Shown: in pieces, positions 1 through 64,000 of the stretch
Position numbering within the stretch: the stretch's first letter is position 1
Layout of the letters: the number at the start of each line of letters is the position of its first letter
Assembly: GCF_016861785.1 (NCBI RefSeq)
Contig: NZ_BOLS01000004.1
Location: 62,001 to 126,000 of the forward strand
Length of the DNA: 64,000 bases
Reading direction: 5' to 3'
Source of the DNA: Lacticaseibacillus mingshuiensis
GTDB taxonomy: Bacteria > Bacillota > Bacilli > Lactobacillales > Lactobacillaceae
Notes under the pieces: model-generated
Told to the model about the DNA's origin: nothing
Databases searched by the model: none
Seen by the model: the letters and a program-made list of their open reading frames with translations, nothing else
Made by a program: the position numbers and the translations under genes

Positions 1-510
1 TTTTGGATAAACCGTGGTGTCGGTGAGCTTCTGCGTGAATTCACCCTTCCAGTTCATTGGCTTGCCCTCGAGCAATTTTTGCCACATCGCGATCTTCTCG
101 ATGAAGAGCTCATCGTAATTTTCAAGCGAGTAGCCGTACAGGGGAAAAGACTCAGTGAATGAGCCACGGCCCAGCATGATCTCCTCGCGCCCGTGTGACA
201 GGCCATGCAAGGTGGAAAAGCGTTCGAACACGCGCACCGGGTCGTCGGAGGACAACACGGTGACGGCGGTGCCCAGCTTGATGTGGTTGGTCACTGCGGC
301 CATCGCCCCGAGCACGACCTCGGGACTAGAGATCGCAAACTCGCTGCGGTGATGCTCACCCAGCGCGATGCGGTCGAGGCCGAGCTTGTCTGCCAAGACC
401 GCCTCCTTGACCACCTGACGCAGCGTCTCGTCGCCGTCCATGGCCGTGCCATCATCATGGAACCCAATATCGCCGAATGTGTTCAAGCCGAACTCATATT
501 TTTTCGTCAT
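1..510 (-). CDS. LLM-class flavin-dependent oxidoreductase, 3' end cut by window
   Basis: Luciferase-like (LLM) flavin monooxygenase family; the substrate cannot be told from sequence. The reverse-strand reading frame opens at ATG 510 (MTKKYEFGLNTFGDIGF) and stays open to the window edge, giving the first 170 residues of a protein usually about 340 long. Family features seen are a GEHHRSEFAISSPEV stretch near residue 52, a KLGTAVTVLSSDDPVRVFE strand and helix, and LGRGSFTESFPLYG, which lines the flavin pocket in LLM proteins. A GGAGGA ribosome binding site lies about 8 nt upstream. The gene reads out of the window and is divergent from the penicillin-binding protein. A perfect CTTAC/GTAAG palindrome lies just upstream of its ribosome binding site, so control by a redox-sensing repressor is likely. 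The family call is firm and the function open. Confidence 0.85.
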   Translation of the reverse strand, partial: MTKKYEFGLNTFGDIGFHDDGTAMDGDETLRQVVKEAVLADKLGLDRIALGEHHRSEFAISSPEVVLGAMAAVTNHIKLGTAVTVLSSDDPVRVFERFSTLHGLSHGREEIMLGRGSFTESFPLYGYSLENYDELFIEKIAMWQKLLEGKPMNWKGEFTQKLTDTTVYPK

Positions 511-528
511 CCTGTTGTCCTCCGTCTT

Positions 529-543
529 CTTACTTTTAGTAAG
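529..543. promoter_or_regulatory. CTTAC-TTTTA-GTAAG palindrome, candidate HxlR/YodB-type operator
   Basis: Perfect 15-bp inverted repeat 20 bp upstream of the LLM oxidoreductase start codon. On the minus strand a TATAAA-like -10 (about 550) and TTGCGT-like -35 (about 572) lie just upstream, so the palindrome would sit at the transcription start, as expected for a repressor site. TACT-N7-AGTA palindromes are bound by DUF24/HxlR regulators such as YodB in Bacillus. That assignment is inference. Confidence 0.55.
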
Positions 544-603
544 TACATTTATAGTTTAGCAGGAAAAAACGCAATTGCAACCCTGTTTTTGTTTGAACTC
601 TAT

Positions 604-623
604 CGGGGGGGGGGTTACCCCCG
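604..623. other. G10 homopolymer inside a short inverted repeat
   Basis: A run of ten G (605-614) followed by TTA and CCCCCG can fold as a CGGGGG/CCCCCG hairpin. It lies between the divergent LLM oxidoreductase and PBP genes. No T-tract follows, so it is not a convincing terminator. A tract of this length is prone to slippage and could change promoter spacing. Confidence 0.5.
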
Positions 624-759
624 AGACTTCTGGTTGACTCACCTTAGCTAAAACTTGAGACTCGTCCCCAGTGTGAGTGCGGTATATTAAGGTGTCTAAC
701 CATTGCCCGCACAAACAGCGGGGCAGACCACTTCACGAAGACGGGGGATCATTCAGTCA

Positions 760-2745
760 ATGAAAAAAATACTGATCGGTGGCATCGCAGCGCTTGTCGT
801 TGTTGCGGCGGCGGTCGGCGGCTTCTTCGGCTACAAAAAGTTCGAAAGTAACCGCCAAGAAGAGGCTGCCAACAAAGCGGCGACCACGTATCTGAACGCG
901 TTTCAAAAACGGCAATATGACAAGCTGATCACGGTGATCGACGGCAACAAGTTGAAGGGCAAAGGCTACCACTACACCCTGAAACAGGTCGAGGCCCGCA
1001 ATCAGGCCGTCTTCGACCGAGTCGGGGCGGATGACATCAAGATCGAGAACAAGAAGGTGGTGCGCAAGAACGCGACGACTTTTACCTTGTCGTTTGATGT
1101 CAAAATGGCGACGACGGTGGGACCACTCACCGCGCGGGGTTACGAGACCACCGTTCATCAAGTTGGCGATCAATGGCAGGTCGTCTGGAATCCGCAGATG
1201 CTGTTTCCACAAATGTCAGGTAGCGCGACGGTTCAGCTGACGCGGACGGCTGCGACTCGAGGCTCGATTCTCGATCGCAATGGCGAGGTGCTGGCGACCA
1301 ATGGGACCCGGGTCGAAGCGGGCCTGGTGCGCGGCCAGCTCGGGACCGGCGCAGCGAAGACCGCCAATCTGGCGAAGATCGCGGATGCGTTGGATGTGAC
1401 GTCCGACTCGTTGGATAAGCTGCTCGCCCAAAGTTGGGTGACCGATGACAATTTTGTCCCGATCAAGGTTGTCACCGCCCAGCCCAAGCTGACTGGGGTC
1501 ACCTATGAGAATGTGGCGATGCGGACGTATCCGACCGGCGCGGCCAGTGCGCAGCTGATCGGGTATGTCGGCGAGGTGTCGGCCGACGACATCAAGAAGG
1601 ACCCGCAGCTGGCGGCCGGTGATGAGATCGGCAAGACCGGCCTTGAGCAGACTTACAACAGCGAGCTGGCGGGCAAGGCTGGCGGTGAGCTGTGGATCGA
1701 GGATAACGGCAAGACCGTCCAAACCCTGACCTCGCGCAAAATGGTGCCGGGGAAGAATGTTCAACTGACGATCGATGCCGCAGCGCAGGAAAAGGCCTAT
1801 GCCCAGATCAAGGGTAAAAAGGGCGCGGTGGTCACGCTCGATCCAACCACGGGCGCTGTGATGACGTTGGTCAGCGCCCCCAGCTATGATCCAAACGACT
1901 TCGTGGCCGGTATCAGTCAAGCAGATTACGACAAGCTCGCAAATAATTCCGCCGCCCCATTTTCCAGTCGCTACCTGCAGGGGTATGCGCCGGGGTCGAC
2001 GTTCAAGATGGTCACGGCCGGCGTGGCGCTTGACAACGGGACGATCACGGCGAGCACGACGCGCAAGATCAGCGGGCTGAAGTGGCAAAAAGATTCCAGT
2101 TGGGGCGACTACAAAGTGACCCGGGTCGAGGACGTGGCCAGCGAAAACATGGCGCAGGCCCTGGCCTACTCCGACAACATTTGGTTCGCCCAGACCGCGC
2201 TGGAAATGGGCGCTGATAAATTCACCAGCGGCGTTTCGCCGTTCTTGAAACAGGGGGACACGTTGCCGCTGACCCAGCAAAAGGCGCAGCTGGCCAATGA
2301 CGGCTTGAAGCGCGAGGTCCTGCTTGCGGATACGGCATATGGCCAAGGCGAGTTGCTTTTGACGCCGATTCAGCAAGCCACCGCGTACACGGCCTTGGTC
2401 AATGGCGGCAAGATGACCCTGCCGCATCTGCTTGAGTCGGACAAAACGCAGACGAAGACCGTCCTCACTTCTGCCAGCGCGGATCAGGTCAAAACAGCCT
2501 TGCAGTCCACAGTCACCGATCCGGCCGGTACGGCGCATGCGCTGACCAGCCTCGGCCATTCGATCGCCGCCAAGACCGGCACCGCCGAGCTCAAGGAGAA
2601 GCAGGACACGACCGGCAAGACCAACGGCTTTTTAATGGCGGAAGACGCTGCGTCGAATAAGTTCCTGGTGCTGGCCATGCTTGAGGATTCGGACAGCGGG
2701 GCGGTGGTCACGGCTATGACGCCTTATCTAGCGAGCTTGTATTGA
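760..2745 (+). CDS. Class B penicillin-binding protein, MecA-N type
   Basis: Membrane-anchored D,D-transpeptidase that cross-links peptidoglycan outside the cell. 661 residues from ATG 760, chosen because GGGGGA lies 11 nt upstream and the protein then begins with lysines and one membrane segment (about residues 4-24); a longer TTG start at 703 lacks a ribosome binding site and would precede the anchor. Domain order: NTF2-like MecA-N domain (about 27-140), PBP dimerisation domain (about 145-310), transpeptidase domain. The three active-site motifs are intact: S413-T-F-K (nucleophile Ser413), S471-D-N, and K605-T-G-T. MecA-N proteins include PBP2a and PBP3 of Gram-positives, some with low beta-lactam affinity; whether this one is low-affinity cannot be read from sequence. 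It appears monocistronic. Confidence 0.93.
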   Translation: MKKILIGGIAALVVVAAAVGGFFGYKKFESNRQEEAANKAATTYLNAFQKRQYDKLITVIDGNKLKGKGYHYTLKQVEARNQAVFDRVGADDIKIENKKVVRKNATTFTLSFDVKMATTVGPLTARGYETTVHQVGDQWQVVWNPQMLFPQMSGSATVQLTRTAATRGSILDRNGEVLATNGTRVEAGLVRGQLGTGAAKTANLAKIADALDVTSDSLDKLLAQSWVTDDNFVPIKVVTAQPKLTGVTYENVAMRTYPTGAASAQLIGYVGEVSADDIKKDPQLAAGDEIGKTGLEQTYNSELAGKAGGELWIEDNGKTVQTLTSRKMVPGKNVQLTIDAAAQEKAYAQIKGKKGAVVTLDPTTGAVMTLVSAPSYDPNDFVAGISQADYDKLANNSAAPFSSRYLQGYAPGSTFKMVTAGVALDNGTITASTTRKISGLKWQKDSSWGDYKVTRVEDVASENMAQALAYSDNIWFAQTALEMGADKFTSGVSPFLKQGDTLPLTQQKAQLANDGLKREVLLADTAYGQGELLLTPIQQATAYTALVNGGKMTLPHLLESDKTQTKTVLTSASADQVKTALQSTVTDPAGTAHALTSLGHSIAAKTGTAELKEKQDTTGKTNGFLMAEDAASNKFLVLAMLEDSDSGAVVTAMTPYLASLY

Positions 2746-2968
2746 GGCGGGAGCGTCGAGTCATTGGCAAAGCGATCAAGTGAGAGATCGAAGCGTGGTG
2801 TGCACCCTGGAATGGGCGGCACGTCACGCTTTTTGAATGGCGAGGGGCTTATTTGCATTGAGCGGAGGGGCCTTGCTAAGCTGAAATTAAGAGGCGGTCT
2901 CATAATGCCAGAAAGGATGCAGGACCGATTCGAACCCAGACGCAACCTATATTGAGAGGTGAGACAAG

Positions 2969-3178
2969 ATGGCAACCCATTTACCCCCAGGCTTACAGGA
3001 CATGGCGACCCTGGCTGCGGCGCATGCGCTGCGCGAATTGAACACGGATCAGATGACTGAAGCGCCGGCAACAGATGTGCCCGACCGCATCGCCGAAACT
3101 TTGACGCGCCAAATGGCCGCAGTGTTTCAGCGAGACTTGGAGACCCAGCTCGAGGCCAGGAAACGGCAAGCACGATAA
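2969..3178 (+). CDS. Small hypothetical protein, 69 aa
   Basis: Soluble, alanine- and glutamine-rich small protein that I do not recognise. Support for a real gene: a GAGGTGAG ribosome binding site 7 nt before ATG 2969 and an intrinsic terminator right after the stop. It is largely helical by composition and ends in a basic stretch (EARKRQAR). No membrane segment, signal peptide or cysteines. It lies alone between the PBP and the convergent spx-like gene. Confidence 0.55.
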   Translation: MATHLPPGLQDMATLAAAHALRELNTDQMTEAPATDVPDRIAETLTRQMAAVFQRDLETQLEARKRQAR

Positions 3179-3185
3179 AAGTGAA

Positions 3186-3221
3186 GGGGCTGCTGGCTGG
3201 ATGGCTGGTGGCCTCTTTTTT
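3186..3221 (+). terminator. Intrinsic terminator
   Basis: GGGGC pairs with GCCTC (G-T allowed) around an internal TGGCT/GGCTG region and is followed by TTTTTT. It ends the 69-aa ORF. Confidence 0.6.
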
Positions 3222-3261
3222 CGTGGGTGTGGCTGACTGACTCTTGAAACTTATGTATAGA

Positions 3262-3300
3262 AATACGGCCTGTTTTCCAAAAATGCGAACAGGCCGTATT
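3262..3300 (-). terminator. Hairpin terminator downstream of the spx-like gene
   Basis: Perfect 13-bp inverted repeat AATACGGCCTGTT / AACAGGCCGTATT with a 13-nt loop, 19 bp after the stop of the minus-strand spx-like gene and followed by TTTC in that direction. It may stop transcription from both sides. Confidence 0.75.
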
Positions 3301-3318
3301 GTCGTGTATTGGGTCACT

Positions 3319-3726
3319 TCAAGCGTATGCTTCGGCGGAAAACAGTGATTGCCTTAGATCCGCCTTTCGCTTGTCGCTGGGGGTGAATTTGCGAATCTCC
3401 GAGCGATTGAAGCCGACCAGCACTTTCTCGCCATCCATGATGATTGGGTACCGCAAAAGGCTGGGGTCTTCGACGATCTTAGCAATCAAGTCGTTAAGTT
3501 GGAGGTTGGCGAGCGAGTCCTTCAGCGAGGCATAGGCCCGACCGCGAACCGAGAGAATGTCGAGAAAACCGTGCTCGCAGCGAATCAGGAGCTTCAGGAC
3601 TTCATCAAAACTTAGCGGCGACTCGCTGCTTGTCCGTTTGATGTGGGGGATATCATTGTCTTGGAGCCAGGCAACGGCGCGGCGACTGGAACTGCAACTT
3701 GTCCGGGTAATGACGGTAACTGGCAT
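3319..3726 (-). CDS. Spx/ArsC-family protein with CxxS in place of CxxC
   Basis: Spx-family proteins bind the RNA polymerase alpha C-terminal domain and reprogram transcription under thiol stress. 135 residues from ATG 3726: GAGGAGG lies 8 nt upstream, and a promoter at 3770-3799 places the transcript start near 3763, which rules out the longer start at 3768. The ArsC-like fold is visible, including the typical C-terminal segment (GFNRSEIRKF then a basic tail). The N-terminal redox motif is C11-S-S-S14, so the second cysteine of the Spx CxxC switch is absent. Disulfide control by that motif is therefore impossible. It resembles Spx paralogues that lack the switch or arsenate-reductase-like proteins. 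Single gene with its own promoter and terminator. Confidence 0.8.
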   Translation of the reverse strand: MPVTVITRTSCSSSRRAVAWLQDNDIPHIKRTSSESPLSFDEVLKLLIRCEHGFLDILSVRGRAYASLKDSLANLQLNDLIAKIVEDPSLLRYPIIMDGEKVLVGFNRSEIRKFTPSDKRKADLRQSLFSAEAYA

Positions 3727-3769
3727 GGTGGGGGCCTCCTCTGATAATTTGATTCTCAATATAATCATA

Positions 3770-3799
3770 ATTATATGGGGAGGCGCACACGCACAACAA
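3770..3799 (-). promoter_or_regulatory. Promoter of the spx-like gene
   Basis: Minus strand: -35 TTGTTG (3799-3794), 18-bp spacer, perfect -10 TATAAT (3775-3770). The predicted start near 3763 fits the ATG at 3726. Confidence 0.6.
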
Positions 3800-4010
3800 T
3801 AGAAAGCAGACGCGTTTTGGTCGCAAAAATAAGGTGGCAGACGTTATTCAATGACGCGCAGAAACAGGATATCGACAACACTCACTTACTAGCCGCCAAG
3901 CTCTCAAAATAAGCCTAAAAAGTTGAGACAGTGGTTGAAGCTGTCGGACACGGCATTCGCGACGCAGACTTAAGTGAACTTGGGGGCGGGTGGTCAGTGT
4001 TGCCGACTTT

Positions 4011-6177
4011 TTATCTTTCGCGCTTTGATCGCGTTACGGGGAGCAAGGCTATCGACAAAGCGCCAAGGATGAACAGTCCCAGTGGCATCAATGCAGAGGC
4101 TCGCTCGCCTGTTTTTGGCAGTACCTGATCTCGGGTTGGCGCAGCGGCTTTAGGTGAGATCGTAATGGCTGGAGTGCCTGATGGCGGGGTAGAAGTGGTT
4201 TTTTGGTGATTGCCGCCGGTCGCGGTCTCCTGACGTGAATAGACATAGACAACTTCAAGTGGCGTTGCGCCGAATACGCTCTTTTCAGAGCCAATCACCT
4301 TTGTCAGGGTATAGCCGGCGAAAGATCGACGGGGTGCCTGAAAGGACGTTCCGATCGCGCCCTGAAGATTCACTGAATCGGTCAGCGGCTGATTGTTTTC
4401 ATCTACATAGCGAACCGTGACAGTTCCAATCTTTGCTGGAACCGGCGCATAGACATAGCGGACCGTCTGAGGCGCTGTTGTGAACACGCCGGTTGCATTG
4501 GCAGGAGTAGTGGTCAGGATGTAACCTGGAATCACTTCGGGATGGGTCATGAAAGCTTCACCGACGTTGCCATTCAGGCTAGTGCTTGCGCGCAATGGCT
4601 GATCATTCTCGTCGACATAGACGACGGTGACCGTCCCAGCCTGCACTGGGTCTTGGCGATAGATATAGGTGACTGACTGCGGCTCATCACTGAAGACACC
4701 TGTCGCATTTTTCGGCGAAGCGGTGAGCGTGTAGCCGGCGAAGGTCTTGGCGTCTGTGGTGAATGGGTCACCGAGGTTGCCAGTAAGAGTGAGCGGTTCA
4801 GTCAAAGGCTGCCCATTTTGATCGACATAGGAAACGGTGACGGCCGCACCAACCACTGGGTCTTGCCGGTAGACATAAGTCACAGACTGGGGTGCTGTAT
4901 TAAAGTGGCCTGCCGCATTCGCGGGCATAGCAGTCAGTGTATAACCCGGGAAAATCTTGGCTTCGGTGGTGTACGCATCCCAACGGTTCTGGTCAGGGTA
5001 ATCGGGGTCGCGAGTGGTGTACCGGCCTCGTCGACGTAATGGACGGTGACGGTGCCTTGCGCGACAGGAAGCGGGACAAACGGGTTGGTCGATTCGCCAC
5101 CAAAAATATTGGCTGTGCCAGTGAACGTCGCGTCTTGTTCCTGCACGAGCGCGTTTGGCGCCAGAATGTGAATGCCATTGAAGTTGCGCCCGGCATTGAC
5201 CGTATCAACGGTTGAGGCGGTCGGTAGATTGAACAGGATCTGATTTGGATTTAGGGCCGAATCAACATTGGATGTGGCGCCTTCAAAAGTCACGTGGTCG
5301 TCATTCGTCACGTTGACCACAACTTTTGCGTCAGCGGGAATCGTTTCTCCAGTGGCGGGCGCGAAATCATAGACGGCGTTTGGCTTCATGGCCGCGCCGT
5401 CCATCGTGAAGTAGTACGTGTTTGTGGCGGCGTCGTAATGCGCCTCGCCTGGTCCAGCGTGAACGTGTATTGATTATAGGATGGCTCCGTTGGCGTGGCG
5501 GTCTGCGCTTGACTGGCATAGAAGCTGGCCAGCGTGTTGACGGCGGTCTTCAACTTGGTGAAATAGTCCTGGTCAAAATTGGGGAATGCCTTCACTTGGT
5601 CGGCATTTGCCTTGAGCCAGTTGATCAGGCCCCAAGGTACGGTGCCGCTCCCGGTTAAGCCATGGTCGCCGGAAAAGAGAATCGGCGCAGTGGTCGACAG
5701 GGAAAAACTTTCGCCGGCCGCGAAGATCAGATCGCCGTTCAATAGCGCGGCATAGTCTTGCCCGGCCACGTTCGTCAGGTTGAGGCCACTGCCCGCATCG
5801 ATCTCAAGGTCTGCCCCTGTGGCAAGACTGCCGGTGTAGGTACCCTGGCCGCGCAGCGTTGAGTTTGCAAAGACTGTCATACCAAAGCTGTTGAGATAGT
5901 CGACGAGGCGATTTGGATCTGTGCTGATCGCAGATGCGCTTATTAGATAGGTGTCCTCTAGAGTCGCAACAGTGCTGGCATCAGCCGTTGCGGTTGGGAC
6001 GATCTTCCAACTATTGTTTTTGCCTTCGATCAGCTTGAAGCCATCGGGCAGGGTGACGCCGGATGGTAGGCTGGACTGTGTGCTGATAGATGACGTTGCG
6101 GCCGCTGCGACGGTAGAGATTGGCTGAATGATGGCGGTCATCAGGACGGCCACCATAAATAAAACTAAACGCTTCAT
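4011..6177 (-). pseudogene. Choice-of-anchor A / MucBP LPxTG surface protein, two frameshifts
   Basis: Cell-wall-anchored adhesin-like protein broken into three frames. Frame 1 (6177-5386) starts after a GGGGGA site with a signal peptide (MKRLVLFMVAVLMTAIIQ) and a choice-of-anchor A domain (GQGTYTGSLATGADLEID; ILFSGDHGLTGSG). Frame 2 (5404-4934) continues it (NGIHILAPNALVQE; NIFGGESTNPF) and opens the first MucBP repeat (VTVHYVDEAGTPLA). Frame 3 (4928-4011) holds three more MucBP repeats (VSYVDQNGQPL, VVYVDENDQPL, VRYVDENNQPL) and LPKTGE, a hydrophobic helix and a basic tail. Junction 1, about 5446, needs one added base after GACCAGGCGAGGCG. Junction 2, at 4979-4981, is a GGG tract where GGGG restores the frame. 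MucBP domains bind mucin in several lactobacilli. Phase variation or sequencing error are alternatives to decay. Confidence 0.85.
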
Positions 6178-6995
6178 GTTTGTTCCCCCAAGTGTGACCG
6201 TTTCTGTTGATGCGAAGTTTTGTGCGCTTCGTTACTAGTTCAGTCACGTATTTTGATGATTGCTTTTCCAAAACTGTGAACCGAGCTGCTTGCCCAGGGA
6301 CAGGTCGATCATGCGGCAAAAGCAAAAATGTTTTGAGCATATCACATATTTGTAAAAACAACAACAGTCTGCTCATATTGGGCAACCAATCTTAACAAAA
6401 TAATTCCGTTTTTCCCGTTGCGTGCCTATTTGAGACGAGCTTTCCAAGTGGCATATTTTTCTGTGTTTTTTCGTCATGCCGGGGGGAAAACCTTCTGTGT
6501 ATCGCCCGACTAATTCAGTCGCCGCACCGTGTGACACCATCACAAAAGTTTTTGCTGGGCCGCCCCGGGCGTGCGGATCTTCCAAGATGAAATGGTGGTG
6601 TCGTAGTCGAGATCACCGTCGAGTTTAGATTGGTTAAAATTGCACCGTTTATTCTATCTTGTGTGCGTCCATGACCACTAATTTCAGTATAAAGCATGAA
6701 CTATTCGCGGATTTTCAGCGATTGCCGGAACCCGCACTACATCAGCGTTTTAAAATTTCCGATCACATTTTTCTGCGCTCATTCGCTTTATATAGTGTAA
6801 GGCCTTCGAAGGTGGTGGCCTTAACGACCCTTTGGGAAGCATGGCGGCAAACAGATACTGTCGTCTGCGCATCACCCGTATCTGACAGGGCTGAGGAGAA
6901 GCAACCACACCTACAGAGCGCACGCCCGATCAGCAGCGTTCAGCACAAGTATTACGGGCACCGGTGCCCCAAAGTACCACCCAGTCTTTCATCAC

Positions 6996-7144
6996 AATGT
7001 CGTGCAGCCCACCTTCGTTTGCAGGACCTGGAATGCGGCCAATCTTGAGATGGACGCCCAACTCTTCGGGGAAGGGAAGGTCAACGAAATTCTAAGCCAA
7101 GATTTCCTATGCTGACTGCACAAGCGATCGATTATGGCGGCGAC
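6996..7144. repeat. Direct repeat copy A, about 149 bp
   Basis: Runs from AATGTCGTGCAGCCCACC to ATGGCGGCGAC and matches copy B at 7273-7420 at roughly nine bases in ten, with a one-base indel near the end. Spacing of the copies is 277 bp. On the minus strand both copies keep an open frame reading FVDLP...GVHLK.GRIPGPAN.GGLHDI, so the repeat could be a remnant of a coding sequence of unknown family. Confidence 0.8.
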
Positions 7145-7272
7145 TCCGAAGAACTCTTTTGGGATGAAAGGCGCACGGCCTGCCTCGGCAGGTCGTTACA
7201 AATGCGACGTCACTGGCTGAAAAGCCAAGTCACGCTCTTTGACAACTGAATAGTACTACCGGCATCCACACA

Positions 7273-7420
7273 AATGTCGTGCAGCCCACCTTTGTTTGCA
7301 GGACCTGGAATGCGGCCCATCTTGAGATGGACGCCCGAGTCTTCGGATAAGGGAAGGTCAACGAAATTCTAAGCCAAGATTTCCTATGCTGACTGCACAA
7401 GCAATCGATATGGCGGCGAC
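7273..7420. repeat. Direct repeat copy B, about 148 bp
   Basis: Second copy of the repeat at 6996-7144. Flanks differ on both sides, so the duplicated segment is limited to about 149 bp. No target-site duplication or terminal inverted repeat was seen. Confidence 0.8.
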
Positions 7421-7624
7421 ACGGATGCCACAAAAGTTTCAAAGAGCCATAACCGGCACAGCTCACTTCGTTTCCACTGCAGCGAAGTAAAGCTTGCCGC
7501 CCTCCGACTTGCAGTGGGGTCGGAGGTACATAGGACACGCTGGATTCCAGAAAAAAACGAGTGGCTTCGCAAGAGATGATTTCAAGTTTGAGTTCGAAAG
7601 TGAATTAGTTTTGATCGAAGATGT

Positions 7625-8140
7625 TCACTCCTCTTTTGAAAGCCGTCTGCCATTTTTTCGTGATGGCCTGCGTTGTGCGAGTAAGTCATCTTTGATCAGT
7701 GCGCGCTCCATCGCAGTCCTGGCGGCGACGGCATCGGCAAAAGTAGCGAAGGTCTTGTTCAACACCAACTCACCATGCACGCTCATTCGCGCGACCCAGC
7801 GATGAGCCTGCTTGCTCCAACTCACCCCAGGGACGCCGCTTCGGTTGTTGGTGCGCAGGTTGATCGAGGTCTTCGCCCGCATTATTTCGGTCAAGCCTCG
7901 CGCGTTCATTTGTTCGAGCATGACGGAATCTTCCAAAATGCGGGCGCGTGATCGTTCACGACGTACACAGCCGCAACTCGTGGTCAGCCCGCGGCGGAGC
8001 TGTTGTGCGTCAACGGTTGCCTGTTTGCCACAGGTACAGATGCAGGACCATTGTGAGTTCCCATTTCGTGGATTTGTGCCAGCATATTTTTGGACCACGA
8101 GGCGGCCAAATTGCTGGCCGGTCAAATCAAGACGTTTCAC
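7625..8140 (-). CDS. AP2-domain phage-type DNA-binding protein
   Basis: 171 residues from GTG 8140, preceded by AAAGGAGG at a 7-nt spacing; upstream in-frame ATGs lack this. The N-terminal third has LTGQQFGRLVV, then WSCICTCG ... TTSCGC, the cysteine-rich start common in phage HNH/AP2 proteins. The C-terminal half (SGVPGVSWSKQAHRWVARM...) is an AP2/ERF-type DNA-binding domain as found in mobile HNH endonucleases and integrases. No HNH nuclease motif is visible, so it may be a DNA-binding protein only or a truncated homing-type gene. It sits alone in a gene-poor region, which suggests a relic of mobile DNA. Confidence 0.75.
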   Translation of the reverse strand: MKRLDLTGQQFGRLVVQKYAGTNPRNGNSQWSCICTCGKQATVDAQQLRRGLTTSCGCVRRERSRARILEDSVMLEQMNARGLTEIMRAKTSINLRTNNRSGVPGVSWSKQAHRWVARMSVHGELVLNKTFATFADAVAARTAMERALIKDDLLAQRRPSRKNGRRLSKEE

Positions 8141-8583
8141 GTGGCGGCCTCCTTTCATGCGCATGTCGCGTGTTGAGGCCAATTGTAGAAAGTGACAGGA
8201 CCAAGGTTGCTGGGAGCCTCGATTCTGCGACTGCGAAGAAGCATCGATGAAAAATCAGTTGTCTCCGGCTGGCGGGGAAAAGAATCGTATAGGGAGGTTA
8301 GTCGCTTCACCAGACTCTCGAGAATGCGCTCAAAATTGAGCCTATTTTCGTATCGAAAGATCGAGGTGCGTCCTTGAAAAATTGCCAGAAATACATAATG
8401 AGCCCTTTTGCAATGGCGTTTTGAAGACGACAGAAAGCCCGGCCGATTTGTTTTTTAACTCCCAGAACTGCTTGAGCGTGTTAATTGCGGAACGCCGCCC
8501 GAACTCGATATGGTTAAAGTGCAGGGCGGGTCACACACGGTCCGCACCGCGTCTGTCTGCCATGACGAAAGGAGGTGCTCCAT
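8141..8583. other. Intergenic region upstream of arcD
   Basis: No gene seen. Contains the perfect palindrome GCTCAAAATTGAGC at 8328-8341, a possible promoter (TTGCGG about 8485, TATGGT 18 bp on) and the arcD ribosome binding site AAAGGAGGT at 8568-8576. Confidence 0.5.
8328..8341. promoter_or_regulatory. Palindrome GCTCAAAATTGAGC, candidate operator (site 1)
   Basis: Perfect 14-bp palindrome about 240 bp upstream of arcD. Closely related sites occur at 11396, 15027, 16478 and 28690, all between genes. The binding protein is unknown. Confidence 0.5.
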
Positions 8584-10026
8584 GTGAGCACGCAACCATC
8601 AAGCAACGAGAGTAAGCTCGGCTTTCTGGCACTGACCGCAATGGTGGTCGGGTCGATGGTCGGGGCAGGGATCTTCATGTTGCCCCGGCGCTTTGCGGAA
8701 GCGACCGGAGTGATCGGCACCGGGCTGACCTGGCTGATCGCGGGAACTGGAATGTTGATGTTGGCCCTTGTCTTTCAAACGCTCGCCGTTCGCCAGCCAA
8801 CCTTGGACGCTGGGGTTTTCGCTTATGCCAAGGCTGGGTTTGGCAATTATGTCGGCTTCATCGCCGCGGTCGGCTTCTGGGCCAGCGCCTGCGCGGGTAA
8901 CGTCACGTACCTGGTGTTGATCAAATCGACACTGGGCGCCGTCATTCCCGGACTCGGCGAAGGAGACACAATTCTAGCGCTGGTTTTGTCGTCTGCGATG
9001 ATATGGGCGTTTGTGGCGCTGATCCTGCGCGGCGTCCAGCAGGCGGCCCTGATCAACACCATCGCCACCGTCGCGAAGCTGGTGCCGATCATCCTGTTTG
9101 TGATCGTCACCATACTCGCCTTTGACCACAGGGTATTTATCGACAACTTAATGGGCGGCGAGGCCGCGACTGCCGACGTGCTGTTCGGCCAGGTGCGGGC
9201 GACGATGCTGATCACCGTGTTCGTGTTTCTCGGCATCGAAGGCGCCAGCATCTACTCCCGCTACGCGAAAACACGTCGGGATGTGGGCCGTGCAACGGTG
9301 CTTGGATTTGTGTCGGTGTTGGCACTTCTAGCGGCCATCACCATGCTGGCGTACGGCGTGATGCCACGCGCTGAAATGGCGGCACTGCGCCAGCCGTCAC
9401 TTGCCGGGGTCCTGACGCACGCGGTCGGGCCGTGGGGCGGGGTGCTGATCAGCGCCGGCCTGATCGTGTCGGTGCTCGGTGCGTACCTCGCTTGGACGTT
9501 AATGGCGGCGGAAGTCGTGCTTGCGGCGGCCAAGAATCAGGACATGCCGGCCGCGCTGGGACGTGTGTCGAAGACCGGCGTACCGAAAAATGCCTTGCTG
9601 GTGTCGGCCGCGTTGACGCAGCTGATCTTGTTGGCGACATTTTTGACGGATGGTGCGCTGGATTTTGCGCTCGATCTGACCGGGTCGCTCGCACTCTTGC
9701 CATTTTTCCTGACGGCGGTGTTTGCGGTGAAGATCGCGCTCACCCGCGATGGTTACGACGAGGTCTCAGCGAAAACGCGGCGACGGGACCTGATTGTCGG
9801 GGGCATCGCCGTCGTGTATACCGCGTTTCTCATCTATGCGGCGGGACTGAAATTCCTGTTGCTCTCATGCTTGTTGCTGGCGCCGGCCACGGTGCTTTAT
9901 TTGGTGGCCCGCCGCGAACAACGCCACCCCTTTTTCAAACGCTATGAGACGCTGATTCTGGTGGTCCTCATCATAGGCGCGGCGGTTGCGCTGCATGGCT
10001 TGTTGACCGGCTGGATCGCGATCTGA
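8584..10026 (+). CDS. arcD: Arginine/ornithine antiporter-type APC transporter
   Basis: Membrane transporter of the APC basic amino acid/polyamine antiporter family; next to arginine deiminase it most likely exchanges arginine for ornithine or citrulline. 480 residues from GTG 8584, with AAAGGAGGT about 7 nt upstream. The family N-terminus is clear: LTAMVVGSMVGAGIFMLP in segment 1, the unwound-helix GxG substrate motif of APC proteins. About 12-13 hydrophobic segments follow, with GIEGASIYS in segment 6 and SVLGAYLAWTLMAAE in segment 8, both typical of ArcD/LysP relatives. It is followed 39 bp later by arcA, probably as one operon. The exact substrate is inferred from context. Confidence 0.88.
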   Translation: MSTQPSSNESKLGFLALTAMVVGSMVGAGIFMLPRRFAEATGVIGTGLTWLIAGTGMLMLALVFQTLAVRQPTLDAGVFAYAKAGFGNYVGFIAAVGFWASACAGNVTYLVLIKSTLGAVIPGLGEGDTILALVLSSAMIWAFVALILRGVQQAALINTIATVAKLVPIILFVIVTILAFDHRVFIDNLMGGEAATADVLFGQVRATMLITVFVFLGIEGASIYSRYAKTRRDVGRATVLGFVSVLALLAAITMLAYGVMPRAEMAALRQPSLAGVLTHAVGPWGGVLISAGLIVSVLGAYLAWTLMAAEVVLAAAKNQDMPAALGRVSKTGVPKNALLVSAALTQLILLATFLTDGALDFALDLTGSLALLPFFLTAVFAVKIALTRDGYDEVSAKTRRRDLIVGGIAVVYTAFLIYAAGLKFLLLSCLLLAPATVLYLVARREQRHPFFKRYETLILVVLIIGAAVALHGLLTGWIAI

Positions 10027-10065
10027 TGACGGCGTAACTCGATATTCAACTAAGGAGGAACTCTG

Positions 10066-11316
10066 ATGACGCAATTCGAACCGAACTTCGGCGTGTATTC
10101 CGAGGTGGGCCAGCTGCGCCGCGTGCTTGTGTGCCGGCCGGGGCTTGCCCATGAACGCCTGACCCCCTTGAACAACCATGACCTGCTCTTCGACGACCTG
10201 CCATGGGTCGACCAGGCCAAGCGCGACCACGAGGACTTTGTGGCAAAAATGGTGGCGCGGGGTATCGACGTCCTGGAACTCCACACACTTTTGGCTGAGA
10301 CCCTCGCTGTGCCAAGGGCCAAGGCCTGGCTGCTGGACCGCAAGATCACCGCCAATGAGGTCGGCCGCGGCCTGATCGCCGGCACCCGCGCATTTTTGGA
10401 AACGCTGGACAATGTGATGCTGGCCGAATATCTGATCGGCGGGCTGGCGGCCAGCGAATTGCCGAAGGAGTATCGAACCGACTACCTCGGGTTGGTGCGC
10501 GACTCAAGCGGCGTCAATGAATACCTGATGCCGCCACTGCCGAACACGCTGTACACGCGCGACACGACCTGCTGGATCTACAACGGCATGACATACAATT
10601 CGCTGTATTGGCCGGCGCGCCACGATGAAACGCTCTTGATGAAGGCCATCTATCTTTTCCACCCACTGTTTGCCAAGCAGGACATCAACATCTGGTGGGG
10701 CGACCCCGAGCGCTCATGGGGACAGGCCACGTTTGAAGGCGGGGATGTGATGCCGGTCGGAAATGGTGTGGTGCTGATCGGCATGAGTGAGCGCACTTCG
10801 CGCCAGGCAATCACCCAAGTCGCCCAGTCGCTGTTTACTGCGCGCGCCGCCGAGCGAGTGATCGTGGCGGCGATGCCAAAGTTGCGCGCTGCCATGCACC
10901 TCGACACTGTTTTCACCTTCGCCGACCGGGATCTGGTCACCGTGTACCCGCAGATCGTCGACCAGATTCAGCCCTTCTCGCTGTATCCGGAAGACAACGA
11001 GCAGCTCAAGGTGGTCCGCGAAAAACAGGGCTTCATTCCGACAGTCGCCGAGGCGCTCGACCTGCCGAAGCTGCGCGTGGTCGAGACCCCGGGCAGTCTG
11101 TACACCAGTGAGCGCCAACAATGGGACAGCGGCAACAATGTGGTGGCGCTGGCGCCGGGCGTGGTGATGGCTTATGACCGCAATACGCACATCAACCGGG
11201 CTTTGCAGGAGGCCGGAGTTGAGGTGGTGACCATTGCCGGGGCTGAGCTTGGTCGCGGGCGTGGCGGCGGCCACTGCATGACTTGCCCGATTTTGCGGGA
11301 TTCGGTGGACTATTGA
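10066..11316 (+). CDS. arcA: Arginine deiminase
   Basis: Hydrolyses arginine to citrulline and ammonia, the first step of the ADI pathway, which yields ATP and raises pH in acid-stressed lactobacilli. 416 residues, the usual length; TAAGGAGGAA precedes ATG 10066. Active-site motifs are all present: N-terminal [37 protein letters not shown] (guanidinium-binding Asp), and the C-terminal [10 protein letters not shown] with nucleophile Cys404. No ornithine carbamoyltransferase (arcB) or carbamate kinase (arcC) follows; a terminator at 11327-11369 closes the operon. Those genes must be elsewhere or absent. The arcD-arcA order differs from the common arcABCD layout. Confidence 0.97.
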
Positions 11317-11326
11317 GTTTGATGCG

Positions 11327-11369
11327 CAGCTCGTGCTTGCCAGTTTTGGCGGGGCGGGCTGTTTTTTTG
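11327..11369 (+). terminator. Intrinsic terminator after arcA
   Basis: CAGCtCG / CGgGCTG outer stem with inner CCA/TGG pairing, followed by TTTTTTT. It ends the arcD-arcA transcript. Confidence 0.75.
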
Positions 11370-11395
11370 CTTTGGATTCGAAAATGGCGGGCCGG

Positions 11396-11409
11396 TCTCA
11401 TTTTTGAGC
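11396..11409. promoter_or_regulatory. TCTCATTTTTGAGC, candidate operator (site 2)
   Basis: Variant of the CTCAAAATTGAG palindrome, 119 bp upstream of the LPxTG repeat protein. A TACACT -10-like box lies 29 bp further on. Confidence 0.4.
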
Positions 11410-11527
11410 GACTCGCGAAGGTGCCTGGTGCGGCGCGCTACACTACCTCAATGGAACATGTGGTCGGCTGGCTGTGGGTCAGCGGGTGACAAGACGTTAC
11501 AACAAAACTAACTAAGGGGAGATAGTT

Positions 11528-13060
11528 ATGAAGAATCGCGATGGAGCAAAAAAACTGTACCGAGCACATAAGACCTGGCTCGCCGCTGGATTGACCGCAG
11601 CCACGCTGTTGGGGGTCCAGGTGATGGGGGCCAACGCGCATTCCGTTTCCGCAGCTGAGGTCGAGACGCCAGCTGCACGATCGGCCGTAACTGTCACCGC
11701 ACCAACGCAGGCGGAGATCGAGGCAATCATTGCCGCCGACCAAGATGATGCCGCAACTGGCGCTTATGTCGGCGCAGAAGCGGGGCGAACGGGCGGTGAT
11801 CTCACTGATCTGAGTGCGCATAGCGCCGCCTATATCAATGCCTACAATGAGGCAAAGGCGAAGGCAGAAGCGGACAAACAACAAGCCGCACTCGCTGACA
11901 CGGTCGCCAAAGTCACGACCCCTGGACCATCGGCTGAGGAACTCGCGGCAATCGTGAAAAAAACACAAACAGACGCGAAAAACGGGGCAGAGGTTGGCAC
12001 AAAAGCCGGGCAGACTGGCGCAGAGCTGGCGGACCTTGACCAACAAAGTAGTGCCTTTATCAATGCCTACAACATTGCGAAGGTAGACGCCGAAGCCGGG
12101 ACTCAGGTTGGTACAAAGGCTGGCGAAACCGGGGCAGACTTAGAAGATCTGGCACAACACAGCGATGCGTTTGTCGCCGCCTACAATTTGGCGAAGACCA
12201 AAGCTGCAGCGGAAAAGGCCGCGGCGCAACAAGCTGCCGAAGAGGCCAAGCTTTAGGCGGCCTACGATAGCGGGTTCCGCTACGGCTCGACCGGGGCCGA
12301 CCTCGGCAATGTAGGCGTTGCAAGCATGACGCCGGACGAACAAACTGTTTTCAAACGTGGTTACAGTGATGGTGAGCGGGTCCACGCCGAAAAGATGGCG
12401 CAGGCTCAAGCTGCCAAAGAGGCCAAGCTTCAGGCGGTCTACGATAGCGGGTTCCGTTACGGCTCGACCGGGGCGGACCTCGGCAATGCAGGCGTTGCAA
12501 GCATGACGCCGGACGAACAAAATGTTTTCAAACGTGGTTACAGCGATGGTGCGCGGGTCCATGCCGAAAAGATGGCGCAGGCCCAAAAGGACGCGGCGGC
12601 CAAGGCACAACATGCCCAGGATATTCTGAACAGTCACAAGAAGGGGCAGGACTACACCGACTATAAGAAGATCGATGCCGCCTATGCGAAAGGCTTAGCC
12701 GATGCAGCGAAGAAAGCGGCTCAGACTACTGACAGCGGCAACCGGTCGACGGACACCTCTGAAAACACGCAATCCACAGAACCGGACAAGACATCGGCCA
12801 CAAAGACTGATGGAACGACAGCTGCTACCGCCACGACAGCCACCCAAACAAAGGCCAAGGCAAGCAATAGATCTACGTCCAACGCCACTACAAGCGATAA
12901 TGACCAGAAGACCGAAGCGGCAACGGCTAACGGGACAACGCAGGGACAGCTGCCAACAACTGGTGATCATGTAGACACAACGGCTGCCTCACTTGGATTT
13001 GTTGCGGTTATCGGGATGCTGTTTGGTCTGGCGGGGACCTCGTTGAAGAAGCAACGCTAA
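11528..13060 (+). pseudogene. KxYKxGKxW / LPxTG repeat surface protein interrupted by in-frame TAG
   Basis: A 510-codon frame opens at ATG 11528 (TAAGGGGAG upstream) and would end at 13060, but codon 243 is TAG (12254-12256). The signal peptide is a KxYKxGKxW variant (KKLYRAHKTW, then a hydrophobic core to about residue 35). About three repeats of TG.DL.DL..S.AF..AYN.AK fill residues 70-225. Two near-identical units (YDSGFRYGSTGADLGN, MTPDEQ.VFKRGYSDG) follow. The stop lies where the second unit's boundary has CAG, so a single C-to-T change explains it. A Thr/Ser-rich wall-spanning region, LPTTGD, a hydrophobic helix and KKQR end the protein. As it stands, the truncated product would be secreted but not anchored. 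Readthrough or sequencing error are alternatives. The ligand is unknown. Confidence 0.85.
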
Positions 13061-13126
13061 TTCGGCGACATGGCGCCACCCGAGGCCTTTAAATCAATGC
13101 GCCACCACCAGACTGAAAATACCAAA

Positions 13127-13163
13127 AACGCGCCCCATTCCGATCCGCGGAATGGGGCGCGTT
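13127..13163. terminator. Strong hairpin between convergent genes
   Basis: 14-bp perfect arms AACGCGCCCCATTC / GAATGGGGCGCGTT. The T-tract (TTTTTGG) follows on the minus strand, so it chiefly ends the minus-strand Rgg-like gene. It can also stop the plus-strand surface gene. Confidence 0.8.
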
Positions 13164-13175
13164 ACTGTATCTGGT

Positions 13176-14954
13176 TTAGTCTGCTGGTAAAAGATTGGTC
13201 CACATTTCATCAAAGCTGATGTTAACGGCATGTCCCAGGAACGGGTCAAAGCGCACAAGAGTGGTCTTCAAAGCGAGAAAGTCGGCTTCGGCTGTCGAAC
13301 TGCTGGCGATTCGCGCGCGGGCCAGGCCAGTAAACTTGGCGATCGACCGCGACATGACGGTGGTCTTATCAGCGGTGGCCCGGGCCAAAAGCGTCAAGGC
13401 TTCAGCTTGCATTGCGGCATTCTCGGCCAGCCCGGACGCGTTGATCAGGCTCATATAAAGGATCTCGCGCAGACGGTCATCCAGTTGGGCCTGGGCATCG
13501 ACCTGTTTGATCACATGGGTGTAAGCGGCCACGACCGGTGCGATCGGAAGGAGGTCCGCCACGACTAATAGAGCGAGGTTCATAAAATGGTTCCAGTCTT
13601 CGATGCCAAGCACCTGATGGAGGACCGATAACGCCAAGGTCTGAGCCTGCGGGTAGTCGACGCGCAGTTTGGCATTTTAAAATTGCGCAATGGTGACGAC
13701 TAAATGATTGGCCGGGGTTGGGACAGCCTGCGCCTTGGCCTCATATTCTGCGATCAGATCCAGCAACGCATGCTGTTGCGCGCGCGGCGAGATGTGGGCC
13801 ACAAGTACCTCGTTGACCCGGCCGATGCCGTCAAAGGACCGTTCGTGGATGAAAATTGGCTCGGTATAGAGGCTTTGCAGCTCGTCGGCGCGCACATGGA
13901 GCCAGTCGAACACGCGCACAACGGTCGATAGCGGTAATTGTGCCGTTTCCTGGCGCACCAGCCGCCAGTAAGTGGCCTTGGAAAGGCCGACGCCGTGACA
14001 AAGGGTTGCTACGCTCATTTTTTTATTGAGGCGCAGTTCGTTCAGATCGATGGCGGCGTTGCTCGGCGGACAGGGGATGCGCGGCTTTTCGGTCAACGAG
14101 CGCCAGTCTGTGGCTTGGACTGCACGCCACAGATCTTGATACGCGGTAGTTAACGCACCATCCGGATACAAGAGTGTCAAGTCACGGTGAAAAGTGGGCC
14201 AGCCATCTGGCGTCTCTTGCAGGCCGATTTTTCCTAGGGCCATGCGGGCGAATCGTCGCTCCAGCGCACAAGTCCGCAAAAGATTGGCGCTTGAGCCGTT
14301 ATGGTCGTTGCTCGCGACCCACAAAAGCGCCTGCGCCCGCTCCAGTGGCGTGGCGCGGCTGAGATACAGGCGGCCAATCTGTTGCAGGGTCACGCCATCC
14401 GGCCGAATGCGCGAAAGGAGGGCTTGATGGGCGGCGGAAAATGGGAGCCACGGGCTGATTAGATAAAAGAGGTTACGCTCAAAGCCGGTCCACTGGGAAT
14501 AATTGCGTAATTTGATTAAAAGCGCGCTCGCCTGCCTTGTTTGCCCGGCGCGGTCAGGTTGGCGATACAGCGCAATGGCGCCGCTGAGTAGTTGATAGGC
14601 TTCGGGTTCCAACTCGTGGACGTGGACGAGGAGATATTTTTGCAGGTCTTCGCCTGCTTCTAGCGAAAGCGCGTTGGGGGCGATGGCGCCCAGCTCACCG
14701 ATAATGTGTTGCGCCGTTGTGGCCAGCGGCATCATCGTATTTTCCACGCGGACTTCCACGTCTTCCCAACTGAGCGCAAGCGTGTCGAATGCGCGCAGGA
14801 GCGGTCCGAGGCGCCAGTCGGCCTCGCCGCGAACGAGTCGCGTGTAGGTCGCATGGGCGAGCCCGGTCTGCGCGCAGAAAAATTGAACCGGAATACCTTG
14901 GACGCGGCGCTGGTTGCCAATGTATTCGCCGAGCTCGAGTTCTTGTGACGCCAT
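13176..14954 (-). pseudogene. Fused double Rgg-like regulator interrupted by in-frame TAA
   Basis: Rgg-type regulators join an N-terminal HTH to a TPR-like helical peptide-binding domain in about 290 residues. Here one continuous frame of 592 codons starts at ATG 14954 (AAAGGAGG upstream) and holds the architecture twice. Unit 1 has TGLAHATYTRLVRG in its HTH, then a helical domain to about residue 290. Unit 2 has VGLSKATYWRLVRQ in its HTH, then a second helical domain. Codon 426 is TAA (13677-13679); after it the same frame runs to 13176 with plausible helical sequence (SVLHQVLGIEDWNHFMNLAL). The stop removes roughly the last 165 residues. The 425-aa product would keep both HTHs and one complete effector domain, so it may still bind DNA. 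Decay, error or a recent nonsense mutation are all possible. Confidence 0.75.
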
Positions 14955-15026
14955 GCGGGGCCTCCTTTTGCAGTGGTGGTGGTTGATTCCAGTTTACAGG
15001 GCTGCTCAGGCGCGGGTCTAGTTTGT

Positions 15027-15040
15027 GCTCAATTTTGAGA
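15027..15040. promoter_or_regulatory. GCTCAATTTTGAGA, candidate operator (site 3)
   Basis: On the minus strand this reads TCTCAAAATTGAGC, about 30 bp before a TAAACT box (14996-14991) upstream of the double Rgg-like gene. The spacing resembles site 2, which suggests autoregulation; this is inference. Confidence 0.45.
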
Positions 15041-15150
15041 CGCGAAGTTGCCACAAATGAAAAAAGCCCGCGAGATGCGGACTGATTGGGGAAACCTGAT
15101 TTGTAAGCGGCAGGCCTAACTTAGAGAACTGTCCGGACCCCGACGAGTTT

Positions 15151-16329
15151 TCAGCGCATCGCTTCTGCGCTTGTGCCGAGCGTTTCATTGATTGTTACCT
15201 GCTTGCCGGCACGATAGATGGTGAGCTTGACTGTTGCGCCCGGTTTTTGCGCATAAAGCGTTTGGTAAAAATTGCCCGCTGATGTGACGGGCTCGCCATT
15301 GAGGCTGACGATCACGTCCTGCGTTTGCAGGTTGGTGCCGGACCCCACTGCCACGACCACGACACCTTCCGTCACGCTGGCGGGCAGGGCAAGCACGCTG
15401 CGCTGCTGGGAGCGTGCGATCCGACTGAGGTCGATCGCGGTTGCGGCCAGCGTCGGGCGTTCGATCTCGCCGTCTTTTTCCAGCTGGGCGACGATCTCGG
15501 CCACTGTGGCGCTTGGAATGGCAAAGCTCATGTCTTCAATCGTGGCACCGCCACCGGATGTGCCGGAAAGTTTCATCGAGTTGATGCCGACGATCTGGCC
15601 GGCCATGTCCACCAGCGGCCCGCCGGAATTGCCACTATTGATGGCGGCGTCCGTCTGCAAAACAGTTGTCTGGATCTCTTTTCCAGTATTCCCGACCGGC
15701 AGCGTCATCTGGCGCTCGGTGGCGGAGATCACGCCCTTGGTCGCGCTTGCGGCAAAGGCCAGGCCCAGCGGTGAGCCGACCGCCAGCACGGATTGGCCGG
15801 TCGCCGCGGCGTTGCTTGCCGCAAATTGGGCAGTCGTCAGGGCTGAGTCGCTGGTGATCTTCAACACGGCCAGGTCGGTCAACGGGTCGTCACCGACCAG
15901 AGTGGCTGTGTGCGTCGTTCCGTCGTTGAGCACGACCTCGATCGCCGTCGCATCGGTGATCACGTGCTCGTTGGTCACAATAAAATACGTCTTATCATCG
16001 CGCTTGTAGATGACGCCGGACCCCGCGCCGCTGGATTGGCCGCTCGGTTGCTGGTAGGGGTACAGCGCCTGACTGCCGGCCGTGTAGTTGACCACGGTCA
16101 CGACGGCTGGGCTGATCACGCGGTACGCCGCAGCGGCGCTGTCATCGGTGGTGACGGCGCTAACGGGCTGGGAGGTGGGGGTCATGGTGCTGTCCGCCAG
16201 CGTGGTTTGGGATTCCAGTACTGCGTGGAGATACAGCCGCGCACCCGCGTACCCAGCGCCAAGCGCCAGCCCAAGGCCAATGATTGCGAGGAGGAAGGGC
16301 CGGAGCCACTTTGAGATCGGTTGCTTCAT
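15151..16329 (-). CDS. htrA: HtrA/DegP-type membrane-anchored serine protease
   Basis: Surface quality-control protease that degrades misfolded exported proteins. 392 residues from ATG 16329, after GAAGGCGGTG. One N-terminal membrane anchor (about residues 10-34) is followed by a Ser/Thr-rich linker and a trypsin-like domain. The catalytic triad is H122 (TNEHVI), D152 (DPLTDLAVLK) and S235 (NSGNSGGPL), all intact. A single PDZ domain occupies about residues 300-390 (GVVVVAVGSGTNLQTQDVI...SLNGEPV). This is the usual layout of Gram-positive HtrA. In many lactobacilli htrA sits near walK and rlmH; here it stands alone, so it could be a second HtrA paralogue. Confidence 0.9.
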   Translation of the reverse strand: MKQPISKWLRPFLLAIIGLGLALGAGYAGARLYLHAVLESQTTLADSTMTPTSQPVSAVTTDDSAAAAYRVISPAVVTVVNYTAGSQALYPYQQPSGQSSGAGSGVIYKRDDKTYFIVTNEHVITDATAIEVVLNDGTTHTATLVGDDPLTDLAVLKITSDSALTTAQFAASNAAATGQSVLAVGSPLGLAFAASATKGVISATERQMTLPVGNTGKEIQTTVLQTDAAINSGNSGGPLVDMAGQIVGINSMKLSGTSGGGATIEDMSFAIPSATVAEIVAQLEKDGEIERPTLAATAIDLSRIARSQQRSVLALPASVTEGVVVVAVGSGTNLQTQDVIVSLNGEPVTSAGNFYQTLYAQKPGATVKLTIYRAGKQVTINETLGTSAEAMR

Positions 16330-16693
16330 GTTTTTACACCGCCTTCTTGTTGTTTGTACTTCAAGCGTAGCAAGACGGTTGGCGCGGTGTCGCGGAATAG
16401 GCGCGGGGACTTAAAGCGGTGAGAATGGTGAATTGACGGCGTTTGTGGGCTGATTCCTCATAAAATGCAGCGTGTCTGCTCAAAATTGAGACGGCCATCA
16501 GGGACGTTGAAAGGCGGACAACGGTCTTTTAAAGAAAACGAACAGATAACGAGCCGTTTGTGCTTCCTTGCCTTTACTGAGGTGAGCAGCTTTTTGAGGG
16601 CGAGTCAGAATTGTAGCTAAATATCAGTATGCTTATTTTTCTTTGATGAGCGGGCAGTCTATGATGGGCTCAAAATCGAAGGAGTTGATCAAG
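16330..16693. other. Intergenic region between htrA and the SRPBCC gene
   Basis: Divergent promoter region with no gene seen. Holds the GCTCAAAATTGAGA site at 16478-16491 and a TTGACG box near 16432. Confidence 0.5.
16478..16491. promoter_or_regulatory. GCTCAAAATTGAGA, candidate operator (site 4)
   Basis: Nearly palindromic, in the divergent space between htrA and the SRPBCC/oxidoreductase pair. It matches the perfect palindrome at 8328 in 13 of 14 positions. Confidence 0.45.
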
Positions 16694-17131
16694 ATGCAAG
16701 ACATTTTTTCAAATACCGTAACAATCGCCGCGCCCGTAGCCCTAGTAAAAGCGTGGCTGCTTGACCCCGCAAGATTGAACGCGTGGAATCCGGAAATCAC
16801 GGCTATTAGCCCCGCGCAGCCGATTGGCCGGCTTCACATCACCCGGAGCGGACAAGCGTTGAACCGCGAAGAGGATATCCAGATCATTGAAAGCGATGAT
16901 CTCATTATTTACGCCAGCACAGGCGGTCGCCTCGCATACCGGCTGACGTTTCAATTGACCGACTCGGAAGACCAAACTGTCATTGAGGAACACCTGCTGG
17001 TGGACGGCGAGGCGCATCCGCTCTTGCCATTTGAGCTTCTTGCGCCAATCGCGAAGAAGGCCTTTTATGACAATTTGGTTCGGCTCAGTATTCTGGCGCA
17101 GGCCGACTCGCCGGCGGGGGACGACAAATGA
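16694..17131 (+). CDS. SRPBCC-like (START/Bet v1) small-molecule-binding protein
   Basis: 145 residues from ATG 16694, chosen because AAGGAG sits 10 nt upstream; the longer in-frame start has no such site. The pattern is that of SRPBCC/polyketide cyclase-type proteins: an opening beta strand and helix (FSNTVTIAAPVALVKAWLLDPARLNAWNPEI), central antiparallel strands, and a long C-terminal helix (IAKKAFYDNLVRLSIL). These form a hydrophobic ligand pocket. The stop codon overlaps the next start (ATGA), so the protein is made together with a quinone-oxidoreductase-like enzyme, perhaps handling the same small molecule. Ligand unknown. Confidence 0.65.
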   Translation: MQDIFSNTVTIAAPVALVKAWLLDPARLNAWNPEITAISPAQPIGRLHITRSGQALNREEDIQIIESDDLIIYASTGGRLAYRLTFQLTDSEDQTVIEEHLLVDGEAHPLLPFELLAPIAKKAFYDNLVRLSILAQADSPAGDDK

Positions 17132-18045
17132 AGGCAATTATTCAACGGAATTTTGAGGGTATCGCCGCACTGCAAATTGGCGACGTAAAACAGCCGCCTG
17201 TCACACCAATCACCGCATTGATCAAGACCGCCTTCACGCCAGTCATACCATATGACTGGATGACCGAGGAAGGGCGGCTTAAAGACTTACGACCGGTTCA
17301 TCTGCCGATGGTGATCGGTTATGGCTTTTCAGGCGTGGTAACGGCAGTCGGGGCGTTGCGCAGTCCGGCTTTAGTCGGTAAGCGTGTCATCGGATTGAGT
17401 CAGAACGGAACGAGTCAGGAATATAATGCGAATCACATCCCGCCACTGTTGATCGAGGTCCCTGATCAAGTCTCCTTGGAGGCTGCCGCAACCGTGATCG
17501 GTGGCGCCGATACTGCACAGGCGGTGATCGATGAGGCACGTCTGGCCCCGGGAAGTATTGTTCTAATCACGGGCGCATCAGGCGGTGTCGGAACTGCGTT
17601 GATTCAGCTGCTTCGGCGGCAGGAGGTCACGGTGGTTGCAATGGCAAGTACGGAAAATACCGAGTTCGTTCGCGAAGTTGGGGCTACGATCGTGCTTGAT
17701 TACGAGCAGTTCATAGCGCCACAGCTACAGGGGCTGCCGCCAATCGACCTGATCATCGATACAGTTGGATCAGCAGCACTATTGACGGAACTGTCTGCCG
17801 GACTTGATTATCCAGCAATTCTCTCGCTGTCATTACCAAGCTATCAGCCGCATTTAGGTCAGCTCTTTCGCTTCTTGAGTCGGCCAATCATGCCGTCTGC
17901 GTACCGGAACTTGTTGCACCTAATGGCAACGGGCGAACTCAAGGCGTATGTGGATCGTGTCCTGCCATTCGAGGAGGTTGTGCAGGCACAACTATTGGCT
18001 AAGACTGCCCATTCACGTGGGCGCACACTGTTGTCATACGAATAG
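17128..18045 (+). CDS. Zinc-independent MDR-family quinone oxidoreductase-like protein
   Basis: 305 residues; the family usually has 310-340. NAD(P)H-dependent reductase of the medium-chain dehydrogenase/reductase superfamily (quinone or enone reductase branch). A GroES-like domain with GYGFSGVVTAVG is followed by the Rossmann fold, whose dinucleotide-binding loop is TGASGGVGTALIQL (about residues 148-161). No catalytic or structural zinc ligands are seen, matching the quinone reductase branch. It overlaps the SRPBCC gene by ATGA, so translation is coupled. Substrate unknown. Confidence 0.82.
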   Translation: MKAIIQRNFEGIAALQIGDVKQPPVTPITALIKTAFTPVIPYDWMTEEGRLKDLRPVHLPMVIGYGFSGVVTAVGALRSPALVGKRVIGLSQNGTSQEYNANHIPPLLIEVPDQVSLEAAATVIGGADTAQAVIDEARLAPGSIVLITGASGGVGTALIQLLRRQEVTVVAMASTENTEFVREVGATIVLDYEQFIAPQLQGLPPIDLIIDTVGSAALLTELSAGLDYPAILSLSLPSYQPHLGQLFRFLSRPIMPSAYRNLLHLMATGELKAYVDRVLPFEEVVQAQLLAKTAHSRGRTLLSYE

Positions 18046-18235
18046 ACCGGCTCAATAAACGTGAGATAATAGAGACTGACTGGTGCTGAGGGAAAGGCTG
18101 AACATAACCGATACATTGCGTGCACATTCCCTGAGGCGCGGTTGTTCAGCACAACTGATCAATGCCTGAACTGTAATTCTCTTCGCCGAGTTTGTGGCCT
18201 GCAGTCTCACTATTTCGGCGCAAAAGTGGCGAGGG

Positions 18236-18440
18236 TTATAAGACCAGATCCGGCTCAACCGAGCGGTCCAACTCCGCCCGGTTGTGATAAAGCCGACCGA
18301 ACCGGATCGCCAAGGCGGGCTGATCGAGCGTTTTGAACAGAGTGAGCGCAGCCTGCATCTGCTTTCTACCATCCGATTTGGATCGTGTAACGTACTTTAA
18401 CCATCCACCCATGAAGCGGGCGACGATCCCCGCGTAGTGG
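18236..18440 (-). pseudogene. Fragment of an rgg gene (C-terminal end)
   Basis: Encodes IVARFMGGWLKYVTRSKSDG and the rest of a C-terminus that closely matches residues 245-311 of the intact Rgg regulator at 24564-25499. The matching DNA extends past the stop (to about 18175), so it is a duplicated DNA segment and not a separate gene. The N-terminal 240 residues are missing. The two copies are in the same orientation about 6.3 kb apart and bracket an accessory island. Confidence 0.8.
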
Positions 18441-18582
18441 TAGGCTTTTCCCAAATTTTGCTGTATCATAGGACGCTGGAAAAGTTAACGAACGTTGGTA
18501 CCGCTTTCAAAAAAGTTGAGGTGCAACGGTGCAGTTTAGGACCGCAACCTTGAGCTCCAGTAGAAAGGGGGGAGGGGTACCC

Positions 18583-18738
18583 GTGATCGTCGTATCTGTG
18601 GTGGTCATTGCTTTGCTCAGCATACTGGTCATCTTAGTCAGCACACTTATGCGTATGGTCAAGGAAAGCAGCGAATTGTGCAATGTAACTCGTGAGCTAA
18701 TCCAAGGAAAAAGAAGCCGTCACCTACATCCGGGGTAG
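18583..18738 (+). CDS. Small single-pass membrane peptide, candidate type I toxin
   Basis: 51 residues from GTG 18583 behind AAAGGGGGGAGG (8-nt gap). One hydrophobic helix (VIVVSVVVIALLSILVILVS) is followed by a charged tail ending KRSRHLHPG. The stop codon lies inside the intrinsic terminator, just before its descending arm. The same layout occurs in the small ORF at 35384-35518, and stop-in-terminator design is common in Fst/TxpA-like type I toxins of Firmicutes. The terminator also has a T-rich tail on the minus strand, so an antisense RNA could converge here. Toxicity and antisense RNA are inference. Confidence 0.5.
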   Translation: MIVVSVVVIALLSILVILVSTLMRMVKESSELCNVTRELIQGKRSRHLHPG

Positions 18739-18750
18739 CGGCTCCTTTTG
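18715..18750. terminator. Terminator overlapping the end of the small membrane ORF
   Basis: AGCCG / CGGCT outer pairs with CTAC / GTAG inside; CCTTTTGTTT follows on the plus strand and TTCTTTTTCC on the minus strand, so it can act both ways. Confidence 0.7.
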
Positions 18751-18910
18751 TTTAGCAAATTCTTTTCAAAGGCAGTGCAGTATGGTTCCTAAGTTTGCTC
18801 GCGAGTATTCAGTACGCAAAAAGTAAAGATTCTAGCTACCTTAAGCATTGGCACTGGGGAGAGCAGCATGATCCTAAAGTCAAAAAAACTTGAAGGAGTT
18901 TGCACGCAAC

Positions 18911-19564
18911 CTACAGAGCTTTTACAGCGTAGGTAGACCCGTTGACTGGATTATTCACCCCAAAATAGATGTACCCAGATAAAGACTTTAACGTATACGG
19001 GCTTCCACTGGGAGTAATATTCCATTTTTGAGTGATGAATCCGGGATCTGTTGAGCCGGTATTGAACATTGTGAAGGTACTCTTGTTTACTACGATTTGC
19101 ATCGATCTTGTTGACTCAAGTCCAAACATATAGCCGCTATAGCGCATACCGGCACCCGTGAATGCATTTGAAAGGTATGATTGTCCCTTCTTTAGCCGCT
19201 TAATGGTTGTCGGCTGTACGGTACTCCGTCCGGTAAAGCCTGTAGAGGTTGAGTCCGTGGATGGTGGGACGATATTACCGTTCCTATCATAAAGGATTTG
19301 TTCTTGCGATGTGAGGCTTGAGTCGCTAACCACCGTGCCGGTACTACTGTTGGTACTAGTGGCCAGAGAATCACCTGGATGCTCTGCAGAGGAATTGGAG
19401 ACGACGGTGTCGGCTTGTGGAACCTTGTTATTGTAAGCGTCATAAACAACTGCGCTCGCAGCAGTGGAAGTGGCGCCCACGGTTGTGCGAGGTGGATTTA
19501 CAACAATGAGGCTGATGCCGAGCAGCAATATAGCTCCTAAAGAAACAAACAACATCTTTTTCAT
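18911..19564 (-). CDS. Secreted protein of unknown function
   Basis: 217 residues from ATG 19564 (AAAGGAG 8 nt upstream). An N-terminal hydrophobic signal (MKKMLFVSLGAILLLGISLIVV) precedes a Ser/Thr-rich linker to about residue 115. A folded-looking C-terminal region follows (LKKGQSYLSNAFTGAGMRYSGYMFG ... SGYIYFGVNNPVNGSTYAVKAL), rich in aromatic residues and Gly. No LPxTG or lipobox. The protein would be secreted or held by its uncleaved signal. The gene sits in the rgg-flanked island and has lower GC than its surroundings, consistent with transfer. Family not recognised. Confidence 0.65.
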   Translation of the reverse strand: MKKMLFVSLGAILLLGISLIVVNPPRTTVGATSTAASAVVYDAYNNKVPQADTVVSNSSAEHPGDSLATSTNSSTGTVVSDSSLTSQEQILYDRNGNIVPPSTDSTSTGFTGRSTVQPTTIKRLKKGQSYLSNAFTGAGMRYSGYMFGLESTRSMQIVVNKSTFTMFNTGSTDPGFITQKWNITPSGSPYTLKSLSGYIYFGVNNPVNGSTYAVKAL

Positions 19565-19815
19565 TTGAAGCACTCCTTTATAAAATTTCTCCTCTAGTGC
19601 TAATTAAGCGTAGCATGAGGGTATTCGTTTGGTTGCTCTGGGCCGGAATTCTTATTGATGATTTCAGCGGTTCTTACATTTGCCTAAAATTTGCGTGTAC
19701 TCCTGCCTGTGTCGCAACGGGGTATGTTTAACTTAATGGACAAAAACAAAGGCTTCAAAAAGCGCCCGGAATTGTTAGTGTAAAAGAGATGAAAGTACAT
19801 TGGGGGGCATGTGTC

Positions 19816-20061
19816 ATGTGGCCTGAATGGGCTCTATGGGTTTTTTGGACACTGTGGGAAGTGGCTGCGTGGCTTCTTTCACTAAGCCTGTACGCGATGC
19901 TGGCGATTGCAGTGGTGATTTGTTTTTCCTGGGTTTGGGCGGGCGTCCGATATTGCCTCTTCAGGACTATAAAAGGGGGTATCGGAGCAAATTGGATACG
20001 GCGCAAACAAGCCGCTCGTGTTGCTTATAAAGAGCTCAATCGGCGACTCCGAAGAAAGTAG
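19816..20061 (+). CDS. Small tryptophan-rich membrane protein, 81 aa
   Basis: Starts MWPEWALWVFWTLWEVAAW; ATG 19816 is preferred because GGGGGG lies 8-9 nt upstream, whereas ATG 19789 has no spaced ribosome binding site. Two hydrophobic segments (about residues 5-22 and 25-50) are followed by a strongly basic cytoplasmic tail (WIRRKQAARVAYKELNRRLRRK). Unknown family. Holin-like or toxin-like roles are conceivable from size and shape only. Confidence 0.5.
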   Translation: MWPEWALWVFWTLWEVAAWLLSLSLYAMLAIAVVICFSWVWAGVRYCLFRTIKGGIGANWIRRKQAARVAYKELNRRLRRK

Positions 20062-20137
20062 AACTTTGACAGATTTACTTGAAATTTAGTAATCATGGAA
20101 TGGCGGACTGTGATTCGGAAATTTGCTGATTGATAAT

Positions 20138-22408
20138 CTAATAGTTGAGAAGCGTTGCAGCAACAGCGGCTGCGATCTCTGGCTCGTATCCCTGAAAGTT
20201 TTGGACTCCTAAGGCGACCGTTAATATAGTTAGGGCTGATTTCAAAGCCGGATCAGCGGGTGCTAAATATTCAAGGGCAGCCAGCGTGACGTCGTCAGTT
20301 GTCGTGCCAAAGCGGCTAGTTAATACGCTAGGAATACGAGAGGATACGTCGGATGAATAGTAGTCGTCAAATAACGTAGTAACGAGACTATCGCTATTTT
20401 CTTCAGAAAGTACGCGTAAGTTAATGGCGTCTATGTCAGCAAGAAAATCACTCACGCTAAAAGATGAGTCAGTATGAGGCGTTGCAATGTAGTATTCAGC
20501 TGCATCGGTGACACTAGAAAATTTGTCTTTGTTGGCTACGGCCTGCCCTGCCGCTGTTACAAGGTCACCGGCCCAACCTGCATAGTCCTCAATTGGAAAA
20601 ATGGTCGTCAGGATGTTTATGGATAGCAGGGCGTTTAGTGATGCCATCAAATGTTGTAAATCAATAACATTGCCAGAGATTGGGTCGACCAGATCGAGAA
20701 GTTGGGTGTCATGAGTGATACTGGTACTTTGTTCGCAATAGGTAAGCCAGGCATCATCAGGCAATCCCGTAAAAACGGTCCATGTGGCGCCACCATAACG
20801 GAAGTGCTGATAGAATTCCGCTACCAGTTTTAGAACACTAAGCGTAGCTCCAGTATCCTGTATATAGTCGACCGCGACAGCCTCGATTTCAGACATTTGT
20901 TCAAGCGTAGTGGCATTTAAGCCAATTGCGGGCACTAATCCTGTCACGGCTCCATCAAGTCCAGAGGCGGCATCTTGATCAATATCAATCCCATATGCCG
21001 TATATTCGACAAACTGATCAAAGGCCCAATTAGATGGCATCTTAAAGCCGAGGTTTCCACTCCAACCATAAGACATATTGGCGACGAAGCTGTAGTTATA
21101 GCCAGCTTGTGACTGTGCGTTGAGGCAAACGTTTCGTGTACCATAAACGCCTGCGGTATAGGGACTAATGGCTAATCCGGATACGACCGCTTTCAGATAA
21201 GGCAGGATGTTACTGTCAATGTCGCCTTGTTGGGCATCAACATCAACCGCAAAGTAGATCACTGTATTGCGCGGAAGACGCAGGTTGAAGGCGGCTTGCG
21301 CAGCAACGTTAGCATCAAGATACCCCTGCGCTGCGGTGAAGTAGTCTAGTGTATACCCACCATCTTCATAGATCGGGAAAAACCGCATCCCACCGTCAAC
21401 AATAGCCTGACATTCAGGAATTGTGAGAAACTTTGGGGTTTCATTCTCGCCGGTTCCCACGGTACCGGTTAAATAGCGGCCGACATAAGTGAACCCAATC
21501 GAAACCATATTTGCGACATCTGCGGCTCCAAGTTGGGTAGCACAGTCCATGGCAGTAGAGTTTCGACTTGTGTCCCCGTTGCTGGTTACCAGACCTTTAA
21601 TCACCGTGTAGTTAGCGGTTGTTGACGGATTGTCGTAGTGCATAAATTGACTGAAGGCTTTTACGCCATTGGCCGTAGCTGTTGTGTAGGTTGTGCCAAA
21701 GTCTCCGGTGTAGTAACCGTTGAGATACAGGCCATATTCAAGAATACGCACGATATCACTGGTGTCGCCAACACTCAGAGATACACTTTTAAGAAGCTCA
21801 TCGGTTTGCGGGCCAAAGGTACCATTAGCGGTGTCGGGAGCCAGCCCAAGAGCAATCTGAAGAGCGTAAATCAAGCCAACATTAGTATCCCGTTGATAGA
21901 TGCCATCACAAGGCAAAACTCCCATATTGGTGCTGTATTGTGCGTTTAGCCATTGTTGTAGGCTCCGCACAACCGGGTCGCCGCCTAGCACGAGAACAAA
22001 GGCGCTCATATCAAAGAGCGCTGCCATGAGATTTACGGTTACGGTCCCATTCGCCGTAAGGCCGGCGTCGGTTTGAAGTTCTTCAATTGCAGAAACGAGT
22101 GAGGAACCGTAAGTATCGGTAAAATCGCCGGGGGAAATTCCCTTACACCAAAATGCGCCTTTGATCAGCTTGGTAATATTCGGCTTTGCTGTGTACCCAG
22201 ATTTTAGTTCTGGTACGACAGGTATGAGTGCAGCTTTAGTTTGATCACCGAACCCTTCAGCTAGACTTGCTATACCGATTTCATGCTGGAGTCCCATTCG
22301 CAAACTATAAATAGTTGGCCAGCCTGTCATACCGTCAGTCGGTGCTTTCTCAAATCCGGACACATCAGCGTAAGTGTCATTGAGCCAATTTTGCACTTCA
22401 AGAACCAT
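20138..22408 (-). CDS. DUF1906 glycoside-hydrolase-like protein with peptidoglycan-binding-like repeats
   Basis: 756 residues. The N-terminal 260 hold repeated helical modules resembling PG_binding_1-type domains (VQNWLNDTYAD..., GDPVVRSLQQWLNAQY...). Residues about 285-490 match the DUF1906 (Rv2525c-like) TIM-barrel domain: AMDCATQLG, FTYVGRYLTG, FFPIYEDGG, IYFAVDVDAQQGDID, AGVYGTR. The C-terminal 250 residues are helical and unassigned. There is no signal peptide, so export is unexplained. The best ribosome binding site (AAAGGAGG) serves ATG 22420, which reads M-A-D-stop and then ATG 22408 in the same frame. A nonsense mutation at codon 4 is therefore likely, with translation restarting at 22408. 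Island gene of possible cell-wall function. Confidence 0.8.
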   Translation of the reverse strand: MVLEVQNWLNDTYADVSGFEKAPTDGMTGWPTIYSLRMGLQHEIGIASLAEGFGDQTKAALIPVVPELKSGYTAKPNITKLIKGAFWCKGISPGDFTDTYGSSLVSAIEELQTDAGLTANGTVTVNLMAALFDMSAFVLVLGGDPVVRSLQQWLNAQYSTNMGVLPCDGIYQRDTNVGLIYALQIALGLAPDTANGTFGPQTDELLKSVSLSVGDTSDIVRILEYGLYLNGYYTGDFGTTYTTATANGVKAFSQFMHYDNPSTTANYTVIKGLVTSNGDTSRNSTAMDCATQLGAADVANMVSIGFTYVGRYLTGTVGTGENETPKFLTIPECQAIVDGGMRFFPIYEDGGYTLDYFTAAQGYLDANVAAQAAFNLRLPRNTVIYFAVDVDAQQGDIDSNILPYLKAVVSGLAISPYTAGVYGTRNVCLNAQSQAGYNYSFVANMSYGWSGNLGFKMPSNWAFDQFVEYTAYGIDIDQDAASGLDGAVTGLVPAIGLNATTLEQMSEIEAVAVDYIQDTGATLSVLKLVAEFYQHFRYGGATWTVFTGLPDDAWLTYCEQSTSITHDTQLLDLVDPISGNVIDLQHLMASLNALLSINILTTIFPIEDYAGWAGDLVTAAGQAVANKDKFSSVTDAAEYYIATPHTDSSFSVSDFLADIDAINLRVLSEENSDSLVTTLFDDYYSSDVSSRIPSVLTSRFGTTTDDVTLAALEYLAPADPALKSALTILTVALGVQNFQGYEPEIAAAVAATLLNY

Positions 22409-22420
22409 TTAATCAGCCAT

Positions 22421-22795
22421 TAGAGCTTCCTCCTTTTGGACAACAATTGATTACGAAAAGTTACAACCGGTAGAATGAAAATCGATACTATTCGAACACA
22501 TTCATTATGAAGTCAACGTCCGCAAATGTAAATTAAAAAATAATACGCTTACACTGACGGCGCGAGGCGTTTCTTGTCTGCACCTGATAAACTGATTTCC
22601 AACCGGTTCAAAAAAATCGTTGCCCGAGCGCGAGTTTCGGTTCATACGCGTCAGCGATAAGAACCCTCTAAAGGTTAAAAGTTGATATTCAAGCGAGGAC
22701 CCGGTGCGTCAGGGATCTCGTGTATAAAAATAGACACGAACCACTCCGCATCAGTATACTTGAGTCGACGAAAACCAAGATGCAAAGTAGAATTC
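22421..22795. other. Intergenic region upstream of the DUF1906 gene and transposase remnant
   Basis: No gene seen. AT-rich near 22440-22560, then a more GC-rich part leading into the IS remnant. Terminal inverted repeats of the IS were not identified. Confidence 0.4.
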
Positions 22796-24073
22796 ATGTC
22801 CATGACAACTAAACAACAACCGGCTACTGATTTTTACCGTTCGATGCATCATTTTGCCAAATTGGTCCAGCTCGGTCATATCTTACGCTAGGCGAATATT
22901 CATAAAACTAAAGGCGTCCAGGTCGCGCGGCTCTTTGGTTGGGTGCTTGGCACGATCTTTGCCCGGTACTCGTTCGAGCGGGCCGATATCGATCCAACGT
23001 TCACGGCCAAAACGGTGCGTAATTGTCTCAACGACATGCGCACGAACTGGCACGCCTGGTTCTGCTAATGGCGATCCATTTGATCAATTTCGTCTAACAC
23101 TTCGCCGATGCGCATCGTGCGCAAGCATTGATCATTGATGATTCACTGTTCAAGTGCGAGTTCTCGAAGCACACTGAATTGTTGGCCCGGGTCTTTGACC
23201 ACGATAACCAGCGGTACTACAAGGGCTTCCGTGCTTTGACGCTGGGTTGGACTGACGGTAATACCTTCTTACCACTAAACCTTGCCTTGATGTCATCCAG
23301 GCAATCCCAAAATCAGCTTGCGCCAATGCGCGACTGCGACGAGCGAACATTGGTAGCTAAGCGACGCCACCAAGCCCGTCGTAAGATGAATGATGTTGCC
23401 CTTGAACTGGTGGATGACGCCCTTAATGCCGGTAGGCGTGCTAGATATGTGCTTTTTGATAATTGGTTCACCTCACCGCACATGTTTTCGGCCTTGCCTC
23501 AACGCGGCCTCGATGGCGTGGGTAGGCTCAAGCGGACTGAGAAAGTATATTTCCGCTACCGTAGTCGCCAAATGAACGTAAACTCACTGTGTCAATTATT
23601 ACGGCGCAGTAAGAGGCCAGTAAACAACGATTATCTGTATTGTCCCATCGTGAACTTTAAGGTCGATGGCGCAGTAGTACCCGTCAAATTAGTGTTTGTG
23701 ATGAACCGCGGTGATGCCAGCCGCTCCTTAGTTCTAGGAACAACGAAAACCAGTCTACGTCCAGAACAGATCATTCAACTATATGGTCGGCGCTGGCAGA
23801 TCGAGGTTTTCTTCTAGGTCGGTGAACAGTACCTCCAATTCGATCATGCGCAAGTACAGAGCTACGACGGTCTCTGTGGGCATCTCGCGATGGTCACAAT
23901 GAGTTACGATATCCTGGCATTGAATCAACGTAAGAACATCGATGAGCGAACACTAGGTGACTTATTTTATGATTTTGGTCGCGCTCTGCCTAGCGAAAGC
24001 TTTACGGTGGTTAATGGAACAGCTGATAGGTCTAGGTGCTCAGTCAGAAGATGCCGGTGACGCCGTGGCCGCG
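22796..24073 (+). pseudogene. IS4-type DDE transposase, inactivated
   Basis: Starts MSMTTKQQPATDFYRSMHHF at ATG 22796 and is broken by an in-frame TAG after LGHILR (22889-22891), a stop after NWHAWFC near 23065 with a frame change, and an in-frame TAG (23815-23817) within IEVFF*VGEQYLQFDHAQ. The middle 229-residue piece (23128-23817) holds DDE transposase signatures: LFDNWFTSP and YGRRWQIEVFF, the region of the catalytic glutamate, plus IIDDSLF for the first aspartate. After 24073 the similarity fades. The element cannot transpose by itself. It marks the island between the two rgg copies as acquired DNA. Confidence 0.85.
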
Positions 24074-24563
24074 ATATTTGATTAGTTTAGCCAAAAAGGC
24101 CCGGAAGAAAAAGTTGTCCCAGCTCCATGTGGCTTGAAGCGGATTTCGTACTTATTGTCTGAGATGCCTTGTCCCTCAACGGGTGAGGTCTTTTTAACGT
24201 CTTTCAACCATTAGTTGGAAATATATTAGTCGTTTTGATCTCTTAGAATGGCTGGCACACCGGCATCCTGAATCTTCATCAAATCATTTACGGGAATCAC
24301 TTAATATTGGCTACACCAAGACAAAAAAAATTGTCCATTCGCGGTACGTAAGCTGTTGGCAGACAAGTAGAAACGCTCATCAGAAATGAGCTATAAGATA
24401 TTGATCCGGTGCTGTCGTGCAGCTATATGAGAGCAATCAAATTGCTGTGTCGTTCCTGAGTGCCCCGACCATCAAGTGCCGCTGATCAATGCCTTTTCAG
24501 CAAATTTTCTCGATGAGATTGTGGCCCGGTAGGCACACCATTCCGGCGCAAAAGTGGCGAGAG
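24074..24563. other. Remnant DNA between the dead transposase and rgg
   Basis: No open gene. From about 24500 the sequence matches 18175 onward as part of the duplicated rgg 3' end. A CCTCA/TGAGG hairpin followed by TCTTTTT lies near 24175-24200. Confidence 0.45.
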
Positions 24564-25499
24564 TTATAAGACCAGATCCGGCTCAACCGAGCGGTCCAAC
24601 TCCGCTCGGATGTGATAAAGCTGACCGAACCGGATCGCCAAGGCGGGCTGATCAAGCGTTTTGAACAGAGTGAGTGAATCCTGCATCTGTTTTTTGCCGT
24701 CCGATTTGGATCGCGTCATGTAAGTTAACCAGCCACCCATGAAGCGGGCGACAATCGTGTAGGCGAGCGCGTCCGCTTTTTTGGCGAGCGTCGCTTCGAT
24801 CTCGATTGTTGCCGCAGCCGCGTCTAGCTTGTTGGCGGCCATGAAGACTTGAAATTGGGTGAAGGTGATCTCAAGCAAGGCGCTTGTTCCGCCTTCAAGC
24901 ACCGTTGCTTCTGGCACATGGGTCGCGGCGGTTTTTAGTAAGGGCATATTGACGCTTGGCGGAAACACCAGCGAAAAGAAGCCATATACCAGAATGTCGA
25001 AAGTCGTCCAAGTGTCCAAGTTCAGGAGGTAATGCTGAATGACTGTGAGATCGACTGGCAGCGGCGTCAAATCAGGAAAGTGCCGGCGAACATTGTTGAG
25101 ATGGACCTCGGCCATGCGCAAGGCGATTAGCTGCCAGCGGGTCGGCTGGGCGTGGTAAGCGGCTTGGTCGCGGTGGACCATAGCCTCAGCCTGGGTCAAC
25201 GTTTGCGGCAACTGTGCCGGCGTGAGAGCCTCTGGCGTCAACCAATATTGCCAAAAGTCGGCAAATTCACCGCGGAAGGTCGATCCGGAGGTTGGGGTAT
25301 CAGCGGCTGCCAACCGGAAAAACTCGCTGGGCAGGATGTGGAGACGATTTAATAGATGGGTAAATTTGGCCAGGGTGAGATCGGCCTCGCCACGCTCAAC
25401 GCGGGACAACATTGGCTGGGACAGCTCCGAGTCGACCAGATCCTGCATGCGCAGATGTTGACTCAGTCTGATTTGACGAATGACGGTGCCGTATTCCAT
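24564..25499 (-). CDS. Rgg/GadR/MutR-family transcriptional regulator
   Basis: 311 residues, typical for Rgg. The N-terminal HTH (IRQIRLSQHLRMQDLVDSELSQPMLSRVERGEADLTL) and the helical TPR-like C-terminal domain are both complete. AGGAGG precedes ATG 25499. It lies 10 bp behind the ABC exporter (25510-27120) in the same direction, so the two are probably one operon. Rgg proteins often control a neighbouring exporter or peptide gene in response to a short peptide; no pheromone ORF was recognised nearby. Its 3' end is duplicated at 18236. Confidence 0.88.
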   Translation of the reverse strand: MEYGTVIRQIRLSQHLRMQDLVDSELSQPMLSRVERGEADLTLAKFTHLLNRLHILPSEFFRLAAADTPTSGSTFRGEFADFWQYWLTPEALTPAQLPQTLTQAEAMVHRDQAAYHAQPTRWQLIALRMAEVHLNNVRRHFPDLTPLPVDLTVIQHYLLNLDTWTTFDILVYGFFSLVFPPSVNMPLLKTAATHVPEATVLEGGTSALLEITFTQFQVFMAANKLDAAAATIEIEATLAKKADALAYTIVARFMGGWLTYMTRSKSDGKKQMQDSLTLFKTLDQPALAIRFGQLYHIRAELDRSVEPDLVL

Positions 25500-25509
25500 G
25501 GTGAACCTC

Positions 25510-27120
25510 CTATTTTAAGGCGATGATCTGATCGAACCGTGCTTGGTTGGCCTGATGTAGCTGATGGGTGATCAATACGACGGTCAGCTCCGACTTGCTG
25601 AGCAGGGCATCCTCGACTCCTAGGGCTTCTTGTTCCTCTAGGCTACTGGTCGGCTCATCGAGTAGTAAGATCGCATGCCCGGTCGCCTGCAACAAGCCTC
25701 GGGCAACTGCCACGCGCTGCTTTTGACCACCAGAAAGGGCGTGACCGCCTTCGCCAACGGGTTGGTCGAGCCCTTGTGGGAGGTTAGCCACAACGTTGGT
25801 AAGGTCCGCATCCTTCAGCGCCTGCATGATGGCTTCTGGGCTGAAGGACTGCCCTAACGTCAAATTTTCTCGCAGGGTGCCGTTGAACAAGTAGGGTGTC
25901 TGATCAACATACAGCAGATGACGGTGCAGGTCTGCCCGCGACAGGCTAGTCAGCGGGTGACCGTCAATGGTGATGGTGCCGTGGTAGTCGGTCAGCTTGC
26001 CAATCAGGATGCTCATCAGCGTTGACTTCCCTGCGCCACTGGGTCCTGTGACGGCAACCTTACTGCCGGCGGGGATGGCTACGGTCAGTGGAGCCAGGCC
26101 ACGATGATCTCCGTAGTCGTAGCTCAGCCCCGTCACAGCTAGGGCGGCGGGCCCGACCGGTGCGGGTGTGGCGGACTCGAGCCCGGCTTGGACAGTTGTG
26201 GAATCGAGCCCGTATTTAGCAAGCACGGGTGTCAACGCGGTCATCCGCGCCAGGGTAGGACCAAACGCGGCAAACGAATTCAATATATTGAAAGAGAGAT
26301 TGCCCCCTGAGTTGACCACACCGATTGGAACCAGGTTGTGGATGAACAGCAGGCCGGACCACGCGTAGATGGCGATCTGGCCGAGGATATTCAGGTAACC
26401 ACCGGTGTTGGTGGCCCATTGCTCAATTTTGACTTGACGTAGCTTGACGTGCATTAACTTGGTGGCCGCGGCGGTGATTTTGGCCGTCAGTCTTGCCTCC
26501 AACCCCAGCGCAAAGAGTGTCGGGTAGCCCTGCAACTGATCAGTCACAGTGGCGGTAAAGTTCTCGGCCTCACGCGTGGTGGTTAGGCTCCGGGACTTGA
26601 GCCCCCGCCGGAACAATTGCGGGGCAAATACGGTGAGGGCGGCGACGAGCAGCGCGACCACCAACAGGGACCAGTGGAAACTGAGTAACGCGATCACAGA
26701 AAATAAGGGATCGAAAACGGTCTGGGCGCAGTCGAAGCAGGAATCAAAACCGTTTTGCTCGATCAAGGTCATGTCGTTGGTCAGCCATGACGCATAGGTG
26801 CCAGTGAGATGGGCGCGAAACTCCTGAAAGCTGGCGGCGGTCAACCGAGTCGTAATGTCCTGCCGCATTCGAATGCTCATCTGCTGGACTGCCAGAGCCC
26901 GCAGATACCCAGTCAGAACTAGAAGCAGGCACAGCGCGAGGAACACCGCGGCATCGACCAGCATGATCGTCAGGAACCAATCGAATTTCCTGGCGACAAG
27001 CGCGGTGAGAATCATTGCGTTGAGCAACGCGTGGGTGACACGAAGCGCAGAACACGCTGCCATCAATAGGACGACTGGCACATTCGACCGCCAACCAGTT
27101 TTAAAGTAATGAAAAAGCAT
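25510..27120 (-). CDS. ABC exporter, fused membrane and ATPase domains
   Basis: 536 residues from ATG 27120 (GGAGGGG 5 nt upstream). Type IV (exporter) ABC half-transporter: about six membrane segments in residues 10-300, then a nucleotide-binding domain. Walker A GPSGAGKST lies near residue 358, followed by signature LSGGQKQRVAVARGL, Walker B AILLLDEPTSS and switch THQ. It works as a homodimer or with a partner half-transporter. Together with the Rgg gene just downstream, a peptide or drug export role is plausible, but no substrate is evident. Confidence 0.88.
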   Translation of the reverse strand: MLFHYFKTGWRSNVPVVLLMAACSALRVTHALLNAMILTALVARKFDWFLTIMLVDAAVFLALCLLLVLTGYLRALAVQQMSIRMRQDITTRLTAASFQEFRAHLTGTYASWLTNDMTLIEQNGFDSCFDCAQTVFDPLFSVIALLSFHWSLLVVALLVAALTVFAPQLFRRGLKSRSLTTTREAENFTATVTDQLQGYPTLFALGLEARLTAKITAAATKLMHVKLRQVKIEQWATNTGGYLNILGQIAIYAWSGLLFIHNLVPIGVVNSGGNLSFNILNSFAAFGPTLARMTALTPVLAKYGLDSTTVQAGLESATPAPVGPAALAVTGLSYDYGDHRGLAPLTVAIPAGSKVAVTGPSGAGKSTLMSILIGKLTDYHGTITIDGHPLTSLSRADLHRHLLYVDQTPYLFNGTLRENLTLGQSFSPEAIMQALKDADLTNVVANLPQGLDQPVGEGGHALSGGQKQRVAVARGLLQATGHAILLLDEPTSSLEEQEALGVEDALLSKSELTVVLITHQLHQANQARFDQIIALK

Positions 27121-27532
27121 GAAGACCCCTCCAATCAAGTTAGGGTCAGCTTAGACGATTACGGATTCTTGTCTCACGAAAAATGCATATCTGCATCTGA
27201 AACTAGCGTACCGTTTCTCTCGGATATGTAAACTCAAAGTTGGCGTGAAGTGCCCAGAAAAAAAGAGCGCTCCCTCCAGCGCTAGAATGTTAATTGCTAT
27301 ATAAACATTCTAAGTGAATAGGAGGAAACGCTCTTGTCATCTGTGGAACAACAAATCATCACTGAAATGGTCGAGGCTTTTTCAAAACTTCTGACATCTT
27401 TTTTAGAAGGCGAGACATTTATTTAGTCTGTGAGGTGGCTTGCTGACTGGATGAAGGTTTTGCAATTGAAAAAGGGGTAAGTTCAGTTTAGCTTCTGTAC
27501 CCATACTGTTCGAAGCTACTTGGTTTCTTCTA
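27121..27532. other. Promoter region of the exporter and IS debris
   Basis: Contains the 5' fragment of a mobile element (27263-27426, entered separately); the remainder shows no gene. Confidence 0.45.
27263..27426 (+). mobile_element. Probable 5' remnant of an insertion sequence
   Basis: Inverted repeats AAGAGCG/CGCTCTT and AGAATGTT/AACATTCT flank a short leader. Then AGGAGG precedes a TTG-started frame (27334-27426) encoding SSVEQQIITEMVEAFSKLL and ending after 30 codons. The arrangement looks like the left end and first codons of a transposase gene that has lost the rest. The family was not recognised. Confidence 0.4.
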
Positions 27533-28050
27533 TTACAAGTGAGAATCGGTTTGTTGTAGGCGGGCGATGTCCGCAAGAAATCGGGCGGTATTGTCTTCAA
27601 GTTTCAACCTTGTGTCGTTTGTCGTTAGTACATCATTTGCCCGCCACCAAGTGCTAAGTGTGGCTGCGCCAAACGGGTGAGCCTTTTGGTGATTGTTGCG
27701 TAGGGTCGCGGCAAATGGCAGATCCAGATAGTAAACGAGCGCTCGTCCTGAAAAGAGGTCAATCAGATGTACCAGCATATTGCCGTAAACATCGCGCCTG
27801 AGGATACCTTCGAGGATGATAACAGAATAATAACTCGTAGCCGCGCAGACCATCGCTTCGAGCATGGCGGCCGCTGGGTGGCTGCGTGGTCATTGGCGTG
27901 CATAATCTCGCGTCGCATCACATCCTGACTGATCAAAAGACAAGCGTTCGTGCCTAGTGCTTCTTGCAGCTGATTGGCTAGATACGTTTTTCCACTGCTG
28001 GAATTGCCGCGAAGAAGAACCAAGATCGGTGCTGGGTGCTTATTCGTCAT
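27533..28050 (-). pseudogene. P-loop kinase (zeta-toxin-like AAA_33), frameshifted
   Basis: Frame 1 (28050 to about 27870) has Walker A RGNSSSGKTYLANQLQ and LLISQDVMRREIMH, typical of small P-loop kinases in lactobacilli and bacilli. Frame 2 (about 27868-27533) continues with AMVCAATSYYSVIILEGIL, YYLDLPFAATLRNNHQK, FG...LSTWWRANDVL, the matching C-terminal half. A one-base loss near 27868-27880 (in CACCCAGCGGCC) separates them. Joined length of about 172 residues fits the family. The substrate is unknown; nucleoside or small-molecule phosphorylation is typical. Confidence 0.75.
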
Positions 28051-28135
28051 AAGTGCCTTTGATCACAAAGAACGACCCGCGAATGACGCCAGCCAACGCG
28101 GACTTTTGATGCGCGAACTTGAACTTGTCGGCTAA

Positions 28136-28507
28136 TTACGCCGGCACTTCCATGCCATCGGTGAGCTTGAAGCCAACTGCGCGTTTCCCGCCCGCGGCAA
28201 GGGTGTACAAAATATTGATCGCCAGGCTATTTTCATAGAAGACATAGGTCCAGCGCACGCCATCGACGGTCAGGTCGGCGACTTCAAGCGGACGATAGGG
28301 CAACACTAAGTCGCGTTCTTTCAAGATCGTCGCCACGCGTGCCACCAGATCTGGCCGCTCAGCCGCTGGTTCGGTCGTGAAGACGACTTTATATTTATTC
28401 CAGAAATAGCGGGCTTCATTGGCGCGCAGCCCGGCAAAGGCCGTGGCCACAGGCGACGAGGTGAGGCCAACGGTATCTACGTTTTTAAAATCGACTTGAT
28501 ATGACAT
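28136..28507 (-). CDS. Conserved-looking hypothetical protein, 123 aa
   Basis: Starts at ATG 28507 behind GGAGG (5-nt gap). Mixed alpha/beta composition with KYKVVFTTEPAAERPDLVARVATILKERDL and WTYVFYENSLAINILYTLAAGG. No membrane segment or known motif. A TCTCAATTATGAGA palindrome sits about 180 bp upstream. I do not recognise the family. Confidence 0.6.
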   Translation of the reverse strand: MSYQVDFKNVDTVGLTSSPVATAFAGLRANEARYFWNKYKVVFTTEPAAERPDLVARVATILKERDLVLPYRPLEVADLTVDGVRWTYVFYENSLAINILYTLAAGGKRAVGFKLTDGMEVPA

Positions 28508-28689
28508 GAGTGCCTCCATTTATCAAAGAAGTGGTCGTTATGGAATGGATTGTACGCTATCGGCTGGGGACTGGCAACACGCCGAGACGGGTGCGACACG
28601 AATACGCCCCGTCATGTTGGCAGGAAAAAGCCGTTGGCAGTCACGCCGGTTATTAGCCCTTCGATATCTCAAAATCTGCGCAACAAATT

Positions 28690-28703
28690 TCTCAATTATG
28701 AGA
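28690..28703. promoter_or_regulatory. TCTCAATTATGAGA, candidate operator (site 5)
   Basis: Perfect 14-bp palindrome, related to the GCTCAAAATTGAGC sites at 8.3-16.5 kb, upstream of the minus-strand 123-aa gene. Confidence 0.35.
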
Positions 28704-28840
28704 CTGATTTTTCCTTGCGTTTTCACACAACTATCTTGATAATGGCAAAGGTGGTATGGATCTCCCAGTCTTCACCACATATTGTTTGCACAACCCCATG
28801 TGCTCTCCAAGTGGCTTACCCCGCTTGGCTCAACATATCA

Positions 28841-28883
28841 AATAGTCCTCAGCCCGAATATGCCGGTTGAGGACTATTTTTTT
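28841..28883 (+). terminator. Intrinsic terminator, bidirectional
   Basis: AATAGTCCTCA / TGAGGACTATT, 11 perfect pairs, followed by TTTTTTT on the plus strand. It abuts the stop of the minus-strand XRE regulator and probably ends that gene too. Confidence 0.75.
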
Positions 28884-28887
28884 GGAT

Positions 28888-29811
28888 TTATGACTGTTTG
28901 ACTAATTGGATGATCGCTGCCTCTGACAAAAATGGCATGAAGGAGCTGATCTGTTCCTCCGCACCATTTTCCGCGAGGCGGTGGATGTGCGCGGTCAACT
29001 GCGCTTCGCTGACAAATGGTGCCAGGGCTTGTAACAGTTTGTTCTGCGGGTCGCGTTTAGCCGTTTGCGCAAAGACGGCATTGTTCTGCTCTTTGGTCAA
29101 AAATGGTGCGGCGGCTTTGATCACTTGCGCGTCCGTGCCGGCTTCCTGGACAAATGCGGCCAGTGTCTGGTTCGCGACAAATGGGAATAACTTCTGCAAC
29201 AAGTTGAGGGGGATGTTTTGGTCGTGCAGGCTCGCCAGCGTGGCGTTGTTGGCGGCACTGCTTCGAAATGGCGCCAAGGCGATGACTGTGGTAACGGTAT
29301 CTGGCAACTTGGGTGTCACATATTGGGCGATCAGGTGCTCGAGGTCGCTACTCTGAAGAAAGGGTGCCAGTTTCTGCAGGTCATCGAGAAATGTTGGGGT
29401 CGCCGAATTTGCCTTGATTCCTTCGACTAAGGTGGTGCTACTTAAAAATGGGGCGAGCGGCACCAGTTCGGCCAGCGTCAACTGTTTTGCGTCGGCCCTG
29501 GCCTCGACTTGCTTGGGGGTCATGACCGGCGCGGCATCCTGTAGTGTTGTGGCATCAAGCGGGGCGGCACTTGCCACCTGGATCACGGTACGCGCGGCCT
29601 GACTGCCCAAGAGTTGCGCCAGGGGCAAGTCGAGCACCTTGGCAAGGGTCTCGTACTTATCGATATCCGGCAAGCTTTGGCTGCGTTCCCAATTGCTGAC
29701 GGCTTGGTAGCTGACACCCAGTTCATCGGCTAGGGCACTTTGCGTCATGTTCTTCTGTTTGCGGGCCGCGGCGATCGTCTGCCCAATTCGTTCTGCGTTA
29801 AAGACTTCCAT
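28888..29811 (-). CDS. XRE-family regulator with APF-rich helical repeats
   Basis: 307 residues from ATG 29811 (GAGG upstream). Residues about 5-65 are a Cro/CI-type HTH (IGQTIAAARKQKNMTQSALADELGVSYQAVSNWERSQSLPDI). From about residue 110 to the end, at least six units share an (A/F)PF-hydrophobic core followed by a short helix: LAPFLSSTTL, LAPFLQSSDLE, LAPFRSSAAN, LFPFVANQTL, AAPFLTKEQN, LAPFVSEAQL, FMPFLSEAAI, spaced about 30-38 residues. This is a solenoid-like repeat domain whose family I do not recognise. It may be a sensor or protein-binding scaffold. The gene is monocistronic. Confidence 0.82.
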   Translation of the reverse strand: MEVFNAERIGQTIAAARKQKNMTQSALADELGVSYQAVSNWERSQSLPDIDKYETLAKVLDLPLAQLLGSQAARTVIQVASAAPLDATTLQDAAPVMTPKQVEARADAKQLTLAELVPLAPFLSSTTLVEGIKANSATPTFLDDLQKLAPFLQSSDLEHLIAQYVTPKLPDTVTTVIALAPFRSSAANNATLASLHDQNIPLNLLQKLFPFVANQTLAAFVQEAGTDAQVIKAAAPFLTKEQNNAVFAQTAKRDPQNKLLQALAPFVSEAQLTAHIHRLAENGAEEQISSFMPFLSEAAIIQLVKQS

Positions 29812-30236
29812 GGAGACTACCTCCTCGATCAATGAGATCGATAATTGATTTTGCGTTGGTTGAACGCTGACCTAAGCATCGCACCAGTCCTTTATTTTGC
29901 CTATCAAGCAGTGCTTGAGTTGGCCCGCTTGAGCGACTGCTAGCCGTGCACTGCTGATAATATCCCGTTTTTCCAAAGATTTACACAGCCAATTTACCTG
30001 AGATCATGTATTGCTCTCAGATCAGCCAGCGCGTAAGATGAAGCTAATCAAAAACGGAAAGAGGGATTCGATCGTGCGTAACTAATTAGCCCATTGCAAA
30101 GTCTCAAGCCACACCGTATTTTGGTGTGATTGGATTTGTGTGGTCTAATGCACGATGTCTCCCCCCTTTGATTGCGGTCGTAGTCTCGTGGGGCCGCTAT
30201 TTTTATCCCGTGAATTGACCACACGGGGAGAATTAC
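29812..30236. other. Intergenic region between divergent genes
   Basis: No gene found. A CACACC/GGTGTG hairpin lies at about 30109-30128, then the GGGGAGAA ribosome binding site of the ABC exporter. Confidence 0.4.
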
Positions 30237-31925
30237 ATGTTCAAATATCTGACAAAAAAGCGGGGCCAATTTGCCCTGACTTTGACTGTGGCTGTCATGT
30301 CCGTGTGCGGTTATATCGGGTGGAGTTTTTTGCTGCAGCTGATCGTCGACATTGCCACTGGTAAACGCAATGGGAGTTTGGTGGCCCTGGGCGGATTTTT
30401 CGTCCTGTATTCGATTGTGATGGATACGGTGGGCGGCACGGACCGGTATCTCAGGCCCCGGCTCAAATTGCAGGCGGCGGGATGGGCGCGCGCGGATCTG
30501 ATGACGCATGCGTTGGCCCTGGCGCCCAGCGCGTTCGCGGAGGTCGGCGTGGGGACGATGATCGGGAAGCTGACGAAGCAGCTAGATAATGTCACGGAGA
30601 GCTTCTTTGGTGAGGCGCTGTGGCTGTTTTATATCTCGGCGCAGATGCTGTTCGCAATGATCGCCACGCTCAGCATCAGCCCGCTCATTACCCTGATCAT
30701 TTTAGTGATGAGTGTGCCGTCTCTATTGTTTCCGTTTGCCCTGAAAAAAATCTTGAACGCTGCCTCCGATGCGCAAGTCGCCGCAATCGATCGGTATACG
30801 GCCAAGGCGACGGATCTGCTGGCGGGGTTTGACACGATCAAATTTGCGTTGGCGGGGCGGTCGGCACGCCGCGAACATGCCCGGGTCAATAACCACTTGG
30901 TGCAAACTAAGCTACGCAACACACGCATCGAGGCCATCAGCTTCGGTGTGTCGACCCTGTTGAATGATCTGACCTACATTGCCGCATGGTTCATCGGCGC
31001 GATCATGGTCCAGCGCGGGGCGATGGACATGGGGCAGATGGTCGTCTTCAGCACATTGACCGGCTACCTGACGTTTCCGATGATGTCGTTGACCCAAGAT
31101 ATTCCCACGATGATCGGCGGGATGCGCGCCGCAGACAAGCTGGCTGCCTTCTTGAAAACGCCGGTGTCGGTCGAAACGAGTGCGTCGGTGGTCTCCTTGA
31201 CTCAGCCGTTGGTCAGCCTCGATCACGCTTCTTATACGCTGGCGGATCAGTCGGTGCTTGTGGATCTTAACCTAACGCTGCCGCCAACGGCCAAAGTCCT
31301 GGTCGTTGGCGCAAGTGGCAGCGGTAAGACCACCTTGTTGCGGCTTGTGCTTGGCGAGATCGCACCGACGAGTGGCCGAGCCGACCTGTTTGCCCAGCCG
31401 GCTTCTGAGCTGCCTCGCAGTTCGGTGTACGGCGAGGTGGGGATGTTGGTGCAGTCGGGACATATTTTTGAAGGGACGGTTCGCGAGAATCTCAGCCTCT
31501 TTACGCAAGCTTTCTCAGAGTCGCAAATGACGGCGGCGATGACGCGTGCCGGGTTGGGGGAGTGGCTGGCGCGCCACGGGCTCGACACGGCGGTCAGCGA
31601 GGCGAACCCGATTCTGTCGGGTGGTGAAAAACAGCGACTGGCCCTAGCCCGGCTGTATCTGCGCCACTACGATTACTTTGTCTTTGATGAGCTGACCACG
31701 GGGCTCGATCCCCATGTGGCCGCTGGGCTCCTGCACGATCTGTTTGCCATGCCACAGGGGTTCTTGCTGGTAACGCACACCTACGATCAGGCGGCGTTTG
31801 CGGCGGCCGACATGATCGTGGTCATGCATGGCGGGCAGATCATCGCCACGGGGCAGAGTACAGCGCCAGCAGTCGCAGCGGCACTGGCGGAGCTCGAGCT
31901 GACGCATGAGGAATTGGCTGTGTAG
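30237..31925 (+). CDS. ABC exporter, fused membrane and ATPase domains
   Basis: 562 residues from ATG 30237 behind GGGGAGAA. Six predicted membrane segments in residues 10-290, then a nucleotide-binding domain with Walker A GASGSGKTT (about residue 358), signature LSGGEKQRLALARL, Walker B YFVFDELTTG and switch THTYDQ. The Walker B glutamate is present (DE). It differs in sequence from the exporter at 25510 and has no dedicated regulator beside it other than the divergent XRE protein. Substrate unknown; peptides, lipids and drugs are all possible. Confidence 0.88.
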   Translation: MFKYLTKKRGQFALTLTVAVMSVCGYIGWSFLLQLIVDIATGKRNGSLVALGGFFVLYSIVMDTVGGTDRYLRPRLKLQAAGWARADLMTHALALAPSAFAEVGVGTMIGKLTKQLDNVTESFFGEALWLFYISAQMLFAMIATLSISPLITLIILVMSVPSLLFPFALKKILNAASDAQVAAIDRYTAKATDLLAGFDTIKFALAGRSARREHARVNNHLVQTKLRNTRIEAISFGVSTLLNDLTYIAAWFIGAIMVQRGAMDMGQMVVFSTLTGYLTFPMMSLTQDIPTMIGGMRAADKLAAFLKTPVSVETSASVVSLTQPLVSLDHASYTLADQSVLVDLNLTLPPTAKVLVVGASGSGKTTLLRLVLGEIAPTSGRADLFAQPASELPRSSVYGEVGMLVQSGHIFEGTVRENLSLFTQAFSESQMTAAMTRAGLGEWLARHGLDTAVSEANPILSGGEKQRLALARLYLRHYDYFVFDELTTGLDPHVAAGLLHDLFAMPQGFLLVTHTYDQAAFAAADMIVVMHGGQIIATGQSTAPAVAAALAELELTHEELAV

Positions 31926-32070
31926 TTTAGCCTGAACGATGCATCAGTGGATGAGGGCGGGGCATACTTGGCCGAACTACCCCTTGCAGCCCCCTCCGCA
32001 CGGTGTTAAAGTAGCGATGAAATCAATAGATGGCGATGACGTTCGCCGAAAACACGAGATACTCGTAATG

Positions 32071-32120
32071 ACGCCTGCTGCGCCGCCCCTCACTGAAGGG
32101 CGGTGCAACAGGCGTCTTTT
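32071..32120 (+). terminator. Terminator or attenuator ahead of the mutS-like pair
   Basis: ACGCCTG / CAGGCGT outer and CCGCCC / GGGCGG inner pairs, then CTTTTG. It sits 26 bp before the first MutS-like gene and about 145 bp after the ABC exporter, so it ends the latter or attenuates the former. Confidence 0.7.
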
Positions 32121-32145
32121 GTATAAAAAAGGAGTTGTGAGTGCG

Positions 32146-33672
32146 ATGTTCAAAAGTCTTTTGTTCCCCGCTGCCAAGCCGCCGGATATTAGGGTGTCTG
32201 GCAAGGCGATGCTAACGGATCTTCATCTGGATCAGGTCTTTCATGCGATTCAACAGCTAACTGCCCAGCCACTGGACGAGTTTTTGCTGCGCCCGCTGAC
32301 CACGGCGGATGAGATCACGTATCGGCAGGCAGTCTTCGCGGACCTCGCTGATTCGCAAGTACACGCTGCGCTGACAGCTTTCAGCAAAAATTATGAACCG
32401 CATCAGGCCTATGTCGGGCGGGTGACCCGTGTGTATGAGGATGAGGTGAAATGGTACACACTGCTGATTCGGCTGAAGCGCAACCAGGCGGCACTGCACG
32501 ATCTCGCGACGCAGCTTGCGGCCAGTCACTGCCAAAGTGCGGCGTTGCTAGGATTGCAGGGATATCTTACTGACTATTTTGCCCAGCCGGGAATCCAGAA
32601 ATTGGAAAGCGCGCTGGTTGCGATTCAGCAGGCACTCGGCGCACTTCGCTATCGGCTGGTGATCGATGACCTGCATGTGACGGTCGAGGAGACAACGGGA
32701 TTTACTGATGGCCTGCACGAGTCGATCGGCGGCGTATTTGCGCCGATGCTGGCGGACCAGGCGAATGATGATGATTTCTCGGCGATCGAACCGCCCGAAA
32801 CGGAGCTTGGCGTCAGCAATCTTCAAGCCATGATTCTGCGGGCGCTTCGCCAAGTCTTTCCCGAGGCATTTGCGAAACTGCTGGCCTTTTATCGGCAATA
32901 TTTGAATGCGCAGGATGAGGTGCTGGACACCGTAGCGGCAGAGGTGCCATTTTATTTGGCCGTGCAGGCGTTTGAAAAACATCTCGGTGCGGCTTACGAT
33001 TTGCCGTTTTGCCTACCCACGGCGGCGGGTCCGGGCGCCACAGAACAGGTGCAAGCCAGCTTTGATCTGGCATTGGCGGCGCAGCGCGGGCATGGCATCG
33101 TGACGAACGACTATCGGTTGGCGGCAGACGAACAGTTTCTCATTATCTCTGGGCCCAATCAAGGCGGGAAGACGACCTACGCGCGGATGGTTGGTGAAAA
33201 TTATTATCTGTACCGACTGGGCATCCCGATTCCTGGCCGTGATGCCGCGCTGGGCCTCAAAACACAGCTCTTCACGCATTTTGAGAGGGCGGAGAGTGCC
33301 GCCAAACTCACCGGTCTGCTGGCGGCCGATGTCGACCGTATCTATGAGATCGTCAACGCCAGCGATGCGGGCAGTTTTGTGATCATGAACGAATTGTTTT
33401 CCTCAACCACTGCGGCTGATGCGGAGAAAATGGGGCGCGAGGTCCTGACGCTGTTGGCCGCGCGCGGGGCAAAAGGCATCTATGTCACTTTTTTGGACAG
33501 TTTAGCCACGCTGCCAAACGTGGTGCCAATGATGAGTCAGGTTGCGTCTGGCTCTACCGCTCGAACATACAAAGTCGTTCGGACACAACCTGATGGGCAG
33601 GCCTACGCGTTGTCACTGCTTGCGCAATACGGCTTGCGGAGCGCCGATATTTTGAAGGAGGCACAGCCATGA
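32146..33672 (+). CDS. MutS-like ATPase, first of a coupled pair
   Basis: 508 residues from ATG 32146 (AAAAGGAG upstream, about 11-nt gap). A helical lever/clamp-like region is followed by a MutS class V ATPase domain: Walker A GPNQGGKTTYARMVG at about residue 336, Walker B FVIMNELFSSTTAAD, and the following helix (EVLTLLAARGAKGIYVTF). The mismatch-binding N-terminal domain of MutS (Phe-x-Glu) and the Smr nuclease of MutS2 are both absent, so it is neither. The stop overlaps the start of the second MutS-like gene (ATGA), indicating coupled synthesis and probably a heterodimer. The role is unknown; DNA structure recognition is plausible from the fold only. Confidence 0.82.
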   Translation: MFKSLLFPAAKPPDIRVSGKAMLTDLHLDQVFHAIQQLTAQPLDEFLLRPLTTADEITYRQAVFADLADSQVHAALTAFSKNYEPHQAYVGRVTRVYEDEVKWYTLLIRLKRNQAALHDLATQLAASHCQSAALLGLQGYLTDYFAQPGIQKLESALVAIQQALGALRYRLVIDDLHVTVEETTGFTDGLHESIGGVFAPMLADQANDDDFSAIEPPETELGVSNLQAMILRALRQVFPEAFAKLLAFYRQYLNAQDEVLDTVAAEVPFYLAVQAFEKHLGAAYDLPFCLPTAAGPGATEQVQASFDLALAAQRGHGIVTNDYRLAADEQFLIISGPNQGGKTTYARMVGENYYLYRLGIPIPGRDAALGLKTQLFTHFERAESAAKLTGLLAADVDRIYEIVNASDAGSFVIMNELFSSTTAADAEKMGREVLTLLAARGAKGIYVTFLDSLATLPNVVPMMSQVASGSTARTYKVVRTQPDGQAYALSLLAQYGLRSADILKEAQP

Positions 33673-35156
33673 ATGTTGGATTGCTTGGTGAACGGCTTGA
33701 TTGGACCGGGCAGTGGACGCCGACTGAGGCACAACGCGCGGTGTTTGCAGATCTGGAAATGCAGCCGATTCTTGAGGCGGCGCTTGATGGCCAGCGGGAT
33801 CTGGCGCAGGTCGTGACCCGCAGTTGGTTTGAACCGGTCACGGATGCGGCAACGCTGGTGTATCGCCAGCAAATGGCGGCGTATGCGACCCAGCACCTCG
33901 ACTATTTTCGCCAGGTGCATCAGCTTGCGAAGGACACGGGCGCAGAGGTGCGGCGCAACAACTGGCTTGTTGGGACGCAGGCCGCGGCTTACTCGCTGTC
34001 CAGCACTTGCAGTCTGTGTGCGCGCTATCTCAAGGGCGTTGCGGCTATTCGTGCGTTGCCATTACCCCCTGCGCCTTGGCCGGCGGGGCTGACGGCTTTT
34101 CACCAGACGCTGACGACGCAATTCGGCGATGGCCGGTTGGCGAAAATGCAGAGTCTGCTCGCGGATCTGAGTGACAATCGCGTGTATGCAGTCGAAGGCC
34201 GGCTCAGCGCGAGCTTAGGCAGTGATGTCGGCGAGCGCGAGGTGCAACATGTCCATCGTCTGCTCGATCGGGTGAGCGAACAGCTGCATCTGGGGAAGCG
34301 CAAGGCAAGCTTTACCCTGTCGGCCCGGGACGATAACGGGACAAAGGCACTGGTGCGCGTGGAAAATCAGGCGAGTTATGCCAGCGCCAAGGCGATGATG
34401 CAGATCTACCATGCCCTTGCCCACTTTTTTGCCGAGCTGGAGGCTGAAACGGGCTGGCTGATCGCAGTCGGTCAGTTGAGTGCGGCATTGACCGGGCCAC
34501 AAGTCTTCCCAACGGCTGCCCCAAAATTCACGGCCACTGGCTTGACCAATGCTGTCTTGCAACTCCAGCCCGACGTCTCCACTGTGATCGGCAACGCGCT
34601 TGATCTGACGCCTGGGCACGGGCTGATCATCACAGGTGCGAATCAAGGCGGGAAGACGACCTTTTTGCGCGCGGTGGGTCAGGCCGTGTTGATGGGCGAA
34701 GCCGGGATGCCGGTCTGCGCGGAAAAAATGACCCTGCCGCCTTTTGACCAAGTGCTTACCCATTTCAAGCGGGAAGAGGATGCGCAGGTGGTCAGCGAGA
34801 AACTCGATGAGGAGCTCAAACGGATGCGCGGGCTGGTCGATCAGTTGACACCGCAAAGTTTGGTGCTCATGAACGAATCCTTTTCGTCGACAAATGAGCA
34901 CGAGGGGTCGCAGATCAATTCTGAGATCACCGGCGGACTGCTTGGCCGGGGGTGCACAGTCGTTTCAGTCAGCCATCAGTTCGAATATACGCAGCTTTTG
35001 CAGCAAGAGGCACTGCCGGTCCGATTTTTGCGGGCTGAGCGGGCGGAAGATGGAAGTCGGTCGTTCAAACTGATGGCAGGGGCGCCGCTTCCGACCAGCT
35101 ATGGCCAGGATATCTTTGATCGGCGATTTGGGGCGCTGCGAAAGAAGCACCGGTGA
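33669..35156 (+). CDS. MutS-like ATPase, second of a coupled pair
   Basis: 495 residues, start overlapping the upstream stop by ATGA, with GAAGGAGG just before. Same plan as its neighbour: helical core, then an ATPase domain with GANQGGKTTFLRAVGQAVL at about residue 323 and LVLMNESFSSTNEHEGSQI. It also has EEDAQVVSEKLDEELKRM between the two, as in MutS domain V. No mismatch-recognition or Smr domain. The two proteins are clearly paralogous but diverged, as expected for subunits of one asymmetric complex. Confidence 0.82.
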   Translation: MNVGLLGERLDWTGQWTPTEAQRAVFADLEMQPILEAALDGQRDLAQVVTRSWFEPVTDAATLVYRQQMAAYATQHLDYFRQVHQLAKDTGAEVRRNNWLVGTQAAAYSLSSTCSLCARYLKGVAAIRALPLPPAPWPAGLTAFHQTLTTQFGDGRLAKMQSLLADLSDNRVYAVEGRLSASLGSDVGEREVQHVHRLLDRVSEQLHLGKRKASFTLSARDDNGTKALVRVENQASYASAKAMMQIYHALAHFFAELEAETGWLIAVGQLSAALTGPQVFPTAAPKFTATGLTNAVLQLQPDVSTVIGNALDLTPGHGLIITGANQGGKTTFLRAVGQAVLMGEAGMPVCAEKMTLPPFDQVLTHFKREEDAQVVSEKLDEELKRMRGLVDQLTPQSLVLMNESFSSTNEHEGSQINSEITGGLLGRGCTVVSVSHQFEYTQLLQQEALPVRFLRAERAEDGSRSFKLMAGAPLPTSYGQDIFDRRFGALRKKHR

Positions 35157-35280
35157 GCTCGCAGTCCCAACACACCGGCTTAGGCAGACGAACAGTGTGA
35201 GTGACAGCTGCTTTCAGAGAGATTTGTCTCAGAAAGCCAGTCGTTTTGTCGTTGCACTGGTGACGTCGCCTGTTTTGATA

Positions 35281-35289
35281 TGTTATAAT
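35281..35289 (+). promoter_or_regulatory. Extended -10 promoter (TGTTATAAT)
   Basis: Perfect extended -10 box on the plus strand with no good -35. It would start a transcript near 35296 running toward the small minus-strand ORF. Confidence 0.55.
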
Positions 35290-35295
35290 CAAACC

Positions 35296-35420
35296 ACAGA
35301 AAAAGGCCACGGGTTCCGCGACCTTTTCTGACGAAGCCGTTAGACGGCTGGCCGATATAAATTACGAAGACACAGAGAATCGTCTACTTCCGGCTAGAAG
35401 TTTGGTGACGATTCTTTTTG
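35296..35420 (+). ncRNA. Candidate antisense RNA of a type I toxin-antitoxin locus
   Basis: Begins after the TGTTATAAT box and would end at the AGAATCGTC/GACGATTCT hairpin with its TTTT tail at 35416. It therefore overlaps the 3' end of the convergent toxin-like ORF. A second hairpin (AGAAAAAGG / CCTTTTCT, about 35298-35331) lies near its 5' end and might terminate it early. The layout matches Fst/par loci, where RNA I and RNA II share a bidirectional terminator. No coding frame. Confidence 0.45.
35376..35419. terminator. Shared bidirectional terminator
   Basis: AGAATCGTC (35376-35384) pairs with GACGATTCT (35407-35415), then TTTT on the plus strand. The stop codon of the minus-strand small ORF (35384-35386) touches the left arm. 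Confidence 0.7.
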
Positions 35421-35518
35421 TGTCCTCTCAGTTCCGCGATTTCTTTCCAAGTCTTTCCACCCAGCCTAATAAGGCCGAACAGTCGGACGAGGAGGTCGAT
35501 TGCATCATCGAGCGTCAA
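35384..35518 (-). CDS. Small amphipathic peptide, candidate type I toxin (holin-like toxin type)
   Basis: 44 residues from TTG 35518, chosen because AAGGGAGGT lies 7 nt upstream. Sequence: LTLDDAIDLLVRLFGLIRLG, then GKTWKEIAELRGHKKNRHQTSSRK. The first half is a hydrophobic/amphipathic helix and the tail is basic. The last codons and stop lie in the terminator hairpin, as in the small ORF at 18583-18738, and both tails contain a (K/R)xRH motif. A plus-strand promoter at 35281 faces it. This fits small type I toxins of lactobacilli. The assignment rests on architecture and has no characterised homologue visible here. Confidence 0.5.
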   Translation of the reverse strand: MTLDDAIDLLVRLFGLIRLGGKTWKEIAELRGHKKNRHQTSSRK

Positions 35519-35726
35519 CAAGGCACCTCCCTTCGCATAGAGTCTAACTGTACCCACATAGGTACCACCCCCAGACGATGGAAAGGCCAACCGGCATCAA
35601 CTTCTTCGCTGGTCCATTATCACATGAATCAAGCGATCTGACCACTATAACGTTATTGATAAAGACTGATATGACGGGCTTTTAACAGGGTGAGGCACCC
35701 TGGTCAACTTGAACCAAAACACAAAA

Positions 35727-35760
35727 AAGATCCGCCCTCAGATTTACGAAGGCGGATCTT
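35727..35760. terminator. Bidirectional terminator
   Basis: AAGATCCGCC / GGCGGATCTT, 10 perfect pairs, with A- and T-tracts on both sides. It ends the minus-strand flotillin operon. Confidence 0.8.
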
Positions 35761-35781
35761 TTACTATCTTCTGAAAACAGC

Positions 35782-36621
35782 TTACTTAAGCCGATCATGT
35801 GGTGATTTGAGCTGATTGTTCGGTGGTACCAACCTTTTTTGCCGGCGGGCTTGCCGTTGGAGCACCGATTCGTGTGTTTGCGTTGCGATGCGCATGGTAT
35901 CGCGATCGCTTTCGTGGACGAATGGCTGCGGCGGGGCGGTCAGCGTTTGGGTCGGATGGCTAGTCCGTGAGGTCGTGGTGCGGCGCTGTTGTTGAAGCGG
36001 GGTTGAATGTTGCGCCTGGCTCGCTTGGCCCTGCTGGCGCGCGCTGGCCTGGCCGCGAGACGACTGGCTCACGCGCGTTGCCGGTTGAGCCAGTCGGGTA
36101 CTAGGCTGCGTTTGGCGCGCACGCTGGACTTGCTGGCTCGCTTGGGCCGGGGCCTGGCGTGCAGGTTGCGCGCGTTGTGACGTCCGGGCCTGTGGTTGTG
36201 CTTGGCGGGTCGGCTGGATGCCAGCGTTTTGTCCGGCCTGCTTGCCTTGATTGCGAGCGACGGGTTGTGATTGAGTTGGCCGGGCCGATTGAGCAGGGCG
36301 TGCCGCGGTTGTCCGGGCTTGTTGCGTCGGGCGTGCCGTGGCGGTCGGTTTTTGCGGGGCCGCCTGGAACTGGCGCACGATCTCCTTGGCGCGGTCAATG
36401 TTTTGCTGGGCGCGCTGGTCGCTTTGCTGAATCTGTTGCTTAGCTCTGGCCGTGATCTCAGCTGCGGTCGGCGTTTGCTTGCGGGCCTTCGTCGCTGCGT
36501 TCAACTGCTGGATGCGCTGTTTTTGTTCTTCTTCTTTCCGGCGGGTGCGGGCTTCCTGCTGGTGGTTGAAGAACCAGACCAGCCCCCAAGCGATGGCGGC
36601 GAGCCAGAAAATTGCGTTCAT
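35782..36621 (-). CDS. Membrane-anchored Gln/Arg/Ala/Pro-rich protein
   Basis: 279 residues. One N-terminal membrane helix (MNAIFWLAAIAWGLVWFF) is followed by a charged coiled-coil-like stretch (about 22-90) and then a long low-complexity region rich in Gln, Ala, Arg, Thr and Pro. The tail is basic (RQARRQKRLVPPNN). It starts 2 bp after the flotillin stop, so it belongs to the nfeD-like/flotillin operon. Bacillus has a third gene (yuaI) after floT, but that one is unrelated in type. A disordered, positively charged cytoplasmic arm attached to flotillin microdomains is the natural guess. No known family. Confidence 0.72.
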   Translation of the reverse strand: MNAIFWLAAIAWGLVWFFNHQQEARTRRKEEEQKQRIQQLNAATKARKQTPTAAEITARAKQQIQQSDQRAQQNIDRAKEIVRQFQAAPQKPTATARPTQQARTTAARPAQSARPTQSQPVARNQGKQAGQNAGIQPTRQAQPQARTSQRAQPARQAPAQASQQVQRARQTQPSTRLAQPATRVSQSSRGQASARQQGQASQAQHSTPLQQQRRTTTSRTSHPTQTLTAPPQPFVHESDRDTMRIATQTHESVLQRQARRQKRLVPPNNQLKSPHDRLK

Positions 36622-36623
36622 GA

Positions 36624-38129
36624 TCAGTCCTTCTGATCAGGCGTCGACTTCGGCGCAGTCTTTTTTTCAATGGCGTTGACCACCGGCTTGTTGCCGGCCT
36701 GCTGGGTCAAGGCACCATTGAGCATCCCGCGAATATCGATGCCGGCGACTTCATTAAGCATATCGAGCTGCTTGACGAGGCTGCCGTTGGTCGAATTGGT
36801 CAGGTCGCCATCGCCGTAAAGCTTGATGGAATCGACGTTGGCGTACGGGCTCATTGCGGCTTCGATGATCTTCGGCATTGCCTCAATGGTCATCTTGAAG
36901 CGGCCGCTTTCATCCAATTGCTTGGCGGCTTCCGCCTGCTTGGCAATGGCTTCCGCTTGGGCGAGCCCCATGGCCTTGGTCTTTTCGGCTTCGGCACGAC
37001 CGGTTGCGGTGGTTGCTTCGGCTTGGGCGGACCCAATCTTGGTGGTGCGTTCCGCTTCCGCTTCGGCCGCCAGTTTGATCTTGTTGGCATCCGCTTCGGC
37101 CGCGAGTTCGACTTGCTTCGCTTGCGCTTCGGCCGCCGCGATCTGCGTGGCTTTTTGCGCATCCGCAGCACGCTGCGCCTTATACAGATCAGCATCGGCT
37201 TGCTTGCGGACGGTGGCGGTCAAGGTCTGCTCTTGCAGTTCGGCATCCTTTTGCGCCAGTTCGATATCCTTTTCCTTTTGGACCTGCTTGGCCTTCATCT
37301 GTTCAACGATGGCTGCCTGATCCGCTTGGGCTTGGGCGATCTCTTGTTGCTTCTTGAAGTCGGCCAGCTTGACTTGCTGTTCACGTTCGGCGTCGGCGAC
37401 TTGGGTCTGGCGCTCGATCTCTTGCTGTTTGGCTTCCTGGTCGGCCTGGGCTTGCTGGATCCGGGTGTCACGGTTGGCCGCTGCTTCGGCGATCGCTGCA
37501 TTTTTCTTCACTTCGGCGATCTGCTTTTTCCCTAAGCTATCGAGGTAGCCGTTGTTATCGGCGATGTCCTTGATGGTGAAGGAAATGATCTGCAGGCCCA
37601 TTTTGGCCAGGTCAGAAGAGGCAACGTCTTGGACTTTTTCCGCGAAGGCGTCACGGTTCTGGTAGGTGTCCTCAACGGTCAAGGTGCCCAGGATCGCGCG
37701 CAAGTGGCCTTCGAGGATCTCGGTGGCTTCGGCGTTGATCTGGTCGTCGTTTTTGCCCAAAAATTGTTCGGCGGCAGTGGCGACTTCTTCTTGGCTGGAG
37801 CCGATCTTCAGGATAACTGTCCCGTTGACGATGATCGGCACCCCTTGCTGCGTGTAGACTTCAGGGGTGGAGACTTCGATTGTCCGCGTGTTCAGGGAGA
37901 GCACGTCCCAGCGCTGCAGAATCGGCAGAATGAACGACCCGCCGTTGGTGATGAGTTTCACACGGTTGCCGTTGACGTCTTTGAAACTGTGCTTGCCGGA
38001 GATCAGCGCCCCGGAAATGATCAGCACTTCGTTAGGCAGTGCCGTCTTGCGGTGCGTGGCGAGAAACGCGAAGATCAAAATAATGACGATGGCTGCGATC
38101 AGCCAAGGGATAAGCGGTGCAAAATCCAT
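36624..38129 (-). CDS. floT: Flotillin
   Basis: 501 residues. Scaffold protein of functional membrane microdomains. N-terminal membrane segment (LIPWLIAAIVIILIFAFLA), then an SPFH/PHB domain (about 30-200: NEVLIISGALISGKH, RWDVLSLNTRTIEVSTPEVYTQQGVPI, EGHLRAILGTLTVEDTYQNRDAFAEKV). A long Ala/Glu-rich coiled coil (about 210-410) carries the EAEAERTTK / AQAEA repeats typical of FloT. The NfeD-like gene lies 14 bp upstream and the Gln/Arg-rich protein 2 bp downstream. NfeD-flotillin pairing is a known conserved arrangement. Confidence 0.95.
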   Translation of the reverse strand: MDFAPLIPWLIAAIVIILIFAFLATHRKTALPNEVLIISGALISGKHSFKDVNGNRVKLITNGGSFILPILQRWDVLSLNTRTIEVSTPEVYTQQGVPIIVNGTVILKIGSSQEEVATAAEQFLGKNDDQINAEATEILEGHLRAILGTLTVEDTYQNRDAFAEKVQDVASSDLAKMGLQIISFTIKDIADNNGYLDSLGKKQIAEVKKNAAIAEAAANRDTRIQQAQADQEAKQQEIERQTQVADAEREQQVKLADFKKQQEIAQAQADQAAIVEQMKAKQVQKEKDIELAQKDAELQEQTLTATVRKQADADLYKAQRAADAQKATQIAAAEAQAKQVELAAEADANKIKLAAEAEAERTTKIGSAQAEATTATGRAEAEKTKAMGLAQAEAIAKQAEAAKQLDESGRFKMTIEAMPKIIEAAMSPYANVDSIKLYGDGDLTNSTNGSLVKQLDMLNEVAGIDIRGMLNGALTQQAGNKPVVNAIEKKTAPKSTPDQKD

Positions 38130-38143
38130 GGATGACTCCTCCT

Positions 38144-38530
38144 TTATGCTCCCGGTAACACGAGAGCTTTGACATATGCGGTACCTTGTTTGACTTCAAT
38201 GATGACGACCTGTGCGCCTTTGGCCAGCGGGGTGGTCTGCGACTCATAAGGCTTTGCCGGGTAAGTTTGGCGCGCCCGGCCGCCCCCGGTGATCATCACT
38301 TCACCGGTATGCACGCCGTCGAGCCCCAGGGTCAGGGTCCCCAGCAGATAATCCTGGTCGGGCATGACCGTTGAGTTTTCGCTCGGCTCAAGCGCTTTTT
38401 GAATCAACGCGATCACTGGCAGCAAAACCAGCGAAAGCAACATCCAGATCACGGCGACAAAGGCGGCTATCACTAGCAACCCGACGCCGATCTGCCCCCA
38501 AAGTGGCAAGGCAGTGAACCAATCAACCAT
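38144..38530 (-). CDS. Short NfeD-like membrane protein (YuaF type)
   Basis: 128 residues from ATG 38530 behind AAAGGAGG. Two hydrophobic segments (about residues 10-45), then a small beta-rich OB-fold domain (LLGTLTLGLDGVHTGEVMITGGG ... VVIIEVKQGTAYVKALV), the C-terminal domain of NfeD proteins. Short NfeD proteins lack the ClpP-like protease part and pair with flotillins. It is the first gene of the flotillin operon. Confidence 0.82.
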   Translation of the reverse strand: MVDWFTALPLWGQIGVGLLVIAAFVAVIWMLLSLVLLPVIALIQKALEPSENSTVMPDQDYLLGTLTLGLDGVHTGEVMITGGGRARQTYPAKPYESQTTPLAKGAQVVIIEVKQGTAYVKALVLPGA

Positions 38531-39081
38531 AGCAAAGCCTCCTTTCATGGAAAAGGGTGCGCGGCGGAGCCCGACTGGAAAAGGGTGCGGCGCCCAACTG
38601 AAGGGTGCGGACCGCGGCCCCAAAATGCAGTCAAACCAGACGGGGTCAGGATAACATTTTGCTCCGGGAAAATACCGACTTGCTCGGCATTCATACTTAA
38701 TTATAAAACAATAGTTATTACCCGTCTCGTCAAGGAAAGTATAGCAAACCCGGCCACAGTAAGCGACAATTTTTGGAAAGGGTGTGGAGCCGAGCGATTA
38801 GGTCTGAGCAGATAGTTCGGCCTGGGCGGTTGATGGCGTATTTTGCCATCGGGCGCCTGGGACAACTATCTGACTCAGAACTGCTCGGCGGAACCCAACT
38901 GGGAAAGGGTGTGGAGGCTCGCGGGATGGTGGGGCGCCGCTTCAACTACCTCTGGGTCCGCTCAGCCCACGGCCTCTCTTCCGCCCTCATAGATTTCGCC
39001 AAAATAATTCACGAAATCTGGCAGTCGCCGCCCCATCATATCCGTTATACTTGTCTTATCAATAGAGGGAAGATGACGCTG
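38531..39081. other. 550-bp intergenic region with repeat elements
   Basis: No gene. Near 38553-38615 are three short remnants of the AAGGGTGCG repeat end. The full hairpin repeat is at 38774-38935. A TATACT box near 39047 may be the -10 of the esterase gene. Confidence 0.5.
38774..38935. repeat. Dispersed hairpin repeat, copy 1
   Basis: A 101-nt hairpin (38789-38889): GCCGAGC/GCTCGGC base, TCTGAG/CTCAGA, AGATAGTT/AACTATCT, and apical GATGGC/GCCATC. It is flanked by GGAAAGGGTGTGGAG (38775) and GGGAAAGGGTGTGGAG (38901). The right flank starts a second, truncated unit (GCTCGCGGGATGGTGG). Related copies are at 49.7, 49.8 and 59.8 kb. Confidence 0.85.
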
Positions 39082-40050
39082 ATGCCGCATATCACAAATG
39101 AGCAGATCGCCCCGGATCTGCGCAGCGCCGGCCGGACCGCCCGCACCATGATCAAGGGGATGTCCGTGAAGACTTTTCGCCGCAGTAATTGGCTCATGGC
39201 AAAGTTTATGAAGGGCCATTTTCCAAGTGATCTAAACGTTCAGACCCGCGAAGTGGCCCGGCCGGATGGCTCATGGCTGCGGCTGCTGGTGGTGTTGCCA
39301 AAAGACCCGAAGCCGCTGGCAACCGGCGTGCTGTGGCTTCATGGCGGCGGTTACGCGATCGGCTTGCCCGAGATGGATTTTGCCTATGTGCGCCGGATTC
39401 AACAGGTCGCCAATGCGGTGGTCGTGCTGCCGGATTATCGGTTGGCCACGGAGGCGCCTTATCCTGCCGCCCTGGATGATGCTTACCTCAGTTTGACTTG
39501 GCTGCGCGACAATGCGATCAACCTGGGCGTCAATCCCCGCCAGCTGTTCGTCGCCGGGGAAAGTGCAGGCGGTGGGCTGACGGCGGCTCTGCTGTTGTAC
39601 AATCGCGACCATGGCAACGTCGATGTCGCGTTTCAGATGCCGCTGTATCCGATGTTGGACGACCGGCCAACGGAGACCAATGTCGATAACGACGCGCCAG
39701 TTTGGGATAGCACCAGCAACGAAAATGCCTGGAATCTGTATCTAGGCGAGCTGGCCGGGACCAAGGACGTGCCGATCTACGCCGCACCGGGTCGCGCCAG
39801 CAATCTCGAAGGCCTGCCGCCTGCCTACACCTTCATTGGCACCATCGAACCGTTTTACGCCGAGACGTTGACCTATGTCCGGCGGCTGCGAGCGGCCGGC
39901 ATTCGCGCAGACCTCGACCGATATCGCGGCGGGTTCCATGCCCTTGACTTGTTTGGCGCGAAAAAGCCGCTTGGTAAAGAGACCACTGCGCGCTGGCAAC
40001 GGTCTTTCCGGGACGCGGCCACACACAACTATAGTCAGATCAGACGATAA
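39082..40050 (+). CDS. Alpha/beta hydrolase, HSL-type esterase/lipase
   Basis: 322 residues from ATG 39082 (GAGGGAAG about 10 nt upstream; ATG 39073 is too close to it). Hormone-sensitive-lipase family: oxyanion motif HGGGYAIG, nucleophile elbow GESAGGG, and catalytic His in GGFHALD. The acid residue lies in the preceding loop region. These hydrolyse short-chain acyl esters in the cytoplasm. The next gene starts 10 bp later, so the two may be cotranscribed, although their activities are not obviously linked. Confidence 0.88.
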   Translation: MPHITNEQIAPDLRSAGRTARTMIKGMSVKTFRRSNWLMAKFMKGHFPSDLNVQTREVARPDGSWLRLLVVLPKDPKPLATGVLWLHGGGYAIGLPEMDFAYVRRIQQVANAVVVLPDYRLATEAPYPAALDDAYLSLTWLRDNAINLGVNPRQLFVAGESAGGGLTAALLLYNRDHGNVDVAFQMPLYPMLDDRPTETNVDNDAPVWDSTSNENAWNLYLGELAGTKDVPIYAAPGRASNLEGLPPAYTFIGTIEPFYAETLTYVRRLRAAGIRADLDRYRGGFHALDLFGAKKPLGKETTARWQRSFRDAATHNYSQIRR

Positions 40051-40060
40051 GGAGACCACC

Positions 40061-40996
40061 ATGACTGCGATCACCAGCACTCGCATCACGCAACTTCTGC
40101 TCGGCGGCATGATCGCCGATGCATATGGCGTTCCGTATGAATTTCGGCCTCGGCAGGCAATGGCCAAGCGGCGGATGGATGGGTACGGGACTTATGACCA
40201 ACCGGCCGGATCCTGGTCGGATGACTCGTCATTGACCTTGATCTTGGCGGCCAATTTACTTGAAAATGGCTCGCTGAACGATTTGATGGATAAAATGGTG
40301 ACCTACCTCGATGGCGCCTATACGCCAATGGGGGAATGCTTCGATATTGGCAACGCCACGCGCAAAGCCATTATTGCCTACGCCCAAGGCACCGAACCGC
40401 GCATGGCGGGGGACCGCTCGCCGGCCGCAAACGGCAATGGCGCACTGATGCGCATCGCCCCGCTGGCTGTGAGTTTGCTCAACGAACCCGATTCCACGGT
40501 GCGGCGCCAAGTGATCACGGATACCACGATCGTGACGCACGGCCATGAGCGCTCGGTGATCGCGTCTGTCATTTATGTGGAGCTACTGAGGCACTTGCTG
40601 GCAGGAGAGCCCCTGGCCGTCAGCCTGACCGCCGCGCGCGATGCGATCAAGGATGTCGGCTTTTCCGCCCAGGAGCTCAGCTATTACCAGTGGCTTTTCA
40701 CCCCCTCGTTTCCACTGTTGCCGGAAAGCGACATTCGGTCCTCCGGTTATGTGGTCGACACCTTGGAAGCGGCGGTATGGTTGAATTTTCAGCCGGAGAC
40801 CTACCCGCAGCTTGTGATGCACGCGGTGGACCTGGGCGAAGATACCGATACGGTGGCGCAGATTGCGGCGACCATTTACTGTGCGGCGCATCCGAACGTG
40901 GAATTTCCCAAGGCGTGGCGCAACGACTTGATCTTGCCGCGCGACATCGCCGTGTTGATCGCACGATTTGCCGCCCGGTTCTCGGTGGGCAACTAG
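40061..40996 (+). CDS. ADP-ribosylglycohydrolase family protein
   Basis: 311 residues from ATG 40061 behind AAGGAG. DraG/ARH-type enzymes remove ADP-ribose from proteins or small molecules using two Mg ions. The family start (LLLGGMIADAYGVPYEF), metal ligands in GSWSDDSSLTL, and the C-terminal metal motif GEDTDTVAQIAATI are all present. The substrate is not deducible. No ADP-ribosyltransferase partner is seen nearby. A terminator lies 37 bp after the stop. Confidence 0.88.
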   Translation: MTAITSTRITQLLLGGMIADAYGVPYEFRPRQAMAKRRMDGYGTYDQPAGSWSDDSSLTLILAANLLENGSLNDLMDKMVTYLDGAYTPMGECFDIGNATRKAIIAYAQGTEPRMAGDRSPAANGNGALMRIAPLAVSLLNEPDSTVRRQVITDTTIVTHGHERSVIASVIYVELLRHLLAGEPLAVSLTAARDAIKDVGFSAQELSYYQWLFTPSFPLLPESDIRSSGYVVDTLEAAVWLNFQPETYPQLVMHAVDLGEDTDTVAQIAATIYCAAHPNVEFPKAWRNDLILPRDIAVLIARFAARFSVGN

Positions 40997-41032
40997 GCGA
41001 ACGCATTGAGCCAATTCAGTCATTGAGACAAC

Positions 41033-41063
41033 AACACCCCAGCCGCGGGTCGACTGGGGTGTT
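41033..41063. terminator. Bidirectional terminator
   Basis: AACACCCCAG / CTGGGGTGTT, 10 pairs, between the convergent ADP-ribosylglycohydrolase and AAA ATPase genes. Confidence 0.8.
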
Positions 41064-41067
41064 TGCG

Positions 41068-41925
41068 TTACTCGAATTCGTCCTGATGTTCTCTGAAAAA
41101 TGCGGCGTAGGCCTGGACTTCCGGCAGTGCCTGCCATTTTTTCGTGCGGACCGGCACACTGTCGAGGTCATAGATCTTGGCATGCGGAATCGCGAGCACG
41201 AACGGCGAATGCGTCGCAATGATGAACTGATCGCCGAAAAAGCGGGCGCTGTCGGTCAATAACTTGGCGAGTTCCTGTTGGTGGGTCGGTGACAGCGAAT
41301 TTTCCGGTTCGTCGAGCAGGTATAATTGATCGTCCTGCAATTTATCCTGAAAATACTGCATCGCGCTTTCGCCATTGGAGTATTCGCGCGCATTCTTCGC
41401 CAGGTTATCGCGAACATAGCGCGACTGGGTCTTGCGCCGCGTCTCGAGCACCTTTTTCAACTCGTCATAATCGCTCAAGTCGTGGTAGTGGAAGTCGCCG
41501 AACTTGTTTTGCAGATAATCCTTGAACATGTCTTCGCGCGCGTCGTCGATGCCCTGGTTCAGCGCGCGGGTGTGCAACATCGCATCGAACACCTCGTCGG
41601 ACGTGATGATCGCCGATTTTGCTGGCAGGGCGCGGGCCAGCTGGAAGTCGCACCGCGCCAGATAATCTTCGAAAAAACTGGAGCGGTTGTAGAGCGCCGC
41701 CCGGGCCAAGCCGAGTTTTTCCGCAATGATGTTCAACAGTGTCGATTTGCCCGAGCCATTGTCGCCGTACAAAATGGTGACCGGCTCAAAGGAGAGGTCG
41801 GTCAATTGCTTGTCTGGAAAAATCTGGAAAGGATAGTAGTCACTGAACGCCCGACTTTTCTGACTGACGAAAAATTGCCACTCCGCGTCTTCATCCGGCA
41901 GGCGAAACGACTCGAGGTATTGCAT
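41068..41925 (-). CDS. ABC/SMC-like AAA ATPase
   Basis: 285 residues. Stand-alone ATPase of the AAA_21/ABC-like type: Walker A YGDNGSGKSTLLNII (about residue 54), signature-like YSNGESAMQYF, Walker B LYLLDEPENSLSP and switch IATHSPF. This pattern is shared by SMC/RecF-like and some defence ATPases. It follows terC by 12 bp on the same strand, with its AAAGGAG site overlapping the terC stop. No nuclease or effector neighbour is present, so a defence role is not supported. Substrate or partner unknown. Confidence 0.82.
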   Translation of the reverse strand: MQYLESFRLPDEDAEWQFFVSQKSRAFSDYYPFQIFPDKQLTDLSFEPVTILYGDNGSGKSTLLNIIAEKLGLARAALYNRSSFFEDYLARCDFQLARALPAKSAIITSDEVFDAMLHTRALNQGIDDAREDMFKDYLQNKFGDFHYHDLSDYDELKKVLETRRKTQSRYVRDNLAKNAREYSNGESAMQYFQDKLQDDQLYLLDEPENSLSPTHQQELAKLLTDSARFFGDQFIIATHSPFVLAIPHAKIYDLDSVPVRTKKWQALPEVQAYAAFFREHQDEFE

Positions 41926-41937
41926 CAGAAAGCTCCT

Positions 41938-42681
41938 TTACTTGCGTGCATGCGCCGCGGCGCGTTGATGCTTCCGCCAATAGTGAATGCCAAACGTGGC
42001 GGCAAACGCGACGAGAACGAAAATGGAAAAGACGGTGTTGGAGATCTCGATGCCGATCGCCGGCACCGATAGCCCGAGCTTCAAGGCGATAAAACCGATG
42101 AGCACATAGGCCATCACAAGGAGCTCCGGGATTTTCGCCAGCAGGACGATCATCATCGAGGCCACGAACCGCATGGCCAGAATACCGATCATGCCGCCGA
42201 GCAGCACGATCACCGGATTATTATCGATGGCCAGCGCGGTCAGAATCGAATCGATGGAAAATACGAAATCCAGGAAAATGATCGCGGCGACCGTGCCCCA
42301 AAACGAGCGCGGCTTGACCGCGGGCTTGTCGACTTCTTTGGGCTGGTGCTGCTCATAGAAGAAATGCAGCGACATCCACAACAGATAAGCCGCCCCCAGC
42401 GCCTTGATCACCCAGAACTTGATCAGGAAACTGCCCAGCCCAATGGCGATGAAGCGGAAAATGTAGGAGCCCCACAGGCCCCACAGCAGCGCGCTATTTT
42501 CTTTTTTCTTGTCGTGCAGCGAAGCGGTCTGCGCCGCGAGCACCACCGCGTTGTCCACCGACAGCAAGCACTCCATGATGGCCAGCGTGGCGATCGTCAT
42601 CCAGCCGCTGCCGGTCATGACCGCCGCATGCCAATCGGCGGCGTTAAAAAATGGCGCATATGAGTTGATCAGGGTGTTCAT
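41938..42681 (-). CDS. TerC-family membrane protein
   Basis: 247 residues from ATG 42681 behind GGAGGA. Integral membrane protein with about seven segments. TerC signatures are SVDNAVVLAA (second segment) and FLDFVFSIDSILTALAI, which carry the conserved acidic residues. TerC relatives in Bacillus (MeeF/MeeY) export manganese, partly to load secreted metalloenzymes; older names refer to tellurite resistance. It is the first gene of a two-gene unit with the AAA ATPase. Confidence 0.9.
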   Translation of the reverse strand: MNTLINSYAPFFNAADWHAAVMTGSGWMTIATLAIMECLLSVDNAVVLAAQTASLHDKKKENSALLWGLWGSYIFRFIAIGLGSFLIKFWVIKALGAAYLLWMSLHFFYEQHQPKEVDKPAVKPRSFWGTVAAIIFLDFVFSIDSILTALAIDNNPVIVLLGGMIGILAMRFVASMMIVLLAKIPELLVMAYVLIGFIALKLGLSVPAIGIEISNTVFSIFVLVAFAATFGIHYWRKHQRAAAHARK

Positions 42682-42809
42682 CTGTTTCCTCCGTTTGTTA
42701 CTGTCCATTATAGCGTAAAACGCGGCCAATTTTGCCCGGACTTGCAGGGGCGTCACTGGCGAGGCAGACAGGCGGCTTGCTACACTGAAGAAAACGGAGG
42801 TGTTGCGCG

Positions 42810-43142
42810 ATGAAAAAACAACTCGTTCTGCTGGGGCTACTGGCACTCCTGCTGGCCGTTGGGTCGGTGCTCGTCAGCGTCAGCTATGGCATGGTCGAAG
42901 GCGGCGTTTCAGGGGAGGCCCTCTACGTCTCGATGTTCGGCTGGCCGCTGCATTGGCTGATTCTACAAGACGGCGCCACCAATATCGTTGGCGGGCTCTT
43001 GTCTCGTGGGCTCGCCCAGCCGGCCTTGCCAAATCTGTTTATGTTGGCGCTGAACTGGGCCTTTTTCTTCGTGCTCTTACTCGGTCTGCGCGCAATGGCT
43101 CGGGGCGCGTGTCACCGGATCCAGGCACAACGCGTCAAATAA
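42810..43142 (+). CDS. Small membrane protein, paralogue 1
   Basis: 110 residues; GGAGG precedes ATG 42810. An N-terminal hydrophobic segment, a short extracytoplasmic loop with MFGWPLHWLIL, and a second hydrophobic segment (MLALNWAFFFVLLLGL) with a basic tail. The next gene (43262-43582) encodes a paralogue sharing the MFGWPL.WL motif and layout. Family not recognised. Confidence 0.7.
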   Translation: MKKQLVLLGLLALLLAVGSVLVSVSYGMVEGGVSGEALYVSMFGWPLHWLILQDGATNIVGGLLSRGLAQPALPNLFMLALNWAFFFVLLLGLRAMARGACHRIQAQRVK

Positions 43143-43184
43143 AGCGGACGGTTCTTGCAATCGCTTTCATTACCTGTCAAACTA

Positions 43185-43219
43185 GGTGTCAGGTGTCAGG
43201 TGTCAGGTGTCAGGTGTCA
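43185..43219. repeat. 7-bp tandem repeat GGTGTCA x5
   Basis: Five exact head-to-tail copies of GGTGTCA between the two paralogous membrane-protein genes, 43 bp before the second start codon. The copy number could vary between strains. Confidence 0.95.
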
Positions 43220-43261
43220 AGAAGGCCTGACCCAAGCAAAACTGACCCAAGGAGGCAATAT

Positions 43262-43582
43262 ATGAAAAAGAAAATGATCTGGGGCTACATTGCGCTCTCC
43301 GGCATCCTGACCGCGCTGCTCACCATTTTGGCAAAAAGCGGTGGCGTAGCGGACGGCACAGATGGCGGGTATTTCACAATGTTCGGGTGGCCACTGGGTT
43401 GGCTAACGGTGCACAATGGGGAAAACTCGACTTCGGCCGGCTTATTCACTCAACTTGGCCAAGGTAGCGCAAGCGCCAATGTGCTGATGCTATTGATCGA
43501 TTGGCTGATCCTTTTTGCGGCAGTCATGCTGGTTCGCCGGCTTGTGCTGCGCATCCGCAAGCAAAAAGAAGTCCACGCCTAG
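43262..43582 (+). CDS. Small membrane protein, paralogue 2
   Basis: 106 residues; AAGGAGG lies 8 nt before ATG 43262. Same layout as the gene at 42810: signal-like segment, MFGWPLGWLTV motif in the loop, second membrane helix (LLIDWLILFAAVMLV) and a basic C-terminus. A tandem duplication that has diverged strongly except for the motif. The intervening GGTGTCA array may affect its expression. Confidence 0.7.
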   Translation: MKKKMIWGYIALSGILTALLTILAKSGGVADGTDGGYFTMFGWPLGWLTVHNGENSTSAGLFTQLGQGSASANVLMLLIDWLILFAAVMLVRRLVLRIRKQKEVHA

Positions 43583-43609
43583 GGTAGGCGCAAATTGAAT
43601 AGTGAGGGA

Positions 43610-43650
43610 GAACCGGGTCAACTGCAGGCAAAGCTGGCTTGGTTCTTTTT
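43610..43650 (+). terminator. Probable intrinsic terminator
   Basis: GAACC / GGTTC closing pairs around a GC-rich loop, followed by TTTTTG. It ends the small membrane protein unit. Confidence 0.5.
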
Positions 43651-43744
43651 GTTTGAATGGAATCGGCCAAGAGCGGGCGATCAGGAGCATATATCGACTC
43701 GGCTAGGTGATTATGGGATATGGGCATGCGGCCCCTCTGAAATT

Positions 43745-43773
43745 TTGTCTATCGCCGCGCGAAAGGGTACACT
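43745..43773 (+). promoter_or_regulatory. Promoter of the TetM-like GTPase operon
   Basis: -35 TTGTCT (43745-43750), 17-bp spacer, -10 TACACT (43768-43773). The predicted start near 43780 lies about 25 nt before ATG 43806. Confidence 0.5.
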
Positions 43774-43805
43774 TAATAGGAAGATTTTGGCGAGGAGGTC
43801 GGCAG

Positions 43806-45788
43806 ATGAAACAGATCACGGCAGGCATTGTGGCGCACGTTGATGCAGGCAAGACTACGCTGTCTGAAGCCCTACTGTACCGCGCCGGCGCGTTGCGGCA
43901 GCTCGGCCGGGTCGATAACGGTGACGCTTTTTTGGATACCGAGGCGCTGGAGAAAAAGCGCGGCATCACCATTTTTTCCCACCAGGCCAGCCTCCAGTAC
44001 GATGACCTGAACTTGACGCTGCTGGACACTCCGGGTCACTTGGATTTTGCCAGTGCGACAGAACAAGTCCTGCCGGTGCTGGACGTGGCGATTCTGGTCG
44101 TGTCCGGGCCGGCCGGCGTGCAGGGGTACACCCGCACATTGTGGCGCTTGCTGGCGCGGTACCAGGTGCCTGTCTTTATTTTCGTCAACAAGATGGACGC
44201 CGTGGGCGCGGACCGCGACACGGTCTTGGCGCAACTGAAAACACAGCTCGATGATGGCGTCATTGCCTTCGATGCGGACCACGCGTTGGCCGATGCCGCC
44301 TTGGAAGATGTGGCCACCACGGACGAAAACGCGCTGGCCACATATCTTGAGACCGGCACGTTGCCCGATGACAAGGTGCAGGACCTGATCGCTCGGCGCA
44401 AAGTGTTCCCGGTGTATTTCGGTGCGGCGCTGAAACTGACCGGCGTCGATGACTTGATGGCCGGTTTTGCCAAATGGACGCGAGAGGCGACATCAACGCC
44501 TGAATTTGGCGCGAAAGTGTTCAAGATCTCGCATGACGATAAAAATGAACGGCTGACTTGGTTGCGGGTCACAGGCGGGCAACTGCGGCCAAAAGATCTG
44601 GTGCTCGGCGACCAAAAGATCAATCAATTGCGTATCTATGATGGCGCGAAATATACCGTCGCGCCGGTCGTTGAAGCGGGGCAGGTCTGTGCGGCGGTCG
44701 GGCTGGTCGACACCTTTGCCGGCCAGGGCCTTGGCGTGGCCGCAAATGCCCAGGCGCCGTTGCTTCAACCGGTGTTGACCTACAAGCTCGACCCCATGCA
44801 GGAGGACCTGCATGCTTGCCTCGCCGCGCTTCAGACGTTGGCCGATGAGGATCCGCAGCTTCATGTCACCTGGTCCAGCCACTTGCAGGAGCTTCGCGTG
44901 CAGATCATGGGCGCGGTGCAGCTGGAGATCCTGCAACAGATCCTTCGCGACCGGTTCGGCCTGACCATTGGCTTTGATGCCGGCAGTATTTTGTACAAGG
45001 AAACGGTGACCCAGGCGATCGAAGGCGTCGGGCATTTCGAGCCGCTGCGGCATTATGCAGAGGTCCATTTACTCCTGCGGCCGTCGCCGCGGGGGAGCGG
45101 CCTCCAGTTTGATGCGGACGTCTCGCTGGAAGTGCTCGGGAAGAATTTTCAACAACTGGTGCTGGCCAGCCTGCGCGCGAAGGAACAACTCGGCGTGCTA
45201 GTCGGGGCGCCGCTGACGGATATGCGCGTCACGCTGGTCACCGGCCGCTCGCATCTGGAGCACACGGTTGGCGGGGACTTCAAGGAGGCCACTTGGCGGG
45301 CTTTGCGCCAGGGGCTCATGACGCTTCGCGAAAAAGGGGCCTGTCAGCTGCTCGAACCCTGGTACCGATTTTCCCTAGAGGTGGCTCAAAGTCAGCTGGG
45401 GCGTGCGATGACGGATATTCAGCGAATGAGTGGCCGCTTTGAGCCGCCGGTCGACGTTGGCACGGAGATGGCGCTGCTGACGGGCGTGGCGCCGGTGTCG
45501 GAGATGCAAAATTATGCGCAGGAAGTCAGCGCGTATACGCATGGCAAGGGGCAACTCGAGGTGTTGGTCGATGGCTACCGGCCGTGTCACAATGCAGAAG
45601 CGGTGATCGCGGCTCGCGGGTACGACCCGGTCGGCGATCTGGAAAATACGCCCGGCTCTGTTTTTTGCGCGCATGGGGCGGGGTATCCGGTCCACTGGGA
45701 TGACGTACCGCGCACCCAGCATTTGGCAAATGTTTATGACGACGCGGCGCTGGCCGCAATGACGCAAGGAGATTCTGATGACAAGTAA
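43806..45788 (+). CDS. TetM/TetO-like (EF-G-like) ribosome-associated GTPase
   Basis: 660 residues from ATG 43806 (GAGGAGG upstream), close to Tet(M)-class length. Translational GTPase: G1 AHVDAGKTT, G2 RGITIFS, G3 DTPGH, G4 NKMD, then EF-G-like domains II-V. Ribosomal protection proteins remove tetracycline from the ribosome. Many lactobacilli carry diverged chromosomal relatives without proven resistance, and this one is diverged and set in ordinary chromosome, so resistance should not be assumed. It overlaps the following acidic-protein gene by 11 bp, an unusual partner for a tet gene that suggests a different or broader role in translation. Confidence 0.88.
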   Translation: MKQITAGIVAHVDAGKTTLSEALLYRAGALRQLGRVDNGDAFLDTEALEKKRGITIFSHQASLQYDDLNLTLLDTPGHLDFASATEQVLPVLDVAILVVSGPAGVQGYTRTLWRLLARYQVPVFIFVNKMDAVGADRDTVLAQLKTQLDDGVIAFDADHALADAALEDVATTDENALATYLETGTLPDDKVQDLIARRKVFPVYFGAALKLTGVDDLMAGFAKWTREATSTPEFGAKVFKISHDDKNERLTWLRVTGGQLRPKDLVLGDQKINQLRIYDGAKYTVAPVVEAGQVCAAVGLVDTFAGQGLGVAANAQAPLLQPVLTYKLDPMQEDLHACLAALQTLADEDPQLHVTWSSHLQELRVQIMGAVQLEILQQILRDRFGLTIGFDAGSILYKETVTQAIEGVGHFEPLRHYAEVHLLLRPSPRGSGLQFDADVSLEVLGKNFQQLVLASLRAKEQLGVLVGAPLTDMRVTLVTGRSHLEHTVGGDFKEATWRALRQGLMTLREKGACQLLEPWYRFSLEVAQSQLGRAMTDIQRMSGRFEPPVDVGTEMALLTGVAPVSEMQNYAQEVSAYTHGKGQLEVLVDGYRPCHNAEAVIAARGYDPVGDLENTPGSVFCAHGAGYPVHWDDVPRTQHLANVYDDAALAAMTQGDSDDK

Positions 45789-47364
45789 AAATGAAGTGAC
45801 CCCATTGCTCGATGCGTTTATGGACTCGCCTGAAATTGAGGAGATCATTGCGTTTCCGACTGAAGTGATCCGCAAAGTTGCGGAGGGGCTTGGCGATGTG
45901 ATGGAAAAGGCGTATCACAAACCGATGCAGCAATGGAATGCAGATAGGATCAAGGGCGCTCTCGCGGCAATTATGCCGTCCGATAATGCGACACCAGACG
46001 AAGAGGAAGTTTTTGAGACGCACTATTCGATCTGGCGGGCCCTGCTGGTCCACTTGGCATATGAAGGCAAAATTCCGCTGACGCCCAAGACGCTCCAGCC
46101 GGTGCTTGATGAATACGAGTGGGTGAACGGCCTTAGTGACGATGATGATGCGTATGATGATGACGACGATCCGATGTGGGATATGGACATCAACGAGGAT
46201 CCCTCACTGCCAGAATGGCGCGAGTCGGTGTATGACGATATTCAAGGCTATGTGGACGACTGGCTCCACGCGTTTTTCATCAGTCCCGCGTGGCGCAACC
46301 ACCCGAAAAATGGGCCGGAGCTGGAACAGGACTTTCTTGAGGACATGATTCACGAAATGGTGGATGAAGGGTACAACGAGTACCGCAAAACCCCGAAGTC
46401 CTGGTCGAAAGCCGTGCTGCAAAAGATCTACATTCGGCTGGGCAGCACGCTGAACATGAGCCCCGGGGAATGGGTCTTTGCGGTGCAGGACACCAAGGCC
46501 TTTTTCACATTCCTGAAGCAGAAGAACTTGTTGCCGGCCAAGCGCGCAACGGATTATCTGCGGTATCTTGAGGAAGCCTCTTCGGCGCTGTTTGATGCGA
46601 CGGAGGCGGGGCCCGAGACGCCGGCCGACAATGATGCGGTCAATCAGGCCGTGATGCAGCGCCTGGCGGCCAAGGGGGTCGACATTTCTGATGAAGGTGC
46701 GATCAGAATGGCGCTACAGGAAATGATCAAGAGTGGGGAATTAAATGAGCTGCTGGAATCGATGCCGGTTGATCAGGAATCGGATGCGGATGATGACGGT
46801 GGTGACGCCGCATTGTTGGCATCACTGGATGATCCGGCGCAGCGCGATCACCTTCTTGATCAGGCGGACCCGGACACCAAGCACACGTATTTGACCACGC
46901 CGCATACCCCAGTGCTGGCCGGCCGGAAGTGGCAGAAAAAAACGGCGACTGAGGTGCATCGGTTTGCAATCGAAACAGGCATTCGGTTGTGGATGGCGGG
47001 CAGTCAGTACACGTTGCCAAATGGCTGGCTCGGCGGGGATGTCATCGGGACTGTCGTGAACATGATGGATATGCAATATGCCAACTTTTTGCTGCAGCCA
47101 AAAGAATGGACGGCAGATCCGATCTATCAGATGGGTCGGCTTATGGGTCAGCTGGATCCATCTGAAGGGGCACAGGATATTTTGACTGTTATCTCCGCGA
47201 TGTTGGCGTTTTTGACGGCGCGCGGCGTCTTGAGTCAGACGACTGGCGCGGCGCTGACTGGGGCCTTACGTGACGGCTTTAGTGGTAAGGAATTCGCGGC
47301 ACCGGCCACCAAGCCGGGCAAAGTGATCTCCTTTGCGGATGCGAAGAAGAAAAAGAAGAAGTAG
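45778..47364 (+). CDS. Acidic protein of unknown function coupled to the TetM-like GTPase
   Basis: 528 residues. AAGGAG precedes ATG 45778, which lies inside the end of the upstream gene, so translation is coupled. Mostly helical and acidic, with an Asp-rich stretch (DDDDAYDDDDD, about residue 120) and a second at about 335-345. The C-terminal third looks like a compact helical domain (WTADPIYQMGRLMGQLDP...). It ends GKVISFADAKKKKKK, a short acidic-to-polylysine switch. No membrane segment, no catalytic motif. I do not recognise the family. A chaperone-like, SEC-C-like or ribosome-binding partner of the GTPase is a guess from context only. Confidence 0.8.
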   Translation: MTSKNEVTPLLDAFMDSPEIEEIIAFPTEVIRKVAEGLGDVMEKAYHKPMQQWNADRIKGALAAIMPSDNATPDEEEVFETHYSIWRALLVHLAYEGKIPLTPKTLQPVLDEYEWVNGLSDDDDAYDDDDDPMWDMDINEDPSLPEWRESVYDDIQGYVDDWLHAFFISPAWRNHPKNGPELEQDFLEDMIHEMVDEGYNEYRKTPKSWSKAVLQKIYIRLGSTLNMSPGEWVFAVQDTKAFFTFLKQKNLLPAKRATDYLRYLEEASSALFDATEAGPETPADNDAVNQAVMQRLAAKGVDISDEGAIRMALQEMIKSGELNELLESMPVDQESDADDDGGDAALLASLDDPAQRDHLLDQADPDTKHTYLTTPHTPVLAGRKWQKKTATEVHRFAIETGIRLWMAGSQYTLPNGWLGGDVIGTVVNMMDMQYANFLLQPKEWTADPIYQMGRLMGQLDPSEGAQDILTVISAMLAFLTARGVLSQTTGAALTGALRDGFSGKEFAAPATKPGKVISFADAKKKKKK

Positions 47365-47375
47365 TTGGTATGCGG

Positions 47376-47406
47376 CGGCGTGGCCCTAGGGCGGCGCCGT
47401 TTTTTT
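47376..47406 (+). terminator. Intrinsic terminator
   Basis: CGGCG..GCCC / GGGC..CGCCG stem followed by TTTTTTT, 12 bp after the stop of the acidic protein gene. Confidence 0.85.
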
Positions 47407-47485
47407 GAGAGAAGGAGGCGAAACGTGGTGGCCGGCGCTTAGCGGATCGGCGATCACCGTCCGCCGTCCGCCCACTCTGGCCAAT

Positions 47486-47514
47486 TTGAGGGCTTGCACG
47501 CAAAAGCGTATGAT
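47486..47514 (+). promoter_or_regulatory. Promoter of pepI
   Basis: -35 TTGAGG (47486-47491), 17-bp spacer, -10 TATGAT (47509-47514), 31 bp ahead of the start codon. Confidence 0.55.
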
Positions 47515-47544
47515 GGCGGTAATTAGAATGAAGAGGGCCAGACT

Positions 47545-48423
47545 ATGAAAATTGAAGAAGGCTATATGCCATTTCGCGGTTACAAAACATATTATCGAAT
47601 CGTCGGTGAGCGCACCCCAGGCAAGGCACCACTTTTGCTGATTCACGGTGGGCCTGGGTCGTCGCACAACTATTTTGAGCTACTCGACGATTACGCCGAG
47701 ACCGGCCGCCAGCTGATCATGTATGACCAAGTCGGCTGCGGGAAGTCCAGCCTGCCCGAAGATGAGTCCGTTTACGTTCGCGAGACCTGGCGCGCAGAGC
47801 TGGTTGCGCTGCGCGAGTATCTGCATCTGGACGAGGTTCACATGCTCGGTCAAAGCTGGGGCGGGATGCTTGAAATGTATTACCTCACCACGCTGGATCC
47901 AAAGGGCATCAAGTCTGTGATGATCGATGGCTCGCCGTCGTCCATCAAGCTCTGGATCGCGGAACAGCATCGCCTGATTCAATACCTCTCTTATGAAGAC
48001 CGCGAGGCGATTGCAGAAGCTGAACGCACAGGTGATTTTTCCGGGCCAAAGTACTTGGCGGCCAACGACCGCTACATGGAGCGCTATTGCTGGGATGACC
48101 CGACGCCTGATTCGCCGGAGCCGCTGCGCCGCCCGACAAACGGCAAGCGCGCCAGCCTGATCGCCGAGGGCCCAAATGAGTTCACGGAAAATGGGACGAT
48201 CTCCGATTTTGAAGTGACCGATGACCTGCACAAGATCCACGTGCCGGTGCTGGTGACCAACGGGACAGACGATCTGTGCACGCCGCTGATCGCAAAGACG
48301 GTCTATGATCACATTCCCGGCGCCAAGTGGCATCTCTTCGCGAATTCCCGCCACCTTGCACTGCTGGACCAGCACGACGAGTTCATCTCGGTGCTGGATC
48401 AATGGCTGAACGCAAACGACTAA
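47545..48423 (+). CDS. pepI: Proline iminopeptidase
   Basis: 292 residues; the lactobacillar PepI family is about 294-305. Releases N-terminal proline from peptides, a step in casein-peptide use. Alpha/beta hydrolase with oxyanion HGGPGSSHNY, nucleophile elbow GQSWGGML (catalytic Ser), acid in the TNGTDDLCTP loop and His in ANSRHLALL. Preceded by a sigma-A promoter and followed by a terminator, so monocistronic. It acts in the cytoplasm; no signal peptide. Confidence 0.92.
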   Translation: MKIEEGYMPFRGYKTYYRIVGERTPGKAPLLLIHGGPGSSHNYFELLDDYAETGRQLIMYDQVGCGKSSLPEDESVYVRETWRAELVALREYLHLDEVHMLGQSWGGMLEMYYLTTLDPKGIKSVMIDGSPSSIKLWIAEQHRLIQYLSYEDREAIAEAERTGDFSGPKYLAANDRYMERYCWDDPTPDSPEPLRRPTNGKRASLIAEGPNEFTENGTISDFEVTDDLHKIHVPVLVTNGTDDLCTPLIAKTVYDHIPGAKWHLFANSRHLALLDQHDEFISVLDQWLNAND

Positions 48424-48430
48424 ACTGAGT

Positions 48431-48465
48431 GGACCCGCCTGCGGAAAAGGCAGACGGGCCTTTTT
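48431..48465 (+). terminator. Intrinsic terminator after pepI
   Basis: GGACCCGCCTGC / GGCAGACGGGCC with a GAAAA-type loop, then TTTTT. Confidence 0.85.
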
Positions 48466-48472
48466 ATATTAT

Positions 48473-48550
48473 TTAGTTAGTGTGTGTTGACAAAGACTAA
48501 CTAAGTGATTGTTCTGTTCATTGTAGTTAGGAAGAGTGAAGACTAACTAA
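48473..48550. promoter_or_regulatory. Two TTAGTTAG/CTAACTAA operators over the marR-type promoter
   Basis: Palindrome 1: TTAGTTAG (48473-48480) and CTAACTAA (48497-48504), which straddle the -35 box TTGACA (48487-48492). Palindrome 2: TAGTTAG (48524-48530) and CTAACTAA (48543-48550), between the promoter and the ribosome binding site. MarR-family repressors commonly bind such repeats at their own promoters, so autorepression is likely. Confidence 0.75.
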
Positions 48551-48571
48551 CAACACGCGAGGTGAACGATG

Positions 48572-49279
48572 ATGAGTGAAAAAGAAGAGACGTTACTGAA
48601 GCAATTCAGTCAGTTGTTTGATCACGGTCAGTTGATGTACCTGTTGATGCAAAGCCGCCGACGCCAAGGCGATTGGCGGGAAAATATGCGCGGTCCGCAG
48701 CGCTTGCTTCGGCTGATGAAGGACAAGCCCGAATGGACCAATGCCGAGATCAGCGAGGCGCTGGACATCAAGCCAAGCTCCGTGTCTGCGCTGGTCAGCC
48801 GGCTGGAAGAGGCGGAATTGGTCGAGCGCCACGCGTCCGCCCAAGACGGTCGGGTGATGTTGATCAGCCTGACGGAAAAGGGCAAGAACGTGATCGCTGA
48901 CGCGGAAAATAGTCACGAGACAGAGGCCACCAAAGTCTTTGCCGCCTTGACCGAGGAAGAACAGACCGAGCTGTCTGCGCTGATGGCAAAACTGCTCAAG
49001 AATCTGGATGACCAGGACACCGTCAACGAGGCCACTGGCTGGGAGCCACCATTTGGCTCCCGCGGCTTTGGCGGGCGGGGTCCGTGGAATGGTGGACGCC
49101 CCGGCCCATGGAACGGCGGGCGTCCGGGCCAAGGCACCTGGAACGGCCGGCCGGCGCAAGGCTCGTGGCATGGGCGCGGCGGACAGGGCTTTGGCCCCGG
49201 CGCTTGGCAACAGGGCCGCGGTCCGCAAGACTTTGGTGGCCGCGGGCAGGATGATTCTGACGACAAGCCGCGCGCCTAA
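48572..49279 (+). CDS. MarR-family regulator with a Gly/Arg/Trp/Pro-rich tail
   Basis: 235 residues; ordinary MarR proteins have about 140-160. Residues 1-155 are a complete winged-helix MarR domain (LDIKPSSVSALVSRLEEAELVERHASAQDGRVMLISLTEKGK). From about 160 the protein becomes low-complexity, with repeated RGPWNGGRPG / GTWNGRPAQG-type units, rich in Gly, Arg, Trp and Gln, ending DDSDDKPRA. Tails like this are disordered and often bind RNA or drive condensation; that is inference. ATG 48569 directly precedes and is an equally possible start. Own promoter with twin operators. The next gene on this strand is over 1.5 kb away, so its target is not obvious. Confidence 0.85.
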   Translation: MSEKEETLLKQFSQLFDHGQLMYLLMQSRRRQGDWRENMRGPQRLLRLMKDKPEWTNAEISEALDIKPSSVSALVSRLEEAELVERHASAQDGRVMLISLTEKGKNVIADAENSHETEATKVFAALTEEEQTELSALMAKLLKNLDDQDTVNEATGWEPPFGSRGFGGRGPWNGGRPGPWNGGRPGQGTWNGRPAQGSWHGRGGQGFGPGAWQQGRGPQDFGGRGQDDSDDKPRA

Positions 49280-49376
49280 ATGAGCCGAAACAAGGCGTCC
49301 GACTGACTGGAACGGATGCGGTCCGCGCAGGTGATGTGCCTCGAGACGATTTCGCATTTTCGCGGAGGGTTTCTGC

Positions 49377-49406
49377 TTGAAAAGAAACCGCTTCCATGCT
49401 ATACTC
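49377..49406 (+). promoter_or_regulatory. Sigma-A promoter of an orphan RNA
   Basis: -35 TTGAAA (49377-49382), 18-bp spacer, -10 TATACT (49401-49406). No coding sequence follows on this strand before the terminator at 49545-49579. Confidence 0.65.
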
Positions 49407-49411
49407 ATTCT

Positions 49412-49579
49412 TGTAATAAGGAATGAGCGATGTCCGTGGGAATGCAGGTTCATCGCCTGCCACCGCTATAACAGTTTATGAACGCCGTCCGAAGCCACCC
49501 ATTATAAGGAAAAAAGTTCGCGAGCTTCTTAAACTGTTTCCTTGCAGCCGCTACCAGAAATGGTGGGGGCTGTTTTTTT
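49412..49579 (+). ncRNA. Orphan structured small RNA, about 165 nt
   Basis: Promoter and terminator bracket a non-coding segment with nested complementarity. AAGGAA (about 49419) pairs with TTCCTT (about 49538). GTGG..GCAGG pairs with CCTGC..CCAC around 49437-49465. AACAGTTTA (about 49470) pairs with TAAACTGTT (about 49530). The terminator hairpin is CAGCC..ACCA-GAAA-TGGT..GGCTG followed by TTTTTTT. A separate CTCATTC/GAATGAG repeat overlaps the promoter and start. It is followed by no gene on its strand, so it is not a leader. It does not match 6S, SRP, RNase P or tmRNA signatures that I can recall. Confidence 0.6.
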
Positions 49580-49637
49580 GCCACAGAAAAAGGCCCGCGA
49601 TGTGGCGGGCCTTACATATAGTCAGGTTTTGGGCCCA

Positions 49638-49904
49638 CCATCCCGCGGGCCTGCACACCCTGTAGTTGGGTTCCGGTCCGCATGGTCGAGGTATCTAGTT
49701 GTCTTGTGCACTCGATGGCCAAGAACGCCATCAAGCACCCAAGCCAAACTAGCTACTCGACCATCCCGCGGGCCTGCACACCCTGTAGTTGGGTTCCGGT
49801 CCGCATGGCGGGGACATCTAACTGTCTCGTGCACTCGAGGCGAAGTGCGCCTCAAGCACCCGAGCCAAGTTAGCTGCCCCGCCATCCCGCGGGCCTGCAC
49901 ACCC
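49638..49904. repeat. Dispersed hairpin repeat, tandem copies 2 and 3
   Basis: Three direct repeats beginning CCATCCCGCGGGCCTGCA at 49638, 49761 and 49882 separate two hairpins. Hairpin 2 (49684-49762): GGTCGAG/CTCGACC, CTAGTT/AACTAG, apical GATGGC/GCCATC. Hairpin 3 (49807-49883): GGCGGGG/CCCCGCC, CTAACT/AGTTAG, apical GAGGCG/CGCCTC. All three helices changed between copies with pairing kept. The array lies between the orphan RNA and the stop of the minus-strand CmpB-like gene. Relative to copies 1 and 4 it is in inverse orientation. Confidence 0.9.
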
Positions 49905-50717
49905 TTACTTTGTCTTTGCTTCTTTTCGCCGGCGTTTCATGACATCGGCCAAGGCTGAGATCTCATTGGCTGAGGCTTTGCTGTCGTTGAGTTGCAGATA
50001 TGGGAAACTCTTCAACAAACGGCGCTGGACTGCGTTGAGTTGCGGCAATTTATTTTCCGTATCACCGTGTTTGCGGTAGTCTTCCAGCCAGCCTCGATCC
50101 GCCGCGAGCTTGTCGGCTGCCTCGGTCGCCCGGGTGCGCAGCTCTGTTTTCTTCGCGTCGATCGACTCGCCGATGCGCTTGGTCGCCGCGCCGAAGGACA
50201 ACATGTTGGCCAAGGTGAAGCCGAGGTCGAACATCATTAAGGCGATGAATACGATTGCGGCGAAAATGCCGTAAGCGGTGTCCAGGCGGGTGACGACGCT
50301 GGCGACCAGCGGATGGACGAATTTCACGATCGCGACGACGCCGAGGCCCCAAAAGGCGGAGATCGGCAGGGCGACGCGGCCGTTCAGGTTCAGGGGCACG
50401 TTGCTGTAATCCCACCAGCGGGCGTGGAAGAGTTTTTCCATCAGCCAGCTCGTGATGTATTCGATCACCGTGACCACCAGCGCGGACAGGAGATAGAGGA
50501 CCACCAGATTATTTTGAAAAGGCGCGATTGCCGCAAGTACGGCGGTCATGGCAAAGCCGTAAACGGGGATGACCGGGCCGGTGAGAAAGCCGGAATTGAC
50601 CCACTGGTGCTTTTTCACGCTGACATAGCCGCTTTCCCACAGCCAGCCGACAAAGGCATAGGCAAAAAAGTAAAGGACCCAATTCGTAAACGCCTGCTCA
50701 ACCGCGATCTGATTCAT
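49905..50717 (-). CDS. Putative ABC transporter permease-like membrane protein (CmpB family)
   Basis: 270 residues from ATG 50717 behind GGAGG. Six or so membrane segments (FFAYAFVGWLWESGYV, GFLTGPVIPVYGFAM, VVTVIEYITSWLMEKLF, FDLGFTLANML) match the ABC_trans_CmpB family of Firmicutes. The Glu/Trp-rich motif GWLWES and YGFG-like turn are typical. The family name is historical; no transport activity is proven and no ATPase is adjacent. The C-terminal 90 residues are a basic cytoplasmic helix region ending MKRRRKEAKTK. The hairpin repeat array starts right at its stop codon. Confidence 0.82.
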   Translation of the reverse strand: MNQIAVEQAFTNWVLYFFAYAFVGWLWESGYVSVKKHQWVNSGFLTGPVIPVYGFAMTAVLAAIAPFQNNLVVLYLLSALVVTVIEYITSWLMEKLFHARWWDYSNVPLNLNGRVALPISAFWGLGVVAIVKFVHPLVASVVTRLDTAYGIFAAIVFIALMMFDLGFTLANMLSFGAATKRIGESIDAKKTELRTRATEAADKLAADRGWLEDYRKHGDTENKLPQLNAVQRRLLKSFPYLQLNDSKASANEISALADVMKRRRKEAKTK

Positions 50718-50884
50718 TATAACGCCTCCATTCGTTGCTTTGACTTTAGCACAGGACTTGGCCTGCTGGCTAGCATGCGTTATTATTTGCACGAGAAGCG
50801 CCGCGGCTGGCAGGCGGAATCGCCGCGTTTGGTCGCTTGGCGGAAACGTTATTTGACGGTGGCTTTTGCCAGAGGAGGAAAAAC

Positions 50885-51247
50885 ATGTCGCTCGTTGCAT
50901 TGATCTTGGTTGGCTTATTGGGCATCGAACATTTGGGTATTGCCGGGCTGGAAATGCTGGCAAAACCGGACGTGCAAGCAGGCGCCTTTGGGATGCCACT
51001 GTCGTTTGTCCAAGAACCCAACGCGCAAGTCGCGCTGAAAAATCAGGGCATTTATAATTTCGCGTTGGGCCTCGTCCTGTTATTGACGCTGGTCCTGCTG
51101 CATGGCCAGGCGCAAGTCGTGACGGCGGCGCTGCTGGCCGGCTTCGTGGCCTTGGTCGGGCTGTACGGCGGGGCGACGGTGACGAAGAAGATCTTTCTGC
51201 TTCAGGCGCTGCCGGGCGTCGTGACGCTGATCTTGGTGGTGCTTTAA
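50885..51247 (+). CDS. DUF1304 small membrane protein
   Basis: 120 residues from ATG 50885 behind GAGGAGG. Four hydrophobic segments with the DUF1304 pattern: GIEHLGIAGLEM, NQGIYNFALG, GFVALVGLYGGATVTKKIFLLQALPGVVTL. Function unknown. The next gene (AlkD-like) begins 1 bp after its stop, so they are probably translated from one mRNA. Confidence 0.88.
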   Translation: MSLVALILVGLLGIEHLGIAGLEMLAKPDVQAGAFGMPLSFVQEPNAQVALKNQGIYNFALGLVLLLTLVLLHGQAQVVTAALLAGFVALVGLYGGATVTKKIFLLQALPGVVTLILVVL

Positions 51248-51248
51248 G

Positions 51249-51900
51249 ATGGCGGCGGAGAGCGAGCGCTTTTTCCTGCAAGGCGACCCCACTAATGCGG
51301 CGCCCATGGCCCATTACATGAAGGATCGGTTTCCGTTTCTCGGGGTCAAAACACCTGAACGGAAGCGGCAACTGCGACCGCTGCTTGCCGCCAGCCGGAC
51401 CTGGTCGACCGAGGCGTTGCGGGCCGCTGTCGCAGAGCTGTATGCTCGGCCTGAGCGGGAATATCAGTATGCGGCGATCGACCTGGCCAGCGCCCGCGTG
51501 CAGCAGTGGACGCTGACGGACATGCGCTGGCTGGCCGATTTTGTTTCGGTAAAGGCCTGGTGGGACAGCGTTGACGCCTGGCGGATGGTGTTTGGTCGCT
51601 ACATCGCGCGACATCCCGCGGACAAGGCGGCGATGTTCGACTGGTTTTTCGGCCAGGATGATTTTTGGCTTCGCCGCGTCGGCATCACGCTCCAACTGAT
51701 GGAAAAACAGCAAACGGACACCGCGATGTTGGCGCGTGCGATCTTGGCGGACCGGACCACCCCGGAGTTTTTCATCCAAAAAGCGATTGGGTGGGCGCTG
51801 CGGCAGTACAGCAAGACGGACGCCGCCTGGGTGCGCGCGTTCATGGGGGGACCATGAGCTGATGCCGCTGGCGGTGCGCGAGGGCAGTAAATATCTTTGA
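51249..51900 (+). pseudogene. AlkD-type DNA alkylation repair protein, frameshift near C-terminus
   Basis: HEAT-repeat DNA glycosylase family that removes alkylated bases. Residues 1-200 are intact: FPFLGVKTPERKRQLRPLL, REYQYAAIDL, WWDSVDAWRMVFGRY, and DDFWLRRVGITLQL with conserved Trp/Asp/Arg. The frame ends prematurely at AFMGGP after a run of six G (51845-51850). With five G the frame reads MGDHELMPLAVREGSKYL and stops at 51898-51900, the expected end for AlkD (about 216 residues). The extra G removes only the last 16 residues, so activity may persist. Slippage, polymorphism or sequencing error are all possible. Confidence 0.85.
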
Positions 51901-52017
51901 TTGGAGGCATCGGCGCTCAGGAACAACCGTGTCGCGCCGCCCCGCGAGTCACTTTGATTGACGAATGCGCCGGCCCCGCCGATAATTTGCCCATCACAGA
52001 AAGAGGAGGCGGCCGCG

Positions 52018-52731
52018 ATGCAATTGACGATCGTGATCCCGACGTTTCAGCTGGGCAGCTATTTGCGGGGGATGTTGGATGATCTGACCCACCAGACGCA
52101 GGATTTTGAGTTGTGGTTGGTCGATGACGGGTCGACGGATGGGACGGGCAAAACGGTGGTGGACTTTGTGCGCGGGGTGCCGCAGTTTCACGCTGCCGTT
52201 TTTCCCAGCCACCGCGGCGTGTCGGCGGCGCGAAATTATGGACTGGACCGGGCGACGGGCGAAGCCGTGGCCTTTTTGGATGGCGATGACCTGATCGCCC
52301 CGAACTTTGTCGAGGTGCTGACTAGCGGATTTTCGGCGCCGGATGTGGTGGCTTCGAGCGTTGGCTACAACTGGTATTCGCGGCGTGGGGCTGGAAACCG
52401 GGCGATGATGCTCGATCAGCGCGCAATGTTTGAGCAGGTCAGCCATCATGGCACAGAGGTCGGCGGGTACGTCTGGAACAAGGCGTTTCGGCGGAGTGCG
52501 ATCGAGGCGGCCAATTTGCGCTTTGATGAGTCTTTGACGTTGGCGGAGGACTATCTGTTTACCGCCGAGTTTGTCGCGGCAACGCCGGGCCGCTATGCGT
52601 ATCAGCCCGCGGCGCTGTACACCAAGCGCAATCGCCCCGGAAGCACGATTCACACGGCCAGCTGGGCGGATCGGCGCGGAGAAGATGAAGTGTTTGCGAA
52701 AATGCGGGCGCTGGGGGCGCATTTGAAGTGA
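52018..52731 (+). CDS. Family 2 glycosyltransferase
   Basis: 237 residues from ATG 52018 behind AGAGGAGG. GT-A fold: TIVIPTFQLGSYL start, nucleotide-binding LVDDGSTDGTG, HRGVSAARNYGLDRATGEAVAFLDGDD (metal-binding DxD). The C-terminal part has SLTLAEDYLFTAEF, the catalytic-base region of GT2 enzymes. No membrane segments. Transfers a sugar from a nucleotide donor to an unknown acceptor, often wall polysaccharide. It stands alone and not in a capsule cluster. Confidence 0.9.
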   Translation: MQLTIVIPTFQLGSYLRGMLDDLTHQTQDFELWLVDDGSTDGTGKTVVDFVRGVPQFHAAVFPSHRGVSAARNYGLDRATGEAVAFLDGDDLIAPNFVEVLTSGFSAPDVVASSVGYNWYSRRGAGNRAMMLDQRAMFEQVSHHGTEVGGYVWNKAFRRSAIEAANLRFDESLTLAEDYLFTAEFVAATPGRYAYQPAALYTKRNRPGSTIHTASWADRRGEDEVFAKMRALGAHLK

Positions 52732-52938
52732 CAGGAGGCCGCCGCGGGGCTGGTTTTTGGAGGGGTTGATAAAAGCCGGTTGCCTTGCCTCGTGCGTTTG
52801 GGGACTTGCCCTGCCAACTTGACATGACGGCCCATTCCAAGTTTTGCGGACGCCATCGTTTTTCCCTGATCCGGCCGGCATTTTCGGCGTAGGATGAGGA
52901 TGACAACGGTTGCAAAACAACAAAGGCAGGTCATCAAC

Positions 52939-53627
52939 GTGGAACTTCATGTGGCAACGTTCAACATCGCAGGTGGGCAGCATCCCGACTTGGAGGCCCT
53001 CCAGCGACTTTTCAGCCAGGAACACTTGGCGGTCATCGGGGTGCAGGAGATCGACCGGTTCACTGCGCGCAACCCGTTCGACATGCCGGCCGTGATCGGC
53101 GGCACGCAATACACGAATTCATTTGCCGAGGCGATGCCGCTGATGGGCGGGTCATATGGCATTGCGACTTTCGCCGACCGTCCGCTGGCAGACTGCGACG
53201 CCACGCATTTTGCCAGCCACGGCGAGGAACCGCGGGTGTTTCAGCGCGGCGTCTATCACGTGGCGGGGCACGACATTGCCGTCTACAACACCCACTTTGC
53301 CTTTGAAGATTCGGCGCTGCGGATCAATGAAGCGGCGCAGCTTCTGGACGCACTGGGCGCCGACCCACTCAAGGAGCAGATCGTGTTTGGCGATTTCAAC
53401 ATGGATCAGCGCCACGAGGAATGGCAGGTCCTGGCCGACCAGCTGAACATGGCCAATGGGCAGGACGGCAGGTGGCTGGACACGTACATGTGGCGCGATG
53501 CGACGATGCAGCAATTTGCCATCGACAATATCTTCACGAGCCGCATTTGACGATTTCCAATGTTCGCACCGTGACGCCGATCTTGTCGGATCATTTGATG
53601 TTGGCGGCAGATGTAGGATTTTATTGA
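52939..53627 (+). pseudogene. Endonuclease/exonuclease/phosphatase-family protein, frameshift near C-terminus
   Basis: EEP-superfamily metal-dependent phosphodiesterase or phosphatase. From GTG 52939 (AGGCAGGT upstream): HVATFNIAGG, GVQEIDR (metal Glu), VYNTHFA, VFGDFNMD (catalytic Asp and Asn). The frame stops at 53550 after DNIFTSRI. A one-base restoration at about 53545 gives SRHLTISNVRTVTPILSDH (the conserved SDH catalytic motif) and ends at 53627. Without it the catalytic histidine is lost, so the encoded protein as written should be inactive. A missing C in CGCATTTG would explain it. Confidence 0.82.
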
Positions 53628-53640
53628 AATAAGATTTTAG

Positions 53641-53681
53641 GGCCGTGACGGCGAGCTATTGCTGTCGCGGCCTCTTTTTTT
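53641..53681 (+). terminator. Intrinsic terminator
   Basis: GGCCGtGACgGC / GCtGTCgCGGCC then TCTTTTTTT, 13 bp after the end of the EEP frame. Confidence 0.85.
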
Positions 53682-53713
53682 GATTCAGGGTGTGCAGGCC
53701 CGCGGGATGGTGG
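53681..53713. repeat. Dispersed hairpin repeat, truncated copy
   Basis: GATTCAGGGTGTGCAGG then CCCGCGGGATGGTGG, matching the repeat end at 49638 (reverse complement) and 38911. Like copy 4 it begins directly after a terminator T-tract (TTTTTTTGATTCAGGGTG). Only the left end is present. Confidence 0.75.
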
Positions 53714-53806
53714 CTCAGGCCGTCCCCCTTTTTCCCCGAAAAAACATTTCGCTGGCCGCCCCCAACGCGTAGACTGAAAGAGATCGTCACAACTGGAGGT
53801 TACGTC

Positions 53807-54436
53807 ATGCAATTCACCTATCATCAGACCACCCTAAATTTTGAGACCCTGCCCACTGTTTTTTCCCCGACCGCCCTGGATCGTGGCACTCAGGCCATGC
53901 TGGATCTGGCGCCAGTGCAGGACGGCAGTCGCATCCTCGATTTAGGCTGCGGCGCGGGCTTTGTCGGGATTTATTTTGCCAAAACGCTGCCGGCCGCTCA
54001 GGTGACGATGGTGGATGTGCAGGAGGATGCGGTGGCGGTCGCGACGGCCAATGCCGCCCGCAATGGCGTTGCGCCGCGAATCCTCAAGAGCGATGGCTTT
54101 TCGGCGCTGGGCGGTGAGGTGTTTGATGTCGTGCTGTCCAATCCGCCGTACCACACCGATTTTTCCGTGGCCAAGGGGTTCATCGAAGGCGCGTACCGGC
54201 AGCTCGCGGTTGGCGGCACGCTGTACATGGTGACCAAGCGCCGCCTGTGGTACGAAAATAAGATTCGCGCGGTCTTCGGCGGGCTCCGCGTGGTCGAGCG
54301 CGATGGCTATTTTGTCTTCATCGCGGAAAAACGGCAAGGGGAGGCCGCGCGCCGCAAAGCCGCAACGGCCGCCAATAAGCACGGCCTGTCGAAAAAATTA
54401 GCCCGGAAACAAGGAAAGAAGTCTTCTCGTGAGTAA
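53807..54436 (+). CDS. RsmC-like class I methyltransferase
   Basis: 209 residues from ATG 53807 behind GGAGGT. SAM-binding motif I ILDLGCGAGFVGIYFA, VDVQEDAVAVA, and active-site NPPYHTDF, the NPPY/F signature of N-methyltransferases such as RsmC (16S rRNA m2G1207). Bacterial genomes of this group carry single-domain RsmC-like proteins of this size. The C-terminus is basic (KKLARKQGKKSSRE), fitting RNA binding. The next gene, an MFS transporter, starts within its last codons. Confidence 0.82.
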   Translation: MQFTYHQTTLNFETLPTVFSPTALDRGTQAMLDLAPVQDGSRILDLGCGAGFVGIYFAKTLPAAQVTMVDVQEDAVAVATANAARNGVAPRILKSDGFSALGGEVFDVVLSNPPYHTDFSVAKGFIEGAYRQLAVGGTLYMVTKRRLWYENKIRAVFGGLRVVERDGYFVFIAEKRQGEAARRKAATAANKHGLSKKLARKQGKKSSRE

Positions 54437-55907
54437 ACGTGCCATCATGATCGTCACCGTTGCCTTATTGCTGTCAAACGCCATGAGTGGGCTCGACAGT
54501 ACCATTGTGAACACCGCGCTGCCGGCGATCATCGCCGACTTGCACGGCCTGCAGTACATGGCGTGGATCGTCGCGTCGTTTTTGCTGGGGACCGCCGTGT
54601 CGACGGTCCTTTGGAGCAAGTTGGGCCAGCGCACCTCCAATAAATTTGCTTATGAACTGGCGGCCTTATTGTTTGTGCTTGGGTCGCTGCTTCAGGGACT
54701 GGCGCCGAACATGGCGTTTTTGATCGCGGCGCGGGCGCTGTCCGGGCTGGGCAACGGCGGTATGGTGTCCCTACCGTATATCATTTACGCCGATCTGTAT
54801 CGTGATCCGCGCAAACGGATGCAGGTGCTGGGGCTAGTCTCCGGGTCCTACAGCATGGCGACGATCATCGGGCCGCTGGTCGGTGGGTACATCGTCGATA
54901 CGTTTTCCTGGCACTGGGTCTTTTATCTGAACGTGCCGATCGGGCTGTTGTCGGCGTTGGTCGTCCAATCGTTTTATCAGGTGGCGAAAAATCGTCAGCA
55001 GCGGTCCCCACTGGATCGGTCCGGGGCCATTGCGATGGTGATCGGGCTGGTGTCCCTGCTGGCGGGCATCGAGCTGATCGGCACCGGCACCCTGGGCATG
55101 ATCGTGTTGTTGCTGGCGATCGCAGCCGCTGGATTTGGCTGGTTGCTTTTTGCGGAAAAACGGGCGGTGGATCCGATCATTCCGGGCCGGCTTTTCAAAA
55201 ATCGGGCGCTGGTCATCGATTTTGCCTTATTCGCGCTGATCTGGGCGGCGTTCATGAGCTTTATCACATACAGTCCAATGTGGGCGCAGGGCTTGCTGGG
55301 AACGTCGGCGCTGATCGGGGGCGCGACGCAGATTCCCAGCTCATTTGCGAATTTCTTCGGGTCGGCGTCGGTCGCCCCGATGCGTCGGCGACTGACGCCA
55401 TATCGGGTGATCACGATCGGCATTTTGACCCTGACCATCGCGTTCGTCCCGCTGGTCATCGCTGGGGTCCACGCCCCATACTGGATCTTGCTGGTGGCTG
55501 GCGTGTTTGAGGGCTTTGGCAACGGGGCCTGCTTCACCGAACTGCAGGTCAAGGTACAGACCGATGCCGCAGCCGCGGATGTCCCAGTCGCCACGTCGTT
55601 CTCGTTTTTGATTCGAATGCTGAGCCAGACGTTCATCGCGGCCATTTCGGGCATCGTAATGAACCACGCGCTGGCCGCCGGGGTCGCCGCATCAGCCGGC
55701 CACATCACAATGGGCATGCTCAACAAGCTCAGCGACGCCAGCACCGTCGGCAGTCTGCCGCAACGTTTGCTGCCCGAAATGCGGACGATCTTGCATGGCG
55801 GGCTACACAACATCATGGCGGTGTCGCTGGCGCTGATGCTCGCGGCCTGGGTGCTGCATATTTGGTCCCAGCGCCGCGCGCGAGTGGCGGCGCGAACCGC
55901 GGGGTAG
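54429..55907 (+). CDS. MFS drug exporter, DHA2 type
   Basis: 492 residues from GTG 54429, overlapping the methyltransferase gene by 8 bp. About 14 membrane helices. The DHA2 hallmark LDSTIVNTALPAI is in the first helix and GPLVGGYIVDTFSWHWVFYLNVPIG in helix 5 (motif C, antiporter). Proton-driven export of drugs or other amphiphiles is the usual role; substrate unknown. The C-terminus ends in an arginine-rich tail. Coupling to an rRNA methyltransferase is likely a gene-order accident. Confidence 0.9.
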   Translation: MSKRAIMIVTVALLLSNAMSGLDSTIVNTALPAIIADLHGLQYMAWIVASFLLGTAVSTVLWSKLGQRTSNKFAYELAALLFVLGSLLQGLAPNMAFLIAARALSGLGNGGMVSLPYIIYADLYRDPRKRMQVLGLVSGSYSMATIIGPLVGGYIVDTFSWHWVFYLNVPIGLLSALVVQSFYQVAKNRQQRSPLDRSGAIAMVIGLVSLLAGIELIGTGTLGMIVLLLAIAAAGFGWLLFAEKRAVDPIIPGRLFKNRALVIDFALFALIWAAFMSFITYSPMWAQGLLGTSALIGGATQIPSSFANFFGSASVAPMRRRLTPYRVITIGILTLTIAFVPLVIAGVHAPYWILLVAGVFEGFGNGACFTELQVKVQTDAAAADVPVATSFSFLIRMLSQTFIAAISGIVMNHALAAGVAASAGHITMGMLNKLSDASTVGSLPQRLLPEMRTILHGGLHNIMAVSLALMLAAWVLHIWSQRRARVAARTAG

Positions 55908-55989
55908 CTGACGGGCTCCCGGAAGAGGGGCGTTACTGCCTTGCACTGCCGGAACCGGGCGGAATGACCCAAGAAAGAAGGATGACACA

Positions 55990-56583
55990 ATGACCGTGAT
56001 CGATGATTATATTTTCAACCAACCCGAATCCGTGCAGCCACGCCTTCAGGAATGGGCGACGCTCTTGCGTGAGGCCCTGCCGCAAGCGGACGAGCGGCTC
56101 GCGTATGGCATGCCGGCTTTTTATCTGCAGGGGAAGGCGGCTGTCTATTTTGCCGCGAATCGCCAGCATGTCGGCTTTTACCCGACGCCGGCGACCATCA
56201 CCGAATTTTCCGAGGAACTCCAGGCCTTTCACACGAGCAAGGGCGCGATTCAGTTTCCGTATGACCAGCCGTTACCGGCAAAATTGGTGCGGAAGATGGC
56301 CCAATGGCGCGCCGCCCATATGACTGATGAGCGGGCGACGGCGGCCGCGCCAGTTGCCCGCCAGCGGGAGACCATGCCGGATGCGGTCGCGGCGGCACTG
56401 GCGGCGCATGGCTTGCAAGAGGCTTATGATGCGCGCCCGCCGTATCAACAAAACGATTATCTGCGGTGGCTCGGCCAGGCAAAACGGCCCGCGACCCAGC
56501 AGGCTCGGCTGGCGCAACTATTGACGGAACTGGCGGCCGGCAATGTCTACATGAAGATGCCGTGGCAGCCGCGAAAGAGGTAA
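55990..56583 (+). CDS. DUF1801 plus YdeI-like C-terminal domain protein
   Basis: 197 residues; GAAGGA precedes ATG 55990. N-terminal DUF1801 domain: VQPRLQEWATLLREALPQADERLAYGMPAFYLQGKAAVYFAANRQHVGFYP, a YdhG/SufE-like fold. The C-terminal 70 residues (MPDAVAAALAAHGLQEAYDARPPYQQNDYLRWLGQAKRPATQQARLAQL) match the bacteriocin-protection YdeI/OmpD-associated domain. Small cytoplasmic protein of unknown biochemical function. A second short gene follows 5 bp later. Confidence 0.88.
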   Translation: MTVIDDYIFNQPESVQPRLQEWATLLREALPQADERLAYGMPAFYLQGKAAVYFAANRQHVGFYPTPATITEFSEELQAFHTSKGAIQFPYDQPLPAKLVRKMAQWRAAHMTDERATAAAPVARQRETMPDAVAAALAAHGLQEAYDARPPYQQNDYLRWLGQAKRPATQQARLAQLLTELAAGNVYMKMPWQPRKR

Positions 56584-56587
56584 GCAA

Positions 56588-56857
56588 ATGAAGACAAGTT
56601 ATTACCGGGTGATTCAGACGATCGATACAAAAGATGATGATGGCCGGCCAGTCACATTGACGCCTGGCACCGGGCTGTACATCACGACCACGGCGGCGGT
56701 GAATGCGCAAGGGGATGCGTTGGTGGATGACGCGTATCTGCTTTTTGCAAAAGCGACGGGCCTGACCACGGAAGTCAGCCTTTCGAGTCAGCTGCTCGAT
56801 TATTTAGCCCCGATCTCGGCCTTGGATTATCAGATCATCGCGGCCGAAGCCAAGTGA
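56588..56857 (+). CDS. Hypothetical protein, 89 aa
   Basis: AGAGGTAAG lies 6 nt before ATG 56588, and the gene sits 5 bp after the DUF1801 stop, so they are cotranscribed. Beta-rich start (YYRVIQTIDTKDDDGRPVTL), then a helical part (LVDDAYLLFAKATGLTTEV). No membrane segment and no known motif. Possibly related to small Lactobacillaceae-specific proteins. Confidence 0.6.
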   Translation: MKTSYYRVIQTIDTKDDDGRPVTLTPGTGLYITTTAAVNAQGDALVDDAYLLFAKATGLTTEVSLSSQLLDYLAPISALDYQIIAAEAK

Positions 56858-57092
56858 GTGTTGTGAGCAGGGACACAAACGAAAAAGTCTTGTGGCTGGC
56901 GTGCTTTTCGTTCTTTAATTGGAAGCTTTGAGCCGTGATTATTCGGCGTGATCTCACTGGCTAAAAGATTGTGATTCCGTTGCTTGACCAAGCGAAAGCG
57001 ACGATTACATCGGACACTTTTCCGAATTGACGACAGCCAAGAAATTCACAAATGCAGGCGAAACCGATACAAACAATTTACAATTTTAGATG

Positions 57093-57124
57093 TTGACGTA
57101 TCCGATTACTGGAGTTATTATAAT
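57093..57124 (+). promoter_or_regulatory. Promoter of the 57-kb orphan RNA
   Basis: -35 TTGACG (57093-57098) and a perfect -10 TATAAT (57119-57124), spaced 20 bp, which is longer than usual. No gene follows on this strand. Confidence 0.5.
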
Positions 57125-57130
57125 CGCGAC

Positions 57131-57510
57131 ACTGAGAGGCGTGGAGGAGCTGGCCACGAGTTCTCTCCCAGCGTCGGTCAGTCCGGCGGGATCCAACCCG
57201 CGACCTACCCCGAGCGACGCAATGACGGTCACCTGTTACATGTTGGGTGACCCAAAGGGCTTAAACGGACCCGGTACTGGGGAGTACCGGAAAAATGTAC
57301 CACCCAATTTCTAACTGAATAAGTTCCCTAACACCAACGGGAGGAATCTCGAAAATGAAGAGGGAAAGGGATCCAACCTAAAATTTGGCAGGTCGGAGGA
57401 GACTTCGGCCTGTTTGCTGTGCCGTCAGAACCTTTTTCGGTAATAGGCCCGACGCGAAGGCGCCGGGCAGACATAAAAACTGGGCGCAACCGCTGCGCCC
57501 AGTTTTTGTA
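57131..57510 (+). ncRNA. Orphan multi-hairpin RNA, about 380 nt
   Basis: Ordered helices visible by eye: GAGAG/CTCTC enclosing CGTG/CACG (about 57134-57168), GCGTCG/CGACGC enclosing GCGGG/CCCGC (57171-57219), GGTCACC/GGTGACC (57225-57251), CCGGTACT-GGGG-AGTACCGG (57271-57292), TTCCCT/AGGGAA (about 57325-57366), AGGTCGGAG-GAGA-CTTCGGCCT (GNRA loop, about 57392-57413), GCCCG/CGGGC (57447-57468) and terminator ACTGGGCGCA/TGCGCCCAGT. There is no open frame with a ribosome binding site. It is not followed by a gene on its strand for 2 kb, so it is probably not a riboswitch. It lacks the RNase P GAGGAAAGUCC core and a tmRNA tag frame. Confidence 0.55.
57476..57509. terminator. Bidirectional terminator
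   Basis: AAAACTGGGCGCA / TGCGCCCAGTTTT with T-tracts on both strands; shared by the orphan RNA and the minus-strand gene that ends at 57532. Confidence 0.85.
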
Positions 57511-57531
57511 TGCGGGAATCTTCCCATTATC

Positions 57532-57918
57532 TTATTGATCCACATCTGCCACGCGCCGCAGGGTCACGGTGAGACCGGTCGCTTCGGCGTAGGTGTAGCG
57601 CGCCTCGATGCCTTTGACGATGCCACCGGCTTGTCCCTTCTGAAGGGCGGTGTGGTAGGTTTCCAGCCAGATGCCGACCGCCTCAAAGCCAAATTCGAAG
57701 CCTTCGAAGACTTGCATATACACGCGGCTGGTCGGCGAAGTTGTGTGAATGGTGATCGCCGTTACCTGGCCGCCGCGGATGTGCAGGGTCAGCGTCAACG
57801 TCCCATCATTGAGCAAACGTTGGTCGCCATCTGCGGCTGTTTTTGGCAAACGGTGATCAGGCAAAGCCATATTGCGATTATAGACGCGCTGGACATAGTC
57901 ATAAGATCCCAGATCCAT
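57532..57918 (-). CDS. Hypothetical protein, 128 aa
   Basis: Starts at ATG 57918 behind AAGGAGG. Predicted alternating beta strands: GTLTLTLHIRGGQVTAITIHTTSPTS, then FEFGFEAVGIWLETYHTALQKGQ. It may be a small alpha+beta fold. No signal peptide, membrane segment or known motif. Single gene before the terminator. I do not recognise the family. Confidence 0.65.
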   Translation of the reverse strand: MDLGSYDYVQRVYNRNMALPDHRLPKTAADGDQRLLNDGTLTLTLHIRGGQVTAITIHTTSPTSRVYMQVFEGFEFGFEAVGIWLETYHTALQKGQAGGIVKGIEARYTYAEATGLTVTLRRVADVDQ

Positions 57919-57997
57919 GGCGCTCGCCTCCTTATCGCCTGCATTATAGGCGCGGGGCGTGCAACCACGCAACGAATCTGACTCGCGCGGCGTGGGG

Positions 57998-59239
57998 TCA
58001 GCTTTCCTTTAAGTTAGGATGGAGCCAGCGCTCGACGAGTTGGCGGTTGGCTAGCAAAACAGGGACGAGAAGCACGAGCGCGAGGATCCCGCAGGACGGA
58101 AAGCCCCACAGCCCGGTCAATGCGTCCATCACGGAGCCGACATAGATCGAGCCGACCGGGGTGGTGCCTTGGTTGAGCAGCACGTACACACTCATGATGC
58201 GGCCACGCAATTCGTTTGGAATGTCGAACTGGAACGAGGCGTTGGACTGGTTGAGGAAGATCATGTTGCAAAAACCGATCAGAACCATCATCACCATGGC
58301 GAGCGGATACGAGCGGACGAAGAACATGGCCGCCTGCAAGCCCGCGGTGCCGACTGCGACCCACAGATAAATGTTGCGCTGCAGGCCAAACCGCGACAGG
58401 CAGCTCATCAAAAACGCTGCGGCAAGTGAGCCGATCCCGGTGGCCGAGAGCAGGTTGGCATAAATGTCCGCGCCGCCGCCCAGCACTTGGTTCGCGTAGA
58501 TCGGGATGATGACATTATTGTTGAAGTTGAGCGTCGACACGATCAGCATCAATTCCGCACTCATGCGGATGCCGGCATGCGACCAAACATATTTAAGGCC
58601 ATCTTTGACATCGGCCCACAACCGTTTCTTCGACGGGGTGGCGACGACCTTGGTCTGCTTGATCAAAAACAGGCCGCCGAGAACGGCTAAGTAGGAGATC
58701 GCATCAACGAGAAAACAGATGCCGACCGAGAATTTGACCATCAAGAGGCCGGCCAGTGATGGCCCGGCGATCTTGGCGAGGTTGAAGATCGTGGAGTTCA
58801 GTGAAATGCCGTTCATCAGATTTTTGCGGCCGACGAGTTCGACAACGAACGACTGGCGCGTCGGCGTGTCAAAACTCTGCAGGACGCCGTAACCGAGAGC
58901 GATGGCGAGTACCATCCAATACTGGACCACGCCAGTCATCACGATCACCGTCATGATGACACCGAGCACGAGAAAGCCGGCCTGCGTGATCATCAAAATG
59001 CGCCGCTTGGGATGGCGGTCGATCAATGAGCCTGCGACCAGCGTCAGGCCGAGAATCGGTAAAAACTGGCAGGCGGAGAGCAACCCCACCAGAAACGCCG
59101 ACTTGGTCATTTGGTACACGAGCCAGGTCTGGGCGGTGCGCTGGATCCAGGTGCCCATGACGGAGATACACTGGCCGATCCAGAAATACCGGAAATTCTT
59201 TTCGCGAAGCGAGGAAAACATGGTGCCTAAGACGTTCAA
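57998..59239 (-). CDS. MFS transporter, EntS/MFS_3-like
   Basis: 413 residues from TTG 59239 (AAAGG 11 nt upstream and a promoter at 59273-59300); ATG 59221 is the alternative start. Twelve membrane helices. The MFS_3 signature is NFRYFWIGQCISVMGTWIQRTAQTWLVY in helix 1 and DRHPKRRILMITQ between helices 2 and 3. The DTPTRQSFVVELVGRKNLMNGISLNS stretch is typical of the macrolide/enterobactin-exporter-like branch. Efflux of small molecules is likely; substrate unknown. Confidence 0.88.
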   Translation of the reverse strand: MNVLGTMFSSLREKNFRYFWIGQCISVMGTWIQRTAQTWLVYQMTKSAFLVGLLSACQFLPILGLTLVAGSLIDRHPKRRILMITQAGFLVLGVIMTVIVMTGVVQYWMVLAIALGYGVLQSFDTPTRQSFVVELVGRKNLMNGISLNSTIFNLAKIAGPSLAGLLMVKFSVGICFLVDAISYLAVLGGLFLIKQTKVVATPSKKRLWADVKDGLKYVWSHAGIRMSAELMLIVSTLNFNNNVIIPIYANQVLGGGADIYANLLSATGIGSLAAAFLMSCLSRFGLQRNIYLWVAVGTAGLQAAMFFVRSYPLAMVMMVLIGFCNMIFLNQSNASFQFDIPNELRGRIMSVYVLLNQGTTPVGSIYVGSVMDALTGLWGFPSCGILALVLLVPVLLANRQLVERWLHPNLKES

Positions 59240-59272
59240 TGCGGCCGCATCCTTTACGGTAAGATAACTTCT

Positions 59273-59300
59273 ACAATAGTCTTTAATTACACTGTGTCAA
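59273..59300 (-). promoter_or_regulatory. Promoter of the MFS_3 transporter
   Basis: Minus strand: -35 TTGACA (59300-59295), 16-bp spacer, -10 TATTGT (59278-59273). It predicts a leader of about 27 nt to TTG 59239. Confidence 0.55.
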
Positions 59301-59528
59301 TATAAAGACGGGTGTTGATCACGAAATCGCTCGTGGGGCATTCGATGGTGCGGCGAGGCGTAACGCACCCTTTTGTCTGGTGGTCTTGGTACAATACGGG
59401 TAGGCGGGGACGGCACACATGATTAGCACTATCTTCATTCAAGTGCTAAAAAAGTGCGCCGGTCGCCGGCAAATGCGTTATACTGTTGTTGTCCGTAAGG
59501 TAAGAAAACAATGATGGAGGTAAAGATC

Positions 59529-59744
59529 ATGGCAGATGTTGAAAAGACGCTTGTACTTGATAAGCCGATGAACGCGGTGTTTGATTGGAGCGATTCCGAG
59601 ACGCCGGTTCGCGATGCATTGTGGGACTACTACATGGAGAAGAACGGAAAGGATACGATCAAGACCGAAAAGGAAATGAAGCCGGTCCTGGACAAGAGCG
59701 ATGATGAGGTCAAAGCCCTTGTGGAATCCGTTCTCAAGAAGTAA
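59529..59744 (+). CDS. Small acidic hypothetical protein, 71 aa
   Basis: ATG 59529 preceded by GGAGGT. Highly charged helical protein ([43 protein letters not shown]). A strong terminator follows, so it has its own transcript. No known motif. Short, acidic proteins with this layout are common and often abundant in lactobacilli, but no function can be given. Confidence 0.7.
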
Positions 59745-59770
59745 TAGCCGACGCGTGCAACGCTGCGGCG

Positions 59771-59803
59771 ACCCCGTTGTCCGAGGACAGCGGGGCTTTT
59801 TTT
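59771..59803 (+). terminator. Intrinsic terminator
   Basis: CCCCGttGTCC / GGACagCGGGG then CTTTTTTT, followed at once by the hairpin repeat. Confidence 0.85.
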
Positions 59804-59804
59804 G

Positions 59805-59980
59805 ATTCAGGGTGCGAAGCGCGGCGTTTAGGTCTGAACAGCTAGTGCGGCCTGGGTGGTTGATGGCGTCCTTGGCCATCGAGCGACCGGGACGACTAGA
59901 TGTTTCAGACCTGCCGCGCGTAGCCCTACTACAGGATGCGGCGCCGAGCGTTCAGGGGTAGGCAGGCAGTGCGGGCTGGA
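59805..59980. repeat. Dispersed hairpin repeat, copy 4
   Basis: Begins GATTCAGGGTGCG right after the terminator T-tract, as at 53681. The 101-nt hairpin (59819-59919) has GCGCGGC/GCCGCGC base, AGGTCTGA/TCAGACCT, CTAGT/ACTAG and apical GATGGC/GCCATC. Same length as copy 1 but with different base and middle stems. Followed by the start of another truncated unit (AGGATGCGGCGCCGAGCG). Confidence 0.9.
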
Positions 59981-60019
59981 CGCGTGTGACCCGAAGTTGT
60001 TATGCTGCCTTTTTTTTCG

Positions 60020-60245
60020 AGGCGATGGCCCAGTTCTTTAATCAATTGGTCTACATCGCCAAAGGAAGATGAGTGCTGGGCTGGGGGTTCGGGCACTTTC
60101 CCTGGCGGAACCAGGAGCGGATGAGCCCGAAAAGTCGTTACCTGCGCGGGCAGACTGTGGTTCGACCTGTTTCGTTGGCTGATTGAAAGACGCAGGATAC
60201 CGGCCTTTAAGACTACCGGTGAAGCTGCGAGAACGCCGCAGGGTC
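60020..60245. other. Segment rich in inverted repeats, possible structured RNA
   Basis: GGCGATG/CATCGCC (about 60022-60060), TTCGGGC/GCCCGAA enclosing CCTGG/CCAGG (about 60089-60140), GTCG/CGAC, ACCGG/CCGGT (about 60199-60222) and CTGCG/CGCAG. It lies upstream of the promoter of the Mga-like gene, so it is not that gene's leader. No clear promoter of its own was found. Confidence 0.3.
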
Positions 60246-60268
60246 GCTGTTATTCAGTGGGCAGCATC

Positions 60269-60297
60269 TTGTTAAAAAATCGCCAATTATGTATAAT
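60269..60297 (+). promoter_or_regulatory. Promoter of the Mga-like regulator
   Basis: -35 TTGTTA (60269-60274), 17-bp spacer, -10 TATAAT (60292-60297). Confidence 0.6.
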
Positions 60298-60371
60298 TTA
60301 TCTTCCAAGGAACAACATCGCCGTGGGGACGATGTGCGAGCGTTCGGGGGCATTTTTGGGAGGAAACCTGT

Positions 60372-61904
60372 ATGGAGATCTTCGAGATTCTTGATGCAGA
60401 TGAGCAGCGCCAGCTTCGATTATTACAATTTTTATTGCGGCAGAGTAAGCCGCTCAGTTTTGGTGCGCTCACACAACATCTTGCGCAGTCGCCAGCCACG
60501 CTTCACAGTGACCTGAGCGCCTTGTGCAATCGGTTGGTCCGGCTAGAAGGCGGGCTAACACTGGATCTGACGGATGATGTGATCGAGCTGCACGGGACGC
60601 ATCAGTGGTCGGCCCAAGAAATCGACTATTATTGTTTTTTCGAGCGGTCGTTGTCTTATCGGCTCTTGATCGACCTGCTGATACATCCCGAGCTGAGTTT
60701 GGTTCAGCGTGCGGAGATGCTGCATATCAGCCGGGCGACGTTGGCGCGGCGGATTCGCGAACTCAATGGCCATCTGGAAGAATTTCAGGTGCAGATCAAG
60801 GCGGGGCGGCTGGCCGGCAGTGAGCCGCAGATCCGCCATCTGTTTGTTCAGTGGATCTGGGCGACGGTGCCGTATGATCTGATCGTCTCGCAGATCATGG
60901 TGCCTTCCGGAACAGCGGTGATCGAAGGCATCGAGCGCCGCAGCCCGGGACTTTTTTCCTGGGATGGGACAGTGCGGATGCAGCTGTATTTTGCCATCAT
61001 GAAGGCGCGGGCGGCAAAACACACGGCGAATCTGCCCCGCGGGGTGTGCCTGGATGACGCGACGCCTGAGCTCGCGCTGATTCGCGATGTTGTGGCGACG
61101 CACGCCCATGCGACCGGCATGACTTGGACGGCCGGCGAACAACTGTGGCTCGAGCGCATGATGAAGGCGAACATGGCGTTTTCCACGGATAGCGAGGGTG
61201 GGCGGCGCGCGATCGCGGCTGAGACGGCCAAGGACCCGGCGATCACCGCACTGGATCGCACGATCGGCCAGCTGGTGCGCACATCGCTGGGCGCGTTCAC
61301 GATTGCCGATGATGTGTTTGACATGCTGTCGTATTCCTTGCAGCAAAGCTATTTCAGCGTGCTGTATTTCAACGGCATCATCAACGTGCCCGCCAATTAC
61401 ATTCCGATGCCGGTCATGTTCCGGGTGCCAAGCGAACGCGTCACTAAGGTGCTTGTGCGGATGCGCCAGGCGACGGCCACGATCATGGCGACCCATGGCG
61501 GGATCTCAGCTGAAAAATTGGATGAGCTTTCCCTGCGTTACCGCATGGCAATGGATCTGGTGATCGCCAATATTCAGGATAAAATCGTGGTCGGCTGTAA
61601 TTTTGGACGCGACCGGATGTTCACTGAGGCACAGATCGAATTGATCAGGCGTACGTTGCGGACCACGGTGACGGTGGATTTTGAGGCCTATCACCCTGCG
61701 CATCATTACGATGCCGTGATCACGGCGCGTCCAACCAGTGCCGCCGAGCGTCAGGACGCTCGAGTGTTCATTGTGCTGTCGCCGGATTTCACGCCGGACA
61801 TGGGCGACCTGGAGCTGTTTTTGGAGCACATCTACATGCGCTTTTTAAGTGAGCGGTATGACCGGTTCGTCGCGGCCCAGCGGGAAACGGCCGGCGAAGA
61901 CTAA
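60372..61904 (+). CDS. Mga/AtxA-like HTH regulator
   Basis: 510 residues from ATG 60372 behind GGGAGGAAA. Two N-terminal winged-helix regions (QLRLLQFLLRQSKPLSFGALTQHL and LVQRAEMLHISRATLARRIRELN), then a helical PRD-like middle and a C-terminal EIIB-like part (AVITARPTSAAERQDARVFIVLSPDF), the Mga/AtxA plan. Such regulators control surface protein or virulence-type genes in streptococci and respond to sugar-phosphotransferase state in some cases. A KxYKxGKxW surface protein gene lies 1.5 kb downstream; a link is possible but unproven. Confidence 0.83.
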   Translation: MEIFEILDADEQRQLRLLQFLLRQSKPLSFGALTQHLAQSPATLHSDLSALCNRLVRLEGGLTLDLTDDVIELHGTHQWSAQEIDYYCFFERSLSYRLLIDLLIHPELSLVQRAEMLHISRATLARRIRELNGHLEEFQVQIKAGRLAGSEPQIRHLFVQWIWATVPYDLIVSQIMVPSGTAVIEGIERRSPGLFSWDGTVRMQLYFAIMKARAAKHTANLPRGVCLDDATPELALIRDVVATHAHATGMTWTAGEQLWLERMMKANMAFSTDSEGGRRAIAAETAKDPAITALDRTIGQLVRTSLGAFTIADDVFDMLSYSLQQSYFSVLYFNGIINVPANYIPMPVMFRVPSERVTKVLVRMRQATATIMATHGGISAEKLDELSLRYRMAMDLVIANIQDKIVVGCNFGRDRMFTEAQIELIRRTLRTTVTVDFEAYHPAHHYDAVITARPTSAAERQDARVFIVLSPDFTPDMGDLELFLEHIYMRFLSERYDRFVAAQRETAGED

Positions 61905-61937
61905 GCGCTGGGAACTATTTTCAAATAAAACAAAAAA

Positions 61938-61980
61938 GTCATTTTCTCCGTCGTGGTTGGTCACGGAGAAAATGGCTTTT
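61938..61980 (+). terminator. Intrinsic terminator
   Basis: AGTCATTTTCTCCG / CGGAGAAAATGGCT then TTTTTC, 33 bp after the Mga-like gene. Confidence 0.85.
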
Positions 61981-62130
61981 TCGGTTGAGCAGACGTCGTG
62001 CTAGATAGTTCGGAGACGCTGGTGAGCAACCGCTCTTGCTGTGGGGTGAGCCGGCTTGCTGTAGATACAAAGCCATGTGACCCAGCGCATTCACATGGCC
62101 GGCGGCAGATGCCGCTTCAAAAACAGACAC

Positions 62131-62922
62131 TCAATTCGCGAAGAAGAGATCAAGCGGTGAAACGCCGCTGCCACCTGTTTGGACGCAGGTCTGAAGAGAA
62201 ATGCCGCCGTATTGCGCCTTCAGTGCCTTCAGGGTTGTGATCGCTGCCTGGTCATTGACCACGTGGCGCTTGATGGCAACCAGGTGGTATAGATGACCGT
62301 TCACAGTGATTGGTGCGCCGATGCTGAGCTGTTGCAGGGCATCATGCGCGACCCCGGTGGCCTCGACCAGATAATGGTTGGCCACCGCCGTCCATGAATA
62401 GACGCGGTCGCCCGGCACGTGGCCAAGTCCAGTGAAGGTGCCAATGGTAAACGTTTGGCCCGCCATCGTGAGTCCACGGACCGGTTTTGGCGCGGTCGGC
62501 TTTTTGACGGTCGACTTTGCAGGCGTGGCGGCCTGCTCAGCAGGGGCCTTGCTGACCGGCTTTGCGGGCGTGGCCGTCTTGCGTTTGGTCGCAGGCTGAG
62601 CGGCTTTTGCAGAGGCGGCTTGTGCGCTCACGGTTGTGGCTTGCTTGGCTGGCGCTTGCGTTGCCGGTTTTGCAGGCGTTGCGGCCGGTTTTGGACTGGC
62701 CTGGACCCGCTCTTTCGGCTTTTGCACACGGACGGACGGTGCGGAAACGGCTGGCTGCTGCCGGTTGCTTCGGTTCACCACCGGGACGACCGGCGCTGGC
62801 GCGGAAACGACGAGCGCTTCCGTTGCGGCCGGGCTCGTGGCGCCTTGTTGTCCGCAGCCCGCGCCAAACACGACAAAAATCAGGGCCGCGACGGCTGCCG
62901 TGATCTGCTTCTTGTTGACCAA
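62131..62922 (-). CDS. Lipoprotein with Ala/Pro/Lys-rich linker and sortase-like C-terminal domain
   Basis: 263 residues from TTG 62922 (GGGGGA upstream). A signal peptide with lipobox VFGAGC predicts lipid attachment near residue 23. Residues about 40-150 are a long Ala/Pro/Lys/Thr linker with repeated ATPAKP-type units, suited to crossing the wall. The last 110 residues (MAGQTFTIGTFTGLGHVPGDRVYSWTAVANHYLVEATG ... HLYHLVAIKRHVVND ... ISLQTCVQTGGSG) resemble a sortase beta-barrel: a His in the NHYLVEAT strand and Cys in LQTC. The usual catalytic Arg after the Cys strand is not evident. It may be a non-catalytic or altered sortase relative. The assignment is tentative. Confidence 0.6.
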   Translation of the reverse strand: MVNKKQITAAVAALIFVVFGAGCGQQGATSPAATEALVVSAPAPVVPVVNRSNRQQPAVSAPSVRVQKPKERVQASPKPAATPAKPATQAPAKQATTVSAQAASAKAAQPATKRKTATPAKPVSKAPAEQAATPAKSTVKKPTAPKPVRGLTMAGQTFTIGTFTGLGHVPGDRVYSWTAVANHYLVEATGVAHDALQQLSIGAPITVNGHLYHLVAIKRHVVNDQAAITTLKALKAQYGGISLQTCVQTGGSGVSPLDLFFAN

Positions 62923-63434
62923 AAAAATTCCCCCAGAAACTGTAAAACAGATGGCGATCCCCATCGCCGCATTACTTACACACCTAGTATGATGTCACAT
63001 GCCAACTTTCGAAAGTGCTCAGTAATTGATTCTAATAAATAAATTAGTGAGACATTCACATCGCGAATGCCAGTACCTCGGAAAGTGGTGGTTACGGCCT
63101 TTCCTATATAAAGAACGCCGGTTTTTTAACGAAAAATCGTCCTTTCGCCTAGACCAATTTTGCTGTTCGCGTCCAATTTCCGAAACGAATTTTGTCAATA
63201 TTGGCAACGAACTTGTTTTTTTTAATGCTACGCTCAACTTGTTCGAAAACGGTTTCTATCTGCACTAATTAGAATATGGCATAAACAATTCAGCACGGGA
63301 ACGGTTTTTTCACGGTCATGTGGGGACGGTGAAAATACCAACCGGCTGAAGGCTTTTCGGCATTGCTACGCGATCGATCGGTTATTTCCGGGCGGCTGGC
63401 GTGGCGGGCTAGACCAGACTGGAGGGTTCGGAGC
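62923..63434. other. AT-rich intergenic region
   Basis: Markedly lower GC than the rest of the window from about 62990 to 63290. No gene. Holds a cre-like site (63244-63257) and an inverted repeat TTTTCACGGT / ACGGTGAAAA (one mismatch, about 63308-63338). Confidence 0.5.
63244..63257. promoter_or_regulatory. cre-like site CGAAAACGGTTTCT
   Basis: Matches the CcpA consensus TGWAANCGNTNWCA at 12 of 14 positions (both terminal bases differ). About 180 bp upstream of the surface protein gene. Catabolite control is a guess from the match alone. Confidence 0.35.
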
Positions 63435-64000
63435 ATGAAAGAGCACTATAAGATGTACAAAAAGGGCAAAACGTGGTTGTTTGCCCTGGTGTTAGGCGCA
63501 ACACTTGTGGTCGGCGGTGGGTCAATCGCCCAGCCGGTTGCTGCGGCGGGCGAGCCTGCGGGACAAAGCGAAGTCGCGGCCAACACGGCGATCGTCACGA
63601 CAACGGATATCAATGGTGATCTGTCGGTCAATCCGGCGCAGACCGGGCAAGAGATCTCGGTCAGCGGCGATACGATGGCCCAAAACTTCACGGCGCGCTC
63701 CGCGACAAACGGAGATCCGTTGACGATCGACGGGAATGACGTGCAGCTGACGACTGGGTATGAGACTGAGTCGGATGGAGAAAATTCAAATTCTTATCCG
63801 GCTGGTATTGGAATGGTCGTCGCCAAACGGCAGGTCGACTTCACGACTGATTTTCATATCAACATTACGACGAACATCGCATGGGACCCGTCTATGAGCG
63901 ATTGGCTGGGTGGGGATGGGACGGCGCTGTTCTTTGAAGACGTCTCACCTGAGGACGCACCAGTCACCGCTCAGACTGGTGGCCAACTGGGTATCAGCTA
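63435..64000 (+). CDS. KxYKxGKxW surface protein with L-type lectin-like domain, 3' end cut
   Basis: First 188 residues from ATG 63435 (GGAG upstream). The signal peptide carries an exact KxYKxGKxW motif (KMYKKGKTW) and a hydrophobic core ending in AQPVAAAGEPA. This class is used for large serine-rich or repeat adhesins, often exported by accessory Sec. Residues about 110-188 (AGIGMVVAKRQVDFTTDFHINI ... DWLGGDGTALFFED) resemble a bacterial L-type lectin domain, which binds glycans. The gene runs out of the window, so the repeats and anchor are not visible. Confidence 0.85.
   Translation, partial: MKEHYKMYKKGKTWLFALVLGATLVVGGGSIAQPVAAAGEPAGQSEVAANTAIVTTTDINGDLSVNPAQTGQEISVSGDTMAQNFTARSATNGDPLTIDGNDVQLTTGYETESDGENSNSYPAGIGMVVAKRQVDFTTDFHINITTNIAWDPSMSDWLGGDGTALFFEDVSPEDAPVTAQTGGQLGIS

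Follow-up and report, generated by a model that had tools for sequence, protein, structure and literature searches.

Intergenic arrays of a covarying hairpin repeat in the genus Lacticaseibacillus

RESULTS

Repeat copies in the window and anatomy of the unit

The window is the whole 64-kb stretch of DNA that was analysed, taken from the genome of Lacticaseibacillus mingshuiensis (G000), which was compared with a relative, G021, that is about 93% identical. Complete, truncated and hairpin-less copies of one repeat lie in it as follows.

38553..38617, + strand: collapsed array of two hairpin-deleted units (AGGGTGCG/CGGCGGAGCCCGACT; AGGGTGCGGCGCCCAACT) and a truncated head, read from the sequence
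38779..38900, + strand: complete unit, inner type B, P1 GCCGAGC/GCTCGGC (G000:C4:100779-100900, 116.4 bits; row 1 of alignment A1)
38906..38933, + strand: 3'-truncated terminal unit, head only, read from the sequence
49634..49661, - strand: 3'-truncated terminal unit, head only, read from the sequence
49664..49784, - strand: complete unit, inner type A, the second of its array (model match, 126.8 bits)
49787..49905, - strand: complete unit, inner type A (model match, 123.4 bits)
53687..53713, + strand: solitary head (n = 0), directly 3' of the TTTTTTTGATTC of a terminator, read from the sequence
59809..59930, + strand: complete unit, inner type B, directly 3' of the TTTTTTTGATTC of a terminator (model match, 128.9 bits)
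59933..59985, + strand: 3'-truncated, degraded terminal unit with an approximate end, read from the sequence

The four complete copies of the initial annotation are all present, each longer than first described (38779-38900, 49664-49784, 49787-49905 and 59809-59930), and the stems given for them and their covariation match the sequence. Truncated ends had been placed near 38911, 53681 and 59932, where we find the pieces at 38906-38933, 53687-53713 and 59933 to about 59985. A further set of truncated ends, at 38553-38615, is read instead as two hairpin-less units and a short head, and G021 has two complete units at the matching site. At the site of the solitary head G021 carries one unit and a head, and at that of the degraded unit it carries two units and one truncated unit. 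The unit at 49787..49905 (-) shares one base with ORF 49905-51926(-), its first A being also the final A of the TAA stop codon.

The unit is a rod-like hairpin of about 122 nt (117-125 nt in the aligned units) that runs from AGGGTGYGNA to GNARCCCAACT and consists of a P0 helix, a GNA/GNA internal loop and an interior of about 100 nt from P1 to the apex, with a few spacer bases outside. The two ends pair only partially, and the foot, judged by eye, is AGGGTG/CCCAACT or a variant of it. The G+C content was 58-74% in the matches from six other genomes. When folded as single-stranded DNA, the four units of the window gave z scores of -6.8 to -9.4, and the AGGGTG strand folded more stably than its complement (-35 to -42 versus -27 to -34 kcal/mol with DNA parameters). 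The first register of P0 (G2-C119, G3-C118, G4-C117) was dropped in favour of G3-C119, 4-118, G6-C117 and Y7-R116 because the locus variants AGGATGC/GCTC and AGGCTGC/GCGC were observed; variants at 4-118 are scarce (AT in 3 of 189 units in G000, and three AT and one CG among 115 in G021).

Copy number and distribution

A model search of the genome and its relatives showed the family to extend far beyond the four copies. At least 150 full-length matches were found in G000, where 150 of 1553 candidates were scored, and 203 complete units (189 + 13 + 1), about 0.9% of the genome, were counted in stretches selected around matches that cover about one-fifth of its sequence. Twenty-one of 237 matches overlapped better ones and were removed; before this 20 matches had kept neither end, and afterwards none did. 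Arrays in the stretches examined hold one to five complete units, and 81 of 101 end in an extra 3'-truncated unit. The repeat was found in 24 of 30 Lacticaseibacillus genomes, with 1 to at least 59 matches in each positive genome, and in none of 30 genomes outside the genus; the filters were strict and the model came from one species pair, so some copies may have been missed in the six genus genomes that gave no match. Two distant BLAST searches (one 276-base query) and a viral scan with one exact pattern returned no plasmid or phage record carrying it.

The initial annotation knew of no named family with this sequence, and none was found in Rfam or in searches of open-licence full-text papers on lactobacilli, which yielded no description of the repeat. 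A gathering-threshold Rfam scan of the window matched only RF01734, at 32023, leaving the repeat unmatched, and when 49600-49950 was scanned by itself at permissive settings, the single match was at chance level (E 5.3).

Covariation and pair chemistry

The pair count, shuffle score, orthologue rates and G-T and C-A counts given here were all obtained on older P0 registers. Across 74 units, RNAalifold identified 27 of 41 pairs in which at least one sequence had changed on both sides with pairing kept, and the structure-pair score was 0.482 compared to 0.198 in shuffles (0 of 500 as high) and 0.05-0.09 with the partners slid. The same fold covaries in six further genomes, so that the covariation originally noted over several helices is real and present in other species. 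In the outer helices, P0-P3, G-T and C-A occurred 99:102 in G000 and 68:43 in G021 (p 0.02), while the apical helix had 447:9 and 259:3, respectively.

Twenty-seven of 53 reciprocal unit pairs between the two species were taken as orthologous, on an identity above 0.85 that also exceeded that to any other array's unit. Paired sites in them had changed at 3.3% and unpaired sites at 6.6%, with five double changes between Watson-Crick pairs, and G-T changes exceeded C-A changes both overall (26:9, p 0.006) and in the outer helices (18:9, p 0.12). Ten of the 26 excluded pairs had a within-locus identity of at most 0.83 and a match of at least 0.86 elsewhere; of the rest, one had 0.85 versus 0.95 and the others were either nearly tied or low in both values.

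From the covariation the initial annotation had concluded that the fold is selected, either in RNA or as a DNA cruciform. A need for the fold is supported, since three or more P1 mismatches were seen in only 8 of 302 units (302 of 304 kept after exclusion of those with a P1 gap) although chimeric units occur. That conclusion needs refinement: the 99:102 balance in G000 fits DNA better than RNA, G021 leans to G-T, and, because interiors are exchanged as wholes, many of the paired changes travel together.

Locus-specific frames and pooled interiors

Within-array excess identity (kappa) in G000 was 0.78 for columns 1-7, 0.59 for columns 8-10, -0.06 to 0.19 for the column groups from 11 to 115, 0.69 for 116-119 and 0.53 for the tail. 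The values in G021 were 0.64 for columns 1-7, 0.05-0.16 for 11-112, and 0.49 for both 113-115 and the tail. Its frame signal was weak at columns 8-10 (0.07) and 116-119 (0.26).

The nearest relative of a unit usually lies in another array: among 147 units from arrays with several units, just 39 had a better match in their own array. The outer 10 or so nucleotides and the spacer thus tend to be locus-specific, and the interior is drawn from a genome-wide pool. Hairpin-less empty frames were found four times in G000 and three times in G021, one of them opposite two full units.

Array sites are mostly common to the two species, and unit number differs in 25 of 40 same-site pairs (39 different G000 arrays). 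The interior was replaced in four of the eight loci with a single unit in both; the frame hardly varies anywhere, so that its identity at these loci is, taken alone, of little weight. P1 alleles common to both species, as a shared code would give, were seen when P1 was read by requiring perfect complements, which did not work for 46 of 189 G000 units; with the G....GC pattern such sharing is likely to arise by chance. A single candidate for a clean empty site was observed, with flanks too diverged to prove insertion, and one further G021 stretch looked up in G000 corresponded to a shorter array and no empty site.

Simple rules for array make-up found no support. Neighbouring inner types differed in 50 of 88 cases against 47.2 expected, which does not indicate strict A/B alternation, with a crude caller that left 7 of 189 units unassigned and shifted the P1 strings of a few. 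Nor do the data support block copying of arrays: of 88 pairs of adjacent units, only 3 have relatives that also adjoin each other at another site. An exchange of interiors that passes through an excision product and duplicates 3 nt (GNA) is likewise unsupported, because the N on the left (column 9 of A1) equals that on the right (column 114) no more often than expected, and at L118/L192 the two differ in both species.

Genomic placement and flanks

None of 103 arrays overlapped called genes by more than 40 nt. The 5' array edge often lies at a stop codon, behind a terminator or outside a divergent promoter; in 30 of 46 arrays with a co-directional upstream gene the array starts at most 6 nt from its stop, and some arrays follow a T-tract or lie upstream of a promoter-like site that faces away. 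Among 97 arrays with both neighbours called, 24 run along two co-directional genes, 32 run against two, and 22 and 19 are arranged otherwise. A replication-strand rule was seen only weakly, as a bias relative to GC skew (38:65, p 0.01).

First spacers have a suffix of 0-8 nt, of no fixed length, in common with the 5' flank in the 91 of 103 arrays tested (L145 was excluded for its position at a contig edge, as were arrays that no head follows), which exceeds chance in G000 and in G021 (0 of 5000 shuffles as high in each). Target duplication is nevertheless unproven because 38 of the 91 share no base with the flank end, and no target motif ahead of the unit was seen by eye. Thirteen of 61 array-flanking proteins from six other genomes were matched in the G000 stretches, eight of them within 600 nt of an array; since these stretches are array-centred and make up one-fifth of the genome, neither sharing nor absence of positions across the genus is shown.

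DISCUSSION

The reading that we favour, with a probability of roughly 0.52, is that the repeat is a genus-wide, non-coding, intergenic DNA-hairpin mosaic element that is spread and swapped by recombination. Recognition and propagation would act on the DNA itself, by way of the hairpin into which the AGGGTG strand folds. Copying between loci probably occurs by recombination or template switching at the segments of about 11 nt common to all copies, and occasional insertion might duplicate a few nucleotides of the 5' flank. Propagation would be confined to copies with arms that can still pair, and we propose that it is this dependence on pairing, and not a host function of each copy, that keeps the stems matched. 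Persistence of the elements only outside coding sequence would account for their position at the edges of transcription units. Against this interpretation, the half-rate change at paired sites amounts to a per-copy constraint, as a host function would give, and the G-T excess in the orthologous changes and in the outer helices of G021 leans toward selection on a single strand or on RNA. Also on this side are the lack of a cognate enzyme in the search for PF01797, the single candidate empty site with its diverged flanks, the first spacers that share no base with the flank, and the weak frame signal of G021 at columns 8-10 and 116-119.

An alternative is a structured RNA: arrays would be transcribed and serve as 3'-UTR elements, as RNase III substrates or as small RNAs, and the covariation would reflect selection on RNA. 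The AGGGTG strand gives the stabler fold, G-T is kept in the apical helix and favoured in the outer helices of G021, many arrays begin within 6 nt of a co-directional stop codon, and paired sites are constrained. We regard this as rather unlikely, however, given that the equal numbers of G-T and C-A in the outer helices of G000 speak against it, that arrays lie in mixed orientation to genes and in some cases where the neighbour should not transcribe them, that interiors are swapped and that no Rfam family matches.

For BIMEs, a host function has been proposed in which a protein of the nucleoid, of DNA topology or of replication binds the cruciform or hairpin. A role of that kind here would explain the genus-wide conservation of a fold with a sequence free to change, the constraint at paired sites, the location at transcription-unit edges and the weak strand bias. 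Such a role is improbable in view of the wide range of copy number among positive genomes, the six genus genomes without a match under strict filters, the variation in unit number between sister species and the persistence of solitary heads and empty frames.

A dedicated exchange of hairpin cassettes, in which a putative recombinase would take the folded AGGGTG strand as its target and swap interiors in and out of locus-resident mini-hairpin frames, is similarly doubtful. In its GGGTGCGNAGCCC form the empty frame spells GCGNAGC, an extraordinarily stable DNA mini-hairpin. If true, this exchange would mean hundreds of docking sites for exchangeable hairpins and a traffic of gene-less cassettes.

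It is very unlikely that the repeat is a classical MITE or REP/REPIN mobilised by a Y1 or DDE transposase of the same genome, as the high copy number, hairpin, intergenic location, short flank-like spacers and three Y1_Tnp matches in G000 are outweighed by between-locus differences that concern the interior and not the whole unit, by flank-like stretches of variable length without perfect terminal inverted repeats, and by the distribution of Y1_Tnp. A PF01797 search of 19 genomes, 16 of them repeat-bearing members of the genus, showed no correlation with the repeat: the domain is absent from 8 of the 16 (G001, G004, G005, G006, G007, G011, G014 and G017), including some of the richest (G006, G011 and G014), and no cognate enzyme was found by this search. 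REPs are outlined as palindromes of 20-40 bp with a GTAG or CGTC tag at one end (PMC3733652), and the length and foot of the present unit do not fit a REP/REPIN with its RAYT (TnpA-REP). The units resemble REP, BIME and REPIN sequences in being many clustered intergenic palindromes, presumably acting as folded DNA, but they are about 122 nt long, show no GTAG foot and stand in direct tandem order. MITEs are characterised by AT richness, terminal inverted repeats and a target site duplication (PMC3049150), and by a matching autonomous element; our matches from other genomes are G+C-rich, the ends of the unit pair partly, and the spacer has a flank-like suffix of 0-8 nt.

The repeat resembles in kind small repeat elements of other bacteria and matches no family tested. 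Neisserial mosaic elements are described as intergenic combinations of dRS3 and RS units, with recombination suggested at the constant part (PMC3898611), and share with the present arrays an intergenic location and a short constant repeat beside larger units (PMC3898611). They belong to another phylum, however, and in the present units the frame runs on into the interior as a single hairpin whose arms covary; the dRS3 pattern ATTCCC(N8)GGGAAT had no exact match in 250 loci. Pneumococcal BOX elements are likewise modular and foldable, with a tandem module number that varies between strains (PMC3049150). In contrast to boxA-boxB(n)-boxC, array anatomy here comprises one type of repeated unit, mostly followed by a truncated copy and with no separate ends like boxA or boxC, and the units tend to have a locus-specific frame in common. 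Integron attC sites resemble the units in being imperfect hairpins that leave bases unpaired on one side and conserve the fold more than the sequence, but the units of an array follow each other within a few nucleotides, leaving no room for an ORF or gene cassette. New in the present family are the terminal truncated units, the array-edge placement, the locus frame against a pooled interior, the near-equal G-T and C-A in the outer helices of G000 and the strong preference of the apical helix for G-T.

The repeat family described here is large and structured, and its host genus has uses in food and probiotics. Our findings also call for caution, since DNA elements, too, may show strong covariation, which is not by itself a sign of RNA; the balance of G-T and C-A offers a simple extra test. 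The arrays may serve as good typing markers, and because 25 of 40 already vary in unit number between two close species, they constitute a natural assay of how hairpins are gained, lost and swapped and how their pairing is kept up.

Results

The four complete hairpins that the initial annotation had reported are present in the window together with several partial ones, and a covariance model built from an alignment (A1) of 74 units gave at least 150 full-length matches in the window's own genome (G000; 2,756,195 bases in 56 contigs) among the best 150 of 1553 candidates, in line with the dispersed family proposed there. Searches with nhmmer found 189 complete units of about 122 nt in 71 stretches around matches plus the window (549 kb). 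The matches fall in 103 groups or arrays, holding no full unit in 2 cases, one in 42, two in 40, three in 10, four in 8, and five in 1. Another 15 stretches contributed 13 complete units as well as solitary heads (5' parts of units truncated at the 3' end), and stretch L248 added one unit. The total of at least 203 complete units makes up about 0.9% of the genome and is probably an underestimate; because the stretches were picked for matches, the counts for solitary heads and weak copies are too low. When 60 genomes were searched, one per species and including G000, with the best 59 candidates per genome and strict filters, at least 24 of 30 Lacticaseibacillus genomes and none of 30 genomes of other genera had a match at E <= 0.01. 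No match to the hairpin repeat in plasmids, phages, or viral contigs was found in the searches made, and the sole exact match of a 23-nt head that carried a species name was Lacticaseibacillus yichunensis NZ_RHOG01000019.1. The close relative G021 is 93% and 92% identical to the window over the two main syntenic matches, which suggests that the two are sister species.

Each unit folds as a single rod, and the top mutual-information pairs are the pairs of this fold. The outermost helix, P0, pairs G3-C119, 4-118, G6-C117, and Y7-R116 with T5 bulged. A symmetrical internal loop, GNA/GNA, separates it from the 7-bp helix P1. Next come a bulge on the 5' side, which reads GGG in units of inner type A and is GTTT-like in those of type B, then P2, a small internal loop, and P3, which contains CTAG. 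The rod ends in an apical helix whose tip is GGCGCACTTNGCC-like. Under the written structure, in which P0 had an older register, pairing holds in 97.1% of cells, and both sides are changed in 515 cells versus 151.8 in shuffles. The covariation score is 0.482 versus 0.198 in shuffles (0 of 500 as high) and 0.05 to 0.09 with partners slid; further pair types are no more numerous than in shuffles (63 versus 61.7). For 70 distinct units from six other genomes of the genus (G001, G006, G011, G014, G018, and G024), in an alignment fitted to the structure, the score is 0.532 versus 0.157, and by eye 24 units of these genomes have very different letters with the rod, bulge, and tip kept and the GNA/GNA loop in most. 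The P1 alleles GCGGGGC, GCGCGGC, GCCGAGC, and GGCTCGC recur among units of G000, G006, G014, and G024, whose interiors are otherwise very different, a sharing that may be chance within the G....GC pattern. No Rfam family matched the units where they were scanned. The window also holds the following features:

32023-32084, + strand, fluoride riboswitch (RF01734, 36.1 bits)
57069-57431, another dispersed repeat, about 340 bp long, also at L141:4126-4459 and L123:1618-1947 in other G000 stretches (copies 90-96% identical), with several more copies in G021 and no obvious relation to the hairpin family
18198-18428 and 24526-24756, pair of 231-bp direct repeats, 89% identical and 6.3 kb apart

Gene positions were taken from a simple home-made gene caller, and any overlap of the 103 arrays with its genes is no longer than 40 nt. 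Arrays have a sharply placed 5' edge: when a co-directional gene lies upstream, 30 of 46 arrays overlap its stop or start no more than 6 nt from it, as do 11 of 25 such arrays in six other genomes (32 arrays in total), and a T-tract lies just before the array in 9 of the 14 that start more than 30 nt from such a gene. In some arrays, the A or AG of AGGG completes the upstream stop codon; the element supplies the stop in this way for some genes at distances of -23 to -1 from the array, such as that at window position 49905, and, judged by distance, others possibly end deeper in the unit, close to the TTTAG bulge. Several terminators (window 53674-53686 and 59796-59808, and others elsewhere) read TTTTTTTGATTC, and the array begins directly after their GATTC. 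GATTC is also found as the spacer of certain arrays (L231, L234, and L200), and at L061 it follows a terminator that is not immediately followed by an array. Where the upstream gene is divergent (54 arrays), a promoter-like site (at least 9 of 12 matches) points away from the array in 17 versus 5 in one shuffle set, with the -35 no more than 20 nt from the array in 14 of the 17, and is absent from 37. The gene on the 3' side lies at more variable distances, with medians of 155 and 112 nt. The genes near the window copies look ordinary, encoding an ABC_trans_CmpB protein, a MarR-like regulator, an Exo_endo_phos protein, two MFS transporters, a Mga-like regulator, an ADP-ribosylglycohydrolase, a flotillin-like protein, and one protein without a Pfam match.

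After overlap removal, partial matches had the 5' end only in 24 cases and the 3' end only in 3, one of them at a contig edge. A truncated unit or head follows the last full unit in 81 of 101 arrays, with none recognised in 20; the common array thus consists of n full units with a truncated one after them. Heads also occur alone, as at 53687-53713.

Discussion

We favor, at a probability of about one half (0.52), the reading that the family is a non-coding DNA-hairpin mosaic element whose units are copied and swapped by recombination. Within-array likeness beyond chance (kappa by column group) is found at the outer ends and hardly at all in the interior. In G000, kappa is 0.78 in columns 1-7, 0.59 in 8-10, 0.01-0.19 in the groups of 11-112 (-0.06 in the bulge), 0.16 in 113-115, 0.69 in 116-119, and 0.53 in the tail, and the corresponding G021 values are 0.64, 0.07, 0.05-0.16, 0.49, 0.26, and 0.49. 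The frame (the outer 10 nt or so plus the spacer) therefore tends to belong to the locus, with the interior (P1 to apex, about 100 nt) drawn from a shared pool. The nearest relative lies in the same array for 39 of 147 units of multi-unit arrays, and median identity to the nearest unit in another array is 0.90 (all 189 units). The first spacer shares with the 5' flank a mean common suffix of 1.37 nt in G000 (0.57 shuffled; 91 loci) and 1.60 nt in G021 (0.66 shuffled; 52 loci), reached by 0 of 5000 shuffles in either genome; 38 of the 91 G000 loci have no base in common, and L200 has a 7-nt match (TTGATTC). We read flank-like spacers as a possible trace, not a proof, of insertion or duplication taking in a few flank bases.

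The two genomes differ mostly in what the arrays contain. Comparison covered the 43 of 60 G021 arrays with both flanks in fetched G000 stretches and, beyond these, one stretch and the pair L246/L192. Forty of the 43 meet a G000 array (39 different ones). Of the remaining three, two lie opposite a remnant or solitary head, and L171:5949-6069, which directly follows a T-tract, faces nothing recognisable. Two neighboring G021 arrays map to 38779-38900, one being really opposite the collapsed 38553-38617. Unit number is unequal at 25 of the 40 shared arrays, in one case 6 versus 1. At the eight loci with a single unit in both genomes, the interior is kept in four (94/101, 92/100, 93/101, and 93/98) and different in four (54/98, 61/100, 62/100, and 67/100); of the eight interiors at the latter four loci, seven have a relative at another place at 0.92-0.99, and the remaining one only at 0.73. 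The clearest swap is L118/L192, where the 5' flank is near-identical and the same rare AGGATGC...GCTCAACT frame encloses unrelated interiors. Empty frames (GGGTGYGNARCCCRACT) number four in G000, three in G021, and none in the other 28 genus genomes, many of which have frames of different letters. One G000 empty frame lies opposite two full units in G021 (L246/L192), and window 38553-38617 appears to be a similar collapse; the solitary head at 53687-53713 resembles a recombinant between both heads of the corresponding G021 unit, which would have been lost between direct repeats. Chimeric units also exist, with two different common P1 alleles on opposite arms in 28 of 302, although some of these, with arms one base apart, are possibly plain mutations. 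P1 has no more than one mismatch in 286 of the 302 units and at least three in only 8; broken hairpins arise but do not prosper.

The fold is under constraint, as 27 orthologous unit pairs differ at 3.3% of paired sites (68/2082) versus 6.6% of unpaired sites (77/1172), with five double changes that keep Watson-Crick pairing against an estimated 0.2-0.3 from independent hits. That this covariation reflects selection on a structured RNA is the stronger rival, although we consider it unlikely. Such selection should favor G-U over C-A in every helix, but over all units of G000, G-T and C-A are about equally frequent in the outer helices (P0, 16:14; P1, 21:22; P2, 40:34; P3, 22:32), and the apical ratio of 447:9 indicates that the count can detect such a preference. 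However, the outer helices lean to G-T in G021 (68:43; P = 0.02), which adds weight to an RNA and takes some from DNA, and also in the orthologous pairs (18:9; P = 0.12); the balance is an argument, not proof. The conserved apical G-T pairs imply that the two strands are not equivalent, and we infer that recognition acts on the AGGGTG strand. In DNA folding of four window units, this strand was 7.8-12.5 kcal/mol better than its complement. A classical MITE or REP/REPIN moved by a transposase is quite improbable; membership in the RAYT-dependent REPs was rejected by a Y1 transposase survey.

For the DNA mosaic that we prefer, the simplest engine of unit change would be gene conversion or replication template switching via the approximately 11 nt common to all copies; a bolder one would be a dedicated recombinase that targets the folded strand. 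NIMEs resemble the family as a mosaic of a constant part and interchangeable units (PMC3898611) and BOX elements do so in variable module number (PMC3049150); NIME membership was rejected, there being no exact dRS3 in 250 loci. In conclusion, the family behaves like an intergenic mosaic element with a constant frame, interchangeable units, and recombination-driven change.
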